Of a DNA stretch of 64,000 nucleotides, positions 1 to 64,000 are shown one piece after another. Each line of letters begins with the position of its first letter. The stretch's first letter is position 1. The position numbers and the translations under genes are program-made. This DNA is from Arenicola marina (taxonomy: Eukaryota > Annelida > Polychaeta > Arenicolidae), in the NCBI GenBank assembly GCA_964019135.1, contig OZ025249.1:2852001-2916000 (forward strand). The letters run 5' to 3'. The notes beneath the pieces are model-generated. The model worked only from the letters and a program-made list of their open reading frames with translations, ran no database searches and was not told the DNA's origin.

Positions 1-308
1 AGAGTACTGATTACTGTCATTAATTTAGGAAGCGAAAGGCCATACCATGGCTATTGGCTTATGAGCCGAACACAAACAACATATCTCAGAAAAGTAATTG
101 TCTTGCTGTAGTGTGTCATTCTGGGGGTTTCTGAACGAACTCAGTCTTCATTCCCTTTAAAATAAAGGGAAAAGTGTGCAAATTGCGTCTCTTTGTAGGC
201 CCTATTCGGAGCAAGGGGGGTGGTCGGCATTTTACATGTTCAGCGCCTAAACGTATCTTTCCAATGGTAGCCTACGTACATATGGTGTCTGCTTTGCTTT
301 GTCTGCAG
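1..308. other. Intronic sequence upstream of first visible FRRS1-like exon
   Basis: No exon or repeat is recognised here. The stretch ends in a clear pyrimidine-rich 3' splice site (ttgtctgcag) before the exon at 309, so it is most likely intron of the FRRS1-like gene, whose 5' exons lie outside the window. Confidence 0.6.
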
Positions 309-3300
309 GGCTCGGACAGCGTGGTGGACTGCATCTACACCGGAGATCCCGACCAGCCATTCCTGATCCAGATGTCATACAACACCGACAACAACGGCTT
401 CAAGGGGAACGAGGTGTTATCACAGGTGAGCTGCATCGAATCAAATCCGAATCAAAATGTGTTACTAGTGACCGATATACCTTGCCTTGTTATATTCATT
501 CATAAGGCGATGTTCTAGGCTTGGCCCGGCTAGTCATAAAATAGCTTGCGAGGGATGTACGCAGATCTGTTGGTAATAATCATTCTCTCTTTCTTAATTA
601 TCAGCGAGCATGTGTTTTAGAGAAGGTTTAGCAGGTGCGGATCTAGCATTATTAAAAACGGGGAGGCCGCTTTGGTTAGGTTCGAAAATCGAGTAACTGA
701 GTGAATGAAAAAGGACAAAAAAATGGGGGTTCAGTACAAAAAGTGGTGTGGTGGTCCGAACCCACACCCGGGGGCTGGGTAAACGAGCGTATCGTCAGTT
801 AACTTAGCTTTAACTGTTTTATTCAAATTGTTATACTGTTACTTAACCAAAGCCAAGGACAGGTCACAAATTCACTAAATGTTGCATAGTTACATGTTAC
901 ATACGAAAAACGAAAAACGGTCTTTGTTACCAATTTTCGCTTTCTATGTCGCCAAACGAAAAATGAAAAACGATTGTTGGGTTTGTTTTTCATTTTTCTT
1001 CTGATCATTTTAAAAACGAAAACTATTGGACGGTATATGCAAGGACCTTTTCATTGTTCTGATGATGTTAAAAAGGTGGAAAAGAATGGCCGGTTTTTAC
1101 ACGGACCTGTCAATCGACATCATGTTACAGCATCAGCTAGGCTTGGTGACGTCACAAAGTCAAGGTTACTATGCCGACGGTAGAATCACGTGCCACTTCA
1201 CGCGGCTAATCAGCGTCTCAAACGACAGTCTCCGTGACGTCAGCCAGGTGTACGACCTTGACCAGGACATGTTTCTGCTCCAGGCTAAAGGCGTTGCCTT
1301 TGGAGGTAAATTATAAGATTATTCAAAGCTTTACTAATATTATTATTCCAGCATTTCAACAAGTAAGTCCACCAACAATGATAGTTATCACAAGAGGTAT
1401 GAGAGTGGTTAGAATGAGTTTATCATCAGAGTTATTTCGTGCATCGAGGGTTTGACGACTTGTTGTGACTGAGTCTGTCTGTATCCATGGCGACAGGAGT
1501 GAAAACCCAGCACACAGACCAGGTGGTGGCGCCCGCGGCGGTGAACACGGCTTCGGAGGACTACAGCACGCTGACAGGGGTGGCCCAGTTCCCCCTGGTC
1601 AAGGCCCATGGTGAGTGACACCCACGGAGGTGGGGAGTCAGTTCCCCCTGGTCAAGGCCCATGGTAAGTGACACCCACATAGGAGGGGGTTAGTTCCCTC
1701 TGGTCAAGGCCCATGGTAAGTGCCACCAACAGAGGAGGGGGGTCAGTTAGTTCCCCCTGGTCAAGGCCCATGGTGAGTGCCACCCACAGAGGAGGGGGTA
1801 AGTTTCCCCTGGTCAAGGCCCATGGTAAGTGACACCCACAGAGGAGGGGGTCAGTTAGTTCCCCTGGTCAAGGTCCATGGTAAGTGACACCCACAGAGGA
1901 GGGGGTAAGTTCCTCCTGGTCAAGACCCATAGTGAGTGCCACCCTCGGAGGAGGGGGTCAGTTAGTTCCCCTGGTCAAGGCCCATGGTAAGTGAAACCCA
2001 CAGAGGAGGGGGTCAGTTCCCCCTGGCCAAGGCCCATGGTGAGTGACACCCACGGAGGAGGGGGTCAGTTAGCTCCTCCTGGTCAAGGCCCATGATGAGT
2101 GCCACCCACGGAGGAGGGGATCAGTTCCCCCTGGTCAAGGCCCATGGTGAGTGCCACCCACAGAGGAGGGGGTCAGTTAGTTTCCCCTGGTCAAGGCCCA
2201 TGGTGAGTGCCACCCACGGAGGAGGGGGTCAGTTAGTTCCCCTGGTCAAGGCCCATGGTGAGTGCCACCCACAGAGGAGGGGGTCAGTTAGTTTCCCCTG
2301 GTCAAGGCCCATGGTGAGTGCCACCCACGGAGGAGGGGGTCAGTTAGTTCCCCTGGTCAAGGCCCATGGTGAGTGCCACCCACGGAGGAGGGGGGTAAGT
2401 TCCCCCTGGTCAAGGCCCATGGTGAGTGCCACCCACGGAGGAGGGGGTCAGTTAGTTCCCCTCTCTCACCTATATCCTGATGATCTTTCCATCCGACTCT
2501 CTTACCTGTATCTTGATGATCTTTCCATTTGGCTCTCTCACCTGTATCTTGATGATCTTTCCATTTGGCTCTCTCACCTGTATCCTGATGATCTTTCCAT
2601 TTGGCTCTCTCATCTGTATCCTGATGATCCTGATGATCCTTTTATCCGGATTGTATCTTTCCTTCCGGCTCTCCAACAGGTATCCTGATGATCTTCTCGT
2701 GGATGGTGTGTGTCAGTTTCGCGGTCCTGCTGCCTCGCTACTTCAAGTCTGTCTGGCCGGACAAGACTTGCTGCGGGAAAGCCATCTGGTTCCAGGTAAG
2801 ACTTCTGTCATGGTCACCGTCAGCTTGCATCCGGGTCTCGCCATTGTGGCCTAGACACTGCCTGTCCCTTGACCACATGGCTGGTGGCGGCTAGTCAGTG
2901 TTCCTCTAGCTGGCGGCTGGTCCGTGTCCCTGTTAGCGGGGCAGCCGCCGTGGTCGACAGGGTAGCGCATTAGACCTTGTGATTCTTTGGCTCCTAAGAC
3001 AGTAATCCATGTCTGTTACAGATGCACCAGCCACTGATGATCATCGCCCTGCTGCTGACATCTGCTGGCTTCATCTGCATCTTTGTGGAGGCTGGAGGCT
3101 ACCTCAGGGTAAGCCATGCTGCTCTATCACCGCACACTCCAAACCCGACAATTAGATATTATGAATGTGTTTGGTGCAACGCAATGCCTCACAATCTTTC
3201 CGTTCTCACGTGCCCCTGTTGACGGTGGATGTGTTGTCTTTCCGTTCTCACGTGCCCCTGTTGACGGTGGTTGTGTTGTCTTTCCGTTCTCACGTGCTTC

Positions 3301-5793
3301 TGTTGACGGTGGTTGTGTTGTCTTTCCGTTCTCACGTGCCCCTGTTGACGGTGGTTGTGTTGTCTTTCCGTTCTCACGTGCCCCTGCTGACGATGGCTGT
3401 GCTGTCTTTCAGTTCGCCTCGGGTCCCGCTGTGGCTCACCCAGCGATGGGTATCCTAACGCTGTGTCTGGTATACGCCAACGTAAGTACCAACTGTAATG
3501 TACCAAATGTAATGTACCAACTGTAATGTACCAACTGTAATGTACCAACTGTAATGTACCAACTGTAATGTACCAACTGTAATTACCAACTGTAATGTAC
3601 CAACTGTAATGTACCAACTGTAATATACCAATTGTAATGTACTAACTGTAATGTACCAACTGTAATGTACCAACTGTAATGTACCAACTGTAATTACCAA
3701 CTGTAATGTACCAACTGTAATTACCAACTGTCATGTACCAATTGTAATGTACTAACTGTAATGTACCAATTGTAATATACCAACCGTAATGTACCAACTG
3801 TAATGTACCAACTGTAATTTATCAGCTCTAATGATACTGCTGTAATGTACCAGCTGTAATGTACGAGCTGTAAGGTACCAGCTGTAATGTACCAGTTATA
3901 ATGTACCAGCTGTAATGTCGCAGCTGCAATCGACCAATTGTAATCAGCTGCAATATGTGAAGTTCCAATATACTAATTAAGCTGCAATGTACCAGTGCAT
4001 ATAGCTGCAATGTACCAGTGCATATAGCTGCAATGTACCAGTGCATGTATCTGCAATGTACCAGTGCATATAGCTGCAATGTGCCAGTGCATACAGCTGC
4101 AATGTACCAGTGCATATAGCTGCAATGTACCAGTGCATATAGCTACAATGTACCAGTGCATATAGCTACAATGTGCCAGTGCATACAGCTACAATGTACC
4201 AGTGCATACAGCTGCAATGTACCAGTGCATATAGCTGCAATGTGCCAACGCTACAGTGTAGCCTAGGTGTACGTCCCGCTGTGTCCGCAATGTCCGCACA
4301 TCGTAAGGCTGTAAAGAGTGATCGGTCCTGATAACTGTTTGAAAGGCGTTCTTTATACACAGCCTCTGATCGCCGCCGGTAGATGTCACCCCGATCACCC
4401 AAAGAGACAAATATTCAACTGGTTGCACTTCTCTGTTGGAACCTTAGGTCACGCGTGCGGAGGTCAGTGTTTCATTCAATCCGCTTGACCCCGAAACTGT
4501 GACTGGTTCAAGCCTCTATAACTGTCTGATGGCATTAGTTTATACGAAATAAACAATTCTACTTTGCCAAAGTTATCAAATGCACCTTGTGATCGCAGTT
4601 TGAATGTATCTATATGCCGGATTTCATGTAAATATGTCAGTTGAAACCCAACCGGTATGTCCTTGGTTGCAGTGACCACCATGTTCCTGGGTGTCTACAT
4701 GGTCAAGGCCAACATGCCCTTCTGGGCCAAGTGGATCATGGTGGCCTTCATCTGTTGGCACGCTGTCATTGAGATGACCTTGGCCATCCTGACACACACC
4801 GAACACAAACAAAAGGAACCGCAAAGGAAACCGACACGTGAGTCATTGTTATCCAGGAAGTTTCTGTTTCCTAAAGAAATTAAAATCTCTTCATGATTTT
4901 AATTCACGATTTTCGACACGATTATCTACGCTTACTATATAATTACTCAGGAACATGGCTATATGGTAACAATAATGATTGTTCGTGTCTGTGTTGGTTA
5001 TATTTGCTGACGAACCATCATTGGGTCTATAAAACGATGTTACAATAAACGCATGATTAGGGCTTTGTCAGAACGTCGTATGTGTTCAAATTTGACGTTC
5101 ACAGTGAACGAATTATTGTGTCGTCTTCCCGTAGTTAAGACGACGCCTGGTAACCCTCATTTACCGTTTTACTAGCTCTTTCTGCGGTCATGGTGCACGT
5201 CAGACCCAGCCAAGTGAACTTCGCTTCGATGGCAGAAATCATGGATGCAGCGGACGGCACCAGAGAAGGGATTAACGAGACACAGGAGGTAGAGAAAGTC
5301 CCCGTAAGTATGCGGCACGTATGCGGTTTCTGTCGAGTCATTTAAATCCGGTTTCGGTGACGTCATATATATCCGGTTCGGTGACGTCATATATATCCGG
5401 TTCGGTGACGTAATGTACATCCGGTTCCGGTGGCGTCATATATGTCAGGTTTCGGTGACGTCATACATGTCCAGTTTCGGTGACGTCATGTATATCAGGT
5501 TCCGCCGGCCCCATGTAGATCCGGTTTCGGTGACGTCATATATATTCGGTGCTGGTGATCCATGGCGGTCGTTTTTCTGAGCCAGTTATGATGTACCAAA
5601 CTGCATCATATTAAATTATAAATATGAGTCAACGTACGCGTTTAGGTAGAACTAGAGCACAGACACAGTTAGACACGATCTGTGTAATTGTTTTCAGCAC
5701 GCTGCCAGCAAGACGGCGATTCTATGCCTTCACGCATGCGTCATCTTGGGCTTGGCGATATCACTCTTCGTGCCGCTCGGCCGTGGATACTAA
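309..5793 (+). CDS. FRRS1: Ferric-chelate reductase 1-like protein (DOMON + cytochrome b561), last ten exons
   Basis: FRRS1-type proteins are membrane oxidoreductases with reeler, DOMON and cytochrome b561 domains, thought to reduce ferric iron. Exons seen: 309-425, 1131-1305, 1497-1610, 2680-2795, 3022-3108, 3413-3481, 4363-4462, 4673-4837, 5176-5303 and 5698-5793. All have AG/GT borders and agreeing phases, giving 388 codons plus TAA. The first three exons carry the second half of a DOMON domain (YYADGRITCHFTR, then DLDQDMFLLQAKG). The next exons carry the b561 core. Four histidines sit where this family binds two haems: KAHG, QMHQPLM, VAHPAMG and FNWLHFSVG. The segment ILMIFSWMVCVSFAVLL and later stretches are membrane helices, and the last exon adds a further helix ending FVPLGRGY. 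Reeler and signal peptide exons would lie left of the window. Several introns are filled with tandem arrays. The family call is firm; orthology to vertebrate FRRS1 rather than a paralogue is inferred. Confidence 0.9.
426..1130 (+). other. Intron of FRRS1-like gene with a possible degenerate MITE
   Basis: The intron runs from donor gtgagc to acceptor tgttacag. Near 633-790 a 'gcggatctagc' end and a C-rich partner resemble the small inverted-repeat elements at 7236 and 30493, but the match is weak. Around 900-1020 there is a run of degenerate 'cgaaaaacgaaaaac' motifs. Nothing else is seen. Confidence 0.4.
1611..2460 (+). repeat. Minisatellite of about 54 bp made of copies of the exon 1497-1610 donor junction
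   Basis: Fifteen intronic units follow the authentic exon end. Each repeats the last exon bases (ggtcaaggcccatg) followed by gtgagt or gtaagt and then a G-rich stretch. Unit length varies from about 50 to 56 bp. Two units vary at the donor or just before it (catagtgagt, catgatgagt). The array therefore presents about fourteen decoy 5' splice sites nearly identical to the real one. Confidence 0.9.
2461..2679 (+). repeat. 36-bp minisatellite resembling the acceptor junction of exon 2680
   Basis: About five units carry tgtatcctgatgatctt after a ctctctcacc tract. The authentic junction reads ctctccaacag/GTATCCTGATGATCTT, so the units look like copies of intron end plus exon start. The units lack the AG, so they are not themselves good acceptors. 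Confidence 0.8.
3193..3411 (+). repeat. 42-bp minisatellite resembling the acceptor junction of exon 3413
   Basis: Five units of about 42 bp fill most of the intron 3109-3412. Each has tgtctttccgttc followed by a C-rich stretch. The true acceptor region is tgtctttcag/TTCGCC, preceded by the same 'tgacgatggctgtgc' text that appears in the units with slight changes. Confidence 0.75.
3482..3950 (+). repeat. 14-bp array starting at the donor of exon 3413-3481
   Basis: The unit is 'gtaatgtaccaact', about 30 copies, grading into a variant with cagctgtaatgtac. It starts directly at the donor, where GCCAAC/gtaagtacc resembles one unit, so the array may have grown from the junction. That origin is less certain than for the longer units because the unit is short and AT-rich. 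Confidence 0.8.
3978..4250 (+). repeat. 23-bp array in FRRS1-like intron
   Basis: About twelve units of 'gcatatagctgcaatgtacc' plus agt, continuous in character with the preceding 14-bp array. It ends about 110 bp before the acceptor of exon 4363. Confidence 0.85.
5340..5550 (+). repeat. 25-bp array with TGACGTCA-like sites in FRRS1-like intron
   Basis: About eight degenerate units of 'tccggtttcggtgacgtcat' plus atata. Most contain gacgtcat, a CRE-like half or full palindrome. It begins some 35 bp after the donor of exon 5176-5303 and does not copy exon sequence. Confidence 0.8.
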
Positions 5794-7235
5794 ACACCGA
5801 GAGACACCGTCACGGCGAATAAACCGAACCCTGCAGCACAGCCACAAGAACACTCTGCAACTGGCTTTTACCGCAAACCCAGATTGAGGACGCGACGGAC
5901 AAGCCATGGAGTATTGTCATATACATCAGTGTGTCGTTCAATATTTATTTGACAAAATCAGCAGCTTGCGGCCTGGAGTCCGCCGAGCAGAGCGTTGACC
6001 GGGGTGACTGAGATTACAATGGAGACAAGGCCAGATTAAGCATCAACCGCCTTGTCATACATGTTATAAGTTATGTTCTTCATTAAAGCATAATGACCAT
6101 ATTTTACTGGGAGGGGACTAAATTCACAGAAGAAATAGGCTTACGTTGCCCAGCAGTGTAATACACTACTTCTCAGTAACCGAGTTTTCTTAAAGGGATT
6201 AAAGAGTGGCATTTATTTCGAGGTCCTTTGGGATTTCCATTTGGTGAACATTAAGGCATTCATGTTCCTTCATCTGTATATATAGGTTCATATTTACAGG
6301 GATATTTGTCACCACTTTTTTTTCCTGTGGGATTTCGATTCAACATGTCCTGTGAAATCGTGTCATAAACATCGTAAAAAAATCGTAGACGTATGAGTGT
6401 TTCATCAGCGTGGGTATTTATTATGCACTGCAGAACACACAGGGACTTAGAGACTGGAGAGTCTACTCAGTCTGTGACGTCACGTTACTCCCTAATAGAG
6501 AGTTAGAGACTGGGGAGTCTACTCAGTCTATGTGACGTCACGTTACTCCCTAATGACGCCATAACATTGGGAACATTTTCACGTGACGTCACAAGATTAG
6601 GAGTATGTTTAAGTGACGTCACAAGACGACGAGTATGTTCACGTGACGTCGTAAGACTGTATCAGGAACTGGGCATAGCACTTTGAATCTGGCTAGGAGA
6701 CTTCACGAGCTAAAATATTTGTTGTTTATCACTTGATGGAATGTTATGTTGTGAATGATTCGTGTGCAACTTACAACCGTAAAAAATTTATTTTCAACAT
6801 GTTGAATGCTGATGGTTTACGTTTACCTTTGCTGGAGTCTTTTAGCATAAACGCGAACCCGTTGAGGATAAAAAGACTGCAGTTAAGTTGAGGTCTCTGT
6901 TGAACATTAGTGTTTGTGAATTATTACAAGATGTCGAAATAAACGTGCTGAGCTTTTGCTTTTGTTGAGATAAAATAAACCTAGTATTAAAGGTTTTAGT
7001 TGAAGGTTTATGTAAATCTATTGAGAATTACTAAAGCGCGCTCATCGTACATTTAAATGTGTGACTGTGCTCTGCTTTTAATATATTTACTTTCAAAACC
7101 GTGATCGCCACACAACAAAAAATTCTTCGCTTCTGTAACATTGAAAAGAAGAAAATACGGCATCAATGAAGAATGGTTTTGATTTCTATATATGTTCTAT
7201 ATATACCCCCATATCTTCTGAGACATATACCCCCC
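5794..7235. other. 3' flank of FRRS1-like gene, no gene seen
   Basis: This is AT-rich sequence that presumably includes the 3' untranslated region. Apart from the duplicated TGACGTCA block at 6449-6660, no coding or repeat structure is recognised. Confidence 0.4.
6449..6660. promoter_or_regulatory. Cluster of CRE-like TGACGTCA palindromes
   Basis: TGACGTCA occurs at 6475, 6533, 6584 and 6614, with TGACGTCG at 6644. The first two lie in a tandem duplication of about 58 bp (gactgg-gagtctactcagtc). The last three lie in a second duplication of about 30 bp. The sites match the CREB/ATF consensus. Regulatory function is inference only. Confidence 0.35.
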
Positions 7236-7392
7236 GGGGGCGGATCTAGCAATTGGACAAGTGGGTGTGACCGGGAAAAGGGTGACTGCATCTACAAAAT
7301 GTACCTTTACGATGTACGGCGTCGGAAAACCCTACTTTTTACAGTGTAAGCTCAAGTTCCCTACCCCCTCCCACTAGATCCGGCCCTGCCCC
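7236..7392. mobile_element. MITE-like element, GGGCGGATCTAG termini
   Basis: The left end 'gggggcggatctag' is matched in inverse by 'ctagatccggccctgcccc' at the right. It shares its ends with the element at 30493-30650, so both probably belong to one small non-autonomous DNA-transposon family. No coding capacity. Confidence 0.5.
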
Positions 7393-7904
7393 CATTTCTT
7401 CTAGGGTACATACCCCCCCCCCCCCTGCCCCTGAAAAAAGTTCTAAAATAACCCTTTTCTCTTCTTGTCTCAAGAGTCATACTCCATTTCTTATGACGGT
7501 ATCTGCCCGATATGAGACACATTTTATACGAATAAAGAGCTTCTGTGACAAATATCAGAAACGGTGAAGGTAACTTTTTAAGGTATTTGATGCGCGCCTA
7601 CAAGTTGTAAGTCGTCAGAACAAGGTCATTTTAAGAGGCGGGCTGAACATGAATATAGGGCGCCAAACTGAACAGAATTATTTTTAAAGTCGGCGATTGC
7701 TCTCTGAACAAAACCGACCAATTAAAGGTTATTAATATTATTATTAATATTAATCCGTCTATATCAAGGTTTTACCATGGCCCCATGATCCTTAAGGTTT
7801 TTAGAACTGACTTGTTCACAGAAAGATGCGTCCAATAGAATGAGATATTCACCAAATGGGGGTCTCTTTTGGAAATTACAGGATTTGTTTAACATAGCCA
7901 AGGG
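7393..7904. other. No gene seen
   Basis: A poly-C tract lies near 7416-7427 and an AT palindrome (attattaatatt) near 7733-7752. Nothing else is recognised. Confidence 0.4.
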
Positions 7905-8070
7905 TAATACATCGAGATGAGACTGGCTTCATGAAAGGGCGATACATCGGCGGGAATATTGTCAAACTAACAACCATCATGGACTTGGCTAAATAAGAAA
8001 ATACAGAAATTGTATTCCTGTCAATGGACTTTGAAAAAGCAAATGACACAGTAGACCTTTATTAGGCAAA
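7905..8070 (+). mobile_element. Decayed L1/Tx1-like LINE fragment (reverse transcriptase motifs)
   Basis: One frame reads DETGFMKGRYIGGNI, then a short stretch with an internal TAA, then FLSMDFEKANDTVD. These are the conserved 'GF..GR.I..NI' and 'D.eKAFD.v' blocks of L1/Tx1-type reverse transcriptases. Only about 55 codons remain. The minus-strand LINE at 8095 starts right after it and may have inserted into it. Confidence 0.65.
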
Positions 8071-8094
8071 CGCGGAAAATATTGGATGGACGTG

Positions 8095-11000
8095 GTTGGT
8101 TAGTTGGTTGGTTGGTTGTGGTTTATTTGGTCTTGAAGGCCTTAAGGCCCAAATGACACAACATATAATTATACAAACAGTTTGCATGGTGCGCAGTATT
8201 TTGAGAAACATACATTTACGTGGTGGAACAGAGACGATTTTCAATAAGATATATACACATTGCCAAATTCCTCAGGGTCGTTACATCATTGTGACACATT
8301 AGGGTCCGAAAGAGATCAAATGTTGGAGGGTTCCAAAATATAGAATCAATATATATTTTACGAATATCCGCGAACTTGGTACAACACAACAAAACATGAA
8401 ATTCATCCTCGATAACGGTAACACTGATTCCCAGGCAGTAGGTACAAAGCCTGTCTGCTAGTAGAGTGCCATTGCGACGTCCCAACTCGACCGAAAGCTT
8501 ATGTGCAGAACAGCGGAATCGACAAAGCGCCTTTCGTAGTTTAACAATATTAACTTTACACAAATACGATTCCAGTTGAAGGCTATCTTTAAAGGTACAG
8601 TACACGCTTAAGCGACTCTGGTTTCGTGCCTGCATAGACCATTCGGCCTTCATGTCCTGGTCTAGTTTTGCAGCGAAATCGGTCAAGAAACTACCTTCAA
8701 TGACTGTTCTTTGATTTTGCCATGTGTCATTAAAATTGTATTTATTTAACAATTCTCTTATTGAGGTAACCCAAGTTATTCTGTTAACATGACATAACAA
8801 CAATTGGCATATCTGTCGTCGCTCATTCTTAATAACTTTAACCAGTATTTAATGCATCTTACATGATAAATCTTTGCCAGGGGGTACCTGCCGCATTCAC
8901 CTAAGGCAGCTGCATCAGCCGTGTGAGCAGGAAGCCCCAAGAGTCGTTTGCAAAATCTAACTTGACCTTTTTCGATTACCTTATACTCTTTAAACCCCCA
9001 TATTTCAGAGCCGCATGTTAATATTGGAGTGATTATTCTGTCGAATAAAGTAAAGGCTATATCTACAGGGAGACCGTGTGTTTTCTTGGCTAACTGGTAC
9101 ATGCTAGACAGCGCTCTGTTGGCTTGTGCAGCTAACGTTGAAACAACAGCTATCTTATTACCTTTAAATAACGACTTTTCGTTGGCCATAACAATACCAC
9201 CTCTTCTGAATACTAGTACTCTGGTTTTATCCATGTTTACCTTTAAACCCCACTTGTCACAGAACGTTTCTAAGATATCTAGGCTCTTCTGAAGCCTACC
9301 GACAGTATCAGCGCAGTTAGCCAAATCATCTGCAAACATTAACGTAATAATATTGGGTGCACCATCATTGATGAAAATTCCAGGAAAATGTGCAGATTTG
9401 AGCATCGTCATATATTCCTCAATATACAACGCAAATAAAAGGGGGCTTAACATACATCCCTGACGGGTTCCATTCGTGCATTCAAAATAAGTTGTTAATC
9501 CATCTCGCGTTTTAACGCATGCTTTCAAATTGCCATACATGGACCGAATTACATTTATTACATTGCCGTGCATACCTTTACCAATTAAGCTATACCATAA
9601 GGAACTATGTGGAATACTGTCAAAGGCTTTTGAAAAGTCGACAAAAGCTACATAGCATCTCCCCTTTTCTCTAGATAAATATTTCTGAATATTTGATTGA
9701 AGAACAAACATCTGGTCGATGGTAGAATAGCCCTTCCTATACCCTGCCTGTTCCTCTGAACACAGGCCATTTCGATCAACCCATTCGGTTAGCCTATTAT
9801 TTAGTAGTTTAGTGAATAGCTTGCTAAATGACGATAAGAGCGATATACCTCTGTAGTTATTCATGTCAGTCATTGAACCTTTCTTATGAAGAGGGAGAAT
9901 TAGAGCTTGGCACCAGTTTTCTGGAAATTTACCAGTCTGCAATATTAAGTTAAAAAGACGAACTATGTAAGGTGTCAACTGATATGCTACTGCTTTAAAC
10001 ATTTCATTGGGTAAACCGTCATACCCCGCGGCTTTTCCGTTTGGTAGTTCCTGTAAACACTGGAGGACTTCACATGCATTAAATGGTCTATTTAGATTAT
10101 TCCTATCCATGCCCTCTTGACAAGTAATACAATTCTCATCATGGCTGGACAGAAAGGTTTTTAATTCTGTCTGGAACTCGTTACTTTGACCAATAGAGTC
10201 ATTTAATAAGGCTTGGAAATACACTTTCCAACTCTCAGCCGGAATACTGCAGCGGTTCTCCTTCCTACCCTGAAGGTTCTTAATACATTTCCCAAAACCA
10301 CTACAATCTGTACTGGTATCGATAAGTTTTTGCTGTAGTGCGCGCGCGAACTGATGTTTCTTTGCTCTGCAGACATTTTTAAACACCCTACGCGCAGTTC
10401 TATATGCGGTTACAGCCTCCGGTGAGTCTACCCGGCGCATCAAACCAAGTGCGTCTCGTTTGCTACACTTCGCTCTCTCGCAGTCTCTATCCCACCATTC
10501 TGGCTGTGAACATGTGCTACTGACCTTGGGGACACTTTTTGTTTGGCGCATACTGCTACCACTACGATAAAGAATATCTAATATTAAATTTACTAAATTT
10601 TCCGCATTCCCCGATTCATAATTTTCGTTGAAGCTATCTATAAATACAGTGGTCATACGCTCACTTACTCCACGGTTAAAATCATCACGCCGATTTTCCC
10701 GCCAGCGATACACCAAGTGAGGCGAAACCACTGTGTTAGATTGTATAGGCTGCTCTTGAAATTCAGACTCACGAACTACTCGCTTTATTACACACGTAAC
10801 TGATAAGTGATTTGTTCCGAGGAATGATTGATTAACCTCGAAGGTGATAACAGAGTCAAACAAGCCACTTGTTCCTAAAATGTAGTCAACTACGCTACGA
10901 CCGTTCTCCGTTATGTTGGTAAACTCTCCGTTAACGTCCCCTTCACATCTACCATTCATCATATGAATATCCAAAGAAATACACAGGTGCAACAAGGACT

Positions 11001-11660
11001 TACCAAAATTGTTCATTACTCTGTCTTTTGATGACGTGGAATTTTAAAACTATCGCTTTCGTACCAGTCCATATTGGGTATATGTTTGACATCATCGTCA
11101 ATATAATCACACCCTGTACCTACGCGTGCGTTTAAGTCTCCCATAATAATAATACTATCGCTTGGAAAGACTGCTCTTATATCTAAAAGTAGATCATACA
11201 ATATTTCAACGCCGTTTGACTCGTGGGATTGGTGAGTATAATCCACAGCGCCCTCAGGTGGCAAATATGTGCATATCCCAATAACGTCCTTGGCTATCTT
11301 TGTGACGGCGGACCGTATCCTTAGTATAACACCGTATGGAAATTCTTTGTATAATCTGACTAGGCCTTTGGCAAGCGATTTTCTAAACAGTACGATTGTC
11401 CCACCACATGCTCTACCGTACTTGCTATACCTTCTAGCGTTTAATATTTCACTATCAAAGCCAGGGGTCTCCATTATGTCCTTAAGCGATTCTTCATTTT
11501 CCGCCCAAGTTACATTTATGGCAAATATGTCAGAGTTTTCCATAAAAGGTTGGATATTATGTCCATCACTGAGTAGGCGTAGTAATCCGTCAGGGTTCCA
11601 TGAAGTAAATCGCAGAGGTAAGTGCTCACTGGTGTCGTTCCCTTGGACCCGGCCGGGTCT
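8095..11660 (-). mobile_element. APE-type non-LTR retrotransposon (LINE), nearly complete ORF2 with frameshifts
   Basis: Read on the minus strand, an apurinic-type endonuclease starts near 11615 (LRFTSWNPDG), continues with GDLNARVG and SVVDYILG, and ends near FLGTNHLSV. A reverse transcriptase follows, with NYRGISLLS, AFVDFSKAFDSIPH, GTRQGCMLSPLLF and LMFADDLA. A C-terminal Cys/His knuckle (CTYC, then HVLLCC) closes it. The frame shifts by one base near 11016-11020 and again near 8776-8803, so this copy is inactive. The 3' end has an AATAAA-like site and a CAAC-type tail (8096-8113). The RT box suggests a clade other than the CR1-like copies nearby; I cannot name it. Confidence 0.85.
8776..11016 (-). 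pseudogene. LINE ORF2 part: endonuclease end and reverse transcriptase
   Basis: This is the largest open segment of the minus-strand LINE, 746 codons. It covers the last part of the endonuclease, the whole reverse transcriptase with FADD active site, and the thumb and connection. The segment starts one base out of frame with the endonuclease segment 11016-11543. The sequence SSKDRVMNNFGKSLL reads through the join, which marks a simple frameshift. The C-terminal domain continues in another frame at 8216-8803. Confidence 0.85.
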
Positions 11661-12810
11661 TCAAGACTTCTGATGTTTAGCGATGTCATACGGAAACTCC
11701 GTATGTTCGGCGACGGCTTGACCTTGACTGGATCTGTAGATGTTCCGTTTTCCTTGCTCGTGGGATTACTTGTATCTACAAAATGTTATAGATATATATA
11801 CAATAAATATATACACAATAAATGTTATACAACGCGGACAACAGTTGTAAATACTGTCGCCTGTCCTTATGTAGCATACATTCAAGCCAGCAATGGAAGT
11901 AAATGTGTGTAAGACAAATTAATGACAGGATATTCCTTGGATCCAGTGAAGGTCTTTGAGAAATGGCCACGTGATTCACCCGGCAATTTAACATTAACTG
12001 TGTTGTGTTCGGATTTATGCCACGTTTTGTAAGCCGGCTCGCTGGACTGCTCGTGTCCCCAAAGACAACCAGAACCCTCGATGACCGTGTGGTAGACTCA
12101 CTTTATTGTGTATACCTATGTTTTTATATGCGAGCAATATGTGATATCCCTCTAGGTGATAATTGGTATTAGTCGAACCCCTGGTGATTAGACATTACAA
12201 TCATAATGCATCCATGCATACTCCGTCTCGCAGTGTGTAAAGTATCGCCACTTTCAATTCCGTCTACCCCATCGTATTCGACTTAGTAATGACAAATTGT
12301 ATGTGTGTAAGCTGAACGATTCCGACTTGTGTGAACAAGTGAAAAAAATTAATGCTGTGAAAAAATAGCGACATGTATTAGCGAGCGTAGCGAGCTCTTT
12401 AGATAACACACACGTAAAAAACTGACAAAATCTGTATCTCAATCCCATACTGTAAAGCGCGAAAAAAAATCAGCAGGAAGTCGACCCCCAGTGGTGTGAC
12501 ATGCGCATGCGTTTAAATGCATTCTGGGAAATTTCATGTGTTTTTTTTGTCAAAGACTTATATGCAGCCCAAACCCGCACATTCACAAAAGAATGTGCAT
12601 AATTGGTAGATAATTTACATACAAAAACACAATTCCAACTGATGAAGCGCTGATCATAGCGACAACATGCATGTTTCCTCCTCTCTCCTGACAGAGGGCG
12701 CTCAACACGCGCGCGCGATGCATTCGCTGGGTGGCAGCACAAGTCGAACGCGCAGACGACAGTTTCAGATCTCTCAGCAGTTTACCAGGCTTCGTTGATG
12801 TTACAACATT
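11661..12810. other. No gene seen
   Basis: AT-rich sequence with a small hairpin (gcacattc / gaatgtgc, 12578-12599) and the phrase 'ttagcgagcgtagcgagctc' near 12377. A similar phrase, 'ttagcgagcgcaagcgacct', occurs at about 15156, so the two may be ends of one element, but I cannot define it. Confidence 0.35.
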
Positions 12811-12814
12811 TTAA

Positions 12815-13880
12815 CGTCTAGTCTAGCTTTTGTAAATTTATATCAAGGTTGGTGATACATTCAAGTGCTAAGGTAACTTATTTGTGTAATATTTAGATCT
12901 AGCCTAGGAGGCTAGGCGCCAGTGTAGGATCCATAGTCATAGAACAGTTTTGACCCTGACCAGGTCCAGGGGACCATTTGACTCTTTTAGCTAATGTTTA
13001 CTGAGCCTTTCAGTAACATAGACTTCTAATTGACTAATATAGATCTAGCTGGAAGTTAAGTTAATGTAGGTTCCCTAGATCTAATTTAGTTTAAGTTGGA
13101 TCTAAGTTTTAAACAATTTGAGGCAAAAATTGCTTCGTTAACGGTACATGTTTATCAGTTTATAGATCTAAGCTTAGGCCTAGATCCAGATCTGGATCCG
13201 TTAGGTCTACAATCTAGTTCAGTTTTTGTAAATATAGATCAAGGTTGGTGATCCAAAAGGTGCTAGATCTAACGTCACATTTAGGCTAAAATCATATGAC
13301 TTTCAACACTTATTTGTGTCACATTTAATTAACTGGGTTATTTGGCAGTTCATCAGGCATCCGTGCAGGATCCGCCAAGAAAATTTTACTGGTTCCTGGA
13401 CAAGCTAAGGGAACCATTTGATTGGGACAACCGTCTTTTAGCCTTTCATTTTTTTAAATAAACTTCTAATACAGATCTAGCTGGAAATTAATGTAAGACT
13501 TACTATAAGCTTAAGTTGGATCAAAGCTTTAAAAAAAATTGAGGCAAAAATTGCTGTTTAGCGAATTTTTAACAAAACTTTTAATTAAGCTTAGTCTACA
13601 TCTAGAGATAAGTTAGATCTATTAAGATCTTCGAACATCTATCCATTGGCATTCTTTAATATAAGCTTACTTTAAAAAGAAACCTTACTCTAATTATCGA
13701 ACCAAAGCAACATCTGTGTTCATTGAAGTGGGTTGTTTGAAAGTTCATTAGGCGTCTGTGTAGGATTCATCAAATAATTAACTTCTAATATAGATTAGCT
13801 AGAAGTTAATGTACAAAGCTGGATCCAAGCTTTAAACAATTTAGCACAAAATTTTTTTTTTTGGTTTATAACAAACCTTT
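12815..13880. repeat. Diverged long tandem duplication, about three copies
   Basis: Blocks recur in the same order: 'atcaaggttggtgat' at about 12843 and 13236; 'agatctagctgga' at about 13041 and 13471 with a variant at 13793; 'gaggcaaaaattgct' at about 13120 and 13540. Units are roughly 300-430 bp and much diverged. AGATCT is strikingly frequent. No ORF. Confidence 0.6.
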
Positions 13881-13904
13881 CAGTTAAGATTAGGCTATAG
13901 TAAT

Positions 13905-14135
13905 TGGACCAGTGATTGCGCAGGTACCAGTGATTGCGCAGGTACCAGTGATTGCGCACAAAGCAAAAGGTGGTGAAAATAATATGTAGATCATTTGGAA
14001 TCTTACAAAACAGATGTCAATGTAGCTGTCACACATGAAGGCATCTGCCTGGATAGGTTTGGATACAAATTCCTATAAATCAAATCAGATTTCTGCAAGT
14101 GCGCAATCACTGGTACCTGCGCAATCACTGGTCCA
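13905..14135. mobile_element. MITE with 36-bp inverted termini built of 18-bp subrepeats
   Basis: The left end has three tandem copies of 'ccagtgattgcgcaggta' and the right end two copies in inverse orientation. The outer 36 bp (13905-13941 against 14099-14135) pair perfectly apart from the extra left copy. The centre is about 140 bp and non-coding. No clear target duplication was found, so the superfamily is open. Confidence 0.75.
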
Positions 14136-15179
14136 CCTTCTATACATCTAGAAATCAGTTATCAAGATCTTCGAATATCTATATATTAGCATTCTTCATT
14201 ATATTTAAAAAGTAGTACAGTAGTCCAATTATAAAATCAAAACAAGTTGTGCTCCCCTTCTTTAGTACATCTACTTCAAAACTAAAAGCTTCTATCACAG
14301 CTGCGTGTCATTTGAGATCTCTGCATGTCTATCGTAGACTACTTCTTGCTGGTTTTGCTACGTTGAATAATGGCGGAACACACTTACATAAACAAATATT
14401 CACAGTACTTTGCTTCACACTGGGTAACCGTAACACAACCCAGTCAACCAGTCGCCCAGTTTCAAATTCTAGAGATCTTGAGCATAATTACTCGAGCTGA
14501 GTCCTGAAGTTACAAATCCAAATCAGGGAGCAGGAAGGCAGGAACATAATTATTGCCGGCCACATCTATCTGACCATGGCACTCCACCTACACCCTGCAA
14601 TGATCCCTCCCCACAAAACACGGCACATTTAAACTTTGAGAACAAACATTTTCGGTCAGTCAATGTACCAGGGGATGGAAATTGATTTCATTGCCTTAGC
14701 CTATTTTCAGATGGCAATTTCTCTCGAACAAAACTTTACAGATCACAAATAAAGCAACCTAAATAAGGTAATAGGAACCTAAATCATGACAGATTCGATC
14801 GGTCAGGGGCAGGTCACTTGACTACAAATCAAATGTACTACTAGACTACTAGATTTACTTTTTCAGTACCAAAACTATGATATTAAATATACAAAATAGC
14901 ATAATATGTAAAACTTCACCTTTAAAAAGAACAAGTCATAACTAGTAAGGTTATGAGAAACAGTTTAGCCCAGTTATCATCAGTGGGGGTCCAAAAAATT
15001 GCTTCACAACAAAGTCAAAGTCTACGCTCGCCTTCTAGGTTTTACCTACAACATATTATTTCTTGACTGCGAAGTAACCAAGTCATGCTGGACGACAGTG
15101 TTTCACTGGCATGAACATAAAACCAAATCGCATGTTGAATCTATTCATCAGATATTAGCGAGCGCAAGCGACCTCTTAA
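14136..15179. other. No gene seen
   Basis: AT-rich unique-looking sequence without recognisable exons, RNA genes or repeats on either strand. Confidence 0.35.
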
Positions 15180-15727
15180 GGTAACATGCATGCATATTCA
15201 AAGTCCATTTTTAGGCATAGGTTTAGGACTTTCATTTCGCGTAACACCCCCATGAGACGTTTTCGGATTCGGAGTAAATATCAGCTGTACATAAATATAT
15301 TCAAGCAAAGAGAGGTCGAAGCCTATTATGTCATGTCTTTAATAATTTAAATCAGCTGCCCACAAAATTAACGAGTAATTATTCAATGTTAACACTGGAT
15401 GTATACTTCAAATTAGAGTAAATTTATAAGCGACGGGCTAAATGTCTGTTGCAAAGCAGAGCGCTCTTGGTGACCGCCCATCGGCTACTGTCATAGTGAG
15501 TAGTTGTGACGTCAAAATGTTATAAACATGACGTCACAATGGGAGTTTCTAAGCATCCGAATGATATGCCACAAGCACCTGCATGGTGTACGTCATCTCG
15601 CCAAAGCTATTCTTTATGGCAAGCCGAAGTGAGATTAATTTTGAATAATAATCTAGATGTATCCCCTCGGAATATCTGAATTAATAAATATATGCTCGCA
15701 TTTTTTAGGTAGCACCTATCCATTATT
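15180..15727. mobile_element. Interspersed repeat, copy 1 (about 550 bp, non-coding)
   Basis: The whole stretch, from 'taacatgcat' to 'gtagcacctatccat', is repeated at 35529-36032 with about 93-95% identity by eye and several small indels. It includes a gacgtcaaaatg / catgacgtcac pair. No coding capacity and no terminal inverted repeats are evident, so it is a non-autonomous element or a dispersed satellite piece. Confidence 0.8.
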
Positions 15728-16264
15728 ATATTACTTCTTTGTAGTTATGAGCCACCGCTAGATTACATATGTCTAATAGGCAGACACTTTATCTGCACGT
15801 GTATACGCCTTAGAAGAGTCCACACTACAGCTTTTAACGCTCTACTCCAGAATGATTTAATATATGAGAAATATATAGCTGTGTTAATTAAGAGGAAACT
15901 TTACCAGTAAATTCCTAAGAGTACCGGCCTAATTTTCGTGATGCAATTTCAGCGTAACCCATTGAATTAACGGCATTGTGTTTGTTACTGTAATGTCCCT
16001 ATGTTACGCTTCTATAACGTGTATCCCGTGCATCATGTATGGATCGAGCTATGAGCAAACCATAATCCCCCCCCCCTCCCCCCCCCCCCCCAAAAAAAGA
16101 AGAGAAAAAGGAAGGGTAATAAAAGGGTACAGTATGAAAGAGGTTTTTTCAGCGGCACTTACCTGTAAGGTTGATCAAGCCAGGTCTAAACGCTACGGAC
16201 ATCTGCGTTCGATTAGTGACCGGCGGTTGTTGCGGTTGGCAGCGATCTCGGCGGGGAACACTCC
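15728..16264. other. No gene seen; C-rich tract
   Basis: A C-run interrupted by T lies at about 16067-16092, followed by an A-rich stretch. Nothing else is recognised. Confidence 0.4.
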
Positions 16265-17083
16265 TTGACATTGGATTGGGCGGAGGAGGCTATAACGCTG
16301 CCTTCACACAGAGCTCTGCATCTTGGTGGATCCACATGCCGGCAATGCTACGTCATGTTGGGCGGAGGAAGTTATAACGCTGCCTTCACACAGCGCTCAG
16401 CATCTTGGTGGATCCACATGCCGGCAATGCTACGTCATGTTGGGCGGAGGAAGCTATAACGCTGCCTTCACACAGCGCTCAGCATCTTGGTGGATCCACG
16501 TGTCGGCAATGCTACGTCATGTTGGGCGGAGGAAGCTATAACGCTGCCTTCACACAGCGCTCAGCATCTTGGTGGATCCACGTGCCGGCAATGCTACGTC
16601 ATGTTGGGCGGAGGAAGCTATAACGCTGCCTTCACACAGCGCTCAGCATCTTGGTGGATCCACATGCCGGCAATGCTACGTCATGTTGGGCGGAGGAAGC
16701 CATAACGCTGCCTTCACACAGCGCTTAGCATCTTGGTGGATCCACATGCCGGCAATGCTACGTCATGTTGGGCGGAGGAAGCTATAACGCTGCCTTCACA
16801 CAGCGCTCAGCATCTTGGTGGATCCACATGCCGGCAATGCTACGTCATGTTGGGCGGAGGAAGCTATAACGCTGCCTTCACACAGCGCTCCGCATCTTGG
16901 TGGATCCACATGCCGGCAATGCTACGTCATGTTGGGCGGAGGAAACTATAACGCTGCCTTCACACAGAGCTCAGCATCTTGGTGGATCCACATGCCGGCA
17001 ATGTTACGTCATGTTGGGCGGAGGAAGCTATAACGCTGCCTTCACAGAGCGCTCCGCATCTTGGTGGATCCACATGCCAGCAA
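16265..17083. repeat. 82-bp satellite array, ten units
   Basis: Ten almost identical 82-bp units can be recognised by 'cttggtggatccacatgccg' and 'tgctacgtcatgttgggcgg'. Only one to four changes separate most units, which points to recent expansion or homogenisation. Short frames of 72 codons repeat at 82-bp steps and are by-products. Confidence 0.95.
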
Positions 17084-17210
17084 GATAAGATAAGATAAGA
17101 TAAAACTTTATGTAACGTCGGTACAAAGGGTTAAAAGGGTAACATAAGCACTTGCGCGCTATTATCCGCCAATGACATCCGGATGTTATGGTTTGGCTTA
17201 TGAACAATGG
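17084..17210 (-). mobile_element. Possible LINE 3' tail on the minus strand
   Basis: The satellite ends in (aagat)4 followed by 'aaactttatgtaacgtcgg'. Read in reverse this is a LINE-like 3' end, acataaagttttatc with a ttatc tail. No coding part is recognised, so this is tentative. Confidence 0.35.
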
Positions 17211-17253
17211 ATACTGATGCTTAACGTTGTGTCAAGTAGGGCTACTTCCAGTG

Positions 17254-17391
17254 ATGAAGGCTGCTCGGCGGGACGGGAAGAAGGCAAGTGTGTCGGGAAA
17301 TAAACTAAAAGTAGATGGAAAGGCATATACCGTTAACTCTATTAGTTCTCTTCCCACTCACTGGATTGAACCTATGTCACAGTCGCGGTAA
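17254..17391 (+). pseudogene. C-terminal remnant of LINE ORF1
   Basis: Forty-five codons starting MKAARRDGKKASVSGNK, followed by LKVDGKAYTV, end in TAA. The pattern 'lLp.mk.ar..GkkA....kL.vdGk.Y' is typical of the end of gag-like ORF1 in CR1-type elements. The frame stays open for a few codons upstream (GLLPV). The upstream part of ORF1 is missing or unrecognised, so this is either 5' truncation or a separate fragment. Confidence 0.5.
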
Positions 17392-17702
17392 ATGTGTAAC
17401 TGTTATTTGGATTTTTGATACGACCCCTGAGTTAGCAGGTGCCCTCGTACAGGCGTTAGAAGGCCGTGTCGCTTGAGTTAATCAAGCGTCCGTGAGCTGA
17501 GCTGAACTTGGCGCGCCCTAGCTGCACGTATTGTGAGCTCGAAGAAATGTACCTGGTTAGGTTCGGCTCCCGTTGCTCTCGTGTTACCACCTCTACTTTC
17601 ACCGTACAAGGTGAATGCCGTCTCAAGTGTTTTTTTGTGCGTGTGTGTCTTTACCGTTCATATGTTCTGTAATGTTTATAGTTCAAATTATCGTTTCGTT
17701 TC

Positions 17703-20700
17703 ATGTTAAATATGTTCGGCCCATTAGTAAGTGTTCGCGCCAACTGTACGCTGATCGGATTTATTATGTCTCATAAACCAATTTGCCCGGTTTGTAGCAA
17801 AACAGTTCTTGGGCATTGTTATCAAGTCACATGTTCTGTATGCAACCTTACTTATCACTTAAATTGTCTATCTCACTTAAATCGCGATGATCTGGGTGGT
17901 AATAATCGGGGTAGAGATATATGGTATTGCGTAACATGTTTGGCAGATATATTTCCATTCAATAATATTCACAATGATGATGATTTTATCGCAATAGTAA
18001 CGCTAAACCAGACGAATAATCTTGATATCCCACTGCAAGTACTAGATGAACAATTATTTAACCCATTCGAACTAAATAATGAATGTGATTCACCTCTGTA
18101 CGACGCGGATCCTGATGTACATTTCTATCCTGAATCTATGTTTAGCGGGTTGCAATGTAACTATTATTTAGAAGAAGGCTTCAATTCCGACTGTAATGAT
18201 TTAAAACTCGATCATTCGATGTTATCAATTATGCACATGAATATTAGGAGTATGCAGAAGAATTTTACAAACTTTAAATCCTATTTGAGTAATTTGAACC
18301 ATGACTTTTCCATTTTCGCGTTGACAGAAACCTGGTGTCACGAATACAACGTTGATCTTAATGGCATGGCTGGTTATACTTCGGTAAATAACTACCGAAC
18401 AGATACAAGAGGTGGAGGGATTTCCTTTTTAATCAAGGAACATATAACTTTTTCGGTTAGAAAAGAGCTTGAGATATTTAACGATAACATAGAAGCATTA
18501 TTTATTGAGATAGACAAGTGTAGCTCTAATACTGGAAGAAATGTCATCGTTGGTGTTATATATCGTCCCCCCGACACAAGCATAGATATATTTAACGAAA
18601 TTATGATAGATGTGTTGCAAAACCTAGATACAGAGGGAAAATTAATTTATCTCACTGGTGATTTCAATATTAATTTGCTCAATAATGAGTCTCATAAAGC
18701 CACATCTGATTTTGTAAATCTGATGTTTAGTCATTCACTCTTGCCTGTGATAAGCAAACCTACAAGAGTGACCAAGACAACTGCGACACTCATTGATAAC
18801 ATATTCACGAATGATCCGAATGTCAATCAAACACTGCTGGGTATTATGTACACTGATATAACAGATCATTTCCCAATATTTCTGATTTCGAAATATTGCC
18901 GAGAAGTGGCGAACAAACAGGTTGTACCGAGAAGAAACTTTAGTAGAAAAAATATATCTGAGTTTGTAAGCGTTATCGCGATGCAAAATTGGCAGGACAC
19001 ATTAGAAGAGACTAATACTCAAGATGCATTTACGAAACTCCATACCACATTATGTCAACACTATGAGTGCTGCTTTCCATTGTTATCCTCGTCTTCCAAA
19101 TACAAAAGTAGAAAACCCTGGCTGACTAATGGGTTAAAGAACTCTATTAAAATGAAAAATAAACTTTATCTTCGAAGTCGATCACTTAAAAACGAATTAT
19201 ATGCAAAGGAATATAAAACGTATAAAAATAAGCTATTACATACACTTAGGGAAGCAGAGAAACGTCACTACCAGAATCAAATTAAAACTAACCAGGGAAA
19301 TCTATTTAAAACCTGGAAAACGATTAAGGAAGTAATTAATCGTAATAAGTGCATTAAAAAGCAAACGACTTTTATAAAAAATGACTGCCTTATCTCGGAT
19401 CGAAGAGACATTACCAATGGGTTTAACCAATTCTTCGTAAATATCGGAAGTACCCTGAGTAAAAACATTCCTAACACGAATGATACACCATTGGCCTTTC
19501 TCGATAAGGTAAATTCCCACACTCTTTTTCTTGATCCGGTTACCAATGATGACATTTATAGCATTATGGGATCACTAAAGAATGGTTCGTCTGGATGGGA
19601 TTCCATTGGTCCGAAAATTATCAAAAATATCATTCCTCATCTGACTGAACCGTTGCATCATGTTATCAATCTATCATTCTCCCAAGGCTACTTTCCCAAC
19701 GAATTAAAAATTGCGAAAGTGATTCCAATATTTAAGGCGGGGGATAAGAAGATGTTCACCAATTATAGACCCGTATCAGTCCTTCCTACTATTTCAAAGA
19801 TATTTGAAAAGGTAATGTATAATAGGCTACTGGATTTTATAAACAAACACCATTTGTTACATGACCACCAGTTTGGTTTCAGACCCAAACATTCAACAAC
19901 TTTGGCTTTGATACTACTAGTTGATAAAATATCATCTGCCTTAGATAGGGGGGAATCGGCAATCGGGATTTTCTTAGATTTTTCTAAAGCATTCGATACC
20001 GTTAATCACAATATCTTATTTTTAAAATTAGAAAGATACGGTATCAGAGGTATTGCATTAGATTGGTTTAAAAGTTACCTTTTTGACAGGGAACAATATG
20101 TTGAATACGATGGGGCTAACTCCGAGAAATTAAACATAAACTGCGGAATCCCGCAAGGCTCTGTTCTTGGACCACTTTTATTCCTCGTTTACATAAATGA
20201 CTTAGCATCTCTGACTAGCAAACTGTTTAGTATACTATTTGCAGACGATTCAAACTTTTTTATTACGGGGAATGACATTGAAAAGATGATCCGAATAGTA
20301 AACTTAGAGTTGGAAAAAATTAAACATTGGCTCCAAGTTAATAAATTAACACTTAATCTTAGCAAAACCAAATTTATGATCTTTAAATCCCCTCGTAAAA
20401 AAATGTCTGTTTTATCCAAAGTACAAATTTCGGGTCATGCTATTGAGCAGGTCTCATGCATAAAGTTTTTAGGGGTTCAACTCGATAGTAGCCTGCTCTG
20501 GAAAGAACACCTACAATACATTAAAGGCAAGATTGCAAGGGGTTTAGGGGTAATTACTCGGGCTAGAAAGGTGTTTACCAGTGATATATTGCGTAGTCTT
20601 TATTTTTCATTCGTTTATCCATATCTTTTGTACGCCCAAGAAGTTTGGGGTGGGGCCTATCAGTCCTATTTACATCCATTGTTTATTTTGCAGAAAAGGG

Positions 20701-21062
20701 CTGTTCGTATAATTACAGGTGTTAACAAGTATTCTCACACGGAAAATCTGTTTAAAAAAATTAATATTTTACCTTTGACTAAATTGTATGAATATAGTGT
20801 TGTTTTATTAATGTTTAAGCAATACCAGGGTATATTACCGGAACCTGTTCAATCGTTATTTGTTACGAGGTCTAGCATCCACAGTCATAATACTAGAGGA
20901 GCGAAGCTACTACATATCCCAAAGGCTAGAACTGGTCATTTCCGCAAATCTATAAGATATTCGGCTATTACTTTCTTTAATAAGTGGTATAATAAGTTAG
21001 AATTTAACTCATCCCTTCACTCATTCAAGAGAACAATAATGTCCTCCTTAGTAGTAAACTAG
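17703..21062 (+). CDS. CR1-like LINE ORF2: PHD-type finger, endonuclease, reverse transcriptase
   Basis: The 1119-residue product has no internal stop. Residues of roughly 28-90 form a Cys/His cluster (CPVC, CSVC, YHLNC, WYCVTC) of PHD type, a domain known from some CR1-like elements. An APE endonuclease spans about 176-390 (MHMNIRSM, LTETWC, GVIYRPP, GDFNINLL, TDHFPI). The reverse transcriptase spans about 590-860 (NYRPVSVLP, FLDFSKAFDTVNH, GIPQGSVLGPLLF, and the active site FADD near 844). A C-terminal region follows. The start may be residue 22 (MSHKPICPVC) rather than the first ATG. It makes its own DNA copies by target-primed reverse transcription. The intact frame suggests a recently mobile copy. 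Confidence 0.92.
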   Translation: MLNMFGPLVSVRANCTLIGFIMSHKPICPVCSKTVLGHCYQVTCSVCNLTYHLNCLSHLNRDDLGGNNRGRDIWYCVTCLADIFPFNNIHNDDDFIAIVTLNQTNNLDIPLQVLDEQLFNPFELNNECDSPLYDADPDVHFYPESMFSGLQCNYYLEEGFNSDCNDLKLDHSMLSIMHMNIRSMQKNFTNFKSYLSNLNHDFSIFALTETWCHEYNVDLNGMAGYTSVNNYRTDTRGGGISFLIKEHITFSVRKELEIFNDNIEALFIEIDKCSSNTGRNVIVGVIYRPPDTSIDIFNEIMIDVLQNLDTEGKLIYLTGDFNINLLNNESHKATSDFVNLMFSHSLLPVISKPTRVTKTTATLIDNIFTNDPNVNQTLLGIMYTDITDHFPIFLISKYCREVANKQVVPRRNFSRKNISEFVSVIAMQNWQDTLEETNTQDAFTKLHTTLCQHYECCFPLLSSSSKYKSRKPWLTNGLKNSIKMKNKLYLRSRSLKNELYAKEYKTYKNKLLHTLREAEKRHYQNQIKTNQGNLFKTWKTIKEVINRNKCIKKQTTFIKNDCLISDRRDITNGFNQFFVNIGSTLSKNIPNTNDTPLAFLDKVNSHTLFLDPVTNDDIYSIMGSLKNGSSGWDSIGPKIIKNIIPHLTEPLHHVINLSFSQGYFPNELKIAKVIPIFKAGDKKMFTNYRPVSVLPTISKIFEKVMYNRLLDFINKHHLLHDHQFGFRPKHSTTLALILLVDKISSALDRGESAIGIFLDFSKAFDTVNHNILFLKLERYGIRGIALDWFKSYLFDREQYVEYDGANSEKLNINCGIPQGSVLGPLLFLVYINDLASLTSKLFSILFADDSNFFITGNDIEKMIRIVNLELEKIKHWLQVNKLTLNLSKTKFMIFKSPRKKMSVLSKVQISGHAIEQVSCIKFLGVQLDSSLLWKEHLQYIKGKIARGLGVITRARKVFTSDILRSLYFSFVYPYLLYAQEVWGGAYQSYLHPLFILQKRAVRIITGVNKYSHTENLFKKINILPLTKLYEYSVVLLMFKQYQGILPEPVQSLFVTRSSIHSHNTRGAKLLHIPKARTGHFRKSIRYSAITFFNKWYNKLEFNSSLHSFKRTIMSSLVVN

Positions 21063-21414
21063 TCGAAACTTTATATTTATATCCAATATTCTTTGAGTTA
21101 AACATCCTACTATTGTGGCCCTTTCACGTTATTTTTTTGTTTCTACTTGTATTTGTATAGACCTAGTTGTGAAGTTCTATTTTACGTTAGCATATAAGCT
21201 TCGGCTTCTGCTGTTGTCTATGTAATATATGTGTGTTTACTTGTGATGCAGACCTTTGGACAATAAACATTATTATTATTATTATTATTATTATTAAACA
21301 ACTGAGACATGTTGACTAGGTACTGTATAACGTAAACAACAACGTATTGTACATTGTCGGCAACTAGGAGGAACTATCCTGTAACGATATAGAGCTATAA
21401 CGATCTAGAGCTAT

Positions 21415-21830
21415 TATTTCACATTACATGCATGCTAAGGAACATATGACACAATGCGAACATTCGCATACTGGACCATTCTATGAAGAAATTAAAAATT
21501 TAACCTCATCTTTAGTAGTAACACCTTTGATCTTGCTACTTAAGTGTTTCCATAATATAGCACCATGGTTCCTAAAACTGTTCTAACCATATATGACTGT
21601 ATTAACCACGGGTTGTTCGAGCACTTGTTTGTTTCCACTAGAATATGCTTGTTCTTTCCTTTGGAACAACGTGTGTAAGTAGAGCGGACCCATTTTTCTA
21701 ACTATCTTAAAGACCTTGGTCATCATTGTCCGTAGCCGTTCCATATAAAGTAAGGGTCGGTTCCCCTTTTGCATGAAAGGGGACGAGAAACAGCTAGAAA
21801 AACTCATTTATTGCCAACCTAGGTCCCTTA
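21415..21830 (-). mobile_element. Decayed LINE fragment (C-terminal end of reverse transcriptase)
   Basis: On the minus strand one frame reads YMERLRTMMTKVFKIVR, then LEQPVVNTVIYG, a TAG, NSFRNHGAILWKHL, then another TAG where a Trp would be expected, and CECSHCVIC. This is the usual tail of CR1-type ORF2. At least two in-frame stops show it is dead. Nothing of the polymerase core is left. Confidence 0.7.
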
Positions 21831-22463
21831 AGCCTTGTTTTCCGTCACGAATGACTCGCTAAGTGGCATAGATTAATTAAAACAATTATTTTAAAGTGTG
21901 CCCTATGCTCAATTTTTCCGTATGCGTAAATCCATTCGATAGGTGGCGCTGCGTATGACGTCACTGGATGGAGAGTGCGACAAACTTCCGCTTCAGCAAT
22001 TTAGAAGTTGGCGTTCGACCAGTTTGCTTCAGAATAAAGTTTTGAAAGCGACGACAGTTTTGGATCGTTGGGGAATCGCATTTGTTCCCAAATGCTGATG
22101 CATTTGAGCCAGTGCTGGTTACGAAATCCGTGAAAGGTAAATCAATAGCACACCGACAACTGTGAGGCGGGCACCATGGCCATGCAGAGCCCGAGCCGAA
22201 GGCGACGGCGAGAAAGAAATGTCAGATGACTGGTGGCGCGGAAAACGAAAACGCGAGAATCCATACGACAGACTGGTGTGGTGTAGACAATGTCATCAGA
22301 GGCCCACCACGCAAGAGTGAATTTGTTGTACAGAATACCGGCCTTGGAAGGATTATTGGATGGAAACTGTGTTTGTGAACTGACACCAGACTTTCAGCAT
22401 TGTGTGCCTCAACATTGATTGCTGTCAATATAGCCATGAATCAATGTCTCTCAGCCCATACAC
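21831..22463. other. No gene seen
   Basis: No exon, RNA gene or tandem repeat is recognised between the LINE remnant and the foldback element. Confidence 0.35.
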
Positions 22464-22687
22464 TAGCCACACATGACCATTACAAGCAGAGAGCTGTGTA
22501 AGTTTAGTTTATTATAAGACCTACCCCACATTAGAAATAAGAATGAAGAAGATATTAAGTATTTCGAGTTAGCGGAAGGGATGCTTGTTATGCTTGTGGC
22601 GATGTCATGTGCCGTTTTGCACAGCAAACGTGCGCTTGTTGGTATGACCTTACACAGCTCTCTGCTTGTAATGGTCATGTATGGCTA
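22464..22687. mobile_element. Foldback element with 39-bp inverted arms
   Basis: The arm 22464-22502 (starting tagccacacatgaccatt) pairs with 22649-22687 with one mismatch. The loop is 146 bp, non-coding and AT-rich. It is most simply a MITE or foldback transposon. A transcribed hairpin is an alternative. Confidence 0.7.
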
Positions 22688-23571
22688 CCCATACACAGCC
22701 TAGGCCTAGGCTAGGGTACTGCACATGTCAATCCGGGGGTTCAGGAACCTCAGAGAAGACCCATTGTCAGCAGGTATGTCCATAAATATAAGAGCTGTAT
22801 TTTATTTGGCATTACGAGAGTTGTTAACAGATTTTATGGAAAGTGATTTGCATGTTCAGATTTAGGCGCTTACTTATTATGAATTATGAAGCCTGAGTAA
22901 GTCTTTATTTGGCTTAGTCGATAGAGCATATATGTCGATTGATAGATATATTCTGAGTAATTGCATTGTGTTCGTGACCGCCTGCATCCTTATTCTCTAT
23001 GGCTCAAGGGTCAAGCATATATGATATGATAGGATACAAACAAAATTCTTTGGATAAAACAGGGTATGTGGTCTAAAAATACAAAATTAAGCTTACCTGA
23101 TTTTGTTTAACTTTATGGATGTCAACAACTATTTTTGCATCATAACTTTCTGAAGAAAAATGTTGATTGTAATCTGTGATTTAGCCAGTAATTAACATTT
23201 TAGTTCATGGAAAATAGTTTTTGCTATGGGCAGGTACCATGTTGAATGCACTGATTTAGAGTAACAATGGTATTAGCCTTATCAAAAGCTATTCCATAGA
23301 TGGGGGGATGGGGATGTTTTTCTATTACTTGACAATTTTGTATTTTTGTTTTATTCAACTAGTATTGAAGTTCTTTATATATATATAACAAAATATCAGT
23401 GCATTTGCCAACTAGCCCTAATATGGCTGCCTTGAAACCCGGGCCTTGAAATTCCAAATAGTTCACTTGTCTGTACAAGTATTCCATGTAAATATCTAAG
23501 CATTAAGGTATTTGATGGCTATTGATTAATGTCATTATTGGATTAATACAATTAATCTATTTGTTGCCGGG
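22688..23571. other. No gene seen
   Basis: AT-rich sequence with a short TA run near 23378-23388. No supported feature. Confidence 0.35.
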
Positions 23572-24845
23572 TAGTCTGAGCGGTTTTCGGCATTTAGTTT
23601 ATTTATGTTAATTTTGTGCGGGGTTTCGCGGGCTTCCGGTGCGCCAGATTCCGGTGGTTCTCAGAGCATCACTTGCTGCTGAGGATCCACAGAGAACACA
23701 CGTACCTTAAGATTTAGTCATCCGGAAACATCTTTTTACCCGCTCAGACCACTCGGCCACAACTCCCGGTTCTCTTCTGACCCGAAATAAAGTAATTCAG
23801 TGCCACTTTGCTGGGTTGTGTGAGTGCGTACAGAAAACAGCCAGAATAACACCCCCTCCACCCCGTAACATTTTGGCGCAGTCGGCAGGATCATTCAGCA
23901 GCAAGTCACGGTGTGGAGGGTGAGAAGAAACCGGGAGTTACAAGGACAGCACCATGCTCACCCTGGAGGAAATGGGGGCGCAGCTGGAGCAGCTGAAGGA
24001 GAGCCATGAACAGGCGCAGGCGGCCATGGCTACCGCCGAGGCTGCTAGGGGGCGGGAGCAGCCCCTCTACATCCCGCGTGAGCGGAAGCTCGCCAAGTTT
24101 GGCGGGTACCGTGACGGCGGACAGCCGATTGAGGACTTCCGCGACGAGGTCAGTCATGTCGTCCGCACACGCCACCTCACGGATGCGGACGCTGTGGACT
24201 TCGTGTTGGCCCACTTGGAGGGTCCGGCCCGACAGGAGGTACTTCTGCAGCCGCCACCGAGAACGCTGCCAGGCGTGATGAACACGCTGACCTCGGTGTT
24301 CGGGGAGGCGCGGTCAGTGGCGCAGCTGCTGCACTGCGTCTATGACCGTCGCCAGAGGCCCGGGGAGACCCTGCGGGAGTACTCCTACGAACTGTCAACC
24401 CTGGTCAACAAGGTGAAGAGCCGGGACGCTAGGGCGCTTGCCAGCGCAGATGTCACGCTCCGCGACCAGTTTGTTGAGGGGGTGGCGAACCCGCAGCTGC
24501 GGCGGTACCTAAAGCGCGTGGTGCGGGAACGGGCCGAGGTTACCTTCCTCGACCTAAGGGAGGACGCTGTCGCATGGAACATGGAAGACCCGGAGTGTCC
24601 CGCCGTGTCTCAGAGGGCGGAGTGCAACGTGCATGAGCGCCGGACCACAACCAGGGAAGACACTTTCTCCAACCCGACGGACTTGACGGAGGTACTGGTG
24701 CTCATGCGGGCTCAACAGCAGGCGTTGCTGGAACTGTCGCACAGAGTCCAGCAGATCGCTTTGGCCCAAACGGTTCACCCGCCAGCGGCCATGTCTGCGT
24801 ACCCGCCTGCATCTATGGGCTCCCACCCGCCAGCGGCCATGCAGG
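23572..24845 (+). mobile_element. LTR retroelement fossil: LTR, primer-binding site, partial gag
   Basis: A putative LTR of about 299 bp starts TGTTGC and ends GTAACA (23572-23870), with AATAAA inside. Three bases on, tggcgcagtcggcagg (23874) is a typical primer-binding site of Ty3/gypsy-like elements. A gag frame opens at 23954 and shows the usual retrotransposon-gag pattern (KFGGYRDGG, IEDFRDEV, LEGPARQEVL). The element is incomplete: no protease, reverse transcriptase, integrase or second LTR is in the window, and a minisatellite takes over at 24846. The gag frame that remains is open, so it is probably not very old. Confidence 0.8.
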
Positions 24846-25045
24846 TAATAACTTGGTCTGGTTTGGCTGCTGCAGGTAATAACTGGGTCTGGTTGGGCTG
24901 GTGCCGGTAATAACTGGGTCTGGTTGGGCTGGTGCAGGTAATAACTGGGTCTGGTTGGGCTGGTGCAGGTAATAACTGGGTCTGGTTGGGCTGGTGCAGG
25001 TAATAACTGGGTCTGGTTGGGCTGGTGCAGGTAATAACTTGGTGG
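24846..25045 (+). repeat. 31-bp minisatellite repeating a CAG/GTAATAAC junction
   Basis: About six and a half units of 'gtaataactgggtctggttg' plus ggctggtgcag. Every unit joins tgcag to gtaataac, like the place where the gag frame stops (catgcag/gtaataac). The pattern is the same as in the host introns, where arrays copy splice donors. Confidence 0.9.
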
Positions 25046-25246
25046 AGGCAATAGGTCTGGTTGGTATTTACTAAGACAAGCACCATGTAATCACGTCAAG
25101 TGATTCCTTCCATGACACGGATTCCCTTCTTCCTTTTCCAGATCTGTCCGGTCCTCAAGTGGAGGAGCCAGTAAGTTTAATTCACAAGACACGTTACAGA
25201 AGACGCCTTGCTCCAAATTCTTAGTGGCGATGTGTTTTCCGTTGTG

Positions 25247-25664
25247 AACGTTTGTGAGAGCCGAAAACGTCCGACTGCCCAAAACGGGCCAGCATCACAG
25301 AATAAATATATATCCCCAGATTTGTCCCATACCCTCCCAATCTCGCATAAACATTATTTTAATGGCTAGATGTAGATCTGGAGGGTGTGACAATTAAGGC
25401 CCATAACGAGCAAAAGGCCAAGTCTGTAAAGCACTGCTAACGCGTTTTCCGTGCCTTGTTACGCACCGCCCCCACACTAAAGCCCCCCCCCCCCATGAAA
25501 CCTCAATGTTCTCCGTACATGGCTATCTAAGAGCTACAAAACGAGCTTATCGCGCTTTCATATTGGCAGATTGTGTGGGATTGAAACGTCAAATGTAACT
25601 TAGTTTGTTCTTAGCTATGTAGGACGTTTTCGGCAGTCGGACGTTTTCGGCCCCCACAAACGTT
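25247..25664. mobile_element. MITE-like element with 40-bp inverted termini
   Basis: The arm 25247-25286 (aacgtttgtg-agagccgaaaacg...) pairs with 25625-25664 with few mismatches; the core 'gccgaaaacgtccgactgcc' is perfect. The inside is about 340 bp, non-coding, with a C-run at 25481-25494. Confidence 0.65.
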
Positions 25665-26240
25665 TGTGTTTTCCGCTACATGTTATCAGTGACGATCCGG
25701 CTTTCCGCTACTGTTAATAATATTGGTGCGTGGCATTCTCGGCAATGAAGTTGCTTTATTCGACTACTCTATTAACACTTGGGTTATTCTATTGCAATGT
25801 AGAGAACGAGCTTCGGGCGAGCCAGCCATATTACCTTTTCGGAGCTCGGGACATGACATCTTGATGTGACATATCGGTGCAGCCTGATAGGGGTCTGTAA
25901 GGTGGAGTCCAGTGTCCAGTGTGGATTTTTCAATATTCTCAGTGTCGAATGTCGATTTTTTACGACTTTCCGTGTCGCTTTTTGGTTCAGTGGCATTTTT
26001 TGTCTAAAATGCCATTAACTGTGTCGACGTCGCTTTTTCAATCCTCAGTGTCGGAATATGGGGGTCAATGTCGAATGTCGATTTTTCAAATAGGCCTGTG
26101 TCGCGTGTCGCCATTTACCCCTTGCAGACCCCACCGCGTGATTGTGTACATTGAGGTAGTCATGTCACGTATTGAGAGCCTGTCTTCTTGATGGATTTGC
26201 ACTGCTTTTGGGTTCTTGTTTTGCAACCATTTCCTTTCAG
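25665..26240 (+). other. Flank and intron before GIMAP-like exon; degenerate short repeats
   Basis: Between 25900 and 26115 the motif 'cagtgtcgaatgtcgatttt' recurs in several degenerate forms. The last 35 bases are a good branch/pyrimidine region ending ttcctttcag at 26240. The first exon or exons of the GTPase gene were not found. Confidence 0.45.
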
Positions 26241-28048
26241 GCGTTTAAGAAGTACTTTACAGAAAAACTATGGCAGCGCTTTAAAGACAAAGACCCAAAG
26301 ACAATACAATCAAGAGCAGAGGAATATAAGGAAGATTACGATGAATTACTTGGTCACTTCTTTCTAGCCGAACAGTGTCGTCCACCACCTTTTAGCGAGC
26401 TACCAGATCGCATTCGTGTAATGTTGATTGGCAAAACAGGATCTGGCAAGAGTTCAACGGCAAACACAATTCTTGGGGCCGACTGGTTTGAGACATCCGC
26501 CAGTGGGCAGTTCGTAACCATGGTTAACCAGGTCCATGCGGTGCTGTACAAAGACAAGCAGGTCCAAGTGCTTGACACGCCGGGGCTGATGGACACAGAG
26601 AGAGCACCGTCAGAAGTGGCCAAGGAAATCGCCAAGGTGCGATTGACATCCGAGGACAAACAGGCAATACAAGAAGTCAAGGTAAGACCTATATCGCGCA
26701 TATCGCAACCAAATCAAATTTACTGTTGTCTTTGGATTCGTTTGTGAATTTATCGTGGAGCACGTGGTTTACTTGAAGTCATTTGTCTTTGATTATATAT
26801 ATATATATATATATATATATCGTGTATATATGACCGTGTTGTGTGTCTGGTAAATGAACTGATCGTGTCGAATGGTAATTCACTGCTCATGTAGGCGTAT
26901 GGGCGCTCCAGGTTTGACGTTATGCCAGATCTTTTTTGGAAGTTTTAATAGGCATCGATTGGACAGACAACACGATTGTAATGTGTCAAGAAATAAGTGA
27001 AAAAAAAAACTTCATGCCGCTCCCAGCGTGGTTCATGCCAAATTTGTGCAAGTCTTCTTGAGGCATTTGCACACTCAGCTTGTCATACAATAATATGGAG
27101 CGCACATGCGTGTCTGGGTCGTGAACTTGTCATGTTCAGAGGTAATGATGTGTACTTGTGGAAAGGCAATGATCTGACCGTGTGGAAAATTAATAAACTG
27201 GTTGTGTCGGTGGTTTCACACTGGTCGCCACAGGTTGAGAACGTTACTGGAGAACCGCTTCCAGACCTTACATTTCTTCTGGTGAAATTATCAATGTCGC
27301 TGTCATTTGATTTGTCTAGGAAATCTTCGGACCTATGGTCATAAAACATACCATCCTATTGTTCACGCATGCCGAGAGGGTTCTGGAAGCTAAGACGTTA
27401 GCTGACTACATCGCCGACCAGCAGGACGGCACACCCCTTAAGGCGCTCATCAATAACGTGCGTTGCAGGGTCATGGCCTTCGATAACGGCTTGAGTGCGC
27501 GTTATGTCCAAGGCAAGCAACGAGATATGTTCTTTACCATGCTGGCTGTCCTGATGAGGCGACGTGGCTATACGGTGTACCGCAATGACATGTTCCATCT
27601 AGGAGCTGCACTACGCGCCGAACAGAAGACCTACATGATGCAGTTAATGGCGTGGCTTGCAGCTGAAATTGAACGATCCAAGAGCTCTCAATCTTGGACC
27701 CTAGACGAACGAGCATCCTTTCGGGCAGAAATGAATCAGGCCCTTACAGATAAACTGGAATCGGCACTACAAAAAGCTGGTTTAGGCAACAGCGCCGGCG
27801 AGAAATTTGAGGAACAAAGGAAGCTATTTGGCCAATTGAAGCTGACTCGTCCCTATCGGCAAGCTTTGGAACCGTTGGTGAATGGATTGTCGAAAGATGC
27901 ACAGCAGTACTTTCGTGAGAGGCCGTACGTCATCGACATAATTACCATAAAGTACATCAACAAGAAATATGAAGATTTTGAGAAGCTCTCAAAGTACATT
28001 AAGCAGAAGCTTGCATATAAGCAGTCACGGCGGTGTTCCATTATGTAA
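26241..28048 (+). CDS. GIMAP/AIG1-like GTPase, last two exons, with CaaX end
   Basis: Exons 26241-26681 and 27320-28048 join in phase 0 (AIQEVK then EIFGPM), giving 389 codons plus TAA. Residue 64 starts the P-loop GKTGSGKSS, followed by TANTILG. Thr93 is in the switch I region and DTPGL at 112-116 is G3. The next exon starts with the AIG1-typical EIFG..VIKHTILLFTH (G4 region) and RCRVMAFDN (G5 region). A charged helical tail of about 140 residues ends RRCSIM, a farnesylation-type CaaX box, so membrane anchoring is likely. AIG1/GIMAP proteins are membrane-linked GTPases tied to immunity and survival. Between EIAK (residue 132) and RLTSEDK the usual stretch of about 20 residues, with the PGPH-type strand, is absent although the frame is kept. 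The start exon lies upstream and is unknown. Confidence 0.85.
26796..26820. repeat. (AT)n microsatellite in GIMAP-like intron
   Basis: An uninterrupted run of about 12 AT units lies in the intron 26682-27319. The rest of that intron shows no recognisable feature. Confidence 0.9.
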
Positions 28049-28086
28049 GGTATTAAAGTATCAAACGCGACTTTGATGCAAATTAA

Positions 28087-28968
28087 ACAGTCCATACAGA
28101 CTTAGGTCCGCTTGGTATGTTATTCAAGTCCATAAAAAGACATAGTTCCGCTTGTTATGACGAAAATGTTCAATTCTCGTCATATGTCGGTCGGTCGTGT
28201 TTATTTGTCTGTTTCTATGTATGTCTGTTTCACTCAGCACTTTTCCGAAAATACTAAGTGTCCTGGCGTCCTAATAGCTAAAGCGATCATCGATAGATTT
28301 GTGTAGCGTATTGCTACACAGTAGAGCTCTACTTAGGTCGCAAAATCTTTATTTCGCCAACATAAAGCTCTATCTTGCAAACCAAAAGCTCTATTTTGTC
28401 AACAGAAAGCTCTATTTGGCATAAGTTGCTATCCCAAACCGCCAGCTATGCTGAATTGACATCTGAAGGCTATATTTACCCCCAACGAAAGCTCTATTTA
28501 CCCCAAATTGTACCTTAAAAGCTCTATTTTGGTCAAATTGTATGTGTAATGGCCTACTTAGTCAAATGTACTCACTAAAACTCTATTTTGCCCGCTGAAA
28601 ACTCTATTTGAACCAAATTTTCAACTGAAGGCACTAATTGACCCCTAAGATCGTGGACGGTTGCGGTTTGGATCACCATGTTCAGAAAGACATGACCTTT
28701 GACCCAAAATCGATTTTCGTCATCATCAGTGTCCCACTCAGTTCTTGTTATGTTATTTAAGTCCATACAAAGATATAGGTCCGCTTGTTATGTTATTTAG
28801 GTCCATACAAAAACATATGTCCGCTTGTTTTGTTATTTAAGTCCATACAAAAACATATGTCCGCTTGTTTTGTTATTTAAGTCCATACAAAGACATAGAT
28901 CCGCTTGTTATGTTATTTAAGTCCATACAAAGACATAGGTCCGTTTGTTATGTTATTTAAGATGAAAT
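28087..28968. repeat. 40-bp minisatellite split by an unrelated block
   Basis: Units built of 'gttatttaagtccatacaaa' and 'gacataggtccgcttgttat' occur twice at 28087-28165 and about six times at 28735-28968. The 570 bp between them is different sequence, so something inserted into the array or the array was copied around it. Confidence 0.8.
28325..28620. repeat. Degenerate array of the motif AAAGCTCTATTT
   Basis: At least eight copies of 'aaagctctattt' or close variants, spaced about 25-40 bp with A/C-rich linkers. They lie in the block that splits the 40-bp minisatellite. Confidence 0.65.
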
Positions 28969-30492
28969 GAAATAAACACGGTTGACTGGGACAGAACAAC
29001 TGCAGGTCAAACACACCACGCGATGAGAAATGTACTGGGGCCGTATTCATACTCCCCTCGTAAGTTAGGCACGAAAAGTGCGTTTTAATCTTAAACTCAC
29101 CAGCTCGTTGTGGTGGTGCTCATGATCAAGAAATCGTCTTCAATACAGTTTTAGCTCTTTCTTAATTCAGAAAATCCACTTCTTGGGTGACTACTTAGGT
29201 ATTTTGAACCTGATAACCCCTCGACAAATCTTCCACTTAGCGGCGGAGCCTAGTCTAGTGGCGTGGCTTAAGTGACGATTATGAATATGGCCCAGATCTC
29301 TTAGACAAGTACACACATACAGCAGACCCGTCGGAAGCGGTGGGGCAGGGGGCATTTATAGCATGCATCATTCGCGTGGCGCGTATAGATCAAGCTATAG
29401 AAAGAGTAAACTAGATGACCATATGTCGGTTTTAAATTATAGGTGAGTTTACAGCAGGAGCGTGCGCAGGAATTCCTGAAATGAATTGTCTCACAAAAAC
29501 ATAAACAAATTGGTGTAAAAGCCTGATACGTGGGGCGCGTTACGTAGTATTTGCACACTCTACAATCCTTGGTAAGATAAAGAAAGGAAACTACTGCTAA
29601 CCTAGTATTGCATTGTAATACATGTATATAAGGAGAGGCCAGGGGCACAAAATGTCACAGGGGGGGGGAGGCACAACTATACCTTAGGGTCTGAAAGGGG
29701 GTCACGTGCCCCCTGTGCCCCCCTCCCCTGGACACACCCATGTACAGTATACATACTAAAGTAATGGCAGGCCTTCGATGCATGGCTCCTACTATGTTAT
29801 CTGGAAGGCCTGGGACATATTGCAACACACCGTTATGGTGTCAAACAAGAAATTTAACTTGGAAGAGGTCTTGTGCCAGGAGCTATAGTTTAAAGGTCAG
29901 ATTCTCTGTAAATGAATTTGCAAAATTAATAAAAGCAAGGAGGTGAACAGTACTTCGTCAGTGTGATTTTACCGTAATCCGTTGTACCACTTTGTAAGAA
30001 ATTGATGGCCTCATACTTTTTTCCTCTATATTTAAGGTGTCAAAGGGGTTAATGTCAAAAATAGTTAAAATCTTGCTCCAGTATCAATGTTTGACATCGA
30101 TAAACTCAGTATATCGACTGTTAACTTCTCACCATATCGCTTTCCCGCGTCCTCCTCGCTGGCTCGCCCTACTCTGTTCCAGGCCAGAACGCGAGATCGC
30201 GAGTGGCACTTTTATGGCTCCATAGAAAACAACATTACCGGGAAAAAATTGACTTATACGCATGCACGTATATATATATATATATATATATATTAGAATC
30301 CGTCTTTTGAATATGTCTGTGGACCCAGACGTTGGACTATAATAACATATAGGTCATCATACCCTTCTTTGTCGGGACAAGATACTTAAGAGTTGTGCAA
30401 TTTAGCTAAATTTATTGAGATGGCACTAAGCCATTATGACGTTAATTGTTAGTACATGTATACGGTGTCACTTCAATACACTATGCCATGCA
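28969..30492. other. No gene seen; small inverted-repeat and TA tracts
   Basis: At 29638-29731 a 'ccaggggcac' end faces an inverse 'cccccctcccctgg' end, perhaps a tiny MITE. A (TA)n run lies at about 30269-30293. No exons are recognised. Confidence 0.35.
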
Positions 30493-30650
30493 ATGGCGGA
30501 TCCAGGGGGGCGGTTAGGGGGGTTTAACCCCCTCAAGCAAGGGGAATTCTTCGAGAAAGAATCAAGGGTTGCCCCCACCCCCTCCGGTCGCACGTTTTCT
30601 GTGACCCCCTCACCCCTCCTCAAATTCCTAGATCCGCCCTTGTCATGTAA
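30493..30650. mobile_element. MITE-like element, GGCGGATCCAGG termini
   Basis: The left end 'aatggcggatccagg' is matched in inverse by 'cctagatccgcccttgtcat' on the right. The inside is C/T-rich and non-coding. It belongs to the same family as 7236-7392. Confidence 0.6.
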
Positions 30651-30970
30651 ACCGATTTACACATGTAATTAACATTGCTGTATTGACCAATGGGCCAACG
30701 GCCTAGCAGTGCTCATTAAAGGCTTCATCCATGCTCTTCTTTAGCTCTTTCCAAGGTCTGTTTCATCCAGTAGAACATTGGTATGTCATGTGAGCCCCAC
30801 ACTCCCTTACCTCGACCCGTCACTGGTATAATTAGCCATTGGCTTGAGCCTTGATGTCAAGTAAACATCGATTGAGACAATTTTAAAAAGAGTTATTACC
30901 ACAGTGTATTCAAGTCCTATAATGCTGATGGCCGATACTTTTAGTTTTAGTACAGAACTAATGCGCTCGC
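30651..30970. other. No gene seen
   Basis: Unique-looking sequence up to the abrupt 5' end of the truncated LINE copy. Nothing recognised. Confidence 0.35.
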
Positions 30971-33173
30971 TTGTTATCCTCGTCTTCCAAATACAAAAGT
31001 AGAAAACCCTGGCTGACTAATGGGTTAAAGAACTCTATTAAAATGAAAAATAAACTTTATCTTCGAAGTCGATCACTTAAAAACGAATTATATGCAAAGG
31101 AATATAAAACGTATAAAAATAAGCTATTACATACACTTAGGGAAGCAGAGAAACGTCACTACCAGAATCAAATTAAAACTAACCAGGGAAATCTATTTAA
31201 AACCTGGAAAACGATTAAGGAAGTAATTAATCGTAATAAGTGCATTAAAAAGCAAACGACTTTTATAAAAAATGACTGCCTTATCTCGGATCGAAGAGAC
31301 ATTACCAATGGGTTTAACCAATTCTTCGTAAATATCGGAAGTACCCTGAGTAAAAACATTCCTAACACGAATGATACACCATTGGCCTTTCTCGATAAGG
31401 CAAATTCCCACACTCTTTTTCTTGATCCGGTTACCAATGATGACATTTATAGCATTATGGGATCACTAAAGAATGGTTCGTCTGGATGGGATTCCATTGG
31501 TCCGAAAATTATCAAAAATATCATTCCTCATCTGACTGAACCGTTGCATCATGTTATCAATCTATCATTCTCCCAAGGCTACTTTCCCAACGAATTAAAA
31601 ATTGCGAAAGTGATTCCAATATTTAAGGCAGGGGATAAGAAGATGTTCACCAATTATAGACCCGTATCAGTCCTTCCTACTATTTCAAAGATATTTGAAA
31701 AGGTAATGTATAATAGGCTACTGGATTTTATAAACAAACACCATTTGTTACATGACCACCAGTTTGGTTTCAGACCCAAACATTCAACAACTTTGGCTTT
31801 GATACTACTAGTTGATAAAATATCATCTGCCTTAGATAGGGGGGAATCGGCAATCGGGATTTTCTTAGATTTTTCTAAAGCATTCGATACCGTTAATCAC
31901 AATATCTTATTTTTAAAATTAGAAAGATACGGTATCAGAGGTATTGCATTAGACTGGTTTAAAAGTTACCTTTTTGACAGGGAACAATATGTTGAATACG
32001 ATGGGGCCAACTCCGAGAAATTAAACATAAACTGCGGAATCCCGCAAGGCTCTGTTCTTGGACCACTTTTATTCCTCGTTTACATAAATGACTTAGCATC
32101 TCTGACTAGCAAACTGTTTAGTATACTATTTGCAGACGATTCAAACTTTTTTATTACGGGGAATGACATTGAAAAGATGATCCGAATAGTAAACTTAGAG
32201 TTGGAAAAAATTAAACATTGGCTCCAGGTTAATAAATTAACACTTAATCTTAGCAAAACCAAATTTATGATCTTTAAATCCCCTCGTAAAAAAATGTCTG
32301 TTTTATCCAAAGTACAAATTTCGGGTCATGCTATTGAGCAGGTCTCATGCATAAAGTTTTTAGGGGTTCAACTCGATAGTAGCCTGCTCTGGAAAGAACA
32401 CCTACAATACATTAAAGGCAAGATTGCAAGGGGTTTAGGGGTAATTACTCGGGCTAGAAAGGTGTTTACCAGTGATATATTGCGTAGTCTTTATTTTTCA
32501 TTCGTTTATCCATATCTTTTGTACGCCCAAGAAGTTTGGGGTGGGGCCTATCAGTCCTATTTACATCCATTGTTTATTTTGCAGAAAAGGGCTGTTCGTA
32601 TAATTACAGGTGTTAACAAGTATTCTCACACGGAAAATCTGTTTAAAGAAATTAATATTTTACCTTTGACTAAATTGTATGAATATAGTGTTGTTTTATT
32701 AATGTTTAAGCAATACCAGGGTATATTACCGGAACCTGTTCAATCGTTATTTGTTACGAGGTCTAGCATCCACAGTCATAATACTAGAGGAGCGAAGCTA
32801 CTACATATCCCAAAGGCTAGAACTGGTCATTTCCGCAAATCTATAAGATATTCGGCTATTACTTTCTTTAATAAGTGGTATAATAAGTTAGAATTTAACT
32901 CATCCCTTCACTCATTCAAGAGAACAATAATGTCCTCCTTAGTAGTAAACTAGTCGAAACTTTATATTTATATCCAATATTCTTTGAGATAAACATCCTA
33001 CTATTGTGGCCCTTTCACGTTATTTTTTTGTTTCTACTTGTATCTGTATAGACCTAGTTGTGAAGTTCTATTTTACGTTAGCATATAAGCTTCGGCTTCT
33101 GCTGTTGTCTATGTAATATATGTTTGTTTACTTGTGATGCAGACCTTTGGACAATAAACATTATTATTATTAT
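30971..33173 (+). mobile_element. 5'-truncated CR1-like LINE, near-identical to 17254-21296
   Basis: The match to the longer copy begins abruptly at 'ttgttatcctcgtcttcc' (19082 in the other copy) and runs to the ATT tail. The remaining frame is open for 660 codons and includes the whole reverse transcriptase with FADD, but the finger and endonuclease are gone. Only two residue changes were noticed (DKVNSH to DKANSH, LFKKIN to LFKEIN), plus a few silent ones. The tail is shorter (four ATT units). This is a classic dead-on-arrival insertion of a young family. Confidence 0.92.
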
Positions 33174-33429
33174 ACTCTCACTATAGATAGCACCTATCCA
33201 TATTTATCAAATGAGAAGAAAAACCCGTATCGGGAAAAAGAAACTGGGATTTCGGCACCACACTGTTACAAAGTAACCCCCGAAACCCGAATGTTTCAAT
33301 GTCTGACCCCAAAGCCATAATCCCCGTCCTTAGCAATAAGCCTTTTTTATGAAAATGATACCCCTATAGAACGGACATACCCCTATTGAGCCGACATTTC
33401 TGACGCTAACGGGGCGCTTGTCGCAGCGT
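33174..33429. other. Junction sequence between LINE and 13-bp array
   Basis: It contains 'tagcacctatccatattt' at 33187, the same phrase that ends both copies of the interspersed repeat (15712 and 36015). No other feature. Confidence 0.5.
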
Positions 33430-35255
33430 TTATGTCCGGCGTCCACGTCCGGCGTCCACGTCCGGCGTCCACGTCCGGCGTCCACGTCCGGCGTCTACGT
33501 CCGGCGTCCACGTCCGGCGTCCACGTCCGGCGTCCACGTCCGGCGTCCACGTCCGGCGTCCACGTCCGGCGTCTACGTCCGGCGTCCACGTCCGGCGTCC
33601 ACGTCCGGCGTCCACGTCCGGCGTCCACGTCCGGCGTCCACGTCCGGCAACTACGTCCGGCGTCCACGTCCGGCGTCCACGTCCGGCGTCCACGTCCGGC
33701 GTCCACGTCCGGCGTCCACGTCCGGCGTCCACGTCCGGCGTCCACGTCCGGCGTTTACGTCCGGCGTCCACGTCCGGCGTCCACGTCCGGCGTCCACGTC
33801 CGGCGTCCACGTCCGGCGTCCACGTCCGGCGTCCACGTCCGGCGTCCACGTCCGGCGTCCACGTCCGGCGTCCACGTCCGGCGTCCACGTCCGGCGTCCA
33901 CGTCCGGCGTCCACGTCCGGCGTCCACGTCCGGCGTCCACGTCCGGCGTCCACGTCCGGCGTCCACGTCCGGCGTCCACGTCCGGCGTCCACGTCCGGCG
34001 TCCACGTCCGGCGTCCACGTCCGGCGTCCACGTCCGGCGTCCACGTCCGGCGTCCACGTCCGGCGTCCACGTCCGGCGTCCACGTCCGGCGTCCACGTCC
34101 GGCGTCCACGTCCGGCGTCCACGTCCGGCGTCCACGTCCGGCGTCCACGTCCGGCGTCCACGTCCGGCGTCCACGTCCGGCGTCCACGTCCGGCGTCCAC
34201 GTCCGGCGTCCACGTCCGGCGTCCACGTCCGGCGTCCACGTCCGGCGTCCACGTCCGGCGTCCACGTCCGGCGTCCACGTCCGGCGTCCACGTCCGGCGT
34301 CTACGTCCGGCGTCCACGTCCGGCGTCCACGTCCGGCGTCCACGTCCGGCGTCCACGTCCGGCGTCCGGCGTCCACGTCCGGCGTCCACGTCCGGCGTCC
34401 ACGTCCGGCGTCTACGTCCGGCGTCCACGTCCGGCGTCCACGTCCGGCGTCCACGTCCGGCGTCCACGTCCGGCGTCCACGTCCGGCGTCCACGTCCGGC
34501 GTCCACGTCCGGCGTCCACGTCCGGCGTCCACGTCCGGCGTCCACGTCCGGCGTCCACGTCCGGCGTCTACGTCCGGCGTCCACGTCCGGCGTCCACGTC
34601 CGGCGTCCACGTCCGGCGTCCACGTCCGGCGTCCACGTCCGGCGTCCACGTCCGGCGTCCACGTCCGGCGTCCACGTCCGGCGTCCACGTCCGGCGTCCA
34701 CGTCCGGCGTCCACGTCCGGCGTCCACGTCCGGCGTCCACGTCCGGCGTCCACGTCCGGCGTCCACGTCCGGCGTCCACGTCCGGCGTCCACGTCCGGCG
34801 TCCACGTCCGGCGTCCACGTCCGGCGTCCACGTCCGGCGTCCACGTCCGGCGTCCACGTCCGGCGTCCACGTCCGGCGTCCACGTCCGGCGTCCACGTCC
34901 GGCGTCCACGTCCGGCGTCCACGTCCGGCGTCCACGTCCGGCGTCCACGTCCGGCGTCCACGTCCGGCGTCCACGTCCGGCGTCCACGTCCGGCGTCCAC
35001 GTCCGGCGTCCACGTCCGGCGTCCACGTCCGGCGTCCACGTCCGGCGTCCACGTCCGGCGTCCACGTCCGGCGTCCACGTCCGGCGTCTACGTCCGGCGT
35101 CCACGTCCGGCGTCCACGTCCGGCGTCCACGTCCGGCGTCCACGTCCGGCGTCCACGTCCGGCGTCCACGTCCGGCGTCCACGTCCGGCGTCTACGTCCG
35201 GCGTCCACGTCCGGCGTCCACGTCCGGCGTCCATGTCCGGCGTCCATGTCCGGCC
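33430..35255. repeat. 13-bp CpG-rich array, about 140 units
   Basis: The unit is 'cgtccggcgtcca', with three CpG per unit. Homogeneity is extreme: the main variants are C to T at one place (gtctac), one caac variant, and one unit cut short near 34366. Because the unit has no stop in any frame and 13 is not a multiple of three, all six frames stay open for 600 or more codons. Those frames are not taken as genes. Confidence 0.97.
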
Positions 35256-35528
35256 AGAGAGAACAAATATCCCGGACGAGCCCCCAGGTCTTTATTTTCT
35301 ACGTCCGTCACCGCTGACCCGCACAACCAGACACCTTCCAGACACACGCAGACACCAAACCTAACTGGAATACAACACATGCCGCTCCCTGCAGCGAGAC
35401 AGCGAGCAAGCCCAAAACGTTGCCAGTGCAACCAACTCATGTTGAGCTCAACTGCAGGACCGGGCAGTGAGCAATAACAAAGATATTAGCAAAGATATCA
35501 ATACACTCTTGGTGTAATAATAGCGCAA
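35256..35528. other. No gene seen
   Basis: A short unique stretch between the array and copy 2 of the interspersed repeat. Confidence 0.35.
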
Positions 35529-36032
35529 GGTTACATGCATTTCAAGCATAGGCTTAGGACTTCGGATTTCTGATTCGGAGTAAATATCAGCTATACATAA
35601 ATATATTCAAGCAAAGAGAGGTCGGAGCCTATTATGTCATGTCTTTAATAATTAAATCAGCTGCCCCACAAAATTAACGAATAAATTATTCAATGTTAAC
35701 ACTGGATGTATACTTCAAATTAAAGTGAATTTATAAGAGACGGGCTAAATGCCTGTTGCCAAGCAGCGCGCTCTTGGTGACCGCCCATCGGCTGCTGTCA
35801 TAGTGAGTAGTTGTGACGTCAAAATGTTATAAACATGACGTCACAATGAGAGTTCCTAAGCAACCGAATGATATGCCACAAGCACGTGCATGGTATACGT
35901 CATCCCGCCAAATATATTCTTTATGGCAAGCCGAAGTGAGATTAATTTTCAATAATAATCTAGATGTATCCCCTCGAAATATCTGAATTCATAAATATAC
36001 GCTCGCATTTTTTAGGTAGCACCTATCCATAT
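35529..36032. mobile_element. Interspersed repeat, copy 2
   Basis: Same sequence and orientation as 15180-15727, with about 93-95% identity by eye and slightly shorter through small deletions near its left end. It ends with 'aggtagcacctatccat'. Non-coding. Confidence 0.8.
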
Positions 36033-36790
36033 TATCTTTGGCAATACAGCTCAAACTACAACTACAACAGTAACATGGCTTCTTACGGATAGACCGATCC
36101 TTACTCAGACATTAAAGTACTGTTACGACGTCATCCCTTTGTCTAAACTGTACATTAATGTTCAAGAATGTACTGCTTTAGCGAGCTGATTAATTGAGAT
36201 TGACTCAACAAGACTAAAAAAAACTATATTCCAGTTGAACAATCTTCCTTCAGTGTTACGAAATCGACAATCGCAGTCCAACTTTGGAAACTTTGTGTCG
36301 GAAGTTTCAACATGTTTGAATTTGGGACACAAAGTGTCCACATCATGATACATCTAAAGCAACCAAAACTGTTAGGTGTATCATGCATGGCCATTATGCG
36401 GGCCGTAAAACTACCCGACCAGAATGGCATCCGATCGAAAGATGGCCACTTGCTGGTCATGGCGCCGCATGGGGGAAAAACCGGGCCAGCAGAAAAGAAA
36501 ACGTGTCGCCAAGACAACAAGCATCAGTCCGAAGATATCGTAACTCAGATAACTCAGAAGCACAGTGAATAATGACGAAGTGAGCTTAAATATGCCGGAT
36601 GCATTAATGCCTACAATAAGTACATTATAAACCATTGAAATAATCAATCTGTTGTACTGTTATAATAATGAATATGGTCCTGTTTGTGAAAATAAAATAA
36701 GCTTAATTATTACAATGTGTCTCTTTACACTCGGCATCCAAAACTGATTAATCCGACCCGAGAACTGTGCGCCACCTATAGGGGCATTAA
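36033..36790. other. No supported gene
   Basis: An 86-codon frame at 36312-36572 ends shortly before an AT-rich, AATAAA-like region, but shows no splice or protein signal I can name. Otherwise nothing. Confidence 0.3.
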
Positions 36791-37182
36791 GAGAATCCCT
36801 GGCTTAGTGCAAAAGACAAAACGAAACGAAACGAAAGATATATAGAAAGAGTCTCTAAGCTCGACCCCCCACTAGAACCTGTCGATACCTCGCGAAGGAT
36901 GGCTTGGGACTCCCGCTTGCATGTCCCGCCAACCTGCACTGATTTACTCTCTGTCAACGGGAGTAGGTCCATACTTTCTCGCCCTTGCACTGAACTGCAG
37001 GCGTGCATGTGGGACCCCCTATGCAAATCTGCTTGACTGAATGTCTCGAAAGTTTTGGGCGCCAAGGCTGATCGATTGTGGGGGCCTTGTGTGTCCTCCG
37101 GGTTTCATATGTCCCTCGCCGTCGTTCTCTCCCCCTTCCCCCTACGTTGGGCCACGCTCTGCATGGGCCTTAAACTGAACCT

Positions 37183-37525
37183 CCAGGGGATATCCATAGG
37201 CCCTAACTCATCTGAATCCCTGACCCTGACCCCTAATTCCCAATCCCTGACTCCTAATCCCTGAGCCCTAAGTCAACCCTAATATCTGAGCCCTAATCCT
37301 CAAATCCTGACCTTTGATCAAACCCCTGACCAACAATCGCTGACCCACATCCCCAATCCCTGACCCTTAATCTCCGACCCTAACAATAATAAGGCCCTCA
37401 CAGACGTAGGGATCAGGGATTGGGGATTTGGGGTCAGCGAGAGGGTTAGAGATTAGCGGTCAGGGAATTAGGATTAGGAGTGAGGGATCAGGATGAGGGT
37501 TAGAAGTTAGGGCCTATGGATAGGA
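37183..37525. repeat. Foldback of degenerate CCCTAA/CCCTGA repeats
   Basis: The left half is a run of 'ccctgacccctaat'-type motifs and the right half is its inverse ('gatcagggattgggg'). The ends 'tatccataggccctaact' and 'agttagggcctatggata' pair perfectly over 18 bp. The motifs resemble telomere repeat CCCTAA but are too degenerate to be called telomeric. Confidence 0.7.
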
Positions 37526-37535
37526 CCCTCGGCTT

Positions 37536-37878
37536 AAAGTTGCATGTGGAGCTCTTTCCCGCCAAAACTAAAGAGGTCAAAATACGAATAAGAATCAGTC
37601 CTTGAATCATTCAAGATTGGTTTTGTCTGTACTCCACCCATGCCAGACTGCCAAATAGTGGCTCTTAGCCTGGCCTGTGATATCAATTTACCACAAATTT
37701 TCATTTCAGTGGTAAACGTCATCAGTTTGTGTGCTTCGCGATGCTTTGTTTTAAGTAGCAGTGCCGCGACAGAGTGCTGTGGTGTCGCGGGATAGACACG
37801 TTTGCCACACCACAGCCGAAACGCTATAAATTTCGCCTGGACTTAGTTTTGGCGGGAAAGAACTCGACATGCAACTTT
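37536..37878. mobile_element. MITE-like element with 34-bp inverted termini
   Basis: The arm 37536-37569 (aaagttgcatgtggagctc...) pairs with 37845-37878 with two mismatches. The inside of about 275 bp is non-coding. Confidence 0.7.
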
Positions 37879-38075
37879 ATGAGACACATAAGGCCAGGAG
37901 GACACATATGGCCCCTGCATACGTTCTCACTTCTCACCAGCCCTTATCTGCTTATGTACGATCACTGTTCCCCCACCCTGAACCGTCAGTCAAGGACACG
38001 CACGCACGCACGCACCGCGGTCTTTTCGTTTCGTTTCGTTCCGGTTCGTCTTTTAAACAAAGCCGAATCCCTTCT

Positions 38076-39082
38076 CAAACTTCGATATATCCAGAGTTGG
38101 GTACCACGATCAGGGCGATCGACCGCCTCATAATATTCAACTCTGGGCGACGAAATAGCTGAAATAGCCTACGTGGGAATAACCCGTAAATATCGAGGCA
38201 TAATAATTATCCTTCATTTATCAATATTTCACACTATTTAGAGTGGGCTGTTATTTCAAAATTAGGGTTAATTATTTAGTGGATATGCCCGCAACAAATT
38301 GTTCGCGGCGGTCGACCGTGCTCCGCAACTCAACCCCTGGTTATTCAGCGAGGCAAGTCCAGCGACATAATCTGCATCATAACATTATATGGGAGGAACG
38401 AGCTCCCTCTGCTGGCAGAGTGATTAAACCTAAACCAGGGCGCCACCTAGGGAATAACCCATGAAACGTGCCATGCTCTAAGTCAGGCTGCGATTTAGGG
38501 TGGGTTTAGCTGCGGGTTTTCAGGTGTAGATACTTACATATAATAGGCCTATAGCAAATATCATTTCAAGTTAATATAGGTTTCTTTTCGCGGATTTATT
38601 GGCATGAGTTGATTGGTGTCATTATGTCACGACTCACATGAGCGGGTAAGACTTAGGTGTTTTCAAAATCGATTCAAAGCAACCTTTTCCTGCGACACAC
38701 GCAGGAAATGGCAGCAGTCTCATTTTCGAGTAAGTTTAGGGCACAACATTTGCATTGTATTGAAAACACTTCTAGAAAACAAATTTGCCTTCACTCGACA
38801 GTCATAGTCAGCATAGTCTGAAAACAAGACATTACTATCGTCACGTAAGACAGTTGGCAATGGGACAAACTTGTCCCATTGCAAACTGCAAACGGCCTGA
38901 CTTACAGTTACAAACTGCAAAAGTTCAGGCCCTAGGCTAGGGCTAAAATAAGCCTTTAATATTTTGGTGTTTTGGTTTGAGCCTCAGAGCTTGCTTACCC
39001 TCTTGTTATATATAGGGTATACACAGGCCGTAAGACTTCCATCTCACGAACCGAGTGCCTGTGGAATAGGCACTAGCGTCTA
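38076..39082. other. No gene seen; short palindrome
   Basis: A 10-bp stem hairpin (caatgggaca / tgtcccattg) sits at 38858-38881. Nothing else is supported. Confidence 0.35.
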
Positions 39083-39408
39083 ACGTTAGGCTAGCTCTGA
39101 CATCAAAACCACCACCAAGGTGAAGGTTTTGAATAGCACAACACTTTTTGATGTAGAAAACAAGCATGGCAGCGTGCGCGAACTGAACTCTTAAATGGCA
39201 TATATTTCAGCTATTTTACCGGCTTTCGACTTCAGTAAAGGCGCCGGGAGTAAGAATACAGTTTGTAGATTGCAAAAATGTCAATATTTTAAGAATTAGT
39301 TGACACATTTAGTGCCGGGAGCTTTCGAAAGAACTCTACACAGAACAGTGTCGTGCTGTTCAAAACCTTAACCTTGGTGGTGGTTTTGATGTTAGAGCTA
39401 ACGTTAGG
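39083..39408. mobile_element. Foldback element with about 60-bp arms
   Basis: The arm 39083-39144 pairs with 39348-39408; the core 'catcaaaaccaccaccaagg' is perfect and the rest has few mismatches. The loop is about 205 bp and non-coding. Confidence 0.7.
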
Positions 39409-40047
39409 CTAGTCTTAGCCCAGAACCCTAGGCTGTATGGGCTGAGACACAGCCTAGTCGCATTCCATAGTAAAATTCTGGTCTGGAACAACCCCATTTC
39501 AGGGTTGTTTGACTTTGACCAAGTGTAGCTCTGATTCTCCTTTGCTGTGGGAAAAGTTTTATAACAGAAACAAACCCTAATCCTTTTCTTGTTACTTCCT
39601 GACAAGTAATCACTAATCACATAAGTAGCCTTTACTTGAAAGGCAAAAATAGTCCAGTCTGTCACCAGAAATTCACATGAAAACATGTGTTTTCACTGAC
39701 CCAATGACTGGGTCCCTGAACAATGAACCAATTTGCATGGCTTATGATATCATGTGATGACCTTGCACATGTGCAGTGAACAACTTCCTGTGAAAAAAAA
39801 ATGGTGGCATGTTATTGTCCATTTTTATGTCAGTAGGCAATTATAGCTACTTTTGAAGACTTTAACAACTTTAGAAGAGTTTATGCATCGTTAATTATAT
39901 ATAGAAAAGGACTTTTACATTGTTGAAACTAATTGTGACAGCTATACGTAAACAATTCAATTTGTCATGTGAAGTTTATTTTTTACTATAGAATGCTACA
40001 TGGCTATGATTCTTCAACCATAGCCATGGATTCATGGCTAGGCTAGT
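39409..40047. other. No gene seen
   Basis: AT-rich sequence. Near 40000-40030 a small hairpin (catggctatg / catagccatg) leads into the palindrome-rich block. Confidence 0.35.
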
Positions 40048-40690
40048 CTTGACACTTGTTCTTGTGACTGTACAGTTACAAGATGTTTCAGTACTGACTA
40101 GCTATGATCTCTCCAGCTTTAGAACGCTGGAGAGATCATAGCCTGCCTGAAAGTTCAGATGTTACAGTCTTGACACTTGTTCTTGTGACTGTACTTAAGT
40201 CAAAGTCTTAAATGATGTAGACTCACATTTCAGCCCATATTTTCCATTAAATTTGCAGTGATTTCATGTTAACACTTCATTGGCAGCAAATGCAATTTCG
40301 TAAACATACTAAAGCTCACGTCATAAGATGACGTAGTTGCCATGGCGCTGAACATGCTCTGAACAATAGATGCTCTATATTTGCACCAGCCACGCGCGCC
40401 ATGGCAACTATAGAGCCTTTTATTTTCTGACATGGGTTTTAGTATTTTTGCAATAGAGCGTCTGCTGCCAATGGAGCATTAGCATGAAGAAATATTGTTT
40501 GTATCATAAAAAAGGATAACATCGCAGTACAAATGTAAGTTGGGTATCATTAAAATTGCACAGTGTTGCTTTGTCCTGTTAGTTATCACGGAAAATAGGG
40601 GCCAAAACATGAGTCTATGGCATTTATGACTTTGACTTTAGTCGTTCCTAGTCAGTACTGTAACGTCTTGTTTTCAGGCTAGATGTAGCA
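40048..40690. repeat. Large imperfect palindrome with inserted perfect hairpin
   Basis: Arms of about 200 bp or more meet at about 40372. The inner 13 bp (gttgccatggcgc 40336 / gcgccatggcaac 40396) are perfect, while outer parts such as 'aagtcaaagtcttaaatg' pair with a few changes. Near the left end sits a perfect 16-bp stem with 8-base loop (40102-40141), flanked by a 26-bp direct repeat (40048 and 40169). It looks like a long hairpin MITE with a secondary insertion or duplication. Confidence 0.65.
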
Positions 40691-41189
40691 TAGGTTTCAA
40701 CTACAGGAAACCTAAGCGCCAGAGGGAGAGGGGGGTGTCAACCCCCTCCAGCGCTGGGGGTTCTTCTACCACCTGTATGAACAATACAACAATTGACTCA
40801 CCCAGCTGTTTTGGTCGACTGTTAGAAGTGGGGGTGTTAAGCCAGTCCAGCTGAAACTGTGCTCTGAGTACATATCAAAAAAACACAGATCCATTTGTTC
40901 TTACGGCCTTCGACAACAAACCATAGCACAGGAAGCCCCTTTTGGTGTGAACGCTGTGTTCGCTATAGCCCAGAATTAAGGTAGTAAAACCAGTCTAAAA
41001 CTATAGCAGCATTTATATAAACCAATACTTGACACATCTTACTAATAGAAATGGTGCGTACAGTCACATATGTTATACATTATCAAAACATGTATCACAC
41101 ATTCATACCCATGTAGTAGCTTGCTATATAGCCAAATATGTCAACATCTACTTAACTATTAAGATTAATTAAAATGACTCCAGACATTT
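40691..41189. other. No gene seen
   Basis: AT-rich sequence with no recognised feature. Confidence 0.35.
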
Positions 41190-41945
41190 ATTATAGTAAA
41201 CACTGGCATTTTGAGTATAAAAGAGATATTTTTACATTTATTTGGGACAACAAACCACCTAAAATCAATAGAGATACCATGATTGGTAATATTGAAGATG
41301 GGGCATCTGTATGCCAAGCTTTTAAATACATTATTAAAACCTAGTGAATTATGTGGATAAAATGTATCTGGGAAAATTTGGACACAAGTGATCTATTTAA
41401 AATGTTGTCCCTAAGCCTAATGCATCTTGCAAAGGACGAATTAGAATCCAAATTGTCATATCAGCTGTTAACTAAACCCTATAGTTTGTTCTATCAACAA
41501 ATGTTACAAATATGGTATGACTTTTATGCAGTTGAACCAGAGACCCAGGATATTAGGAATGAAAAGTTGTGAAATAACAAATTTATCATTAGTGCCAACT
41601 TGCCAGGGAATAAACATGAATTAAAATTTAAAGCCTGGAAAGACAATGGTATAAAACTCATAGGACACATTATAAATTAACTTGGAAACTTTTTTCAACA
41701 AAATCATATTAAAAGTGTATATAACATTGACATTCATCTGATGATGTATAACAGATAAAAAATGGTTGTAGATTAACTCACTAACCAGTCAACTAATATA
41801 TCAATCTCTCATAAAACAAGTCAGAAACCGCCCACCATCATTGCGATGTGGTTAGATGAATTCCCTTTCCTTGATGATAAAGACTTTGCTGTGTTTAAAA
41901 AACTTCCATATAAAGTGACACTCTCATCTAAGCTAACGTCTGTCC
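41190..41945 (+). mobile_element. Decayed L1/Tx1-like LINE, C-terminal part
   Basis: Shifting frames give FTFIWDNKPPKINRDTMIG, then FYQQMLQIWYDFYAVEPETQ and IRNEKL, a TGA in place of Trp, then NNKFIISANLPG, and finally MWLDEFPFLDDKDFAVFKKL. These are the 'fiW..k.prik...l' and following blocks behind the reverse transcriptase in L1/Tx1 elements. Several stops and shifts mark it as old. It is probably of the same family as 7905-8070. Confidence 0.7.
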
Positions 41946-42689
41946 TGGGGCCAGTGTGTATTCTCTATATATAATTGGCTATATATAGTGTATACAAACT
42001 GGCTCCAGGGCATACATCCATGGACTGTGTGCCTGAGGTGGTAACCATTGCAAATTGTGTGCAATACTGTAGTATTACTGGTAGTCTGTTAATAAAACCC
42101 GAGTGATTCCTAGTGTGCATTGCTAAACTTCTTTTCTCACTTGAATAACAAATTTCAGATTCTTTTGCAAAAGTGAACGAGATGGATCTGTTTCTATTTT
42201 AAAGTTAACATTTCAACAAAAGATAAACATTAGACAAGAGGGACTCTACACATTTGGTTGAAAATCTTTCAAGAGTTCAGAAGCAAGCACATTCTAACAC
42301 TAGTCTGTACTGCACAGCCCAGGTAGCTCATTCCATTCAGAGCCACAGACTTTTGATCAGGGTTATGCGTTAGAATATATAGTTCAGGGCCCCCTGCCAG
42401 TTCGCTTGTTAACATTTTGTTAAAATAGTACCTTTGAACAAAATGTGTTCATTGTCATATCTATTTCTTTATATCTGTTGTAGTTTAGCCTAAGACTGAA
42501 TTCATCGCCTTGCATTGACGGACCAGGGTGCAGACTGAACCATATCATAGGTAACATATAGTGTGAGAGGGAGCTCAGCCGACACACAACACTGAATGGC
42601 CAACGGTATACAGGAGAATAAACAGAGACTAAAACGTCAGCACATACTGATGATCAAATCTCATTGGATTGTAAACTAATTGTTTGCAA
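41946..42689. other. No gene seen; upstream of RING gene
   Basis: AT-rich sequence. A promoter or 5' untranslated exon of the RING gene should lie here or further left, but none could be picked out. Confidence 0.3.
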
Positions 42690-43415
42690 TATACTTCAGT
42701 ATGATGAGCCATATCTGTGTGTTTGCTATATACATCTGTATGATGAGCCGTATCTGTGTGTTTACTATATACTTCTGTATGATGAGCCGTATCTGTGTGT
42801 TTACTATATACATCTGTATGATGAGCCGTATCTGTGTGTTTACTATATACATCTGTATGATGAACCGTATCTGTGTGTTTACTATATACATCTGTATTAT
42901 GAGCTGTATCTGTGTGTTTACGATATACTTCTGTATGATGAGCCGTATCTGTGTTTACTATATACTTCAGTATGATGAGCCATATCTGTGTGTTTGCTAT
43001 ATACATCTGTATGATGAGCCGTATCTGTGTGTTTACTATATACTTCTGTATGATGAGCCGTATCTGTGTGTTTACTATATACATCTGTATGATGAGCCGT
43101 ATCTGTGTGTTTACTATATACATCTGTATGATGAACCGTATCTGTGTGTTTACTATATACATCTGTATTATGAGCTGTATCTGTGTGTTTACGATATACT
43201 TCTGTATGATGAGCCGTATCTGTGTTTACTATATACTTCTGTATGATGAGCCGTATCTGTGTGTTTACGATATACTTCTGTATGATGAGCCGTATCTGTG
43301 TTTACTATATACTTCTGTATGATGAGCCGTATCTGTGTGTTTACTATATACTTCTGTATGATGAGCCGTATCTGTGTTTACTATATACATCTGTATGATG
43401 AACCGTATCTGTGTG
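42690..43415 (+). repeat. 39-bp array with 271-bp higher-order repeat before the RING gene
   Basis: About 18 units of 'ccgtatctgtgtgtttacta' plus tatacatctgtatgatgag. A seven-unit block starting at 42692 recurs at 42963 with the same variants. The last unit runs into ccgtatctgtgtgtgtttcag, the probable acceptor at 43423 before the start codon, so the array unit resembles the intron end. Confidence 0.9.
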
Positions 43416-43439
43416 TGTTTCAGCGTTCCACGGGGAGCC

Positions 43440-45371
43440 ATGGCGGACATCGAACACCTGGTCACGTGCTCGATCTGCCTGCATCACTTTGACGTGGGGG
43501 GTCGGGCGCCCAAGTGCTTGCCCTGTACACACACTGTGTGTCTTCGCTGCCTGGCGACCATGTTGGATCAGAACCGAGGGCGGGACGTCGGCGTGGCGTG
43601 TCCGGAGTGTCGCCGCGTGCATCAGATCCGGAACGGGGCGGCCGAGAACCTTCCCAACAACGTCATGGTACTGCGGCTCATGACCGCTTGGAGCGCTGCC
43701 TCCGCCCCCGACATTAAGCCCCATCTGGCGGACATTGTTGAAGATCTCAAGGCCATGAGCCAGGAACTGGAAGGTCAGAGAGAACGGAATGACCTTGACC
43801 TTAGAGCGATGATGTCATCGATTGAGGTGGCGAAGGGAACTGTTGAGAGGCGCGTGGCAAGGTTAACGGCCGAGCTGAGCGCGAGACGAGGCGAGCTGCT
43901 GGAGCTGATCGAGGATGCGGCGGAGGAGCCGAGTCGGCGACTCGCCGCCTCAACCTCGGCGCTCGAGAAATCTCGAGAGTTATTGGTGAGGTGCGAGCGC
44001 CTCCTAGCGGAGGGTGGGTGCAGCAGGGACGTGCACGAGGTCGTCCTACGTGAGCAGACTGCGCTGAAGAGGACTTGGTCTCAGCTGTCTGCCGAGGTCG
44101 CTCCAAAGACAGTCACGGTTGACTTCGGTCAGACGCCTTCTCTGAGTAATATCGGGAGTCTCGGCTGCGTGTGGATTGGAGCCAGGACCGAGATTCCTGG
44201 CTCTGGGAATGTGTCGACGCCTGTTACAGAGGACAATCCCAATGACGTCACGCGGGAGGGGATTCCCAACAGTCCCCCGGGAGGCGATATCTCTAGTGAC
44301 CTCTCCTCTCGCGAGGTGTCTCTCACTGTTTCCAGTGGAAGGGACCCACTGGCAGGCGTGGTGCAGAACAGTGACGCGGACACTCACGGTGGTGATACCG
44401 CTCACGGTGGCGCTGATATTGCTCACGGTGGCGCTGACACCGCTGACGGTGGCGCTGATACCGCTGACCGTGGCGCTGATACCACTGACGGTGGCGCTGA
44501 TACCACTGACGGTGGCGCTTCCCTTTCCGGCGGCGGCCAGAGGGACTACTCTGGGCTGACAGAGCCGACGTGGAGCCTGACGCTGTCGGCGGCGGTGACT
44601 GGTCTGGCCGGCTGCCCGGACGGCTTCCTGGCGCTGGCCGGACCCAACAAGCTGAGGACCATGAACCTGGAGAACCAGACCGCCCCGTACTTCACACAGG
44701 GAGACTCCAACAGCCGCGAACTGGAATTCACCCCCAGCGCGCTGGCGTGCTGGGCCAGCGGGGACCTGGCCGTGCTGGAGCTGTCCAGCAAGCCTCCCTG
44801 CGCCCACGTCCTTCCCAGGCACTCTCTCAGCGGCCACCTGTTCACCGTGGAGCCGGACAGCCACAGCTGCCTAGCCGCCGCCGAGCCCGACCTCCTCTAC
44901 GTGACCAGCCCGCTGCCGGGCTCCATGCGGCGAGGGGTCCGCCTCACCGCCTTCGACCGCCAGGGCCGCCGCACCACCTGTCGCGCCCTCTACCTGCCGG
45001 ACTCGGTCGTCACTGACGCCACCGGCCGACAGGAGGCGCCACGCGGCATGGCTGCCATCGGCAACAGGCTGGCCTTGACCTTCAGGGACCACGTGGTCCT
45101 GTTGAGCCAGGAGGGCGCCATGTTGAAGCTGCTACACATGAGGGTTGACCGCCTGGGGGGGCCGTTGCTAGGCGACGGCGGCCTGCGGGGGGTCGCATCC
45201 AGGGGGCGCCACTTACTGGTGTCAGATGACAGCACACAAGCGGTCATAATTGTATCTGAGAGCGGAGACCGGTTACACAGAATAGCGGGCCTTGTCAGCC
45301 CGGGCCTCGTGACGTGGACCTCCAGTGGACGTATAGCCGTCAGCTGTACGTCACAGCTGAAAGTGTTCTGA
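43440..45371 (+). CDS. RING-finger, coiled-coil, propeller-like protein (TRIM/NHL-like E3 ligase candidate)
   Basis: 643 codons from an ATG in a good Kozak context (gagccATGg), 17 bases after a probable acceptor (tgtttcag). A C3HC4 RING is clear: C10, C13, C29, H31, C34, C37, C54 and C57. No B-box is seen. Residues of about 85-230 are rich in E, L and R and should form a coiled coil. Residues of about 316-362 are a 7-residue repeat (GGADTAH/D) encoded by an in-frame 21-bp minisatellite. The rest (about 370-643) has short beta-like stretches such as GFLALAGPNKL and GNRLALTFRDHVVLL, as in NHL-type propellers. RING proteins of this shape are usually ubiquitin ligases; the substrate is unknown. 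GC content is far above the flanks. The TGA lies inside the first unit of the 53-bp array that follows. The true 3' end may therefore differ (see 50221). Confidence 0.82.
   Translation: MADIEHLVTCSICLHHFDVGGRAPKCLPCTHTVCLRCLATMLDQNRGRDVGVACPECRRVHQIRNGAAENLPNNVMVLRLMTAWSAASAPDIKPHLADIVEDLKAMSQELEGQRERNDLDLRAMMSSIEVAKGTVERRVARLTAELSARRGELLELIEDAAEEPSRRLAASTSALEKSRELLVRCERLLAEGGCSRDVHEVVLREQTALKRTWSQLSAEVAPKTVTVDFGQTPSLSNIGSLGCVWIGARTEIPGSGNVSTPVTEDNPNDVTREGIPNSPPGGDISSDLSSREVSLTVSSGRDPLAGVVQNSDADTHGGDTAHGGADIAHGGADTADGGADTADRGADTTDGGADTTDGGASLSGGGQRDYSGLTEPTWSLTLSAAVTGLAGCPDGFLALAGPNKLRTMNLENQTAPYFTQGDSNSRELEFTPSALACWASGDLAVLELSSKPPCAHVLPRHSLSGHLFTVEPDSHSCLAAAEPDLLYVTSPLPGSMRRGVRLTAFDRQGRRTTCRALYLPDSVVTDATGRQEAPRGMAAIGNRLALTFRDHVVLLSQEGAMLKLLHMRVDRLGGPLLGDGGLRGVASRGRHLLVSDDSTQAVIIVSESGDRLHRIAGLVSPGLVTWTSSGRIAVSCTSQLKVF
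44380..44520 (+). repeat. 21-bp coding minisatellite in the RING gene
   Basis: About six units of 'ggtggcgctgataccgctga' plus c encode GGADTAD-type heptads. Variation is mostly in-frame substitution, so the repeat is kept as coding sequence and probably forms a flexible linker. Confidence 0.9.
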
Positions 45372-48300
45372 AGACCGGACACAGACTGGCGTCCAGCTGT
45401 ACGTCACAGCTGAAAGTGTTCGGTAGACCGGACACAGACTGGCGTCCAGCTGTACGTCACAGCTGAAAGTGTTCGGTAGACCGGACACAGACTGGCGTCC
45501 AGCTGTACGTCACAGCTGAAAGGGTTCTGAAGACCGGACACAGACTGGCGTCCAGCTGTACGTCACAGCTGAAAGGGTTCTGAAGACCGGACACAGACTG
45601 GCGTCCAGCTGTACGTCACAGCTGAAAGGGTTCTGAAAACCGGACACAGACTGGCGTCCAGCTGTACGTCACAGCTGAAAGGGTTCTGAAGACCGGACAC
45701 AGGCTGGCGTCCAGCTGTACGTCACAACTGAAAGGGTTCTGAAGACTGGACACAGACTGGCGTCCAGCTGTACGTCACAGCTGAAAGGGTTCTGAAGACC
45801 GGACACAGACTGGCGTCCAGCTGTACGTCACAGCTGAAAGTGTTCGGTAGACCTGACACAGACTGGCGTCCAGCTGTACGTCACAGCTGAAAGGGTTCTG
45901 AAGACCGGACACAGACTGGCGTCCTGTTGTACGTCACAGCTGAAAGGGTTCTGAAGACCGGACACAGACTGGCGTCCAGCTGTACGTCACAGCTGAAAGG
46001 GTTCTGAAGACCGGACACAGACTGGCGTCCAGCTGTACGTCACAACTGAAAGGGTTCTGAAGACTGGACACAGACTGGCGTCCAGCTGTACGTCACAGCT
46101 GAAAGGGTTCTGAAGACCGGACACAGACTGGCGTCCAGCTGTACGTCACAGCTGAAAGGGTTCTGAAGACCGGACACAGACTGGCGTCCTGCTGTACGTC
46201 ACAGCTGAAAGGGTTCTGAAGACTGGACACAGACTGGCGTCCAGCTGTACGTCACAGCTGAAAGGGTTCAGAAGACCGGACACAGACTGGCGTCCAGCTG
46301 TACGTAACAGCTGAAAGTGTTCTGAAGACCGGACACAGACTGGCGTCCTGCTGTACGTCACAGCTGAAAGGGTTCTGAAGACCGGACACAGACTGGCGTC
46401 CAGCTGTACGTCACAGCTGAAAGGGTTCTGAAGACCGGACACATACTGGCGTCCAGCTGTACGTCACAACTGAAAGGGTTCTGTAGCCCGGACACAGACT
46501 GGCGTCCTGCTGTACGTCACAGCTGAAAGTGTTCTGAAGACCGGACACAGACTGGCGTCCAGCTGTACGTCACAACTGAAAGGGTTCTGAAGACCGGACA
46601 CAGACTGGCGTCCAGCTGTACGTCACAGCTGAAAGGGTTCTGAAGACCGGACACAGACTGGCGTCCTGCTGTACGTCACAGCTGAAAGGGTTCTGAAGAC
46701 TGGACACAGACTGGCGTCCAGCTGTACGTCACAGCTGAAAGGGTTCAGAAGACCGGACACAGACTGGCGTCCAGCTGTACGTCACAGCTGAAAGTGTTCT
46801 GAAGACCGGACACAGACTGGCGTCCTGCTGTACGTCACAGCTGAAAGGGTTCTGAAGACCGGACACAGACTGGCGTCCAGCTGTACGTCACAGCTGAAAG
46901 GGTTCTGAAGACCGGACACATACTGGCGTCCAGCTGTACGTCACAACTAAAAGGGTTCTGAAGACCGGACACAGACTGGCGTCCTGTCGTACGTCACAGC
47001 TGAAAGGGTTCTGAAGACCGGACACAGACTGGCGTCCAGCTGTACGTCACAGCTGAAAGGGTTCTGAAGACCGGACACATACTGGCGTCCAGCTGTACGT
47101 CACAACTGAAAGGGTTCTGAAGACCGGACACAGACTGGCGTCCTGTCGTACGTCACAGCTGAAAGGGTTCTGAAGACCGGACACAGACTGGCGTCCAGCT
47201 GTACGTCACAGCTGAAAGTGTTCTGTAGCCCGGACACAGACTGGCGTCCTGCTGTACGTCACAGCTGAAAGTGTTCTGAAGACCGGACACAGACTGGCGT
47301 CCAGCTGTACGTCACAACTGAAAGGGTTCTGAAGACCGGACACAGACTGGCGTCCTGCTGTACGTCACAACTGAAAGGGTTCTGAAGACCGGACACAGAC
47401 TGGCGTCCTGCTGTACGTCACAGCTGAAAGGGTTCTGAAGACCGGACACAGACTGGCGTCCAGCTGTACGTCACAGCTGAAAGTGTTCGGTAGACCGGCC
47501 ACAGACTGGCGTCCAGCTGTACGTCACAGCTGAAAGTGTTCGGTAGACCGGACACAGACTGGCGTCCAGCTGTACGTCACAGCTGAAAGGGTACTGAAGA
47601 CCGGACACAGACTGGCGTCCAGCTGTACGTCACAGCTGAAAGGGTTCTGAAGACCGGACACAGACTGGCGTCCAGCTGTACGTCACAGCTGAAAGTGTTC
47701 GGCAGACCGGACACAGACTGGCGTCCAGCTGTACGTCACAGCTGAAAGTGTTCGGTAGACCGGACACAGACTGGCGTCCAGCTGTACGTCACAGCTGAAA
47801 GGGTTCAGAAGACCGGACACAGACTGGCGTCCAGCTGTACGTCACAGCTGAAAGTGTTCTGAAGACCGGACACAGACTGGCGTCCTGCTGTACGTCACAG
47901 CTGAAAGGGTTCTGAAGACCGGACACAGACTGGCGTCCAGCTGTACGTCACAGCTGAAAGGGTTCTGAAGACCGGACACATACTGGCGTCCAGCTGTACG
48001 TCACAACTGAAAGGGTTCTGAAGACCGGACACAGACTGGCGTCCTGTCGTACGTCACAGCTGAAAGGGTTCTGAAGACCGGACACAGACTGGCGTCCAGC
48101 TGTACGTCACAGCTGAAAGTGTTCTGTAGCCCGGACACAGACTGGCGTCCTGCTGTACGTCACAGCTGAAAGTGTTCTGAAGACCGGACACAGACTGGCG
48201 TCCAGCTGTACGTCACAACTGAAAGGGTTCTGAAGACCGGACACAGACTGGCGTCCTGCTGTACGTCACAACTGAAAGGGTTCTGGAGACCGGACACAGA

Positions 48301-50220
48301 CTGGCGTCCTGCTGTACGTCACAGCTGAAAGTGTTCAGAAGACCGGACACAGACTGGCGTCCAGCTGTACGTCACAGCTGAAAGTGTTCGGTAGACCGGA
48401 CACAGACTGGCGTCCAGCTGTACGTCACAACTGAAAGAGTTCTGAAGACTGGACACAGACTGGCGTCCTGCTGTACGTCACGGCTGAAAGGGTTCTGAAG
48501 ACCGGACACAGACTGGCGTCCAGCTGTACGTCACAGCTGAAAGGGTTCTGAAGACCGGACACAGACTGGCGTCCAGCTGTACGTCACAGCTGAAAGGGTT
48601 CTGAAGACCGGACACAGACTGGCGTCCAGCTGTACGTCACAGCTGAAAGGGTTCTGAAGACCGGACACAGACTGGCGTCCTGCTGTACGTCACAGCTGAA
48701 AGGGTTCTGAAGACTGGACACAGACTGGCGTCCAGCTGTACGTCACAGCTGAAAGGGTTCAGAAGACCGGACACAGACTGGCGTCCAGCTGTACGTCACA
48801 GCTGAAAGTGTTCTGTAGAACGGACACAGACTGGCGTCCTGCTGTACGTCACAGCTGAAAGTGTTCTGAAGACCGGACACAGACTGGCGTCCAGCTGTAC
48901 GTCACAACTGAAAGGGTTCTGAAGACCGGACACAGACTGGCGTCCTCCTGTACGTCACAACTGAAACGGTTCTGAAGACCGGACACAGACTGGCGTCCTG
49001 CTGTACGTCACAGCTGAAGGGGTTCTGAAGACTGGACACAGACTGGTGTCCAGCTGTACGTCACAGCTGAAAGTGTTCGGTAGACCGGACACAGACTGGC
49101 GTCCAGCTGTACGTCACAGCTGAAAGTGTTCTGAAGACCGGACACAGACTGGACTCCTGCTGTACGTCACAGCTGAAAGGGTTCTGAAGACTGGACACAG
49201 ACTGGCGTCCTGCTGTACGTCACAGCTGAAAGTGTTCTGAAGACCGGACACAGACTGGCGTCCTGCTGTACGTCACAGCTGAAAGTGTTCTGTAGACCGG
49301 ACACAGACTGGCGTCCTGCTGTACGTCACAGCTGAAAGTGTTCTGAAGACCGGACAGACTGGCGTCCAGCTGTACGTCACAACTGAAAGGGTTCTGAAGA
49401 CCGGACACAGACTGGCGTCCTGCTGTACGTCACAACTGAAACGGTTCTGAAGACCGGACACAGACTGGCGTCCTGCTGTACGTCACAGCTGAAAGTATTC
49501 TGAAGACCGGACACAGACTGGCGTCCAGCTGTACGTCACAGCTGAAAGTGTTCGGTAGACCGGCCACAGACTGGCGTCCAGCTGTACGTCACAGCTGAAA
49601 GTTTTCGGTAGACCGGACACAGACTGGCGTCCTGTTGTACGTCACAGCTGAAAGGGTTCTGAAGGCCGGACACAGACCGCCGTCCAGCTGTACGTCACAA
49701 CTGAAAGGGTTCTGAAGACTGGACACAGACTGGCGTCCAGCTGTACGTCACAGCTGAAAGGGTTCTGAAGACCGGACACAGACTGGCGTCCAGCTGTACG
49801 TCACAGCTGAAAGGGTTCTGAAGACCGGACACAGACTGGCGTCCAGCTGTACGTCACAGCTGAAAGGGTTCTGAAGACCGGACACAGACTGGCGTCCTGA
49901 TGTACGTCACAGCTGAAAGGGTGCTGAAGACTGGACACAGACTGGCGTCCAGCTGTACGTCACAGCTGAAAGGGTTCAGAAGACCGGACACAGACTGGCG
50001 TCCAGCTGTACGTCACAACTGAAAGGGTTCTGAAGACTGGACACAGACTGGCGTCCAGCTGTACGTCACAGCTGTAAGGGTTCTGAAGACCGGACACAGA
50101 CTGGCGTCCAGCTGTACGTCACAACTGAAAGGGTTCTGAAGACCGGACACAGACTGGCGTCCTGCTGTACGTCACAGCTGAAAGTGTTCTGTAGACCGGG
50201 CACAGACTGGCGTCCTGCAG
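45342..50220. repeat. 53-bp array, about 92 units, starting in the last codons of the RING gene
   Basis: The unit carries 'agctgtacgtcacagctgaa' and 'gaccggacacagactggcgt'. The first unit is the coding end of the RING gene (CTSQLKVF and TGA), so the array grew from the gene's own 3' coding sequence. Variants (ggtagacc, tgtagccc, tcagaaga, cctgct for ccagct) recur in the same order in several blocks, which shows higher-order duplication. The last unit ends 'gcgtcctgcag'. Confidence 0.95.
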
Positions 50221-50304
50221 CCACGCGGACTGGTTTACGTGGGCCGCGGGGGTCTGGCTTTCTCAAGTCCTGCCCCGGGAGAGAGTCTCTTCAGTAGCAG
50301 TTGA
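50221..50304 (+). other. Possible alternative last exon of the RING gene
   Basis: After cag at 50218-50220 there is a GC-rich open stretch of 27 codons and TGA (PRGLVYVGRGGLAFSSPAPG...). If the 53-bp array is intronic, this would be the true C-terminus. No strong donor could be assigned at the left end, so the exon is a suggestion only. Confidence 0.25.
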
Positions 50305-50309
50305 TTTGT

Positions 50310-50650
50310 TTACAGTGCAGAGACGTCGCTTCGGTAACACGTGTTTACCGTGCAGGGACGTCGTTTTGGTAACACGTGTTTGCAGTGCAGGGACGTCGCT
50401 TTGTTAACACATGTGTTCACAGTGCAACAACGTCGCTTCGGTAACACATGTGTTTACAGTGCAGCAACGTCGCTTCGGTAACACATGTGTTTACAGTGCA
50501 GCAACGTCGCTTCGGTAACACTTGTACAGTGCAGAGACGTCACTTTGATAACACATATGTTTGCAGTGCAGGGACGTCGCTTTGTTAACACATGTGTTTA
50601 CAGTGCAGCAACGTCGCTTCGGTAACACGTGTACAGTGCAGAGACGTCAC
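50310..50650. repeat. 37-bp array, about nine units
   Basis: Units contain 'acagtgcagcaacgtcgctt' and 'cggtaacacatgtgttt'. Some are shortened to about 25-30 bp. It directly follows the RING-gene region. Confidence 0.9.
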
Positions 50651-51341
50651 TTAGGACGCAAACTGGAGACGTTGTCTAGCGCAGGGACTATTTATTGTTT
50701 GATATCAATTAACCAACTCTATAATGTTAGATGCGGTTTTTGATTTTTCGAATCGATTTAAAACACTTCAATGTGCGAATAAATGCTAACACACTAGTAC
50801 CTGCATCATTGATTTTGTTCCCCGAGGGGCGTTATTTCAACAAGTGTAAAACTGCGGAAAAAGAAAAAAAATATCGGACAGTGATCGCAATCTGTAGCAA
50901 GTGAAAACGGATGGTCATACCTTGGTGTTCATTTATTATAAGATACATAAAAAAGAAAGGGCTACAGCACAAGAATTCTTAAAATCAAACCATACAAAAC
51001 ATATACTTGCAATTGCACACTTTATCGTTGGGCAGAAAAATAGATCTTGGCCGCTTGGATAATTTACCAAATGATTCGGTTTGATAATATATATGCGTAG
51101 ATACGCTGCTCTGCAGTGGTATTTTGGCACTAACATTGAAGGCTATGACGAGTGCTGGTTGTCAACAATCCGCCGTACAACTTTATCTAAGACTTATCAA
51201 ATCGTTCAGGCTAAAGTCCTGGGAGCGTTTTGGCTTAGTCAACAGGCGCACGGGCAACTCATGCCAGCACTGGCGCTTGTAGAGCGCTGATTGTCCCAAT
51301 GTATCCGCCATCTCTTACAGGCGGCCCTGGTCCTTAACGCC
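50651..51341 (-). other. 3' flank of the minus-strand gene
   Basis: It lies downstream of the stop codon at 51342 and should hold the 3' untranslated region. A minus-strand AATAAA (tttatt at about 50933) is a possible polyadenylation signal. No other feature. Confidence 0.35.
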
Positions 51342-54300
51342 TTAACTGGATGCCACGGAGCCAGACTTCAGGGGTTTGAGAGTGCGTGGTTTGACAGGAC
51401 CGGGCTTACGCCCTCCCGGAGACTGGGTCGAGGACACTGAGCTGGTGCCCTGATTGGCTGGGGCGCCCAAGCCGAATGCCGCTCGCATCAAACCCTGGCC
51501 GGCCTTTTTCTGAAAAAAAAGCTAAATGTATTATTTATAGACAATCATCACTATTCGCTGATGGCCGCAAAGTAGCACTACACTCTTTACTGTGTTTTTG
51601 CTGATGGCCGCACGGTGGCGCTACACCACTCACCGTGTTTTCGCTGATGGCCGCATGGTGGCGTTGCTTCTGCTTGGCGTCAAAATCCAACATGTACTTT
51701 GGGAACAATGTCTTCTCATCGTATGCAACCCGCAAACCTGCAAAACATATCGCGAGCGTAAGTCACTGCCAACACCGCTCAGGCAACAGCGCTAACTCCC
51801 CCTCCAACATCGCCCAGGCAACAGTGCTAACTACCCCTCCAACATCGCCCAGGCAACAGTGCAAACTCCCCCTCCAACACCGTCCAGGCAACAGTGCTAA
51901 CTCCCCCTCCAACATCGCCCAGGCAACAGTGCTAACTCCCCCTCCAACACCGCCCAGGCAACAGTGCTAACTCCCCCTCCAACATCGCCCAGGCAACAGT
52001 GCTAACTCCCCCTCCAACACCGCCCAGGCAACAGTGCTAACTCCCCCTCCGACATCGCCCAGGCAACAGTGCTAACTCCCCCTCTAACATCGCCAAGGCA
52101 ACAGTGCTAACTCCCCCTCCAACACCGCCCAGGTAACAGTGCTAACTCCCCCTCCAACATCGCCCAGGCAACAGTGCTAACTCCCCTTCCAACACCGCCC
52201 AGGCAACAGCGCTAACTCCCCCTCCAACATCGCCCAGGCAACAGTGCTAACACCGCCTCCAACATCGCCCAGGCAACAGTGCTAACACCGCCTCCAACAC
52301 CGCCCAGGCAACAGTGCTAACTCCCTTGCCAACACCGCCCAGCCAACAGTGCTAACTCCCCTTCCAACACCGCCCAGGCAACAGCGCTAACTCCCCCACC
52401 CCCAACATCGCCCAGGCAACAGCGCTAACTCCCCCTCCAACATCGCCCAGGTAACAGTGCTAACACCGCCTCCAACACCGCCCAGGCAACAGTGCTAACA
52501 CCGCCTCCAACACCGCCCAGGCAACAGTGCTAACTCCCCTGCCAACACCGCCCAGGCAACAGCGCTAACTCCCCCTCCAACATCGCCCAGGCAACAGCGC
52601 TAACTCCCCCTCCAACATCGCTCAGGCAACAGTGCTAACTACCCCTCCAACATCGCCCAGGCAACAGTGCAAACTCCCCCTCCAACACCGCCCAGGCAAC
52701 AGTGCTAACTCCCCCTCCAACATCGCCCAGGCAACAGTGCTAACTCCCCCTCCAACACCGCCCAGGCAACAGTGCTAACTCCCCCTCCAACATCGCCCAG
52801 GCAACAGTGCTAACTCCCCCTCCAACACCGCCCAGGCAACAGTGCTAACACCGCCTCCAACATCGCCCAGGCAACAGTGCTAACACCGCCTCCAACACCG
52901 CCCAGGCAACAGTGCTAACTCCCTTGCCAACACCGCCCAGCCAACAGTGCTAACTCCCCTTCCAACACCGCCCAGGCAACAGCGCTAACTCCCCCACCCC
53001 CAACATCGCCCAGGCAACAGCGCTAACTCCCCCTCCAACATCGCCCAGGTAACAGTGCTAACACCGCCTCCAACACCGCCCAGGCAACAGTGCTAACACC
53101 GCCTCCAACACCGCCCAGGCAACAGTGCTAACTCCCCTGCCAACACCGCCCAGGCAACAGCGCTAACTCCCCCTCCAACATCGCCCAGGCAACAGCGCTA
53201 ACTCCCCCTCCAACATCGCTCAGGCAACAGTGCTAACTACCCCTCCAACATCGCCCAGGCAACAGTGCAAACTCCCCCTCCAACACCGCCCAGGCAACAG
53301 TGCTAACTCCCCCTCCAACATCGCCCAGGCAACAGTGCTAACTCCCCCTCCAACACCGCCCAGGCAACAGTGCTAACTCCCCCTCCAACATCGCCCAGGC
53401 AACAGTGCTAACTCCCCCTCCAACACCGCCCAGGCAACAGTGCTAACTCCCCCTCCGACATCGCCCAGGCAACAGTGCTAACTCCCCCTCTAACATCGCC
53501 AAGGCAACAGTGCTAACACCGCCTCCAACACCGCCCAGGCAACAGTGCTAACACCGCCTCCAACACCGCCCAGGCAACAGTGCTAACTCCCCTGCCAACA
53601 CCGCCCAGGCAACAGCGCTAACTCCCCCTCCAACATCGCCCATGCAACAGCGCTAACTCCCCCTCCAACATCGCCCAGGCAACAGTGCTAACTACCCCTC
53701 CAACATCGCCCAGGCAACAGCGCTAACTCCCCCTCCAACATCGCCCAGGCAACAGTGCTAACACCGCCTCCAACATCGCCCAGGCAACAGTGCAAACTCC
53801 CCCTCCAACACCGCCCAGGCAACAGTGCTAACTCCCCCTCCAACATCGCCCAGGCAACAGTGCTAACTCCCCCTCCAACACCGCCCAGGCAACAGTGCTA
53901 ACTCCCCCTCCAACATCGCCCAGACAACAGTGCTAACTCCCCCTCCAACACCGCCCAAGCAACAGTGCTAACTCCCCCTCCGACATCGCCCAGGCAACAG
54001 TGTTAACTCCCCCTCTAACATCGCCAAGGCAACAGTGCTAACTCCCCCTCCAACACCGCCCAGGTAACAGTGCTAACTCCCCCTCCAACATCGCCCAGGC
54101 AACAGTGCTAACTCCCCTTCCAACACCGCCCAGGCAACAGCGCAAACTCCCCCTCCAACATCGCCCAGGCAACAGTGCTAACACCGCCTCCAACATCGCC
54201 CAGGCAACAGTGCTAACACCGCCTCCAACACCGCCCAGGCAACAGTGCTAACTCCCCTGCCAACACCGCCCAGGCAACAGTGCTAACTCCCCTTCCAACA

Positions 54301-57300
54301 CCGCCCAGGCAACAGCGCTAACTCCCCCTCCAACATCGCCCAGGCAACAGCGCTAACTCCCCCTCCAACATCGCCCAGGTAACAGTGCTAACACCGCCTC
54401 CAACACCGCCCAGGCAACAGTGCTAACTCCCCTACCAACACCGCCCAGGCAACAGCGCTAACTCCCCCTCCAACATCGCCCAGGCAACAGTGCTATCACC
54501 GCCTCCAACACCGCCCAGGCAACAGCGCTAACTCCCCTTCCAACACCGCCCGGGCAACAGCGCTAACTCCCCCTCCAACATCGCCCAGGTAACAGTGCTA
54601 ACACCGCCTCCAACACCGCCCAGGCAACAGTGCTAACTCCCCTACCAACACCGCCCAGGCAACAGCGCTAACTCCCCCTCCAACATCGCCCAGGCAACAG
54701 TGCTAACTCCCCCTCCAACACCGCCCAGGCAACAGCGCTAACTCCCCCTCCAACACCGCCCAGGCAACAGCGCTAACTCCCCCTCCAACATCGCCAAGGC
54801 AACAATGCTAACACCGCCTCCAACACCGCCCAGGCAACAGTGCTAACTCCCTTTCCAACATCGCCGAGGCAACAGTGCTAACAGCGCCTCCAATACCGCC
54901 CAGGCAACAACGCTAACTTCCCTTCCAACACTGCCCAGGCAACAGTGCTAACACCCCTTCCAACACCGCCCAGGCAACAGTGCTAACTCTCCCTCCAACA
55001 CCGCCCAGGCAACAGTGCTAACTCCCCTTCCAACATCGCCCAGACAACAGTGCTAACTCCCCTTCCAACACCGCCCAGGCAACAGTGCTAACTCCCCTTC
55101 CAGCATCGCCCAGACAACAGTGCTAACCCCCCTTCCAACACCGCCCAGGCAACAGTGCTAACTCCCCTTCCAACACCGCCCAGGTAACAGTGCTAACACC
55201 GCCTCCAACACCGCCCAGGCAACAGTGCTAACTCCCCCTCCAACACCGCCCAGGCCACAGTGCTAACTTCCCTTCCAACACCGCCCAGGCAACAGTGCTA
55301 ACTCCCCTTCCAACATCGCCTAGGCAACAGTGCTAACACCGCCCCCAACACCGCCCAGGCAACAGTGCTAACACCGCCCAGGCAACAGTGCTAACACCGC
55401 CTCCAACACCGCCCAGGCAACAGTGCTAACACCGCCCAGGCAACAGTGCTAACACCGCCTCCAACACCGCCCAGGCAACAGCGCTAACTTCCCTTCCAAC
55501 ACCTCCCAGGCAACAGTGCTAAGTCCCCTTCCAACATCGCCCAGGCAACAGTGCTAACTCCCCTTCCAACACCGCCCAGACAACAGCGCGGTAACTCACC
55601 CTCGGCTAGTGGGGTAACTCACCCTCGGCCAGCGCGGTAACTCACCCTCGGCCAGGGGGGTAACTCACCCTCGGCCAGCGCGGTAACTCACCCTCGGCCC
55701 GCGCGGTAACTCACCCTCCGCCAGAGGGGTAACTCACCCTCGGCCAGCGGGGTAACTCACCCTCCGCCAGCGCGGTGACCCACCCTAGGCCAGCGGGGTA
55801 ACTTACCCTCCGCCAGCGGCGTAACTCACCCTCGGCCAGCGCGGTAATTCACCCTCGGCCAGCGCGGTAACTCACCCTCGGCCAGCGGCGTAACTCACCC
55901 TCTGCCAGCGGGGTAACTCACCCTCGGCCAGCGTGGTAACCCACCCTCGGCCAGCGGCGTTACTCACCCTAGGCCAGCGGGGTAACTCACCCTCCGCCAG
56001 CGCGGTGACCTACCCTCGGCCAGCGCGGTAACTCACCCTCGGCCAGCGCGGTAACTCACCCTCGGCCAGCGCGGTAACTCACCCTCGGCCAGCGCGGTAA
56101 CTCACCCTCGGCCAGCGCGGTAACTCACCCTCGGCCAGCGAGGTAACTCACCCTCTGCCAGCGGGGTAACCCACCCTCCGCCAGCGCGGTGACCCACCCT
56201 CGGCCAGCGGGGTAACTCACCCTCCGCCAGCGGCGTAACTCACCCTCGGCCAGCGCGGTAACTCACCCTCTGCCAGCGGGGTAACTCACTCTCCGCCAGC
56301 GCGGTGACTCACCCTCCGCCAGCGCGGTGACTCACCCTCGGCCAGCGGGGTAACTCACCCTCCGCCAGCGCGGCGACTCACCCTCGGCCAGCGCGGTAAC
56401 TCACCCTCTGCCAGCGGGGTAACCCACCCTCCGCCAGCGCGGTGACCAACCCTCGGCCAGCGGGTTAACTCACCCTCCGCCAGCGGCGTAACTCACCCTC
56501 GGCCAGCGCGGTAACTCACCCTCTGCCAGCGGGGTAACTCACTCTCCGCCAGCGCGGTGACTCACCCTCCGCCAGCGCGGTGACTCACCCTCGGCCAGCG
56601 GGGTAACTCACCCTCGGCCAGCGGGGTAACTCACTCTCCGCCAGCGCGGTGACTCACCCTCCGCCAGCGCGGTAACTCACCCTCTGCCAGCGGGGTAACC
56701 CACCCTCCGCCAGCGCGGTGACCCACCCTCGGCCAGCGGGGTAACTCACCCTCCGCCAGCGGCGTAACTCACCCTCGGCCAGCGGGGTAACTCACCCTCG
56801 GCCAGCGGGGTAACTCACCCTCGGCCAGCGGGGTAACTCACCTTCCGCCAGCGCAGGGACCCTGGCGCTGGGCTCGGGCTCTGGCGCCTTCTCCGTGAAG
56901 TACTTGTGTGGGTGGAGCATGAAGTCCGGTTTGGTGAGGACCCCGACACTCTGTAGGTCTTTGGTGTCCAGCGCCTGGAGGGAGATAAAAGGGGAAGTGT
57001 CAGCGGTTCGGTGGGGGTGATTGACGGTGAAGGACGGTTCGGTGGGGGTGATTGACGGTGAAGGGCGGTTCGGTGGGGGTGATTGACGGTGAAGGGCGGT
57101 TCGGTGGGGGTGATTGACGGTGAAGGGCGGTTCGGCGGGGGTGACTGACGGTGAAGGACGGTTCGGTGGGGGTGATTGACGGTGAAGGACGGTTCGGTGG
57201 GGGTGATTGACGGTGAAGGGCGGTTCGGTGGGGGTGATTGACGGTGAAGGGCGGTTCGGTGGGGGTGATTGACGGTGAAGGGCGGTTCGGCGGGGGTGAC

Positions 57301-60300
57301 TGACGGTGAAGGACGGTTCGGTGGGGGTGATTGACGGTGAAGGGCGGTTCGGTGGAGGTGAAAGGCGGTTCGGTGGGGGTGCTTGACGGTGAAGGACGGT
57401 TCGGTGGGGGTGATTGACGGTGAAGGGCGGTTCGGTGGGGGTGATTGACGGTGAAGGGCGGTTCGGTGGGGGTGATTGACGGTGAAGGGCGGTTCGGCGG
57501 GGGTGACTGACGGTGAAGGACGGTTCGGTGGGGGTGATTGACGGTGAAAGACGGTTCGGTGGGGGTGATTGACGGTGAAGGGCGGTTCGGCGGGGGTGAT
57601 TGACGGTGAAGGGCGGTTCGGTGGAGGTGAAAGGCGGTTCGGTGGGGGTGATTGACGGTAAAGGACGGTTCGGTGGGGGTGATTGACGGTGAAGGGCGGT
57701 TCGGCGGGGGTGATTGACGGTGAAGGGTGGTTCGGTGGCGGTGATTGACGGTGAAGGGCGGTTCGGCGGGGGTGATTGACGGTGAAGGGCGGTTCGGTGG
57801 GGGTGATTGACGGTGAAGGACGGTTCGGTGGGGGTGATTGACGGTGAAGGGCGGTTCGGTGGGGGTGATTGACGGTGAAGGGCGGTTCGGCGGGGGTGAC
57901 TTACGGTGAAGGACGGTTCGGTGGGGGTGATTGACGGTGAAGGACGGTTCGGTGGGGGTGATTGACGGTGAAGGGCGGTTCGGCGGGGGTGATTGACGGT
58001 GAAGGGCGGTTCGGCGGGGGTGATTGACGGTGAAGGGCGGTTCGGCGGGGGTGATTGACGGCGAAGGGCGGTTCGGTGTGGGTGATTGACGGTGAAGGAC
58101 GGTTCGGTGGGGGTGATTGACGGTGAAGGGCGGTTCGGCGGGGGTGATTGACGGTGCAGGGTGGTTCGGTGGGGGTGATTGACGGTGAAGGGCGGTTCGG
58201 TGGGGGTGATTGACGGTGAAGGGCTGTTCAGCGGGGGTGATTGACGGTGAAGGGCGGTTCGGTGGGGGGATTGGCGGTGAAGGGCGGTGAAGGGCGGTTT
58301 GGTGGGGGTGATTGACGGTGAAGGGCGGTTCAGTGGGGGTGATTGGCGGTAAGAGGCGGTTCGGTGGGGGGGATTGACGGTGAAGGGCGGTTCGGTGGGG
58401 GTGATTTACGGTGAAGGGCGGTTCGGTGGGGGTGATTGACGGTGAAAGGCGGTTTGGTGGGGGTGATTGACGGTGAAGGGCGGTTCGGTGGGGGTGATTG
58501 GCGGTTCGGTGGGGGGATTGACGGTGAAGGGCGGTTCGGTGGGGGTCATTGGCGGTGAGAGGCGTTTCGGTGGGGGTGATTGACGGTGAAGGGTGGTTCG
58601 GTGGGGGGGATTGGCGGTGAGAGGCGGTTCGGTGGGGGGGATTGACGGTGAAGGGCGGTTCGGTGGGGGTGATTGACGGTGAAGGGCGGTTCGGTGGGGG
58701 TGATTGACGGTGAAGGGCGGTTCGGTGGGGGTGATTGACGGTGAAGGGCGGTTCGGTGGGGGGGATTGGCGGTGAGAGGCGGTTCGGTGGGGGTGATTGA
58801 CGGTGAAGGGCGGTTCGGTGGGGGTGATTGACGGTGAAGGGCGGTTCGGTGGGGGTGATTGGCGGTGAGAGGCGGTTCGGTGGGGTGATTGGCGGTGAAG
58901 GGCGGTAAAGGGCGGTTCGGCGGGGGTGATTGACGGTGAAGGGCGGTTCGGCGGGGGTGATTGACGGTGAAGGGCGGTTCGGTGGGGGTGATTGGCGGTG
59001 AGAGGCGGTTCGGTGGGGGTGATTGACGGTGAAGGGCGGTTCGGTGGGGGTGATTGACGGGGAAGGGTCTGATGCCGGGGGGTCACTTACAGCGATATGG
59101 TCTGGTGCCGGGGAGTCATTACGGCGAAGGGTCTGGTGCCGGGGGGTCACTTACGGCGAAGGGTCTGGTGCCGGGGGGTCACTTACGGCAAAGGGCCCGG
59201 CGGGAGGGGCCCCGGTCCGCTCCCAGTGCAGGTAGGGCAGGTCTTCCAGTAGCTGGGGCTGTTTTCTCTCCCTCTTGCGTATCCGCAGTTCCCGGTAATC
59301 CTTTCCTGTGAAGGCACAGGATTGGTGTCAGAAATAGCGCCTCGCACCAAAGTCAGACTTCAGTTTACACCAGGTCTATTGCTATTGCTACATAAAACTC
59401 GTACCCTGGTCAGGTTGCTGTGTTATGCAACAACTCGTACCCAGATCAGATTGCTGTGTGACGTTGTGTTGTGCCAACTCGTACCCAGGTCAGATTGTTG
59501 TGTCATGTTGTGTGATGCTAACTCGTACCCAGATCAGATTGCTGTGTCATGTTGTGTTGTGCCAACTCGTAGCCAGGTCAGATTGCTGTGACATGTTGTG
59601 TTATGCCAACTCGTACCCAGGACAGATTGCTGTGTCATGTTGTGTTATGCCAACTCGTACCCAGGTCAGACTCTTGCCAGACGTTGATTCGATAATTGGC
59701 GGGATCCACAACAGCTTTGTCGTCTGGTTGCCAAGTGACGTCATCCTTCAAGTCAGCCATGTTCAACATTTCTTCCTTTTCATCATTCTGTAAACAAATC
59801 CAGTTCCAAAATCATTCCTAACTAAATCTGTCAATCTTTCTGGACGACATCTATTTTCTAGCAGGCCAGAAGTAGAAAAGCATAAACACGGCCGTGACTG
59901 GTTCGTGATGGCCATCCACAATGCACATACGGGTATTTTTAGTAATGATTCTTCTCGGATTATACGAGAGGCAGAGCGCTAAACATAGAGTCGCGAGAAA
60001 GGCCGAGATTTACAGCACAAGTCTCGCGAGAAGTCGTTGATTTACAGCTCAAGTATCGTGATAAGTAATTGATTTACAGCACACGTCTCCTAAGAGGGCC
60101 GTGATTTACAGCGCAAATCTCGTACATACACTGAATGAGAAGGCAGATCATCAGGGGATACTCATAGGATACACTTAAGGCAGTCTGCTTAAGGGTACAC
60201 ACAGAATACAATTAATGGTACACACAGGATACACTTAATGGTACACACAGGATACACTTAATGTTACACATAGGATACCCGGAAGGCAGTCTGCTTAAGG

Positions 60301-62215
60301 GTACATACATGATACACTTAATGGTACACACAGGATACACTTAATGGTACTTAAGGGTACATACAGGATACACTTAATGGTACACACAGGATACACTTAA
60401 TGGTACACACAGGATACACTTAAGGGTACACACATGATACACTTAATGGTACATACATGATACACTTAAGGGTACATACAGGATACACTTAATGGTACAC
60501 ACAGGATACACTTAATGGTACACACATGATACACTTAATGGTACATACATGATACACTTAATGGTACATACATGATACACTTAATGGTACATACATGATA
60601 CACTTAAGGGTACATACAGGATACACTTAATGGTACACACATGATACACTTAATGGTACACACATGATACACTTAAGGGTACACACATGATACACTTAAG
60701 GGTACATACAGGATACACTTAATGGTACACACAAGATATACTCATGGTACATACAGGATACACTTAATGTTACATACAGGATACACTTAATGGTACACAT
60801 AGGATACACTGAAGGCAGTCTGCTTAAGGGTACATACAGGATACACTTAATGTTACACACAGGATACACTTAATGGTACACACAGGATACACTTAATGTT
60901 ATACACAGGATACACTTAATGGTACATACATAATACGCTTGTGATTTTCGCGTGTGCCTGGGTGTTATTATGATAGTTGGGAATATAAACGGTTATGACA
61001 AGATGTGAGGTTTCTGAATATACGCCCCCTGGGGGTTCACTGGTGAACTAACGTGTGATATCGGATTGTAAAATGCACATTAAAATAATGTCTATGAGAG
61101 ACCGTTAATGGCTTCCACTGAACACCGCAGAAAGGTGAGACTGGAGGTACTTTGCATTAGACTGCAGGTTAAAGTGGTCAGTCGTAAGAGTTAGCGGGTT
61201 GTCTGAGCAGTCTTACACAGCAAGAAAGGGTGTAACTCTAAAAGTTTGGGAACATACCACAGGAAGGTACGGAAGGTCAAGTAACACATATTCAACATTT
61301 AACACGTGACCACGACGTGGTCTAAGATAATTATCACGTGGTCACGTCGTCATCTAAGATAATAATCTCGTGACAGTTAGTTTACGTGTCGAGGTTTCAT
61401 TGTTAAGCCAAACAACTTGATGAACATCCAGACACATCTAAAAGCTCAGCGATAAAAGCTATCAAGCGATAAAAGCCTTATTTAACACTGAATTACTCCT
61501 GACTAGAATATGTGAAGGGTTTCTGTCGATTACACATATAGCTACCACACTGTTCTGGGCCTACGTGACCACTGTTCTGGGCCTACGTGACCGTGTTACC
61601 ACGTTATACCTCAGGCGGCGTCTCTGGTTCTGCCTGAGGCTGCGTCCCGAGCTGTTTCAAGGTCATTGGGGTACGGTGAAATGGTGCATTTAAGTAGGAA
61701 CAGTCATGCACAGACCGAGGTGAATGGATCTCAACATCATCAACGTGCAGTAAATAGCCATTTAATACACACATTTCATACTGTTAAAGAAAATGCACTG
61801 AAAACCAATCTATCATGCAAAGTGTTACAGAAACACAATTACAGAAATGCGTTGAAATAAACTAATAAGTGCGGTTACTGAAGGTTCACCATATTTTGAC
61901 GATGACTATATCCGAACTGTTGTCATGCATTAACTACATGTAATACGCTCAAATGAATAAAGGCGGGAAAATGATTAAACATCACTGAATGGCAGACGAC
62001 AGTGGACAGCATAACATGCACGTATTGGTTAGCAGACAACCTCGTTATAACAAGGGGATAGGATGATTCAGTAATATATATATATATATATATTAGCACC
62101 GCAGTTATTGCCAAATTATTTACTGTGCTCCGGATGACCTTGAACTACTGACCTCCTCGGCGGCTTCATCCGCCTCCGTCTGGGGCACATAGGGTTCAAT
62201 CTTCCAGTGCGCCTC
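51342..62215 (-). CDS. Unrecognised charged, proline-rich protein, last seven exons
   Basis: Minus-strand exons in order: 62215-62153, 61651-61610, 59787-59661, 59305-59187, 56974-56842, 51737-51634 and 51509-51342. All have AG/GT borders and agreeing phases, giving 251 codons plus TAA. Recognisable stretches are EAHWKIEPYVPQTEADEAAEE, the acidic NDEKEEMLNMADLKDD, NYRINVWQESDLGKDY, the basic RIRKRERKQPQ, DLPYLHWER, GVLTKPDFMLHPHKYF, YDEKTLFPKYMLDFDAKQKQ and a basic Ser/Pro-rich tail ending SGSVASS. No membrane segment, signal peptide or named domain is seen. The product is probably soluble and partly disordered. The family is not recognised. Phase agreement over six introns, codon-like base use and exon conservation amid satellite DNA make it a real gene. 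Nearly every intron is minisatellite. Its 5' end lies beyond 64000. Confidence 0.85.
51545..51660 (-). repeat. Three-copy duplication of the donor junction of exon 51634-51737
   Basis: The exon end 'gcggccatcagcgaaaacac' followed by ggtgagt recurs twice downstream in about 43-bp steps (near 51599 and 51555) in altered form, the first with acacagtaaag. It looks like an early-stage junction array. Confidence 0.75.
51765..55588. repeat. 35-bp array, about 109 units, in the minus-strand gene's intron
   Basis: The unit is 'aacatcgcccaggcaacagt' plus gctaactccccctcc. Variants (accgcctcc, cttcc, cccacccccaac) recur in blocks; one long block starting at 52381 recurs at 52979, a 598-bp higher-order step. 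The unit shows no resemblance to the nearby acceptor. Confidence 0.95.
55589..56841 (-). repeat. 23-bp array of donor-junction copies, about 55 units
   Basis: On the gene strand each unit reads ctggccgag/ggtgagttaccgcg. The authentic junction of exon 56842-56974 is CTGGCGGAAG/gtgagttacc. The array thus offers about 55 near-consensus 5' splice sites in a row right after the true one. Confidence 0.92.
57002..59065 (-). repeat. 31-bp array in the minus-strand gene's intron
   Basis: About 66 units with, on the forward strand, 'gattgacggtgaagggcggt' plus tcggtgggggt. On the gene strand the units (ccttcaccgtcaatcaccccc) resemble the donor-derived units at 59066-59186 (ccttcgccgtaagtgaccccc) in diverged form. 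Long open frames across it are artefacts. Confidence 0.95.
59066..59186 (-). repeat. Donor-junction copies of exon 59187-59305, about four units of 33 bp
   Basis: The real junction is CCCTTTGCC/gtaagtgacc. Behind it lie cccttcgcc/gtaagtgacc twice and then altered forms, each followed by a ccggcaccag spacer. They form the head of the 31-bp array. Confidence 0.88.
59390..59660 (-). repeat. Donor-junction copies of exon 59661-59787, about six units of 44 bp
   Basis: The exon end TCTGACCTGG followed by gtacgagttggc is repeated as aatctgacctgg/gtacgagttggc, with a 'acaacatgacacagc' spacer. One unit has gctacgag and the last is diverged. Confidence 0.88.
59788..60169 (-). other. Intron of the minus-strand gene
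   Basis: A few degenerate repeats of 'gatttacagcacaagtctcg' lie between about 60008 and 60122. Nothing else. Confidence 0.4.
60170..60935. repeat. 23-bp array, about 32 units, in the minus-strand gene's intron
   Basis: The unit is 'ggtacacacaggatacactt' plus aat, with a recurring longer variant containing 'ggcagtctgcttaag' (60177, about 60283 and 60813). It does not copy a splice junction. Confidence 0.93.
60936..61609 (-). other. Intron, with a short duplication near the donor
   Basis: At 61549-61592 the phrase 'actgttctgggcctacgtga' is present twice, just behind the donor of exon 61610-61651 on the gene strand. It contains no exon bases. 'cacgtg' and 'gtcacg' motifs recur around 61310-61350. 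Confidence 0.5.
61652..62152 (-). other. Intron of the minus-strand gene with (TA)n
   Basis: A TA run of about 12 units lies at 62069-62093. A 64-codon plus-strand frame at 61666-61860 is not supported. Confidence 0.5.
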
Positions 62216-62689
62216 CTGGCGGAGAGAATATCAAACACTGTATAAGAACTCAGAGCTAGAGATACGTGCGTGGCAGACAAAGATACACCCAGTACTGTCA
62301 TAGTAACAGAACAGAAAGACAGTTGTGAACTATTGAGACCATGAAGCTGGCAGCACAAATATAACGGCGGGGCCGGTTTGATTCCCGGCGGAAGTCCAAC
62401 TCACGAACGCCAAGCTAGTAGGAATGCTTTGATCTACTGCTACATAACCAAAAACCACAGATGTTCTTTTACAATCAATGCAAGATTAAACGATGGACAT
62501 AAAAGACAGTATAGCATTGATACAGTGTATGTAGGTTGATATCCCGCCATATGTGAGTCCGGATCGCTGTTAGTGTTCGACTTGAAGGACCTCGGACGGA
62601 TATGATCCCGGTATATTCGTTGTATCCGGGAGGGATGGTAGCTGGGACTCCCAGCGGGACTCCAGCTGTCGGAACCGCCTCCCTCACCA
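62216..62689 (-). other. Intron of the minus-strand gene
   Basis: No exon is recognised. The stretch runs up to the 48-bp array that fills the rest of the window. Confidence 0.4.
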
Positions 62690-64000
62690 GACAGAAGACA
62701 CCCATCCTGTTGCCATGGACGACCGCCTCCCTCACCTGACCGAAGACACCCATCCTGTTGCCATGGACGACCGCCTCTCTCACCTGACCGAATACACCCA
62801 TCCTGTTGCCATGGACGACCGCCCCCCTCACCTGACCGAAGACACCTATCCTGTTGCCATAGACGACCGCCTCCCTCACCTGACCGAAGACACCCATCCT
62901 GTTGCCATGGACGACCGCCTCCCTCACCTGACCGAAGACACCCATCCTGTTGCCATGGACGACCGCCTCCCTCACCTGACCGAAGACACCCATCCTGTTG
63001 CCATGGACGACCGCCTCCCTCACCAGACAGAAGACACCCATCCTGTTGCCATGGACGACCGCCTCCCTCACCTGACCGAAGACACCCATCCTGTTGCCAT
63101 GGACGACCGCCTCCCTCACCTGACCGAAGACACCTATCCTGTTGCCATAGACGACCGCCTCCCTCACCTGACCGAAGACACCCATCCTGTTGCCATGGAC
63201 GACCGCCTCCCTCACCTGACCGAAGACACCCATCCTGTTGCCATGGACGACCGCCCCCCTTACCTGACCGAAGACACCCATCCTGTTGCCATGGACGACC
63301 GCCCCCCTCACCTGACCGAAGACACCTATCCTGTTGCCATAGACGACCGCCTCCCTCACCTGACCGAAGACACCCATCCTGTTCCATGGACGACCGCCCC
63401 CCTCACCTGACCGAAGACACCCATCCTGTTGCCATGGACGACCGCCCCCCTCACCTGACCGAAGACACCCATCCTGTTGCCACGGACGACCGCCTCCCTC
63501 ACCTGACCGAAGACACCCATCCTGTTGCCATGGGTGACCGCCTCCCTCACCTGACCGAAGACACCCATCCTGTTGCCATGGACGACCGCCTCCCTCACCT
63601 GACCGAAGACACCCATCCTGTTGCCATGGACGACCGCCTCCCTCACCTGACCGAAGACACCCATCCTGTTGCCATGGATGACCGCCTCCCTCACCTGACC
63701 GAAGACACCCATCCTGTTGCCATGGACGACCGCCCCCCTCACCTGACCGAAGACACCCATCCTGTTGCCATGGACGACGGCCCCCCTCACCTGACCGAAG
63801 ACACCCATCCTGTTGCCATGGACGACCGCCCCCCTCACCTGACCGAAGACACCCATCCTGTTGCCATGGACGACCGCCCCCCTCACCTGACCAAAGACAC
63901 CCATCCTGTTGCCATGGACGACCGCCCCCCTCACCTGACCGAAGACACCCATCCTGTTGCCATGGACGACCGCCCCCCTCACCTGACCGAAGACACCTAT
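62690..64000 (-). repeat. 48-bp array with CAG/GTGAGG in each unit, continuing past the window
   Basis: About 27 units. On the gene strand each contains ttcggtcag/gtgagggagg, a near-perfect donor consensus. By analogy with the other arrays it probably started at the donor of the next upstream exon, beyond 64000. The 48-bp length keeps long frames open on both strands. Variation is mainly ctccctc against cccccctc on the forward strand. Confidence 0.93.

What the first reader, a model, noticed from the sequence alone, without database searches (positions are those of the whole stretch)
1497..59787. Splice-junction-derived minisatellites in two neighbouring host genes
At five donors (1610, 51634, 56842, 59187, 59661) the array unit contains the last 8-14 exon bases plus the GT donor, in tandem behind the true junction. 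At two acceptors (2680, 3413) the unit resembles intron end plus exon start. A chance mix of unrelated satellites would not match each gene's own junction. It suggests a mechanism that starts tandem growth at exon-intron borders, for example R-loops, intron RNA, or selection for tolerated sites. From memory, border-spanning minisatellites were reported in amphioxus, so the class may be known; seven cases in two genes is notable.
Basis: partly seen in the sequence, partly recalled or inferred. Interest (0 to 1): 0.9.

Follow-up and report, generated by a model that had tools for sequence, protein, structure and literature searches.

The report
Minisatellites grown from exon-intron borders
Several introns in this animal DNA are filled with tandem repeats that are copies of the intron's own splice border, a kind of repeat already described in amphioxus as "mirages"; this stretch is a dense example, not a new class.

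Summary
All five named donors carry arrays whose units contain the gene's own exon end plus GT (9-30 exon bases) and match their own unit best. Acceptor 2680 is clear; at 3413 only the intron end and 3 exon bases are covered. Also present: weaker donor cases at 3481 and 24844 (5 exon bases each), a likely one at the right edge, and an array starting in the last 31 coding bases, stop codon included, of a RING-type ORF. Seven of 17 intronic arrays enter an exon at a donor. A junction-blind model expects 2.4 (P 0.003) when arrays are collapsed, because the introns without their arrays are tiny. Copied donors stay intact in five arrays and decay in three; both acceptor arrays lost the AG in every copy. 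This is the known amphioxus "mirage" class (PMC3087553, PMC3902484). Best reading: ordinary minisatellite seeding, filtered by what leaves the mRNA unchanged. A border-directed start (R-loop, intron RNA) is not supported: GC skew has mixed sign and the stop-codon array needs no splice site. No RNA, second haplotype or genome was available; the species is a guess.

The parts
1497..1610 (+). Gene A exon 3 (DOMON/cytochrome-b561-like ferric reductase, name recalled); its last 25 bases are the first unit of the donor array
   Evidence: GT-AG borders and open frame; weak DOMON hit E 0.071, below the family cut-off
1586..2462 (+). Donor mirage at 1610, unit about 52-56 bp, 16 copies; 15 of 16 rows keep GT (the true donor counted)
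2461..2629 (+). Acceptor mirage at 2680, 36-mer, 4.7 copies, repeats the exon start; the acceptor AG reads CT in 5 of 5 copies
2680..2795 (+). Gene A exon 4, acceptor at 2680
3195..3415 (+). Array ending on acceptor 3413, 42-mer, 5.3 copies; TCTTTCAG of the acceptor reads TCTTTCCG in 5 of 5 copies; 3 exon bases covered
3477..3944 (+).
   Evidence: borderline on exon bases alone
24840..25043 (+).
   Evidence: fails on exon bases alone
45341..50215 (+). 53-mer x 92 array that begins inside the last 31 coding bases, stop codon included, of a RING-type ORF (43424-45371)
51554..51663 (-). Donor mirage at 51634 of gene B, 43-mer, 2.6 copies, 30 exon bases
51769..55603 (-). 35-mer x 109 array, probably derived from the 23-mer donor mirage; the column that aligns with the donor T is G in 96% of rows
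55584..56853 (-). Donor mirage at 56842 of gene B, 23-mer x 55, 12 exon bases; GT kept in 55 of 56 rows (the other row is exon above the array)
57003..59067 (-). 31-mer continuation of the 59187 donor mirage, 67 complete rows, donor decayed to GTCAAT in most
59046..59195 (-). Donor mirage at 59187 of gene B, 32-mer x 4.7, 9 exon bases; GT in 5 of 5 rows, 3 of them scoring 4 or more
59419..59670 (-). Donor mirage at 59661 of gene B, 44-mer x 5.7, 10 exon bases; GT in 5 of 6 rows
62674..63997 (-). 48-mer x 27.6 array with a donor-like site (mostly CAG|GTGAGG) in 28 of 28 rows; probably the mirage of a gene B donor beyond the window
   Evidence: exon not in window, so inferred

Best explanation
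These are mirages: minisatellites that arose when a short tandem duplication happened to straddle a coding/noncoding border and then expanded by ordinary slippage or unequal exchange on the noncoding side. Shown: the array's outermost unit is the border itself, and in two introns a second unit type farther from the donor resembles a decayed form of the first. Inferred: straddling duplications survive because they leave the mRNA unchanged. At a donor, splicing keeps using the first, exon-side GT, so intact copies behind it are harmless. At an acceptor a copied AG lies upstream of the true one and could be used first, so AG-less copies are the ones that survive. At a stop codon everything after the first stop is untranslated. 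Small introns make straddling likely. No border-directed trigger is needed, but an added preference for donors is not excluded.
For: Own junction is the best match of its unit at 7 of 7 junction-array donors (score 32-60) and 2 of 2 acceptors (38, 29); other pairs reach at most 25. Arrays enter the exon at 7 donors by 5-30 bases. Frame test in 6 introns (24844 not tested): only the annotated donor stays open among 30 candidates at 1610, 2 at 59661 and 3 at 59187; at 56842 two of 58 do (0 and +23); at 3481 and 51634 the annotated donor was the only candidate, so nothing is tested there. GT kept, true donor row included, in 15 of 16, 55 of 56, 5 of 6, 5 of 5, 2 of 2 and 7 of 7 rows. AG lost in 5 of 5 and 5 of 5 acceptor copies; AG-free runs of 222 and 255 bases precede these two acceptors, while 14 of the other 15 have 10-76 and one has 168. 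Distal 31-mer resembles proximal 32-mer (1 of 1000 shuffles as good) and 35-mer resembles 23-mer (5 of 1000). Stop-codon array. Published precedents of the same form.
Against: Under the collapsed-intron null, 7 donor overlaps still exceed the expected 2.4 (P 0.003), so donors may need more than tolerance. A published acceptor mirage (BflGb6) is given as an example where many, not all, repeats keep splice signals (PMC3087553), against a general AG rule. AG loss in two arrays is only suggestive: random segments of these lengths lack AG with chance 0.139 and 0.107, about 1.5% together. Donor against acceptor 7:0 gives P 0.016, but 7:1 gives 0.07 and 7:2 0.18, depending on how the two acceptors are counted. 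By rows, decayed donor copies (3481 array, 31-mer, 35-mer) outnumber intact ones. No RNA, haplotypes or second genome were available.
Confidence: 0.72

Rival explanations
1. A border-directed mechanism (R-loop at the donor, splicing intermediates, or intron RNA used as template) starts or feeds tandem growth at exon-intron borders.
For: Donor overlaps exceed a junction-blind seed model, 7 against 2.4 expected, P 0.003; none of the 17 arrays enters an exon by 4 or more bases at an acceptor.
Against: Coding-strand GC skew of donor arrays is mixed: A3 +0.12, A6 -0.14, C +0.49, B2 -0.09, B3 -0.66, B4 +0.23 and +0.51, B5 +0.12; a stop-codon array of 92 copies has no splice site; with 8 or more exon bases the excess is 5 against 2.0, P 0.036.
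Confidence: 0.15
2. Intron gain: the introns themselves were created by tandem duplication of exon sequence (Rogers-type, or the mirage model of PMC3087553), the arrays being the remains.
For: In two introns of gene B only 28 and 31 bases are outside the arrays; the published mirage model proposes intron gain.
Against: In 16 introns the intron start does not resemble the next exon start (lowest P 0.14). The intron end resembles the previous exon clearly in one case only, the 124-base intron 51510-51633 where the array itself reaches that far; four others have P 0.02-0.11, uncorrected for 16 tests.
Confidence: 0.06
3. Chance or assembly artefact: unrelated satellites that happen to resemble the junctions, or a misassembly that expanded or collapsed copies.
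For: Copy numbers come from one assembly; 59187, 3413 and 24844 fail and 3481 is borderline on exon bases alone.
Against: Random placement of 37 arrays never reached 8 overlaps in 5000 trials; own-junction specificity in 9 of 9 cases; copies differ from one another by point changes, unlike simple assembly stutter.
Confidence: 0.04

Closest known systems
Mirages of amphioxus globin genes and Adh3 (PMC3087553, abstract and passages seen; the original Adh report, Nucleic Acids Res 2002, was not held and is known only as cited)
   Same: [quoted passage not shown] copies often keep AG/GT signals; regular splicing reported not to be disturbed
   Different: Here two introns carry about 70 and 160 unit copies and three introns have only 28-50 bases outside their arrays; acceptor copies here have no AG, whereas many BflGb6 repeats are said to keep splice signals
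Tandem repeats overlapping splice sites of lancelet PGBD5 (PMC3902484, passages and section 16 seen)
   Same: 60-bp and 108-bp repeats that abut 5' splice sites
   Different: Few copies (2-7), longer units
Internal tandem repeats in human segmental duplications (PMC2812944, passages seen)
   Same: Minisatellite-size repeats, some at exon-intron boundaries
   Different: There they change transcripts and may create introns; here the frame argues that the exon-side donor is used
Intron gain by tandem genomic duplication (PMC4974935, PMC3443670; search listing only)
   Same: Duplication that includes splice signals
   Different: Expected cross-homology of intron ends with exons not found here beyond one short intron

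Membership tests
Amphioxus mirages | Tandem units contain exon and adjoining intron bases of the same gene's border | tested here: met
   7 donors with 5-30 exon bases in the array; acceptor 2680 with repeated exon start; acceptor 3413 only 3 exon bases
Amphioxus mirages | Unit length in the published range (10-72 bp at Adh3, 150-160 bp in globins, as given in PMC3087553) | tested here: met
   14-56 bp
Amphioxus mirages | Normal splicing from the authentic site | tested here: inconclusive
   Of 6 introns tested, 4 had more than one candidate donor: only the annotated one stays open in 3, two stay open in the fourth; no RNA
Amphioxus mirages | Allelic or somatic length variation | not testable with these tools
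   No second haplotype or reads; own genome not held
Amphioxus mirages | Host is a cephalochordate | not testable with these tools
   No collection of animal genomes; amphioxus is a guess from memory (minisatellite density, gene content)
Intron gain by tandem duplication | Intron start resembles next exon start and intron end resembles previous exon end | tested here: not met
   16 introns: no intron-start match; one clear intron-end match, explained by the array itself

The most novel reading that the evidence does not exclude
Mirages obey a splice-polarity rule: arrays at donors may keep dozens of intact decoy donors because the exon-side site wins, while arrays at acceptors are tolerated only once every copy has lost its AG. 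Such introns would be natural records of which splice site the spliceosome picks among near-identical tandem choices.
Probability: 0.3. Interest if true: 0.55.

Novelty: new member of a known kind. Interest (0 to 1): 0.38.

Why it matters
Arrays with 15 to 55 near-identical, intact 5' splice sites in a row (1610 and 56842) are a natural test of how the spliceosome chooses one. They also show how minisatellites can grow up to the edge of coding sequence without breaking the reading frame, and how introns of hundreds to thousands of bases may come from a seed of tens. I saw no genome-wide count of mirages in nine searches of an open-licence library; subscription papers are mostly missing from it, so the rate and the donor bias may be known elsewhere.

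Tried and rejected
R-loop bias: no consistent GC skew. Intron-gain signature: not found beyond the one short intron. Exon-only similarity fails for 59187, 3413 and 24844 and is borderline for 3481 (P 0.05), so these are weaker cases (there the 24844 donor was set one base too early; repeated at the right base, 137 of 200 shuffles as good). In one search the exon start at 1131 also scored above all 200 shuffles in its intron, but another intron scored higher (22 against 20), so it was set aside. In one search the donor column of the 35-mer array was set wrongly by hand, so its printed '0 of 110' is not used; the column that aligns with the donor T is G in 96% of rows and in 85 of 86 rows that fit a fixed pattern. 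Pfam and PDB searches gave no firm name for gene A or B. Exon borders could not be checked against other animals: no animal genomes are held.

Rows dropped before counts: TRF rows that overlap as alternative periods were merged to 37 arrays. For the 17 intronic arrays (10 of 16 introns) the 31-mer and 32-mer were counted as one and the 35-mer apart; the right-edge 48-mer and the array before the RING-type ORF were left out because their upstream exons are unknown. Acceptors 5176, 25142 and 43424 were not in the acceptor table. The donor score matrix is recalled vertebrate-like frequencies, not from any call.
Full report
Observation. I built two gene models from GT-AG borders and frame: gene A on the plus strand (309-5793, probably a DOMON/cytochrome-b561-type ferric reductase, name recalled; DOMON hit only E 0.071 and below its cut-off) and gene B on the minus strand (62215-51342, no Pfam family at E 0.1). 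After the start of gene A exon 9 was moved to 5176 and donor B2 to 59661; with these borders both genes read open through all joins to a final stop. Both genes may have more exons outside the window.

Junction derivation. For 16 donors and 14 acceptors I scored the junction sequence against 15 intronic units read as circles. Seven donors have their own unit as by far the best match (A3 53, A6 32, C 37, B2 52, B3 45, B4 46, B5 60); nine donors have no such unit. Two acceptors do (2680: 38; 3413: 29); twelve do not. The highest score off these pairs is 25. In a stricter test with 24 exon bases only, 1610, 51634, 56842, 59661 and acceptor 2680 exceed all 200 shuffles; 3481 is borderline (0.05); 59187 (0.20), 24844 (0.69) and 3413 (0.75) do not pass. 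So four donors and one acceptor are firm on exon bases alone; the others rest on the whole border and on the array's edge.

Chance controls. Random placement of 37 merged arrays gives a mean of 0.65 arrays with an edge 4-31 bases inside a coding exon, maximum 5 in 5000; 8 are seen. A harder control asks where the founding unit would fall if it landed blindly in an intron whose arrays are collapsed to one unit. Seven of the ten array-bearing introns then measure only 59-157 bases, the other three 187, 188 and 919, and 2.37 donor overlaps of at least 4 exon bases are expected among 17 arrays; 7 are seen, P 0.003. With at least 8 exon bases it is 2.03 against 5, P 0.036. With introns left at full length 0.74 are expected. 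None of the 17 overlaps an exon by 4 or more bases at an acceptor. The numbers are post hoc, from one window, and treat arrays as independent.

Splice signals in the copies. Donor copies (the true donor row is included): GT in 15 of 16 rows (1610), 55 of 56 (56842, 23-mer; the other row is exon), 5 of 6 (59661), 5 of 5 (59187, 32-mer, 3 scoring 4 or more), 2 of 2 (51634, 1 scoring 4 or more), 7 of 7 (24844), 28 of 28 (right-edge 48-mer). At 3481 GT stays in 31 of 35 rows but inserted bases weaken it (2 of 35 score 4 or more); in the 31-mer continuation at 59187 1 of 67 rows scores 4 or more; in the 35-mer the donor T is G in 96% of rows. By rows, decayed copies are the majority; by arrays, five keep strong or unchanged copies. 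Frame test: if an inner donor were used the frame would break in every case at 1610 (30 candidates), 59661 (2) and 59187 (3); at 56842 the first decoy, 23 bases on, would also stay open (2 of 58); at 3481 and 51634 there was no second candidate, and 24844 was not tested. Acceptor copies: 5 of 5 and 5 of 5 have lost the AG (CT at 2680, CG at 3413), and the true AG is the only AG in 2461-2679 and 3190-3412. AG-free runs before these acceptors are 222 and 255 bases; 14 of the other 15 have 10-76 and one has 168. Random 36- and 42-base segments lack AG with chance 0.139 and 0.107, so the joint chance is about 1.5%.

Layers. In the 57003-59195 and 51769-56853 arrays the unit next to the exon and the unit farther away are related (1 and 5 of 1000 shuffles as good), and the farther unit has the weaker donor. 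This suggests that arrays begin at the border and that derived, donor-less variants expand farther inside; two cases only.

Not splice-specific. In the RING-type ORF ending at 45371 a 53-mer array of 92 copies begins at 45341, inside the last 31 coding bases, and includes the stop codon. The common feature may therefore be a coding/noncoding border, not a splice site; this is one case.

Literature. PMC3087553 (abstract and passages) describes minisatellite-like duplications of intron-exon boundaries in amphioxus globin genes, says they were named mirages at Adh3, that both borders can be affected, that regular splicing is not disturbed, and reports length and somatic instability. PMC3902484 (passages and section 16) adds PGBD5 and mentions troponin C. 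The 2002 Adh paper was not held. PMC2812944, PMC2632668 and PMC12783039 were seen as passages; the last two gave nothing on border-spanning arrays in the passages shown, except that amphioxus VCBP3 has partial exon copies with splice sites in introns.

Verdict. A real and dense case of a known class. What this window adds is the control for intron size, the opposite fate of GT and AG in some of the copies, and the stop-codon case, all of which lean to tolerance over a border-directed trigger. The species is not known to me; amphioxus is likely from memory only. If the host were not a cephalochordate, the finding would extend the class and deserve more interest.

Noticed in passing
45341-50215: 53-bp array of 92 copies begins within the last 31 coding bases, stop codon included, of a RING-type ORF (43424-45371).
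   Followed up: partly
42681-43416: 39-bp array of 19 copies ends just before the probable acceptor (43424) of the RING-type ORF.
   Followed up: no
44393-44519: 21-bp tandem repeat (6 copies) inside the RING-type ORF, a length that keeps the frame.
   Followed up: no
17682-21062 and 30962-32953: Two nearly identical reverse-transcriptase-type ORFs (by eye from the ORF list), so a recently active retroelement is likely.
   Followed up: no
33434-35254: 13-bp array of 140 copies, open in several frames on both strands.
   Followed up: no
23924-24844: PNMA/Gag-like ORF (PF14893, E 1.2e-6) that appears to be spliced at its 3' end, with its own donor array.
   Followed up: partly
26160-28048: AIG1-type GTPase ORFs (PF04548, E 3.3e-21 for the ORF at 26160-26747; the second ORF, 27320-28048, was not scanned).
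   Followed up: no
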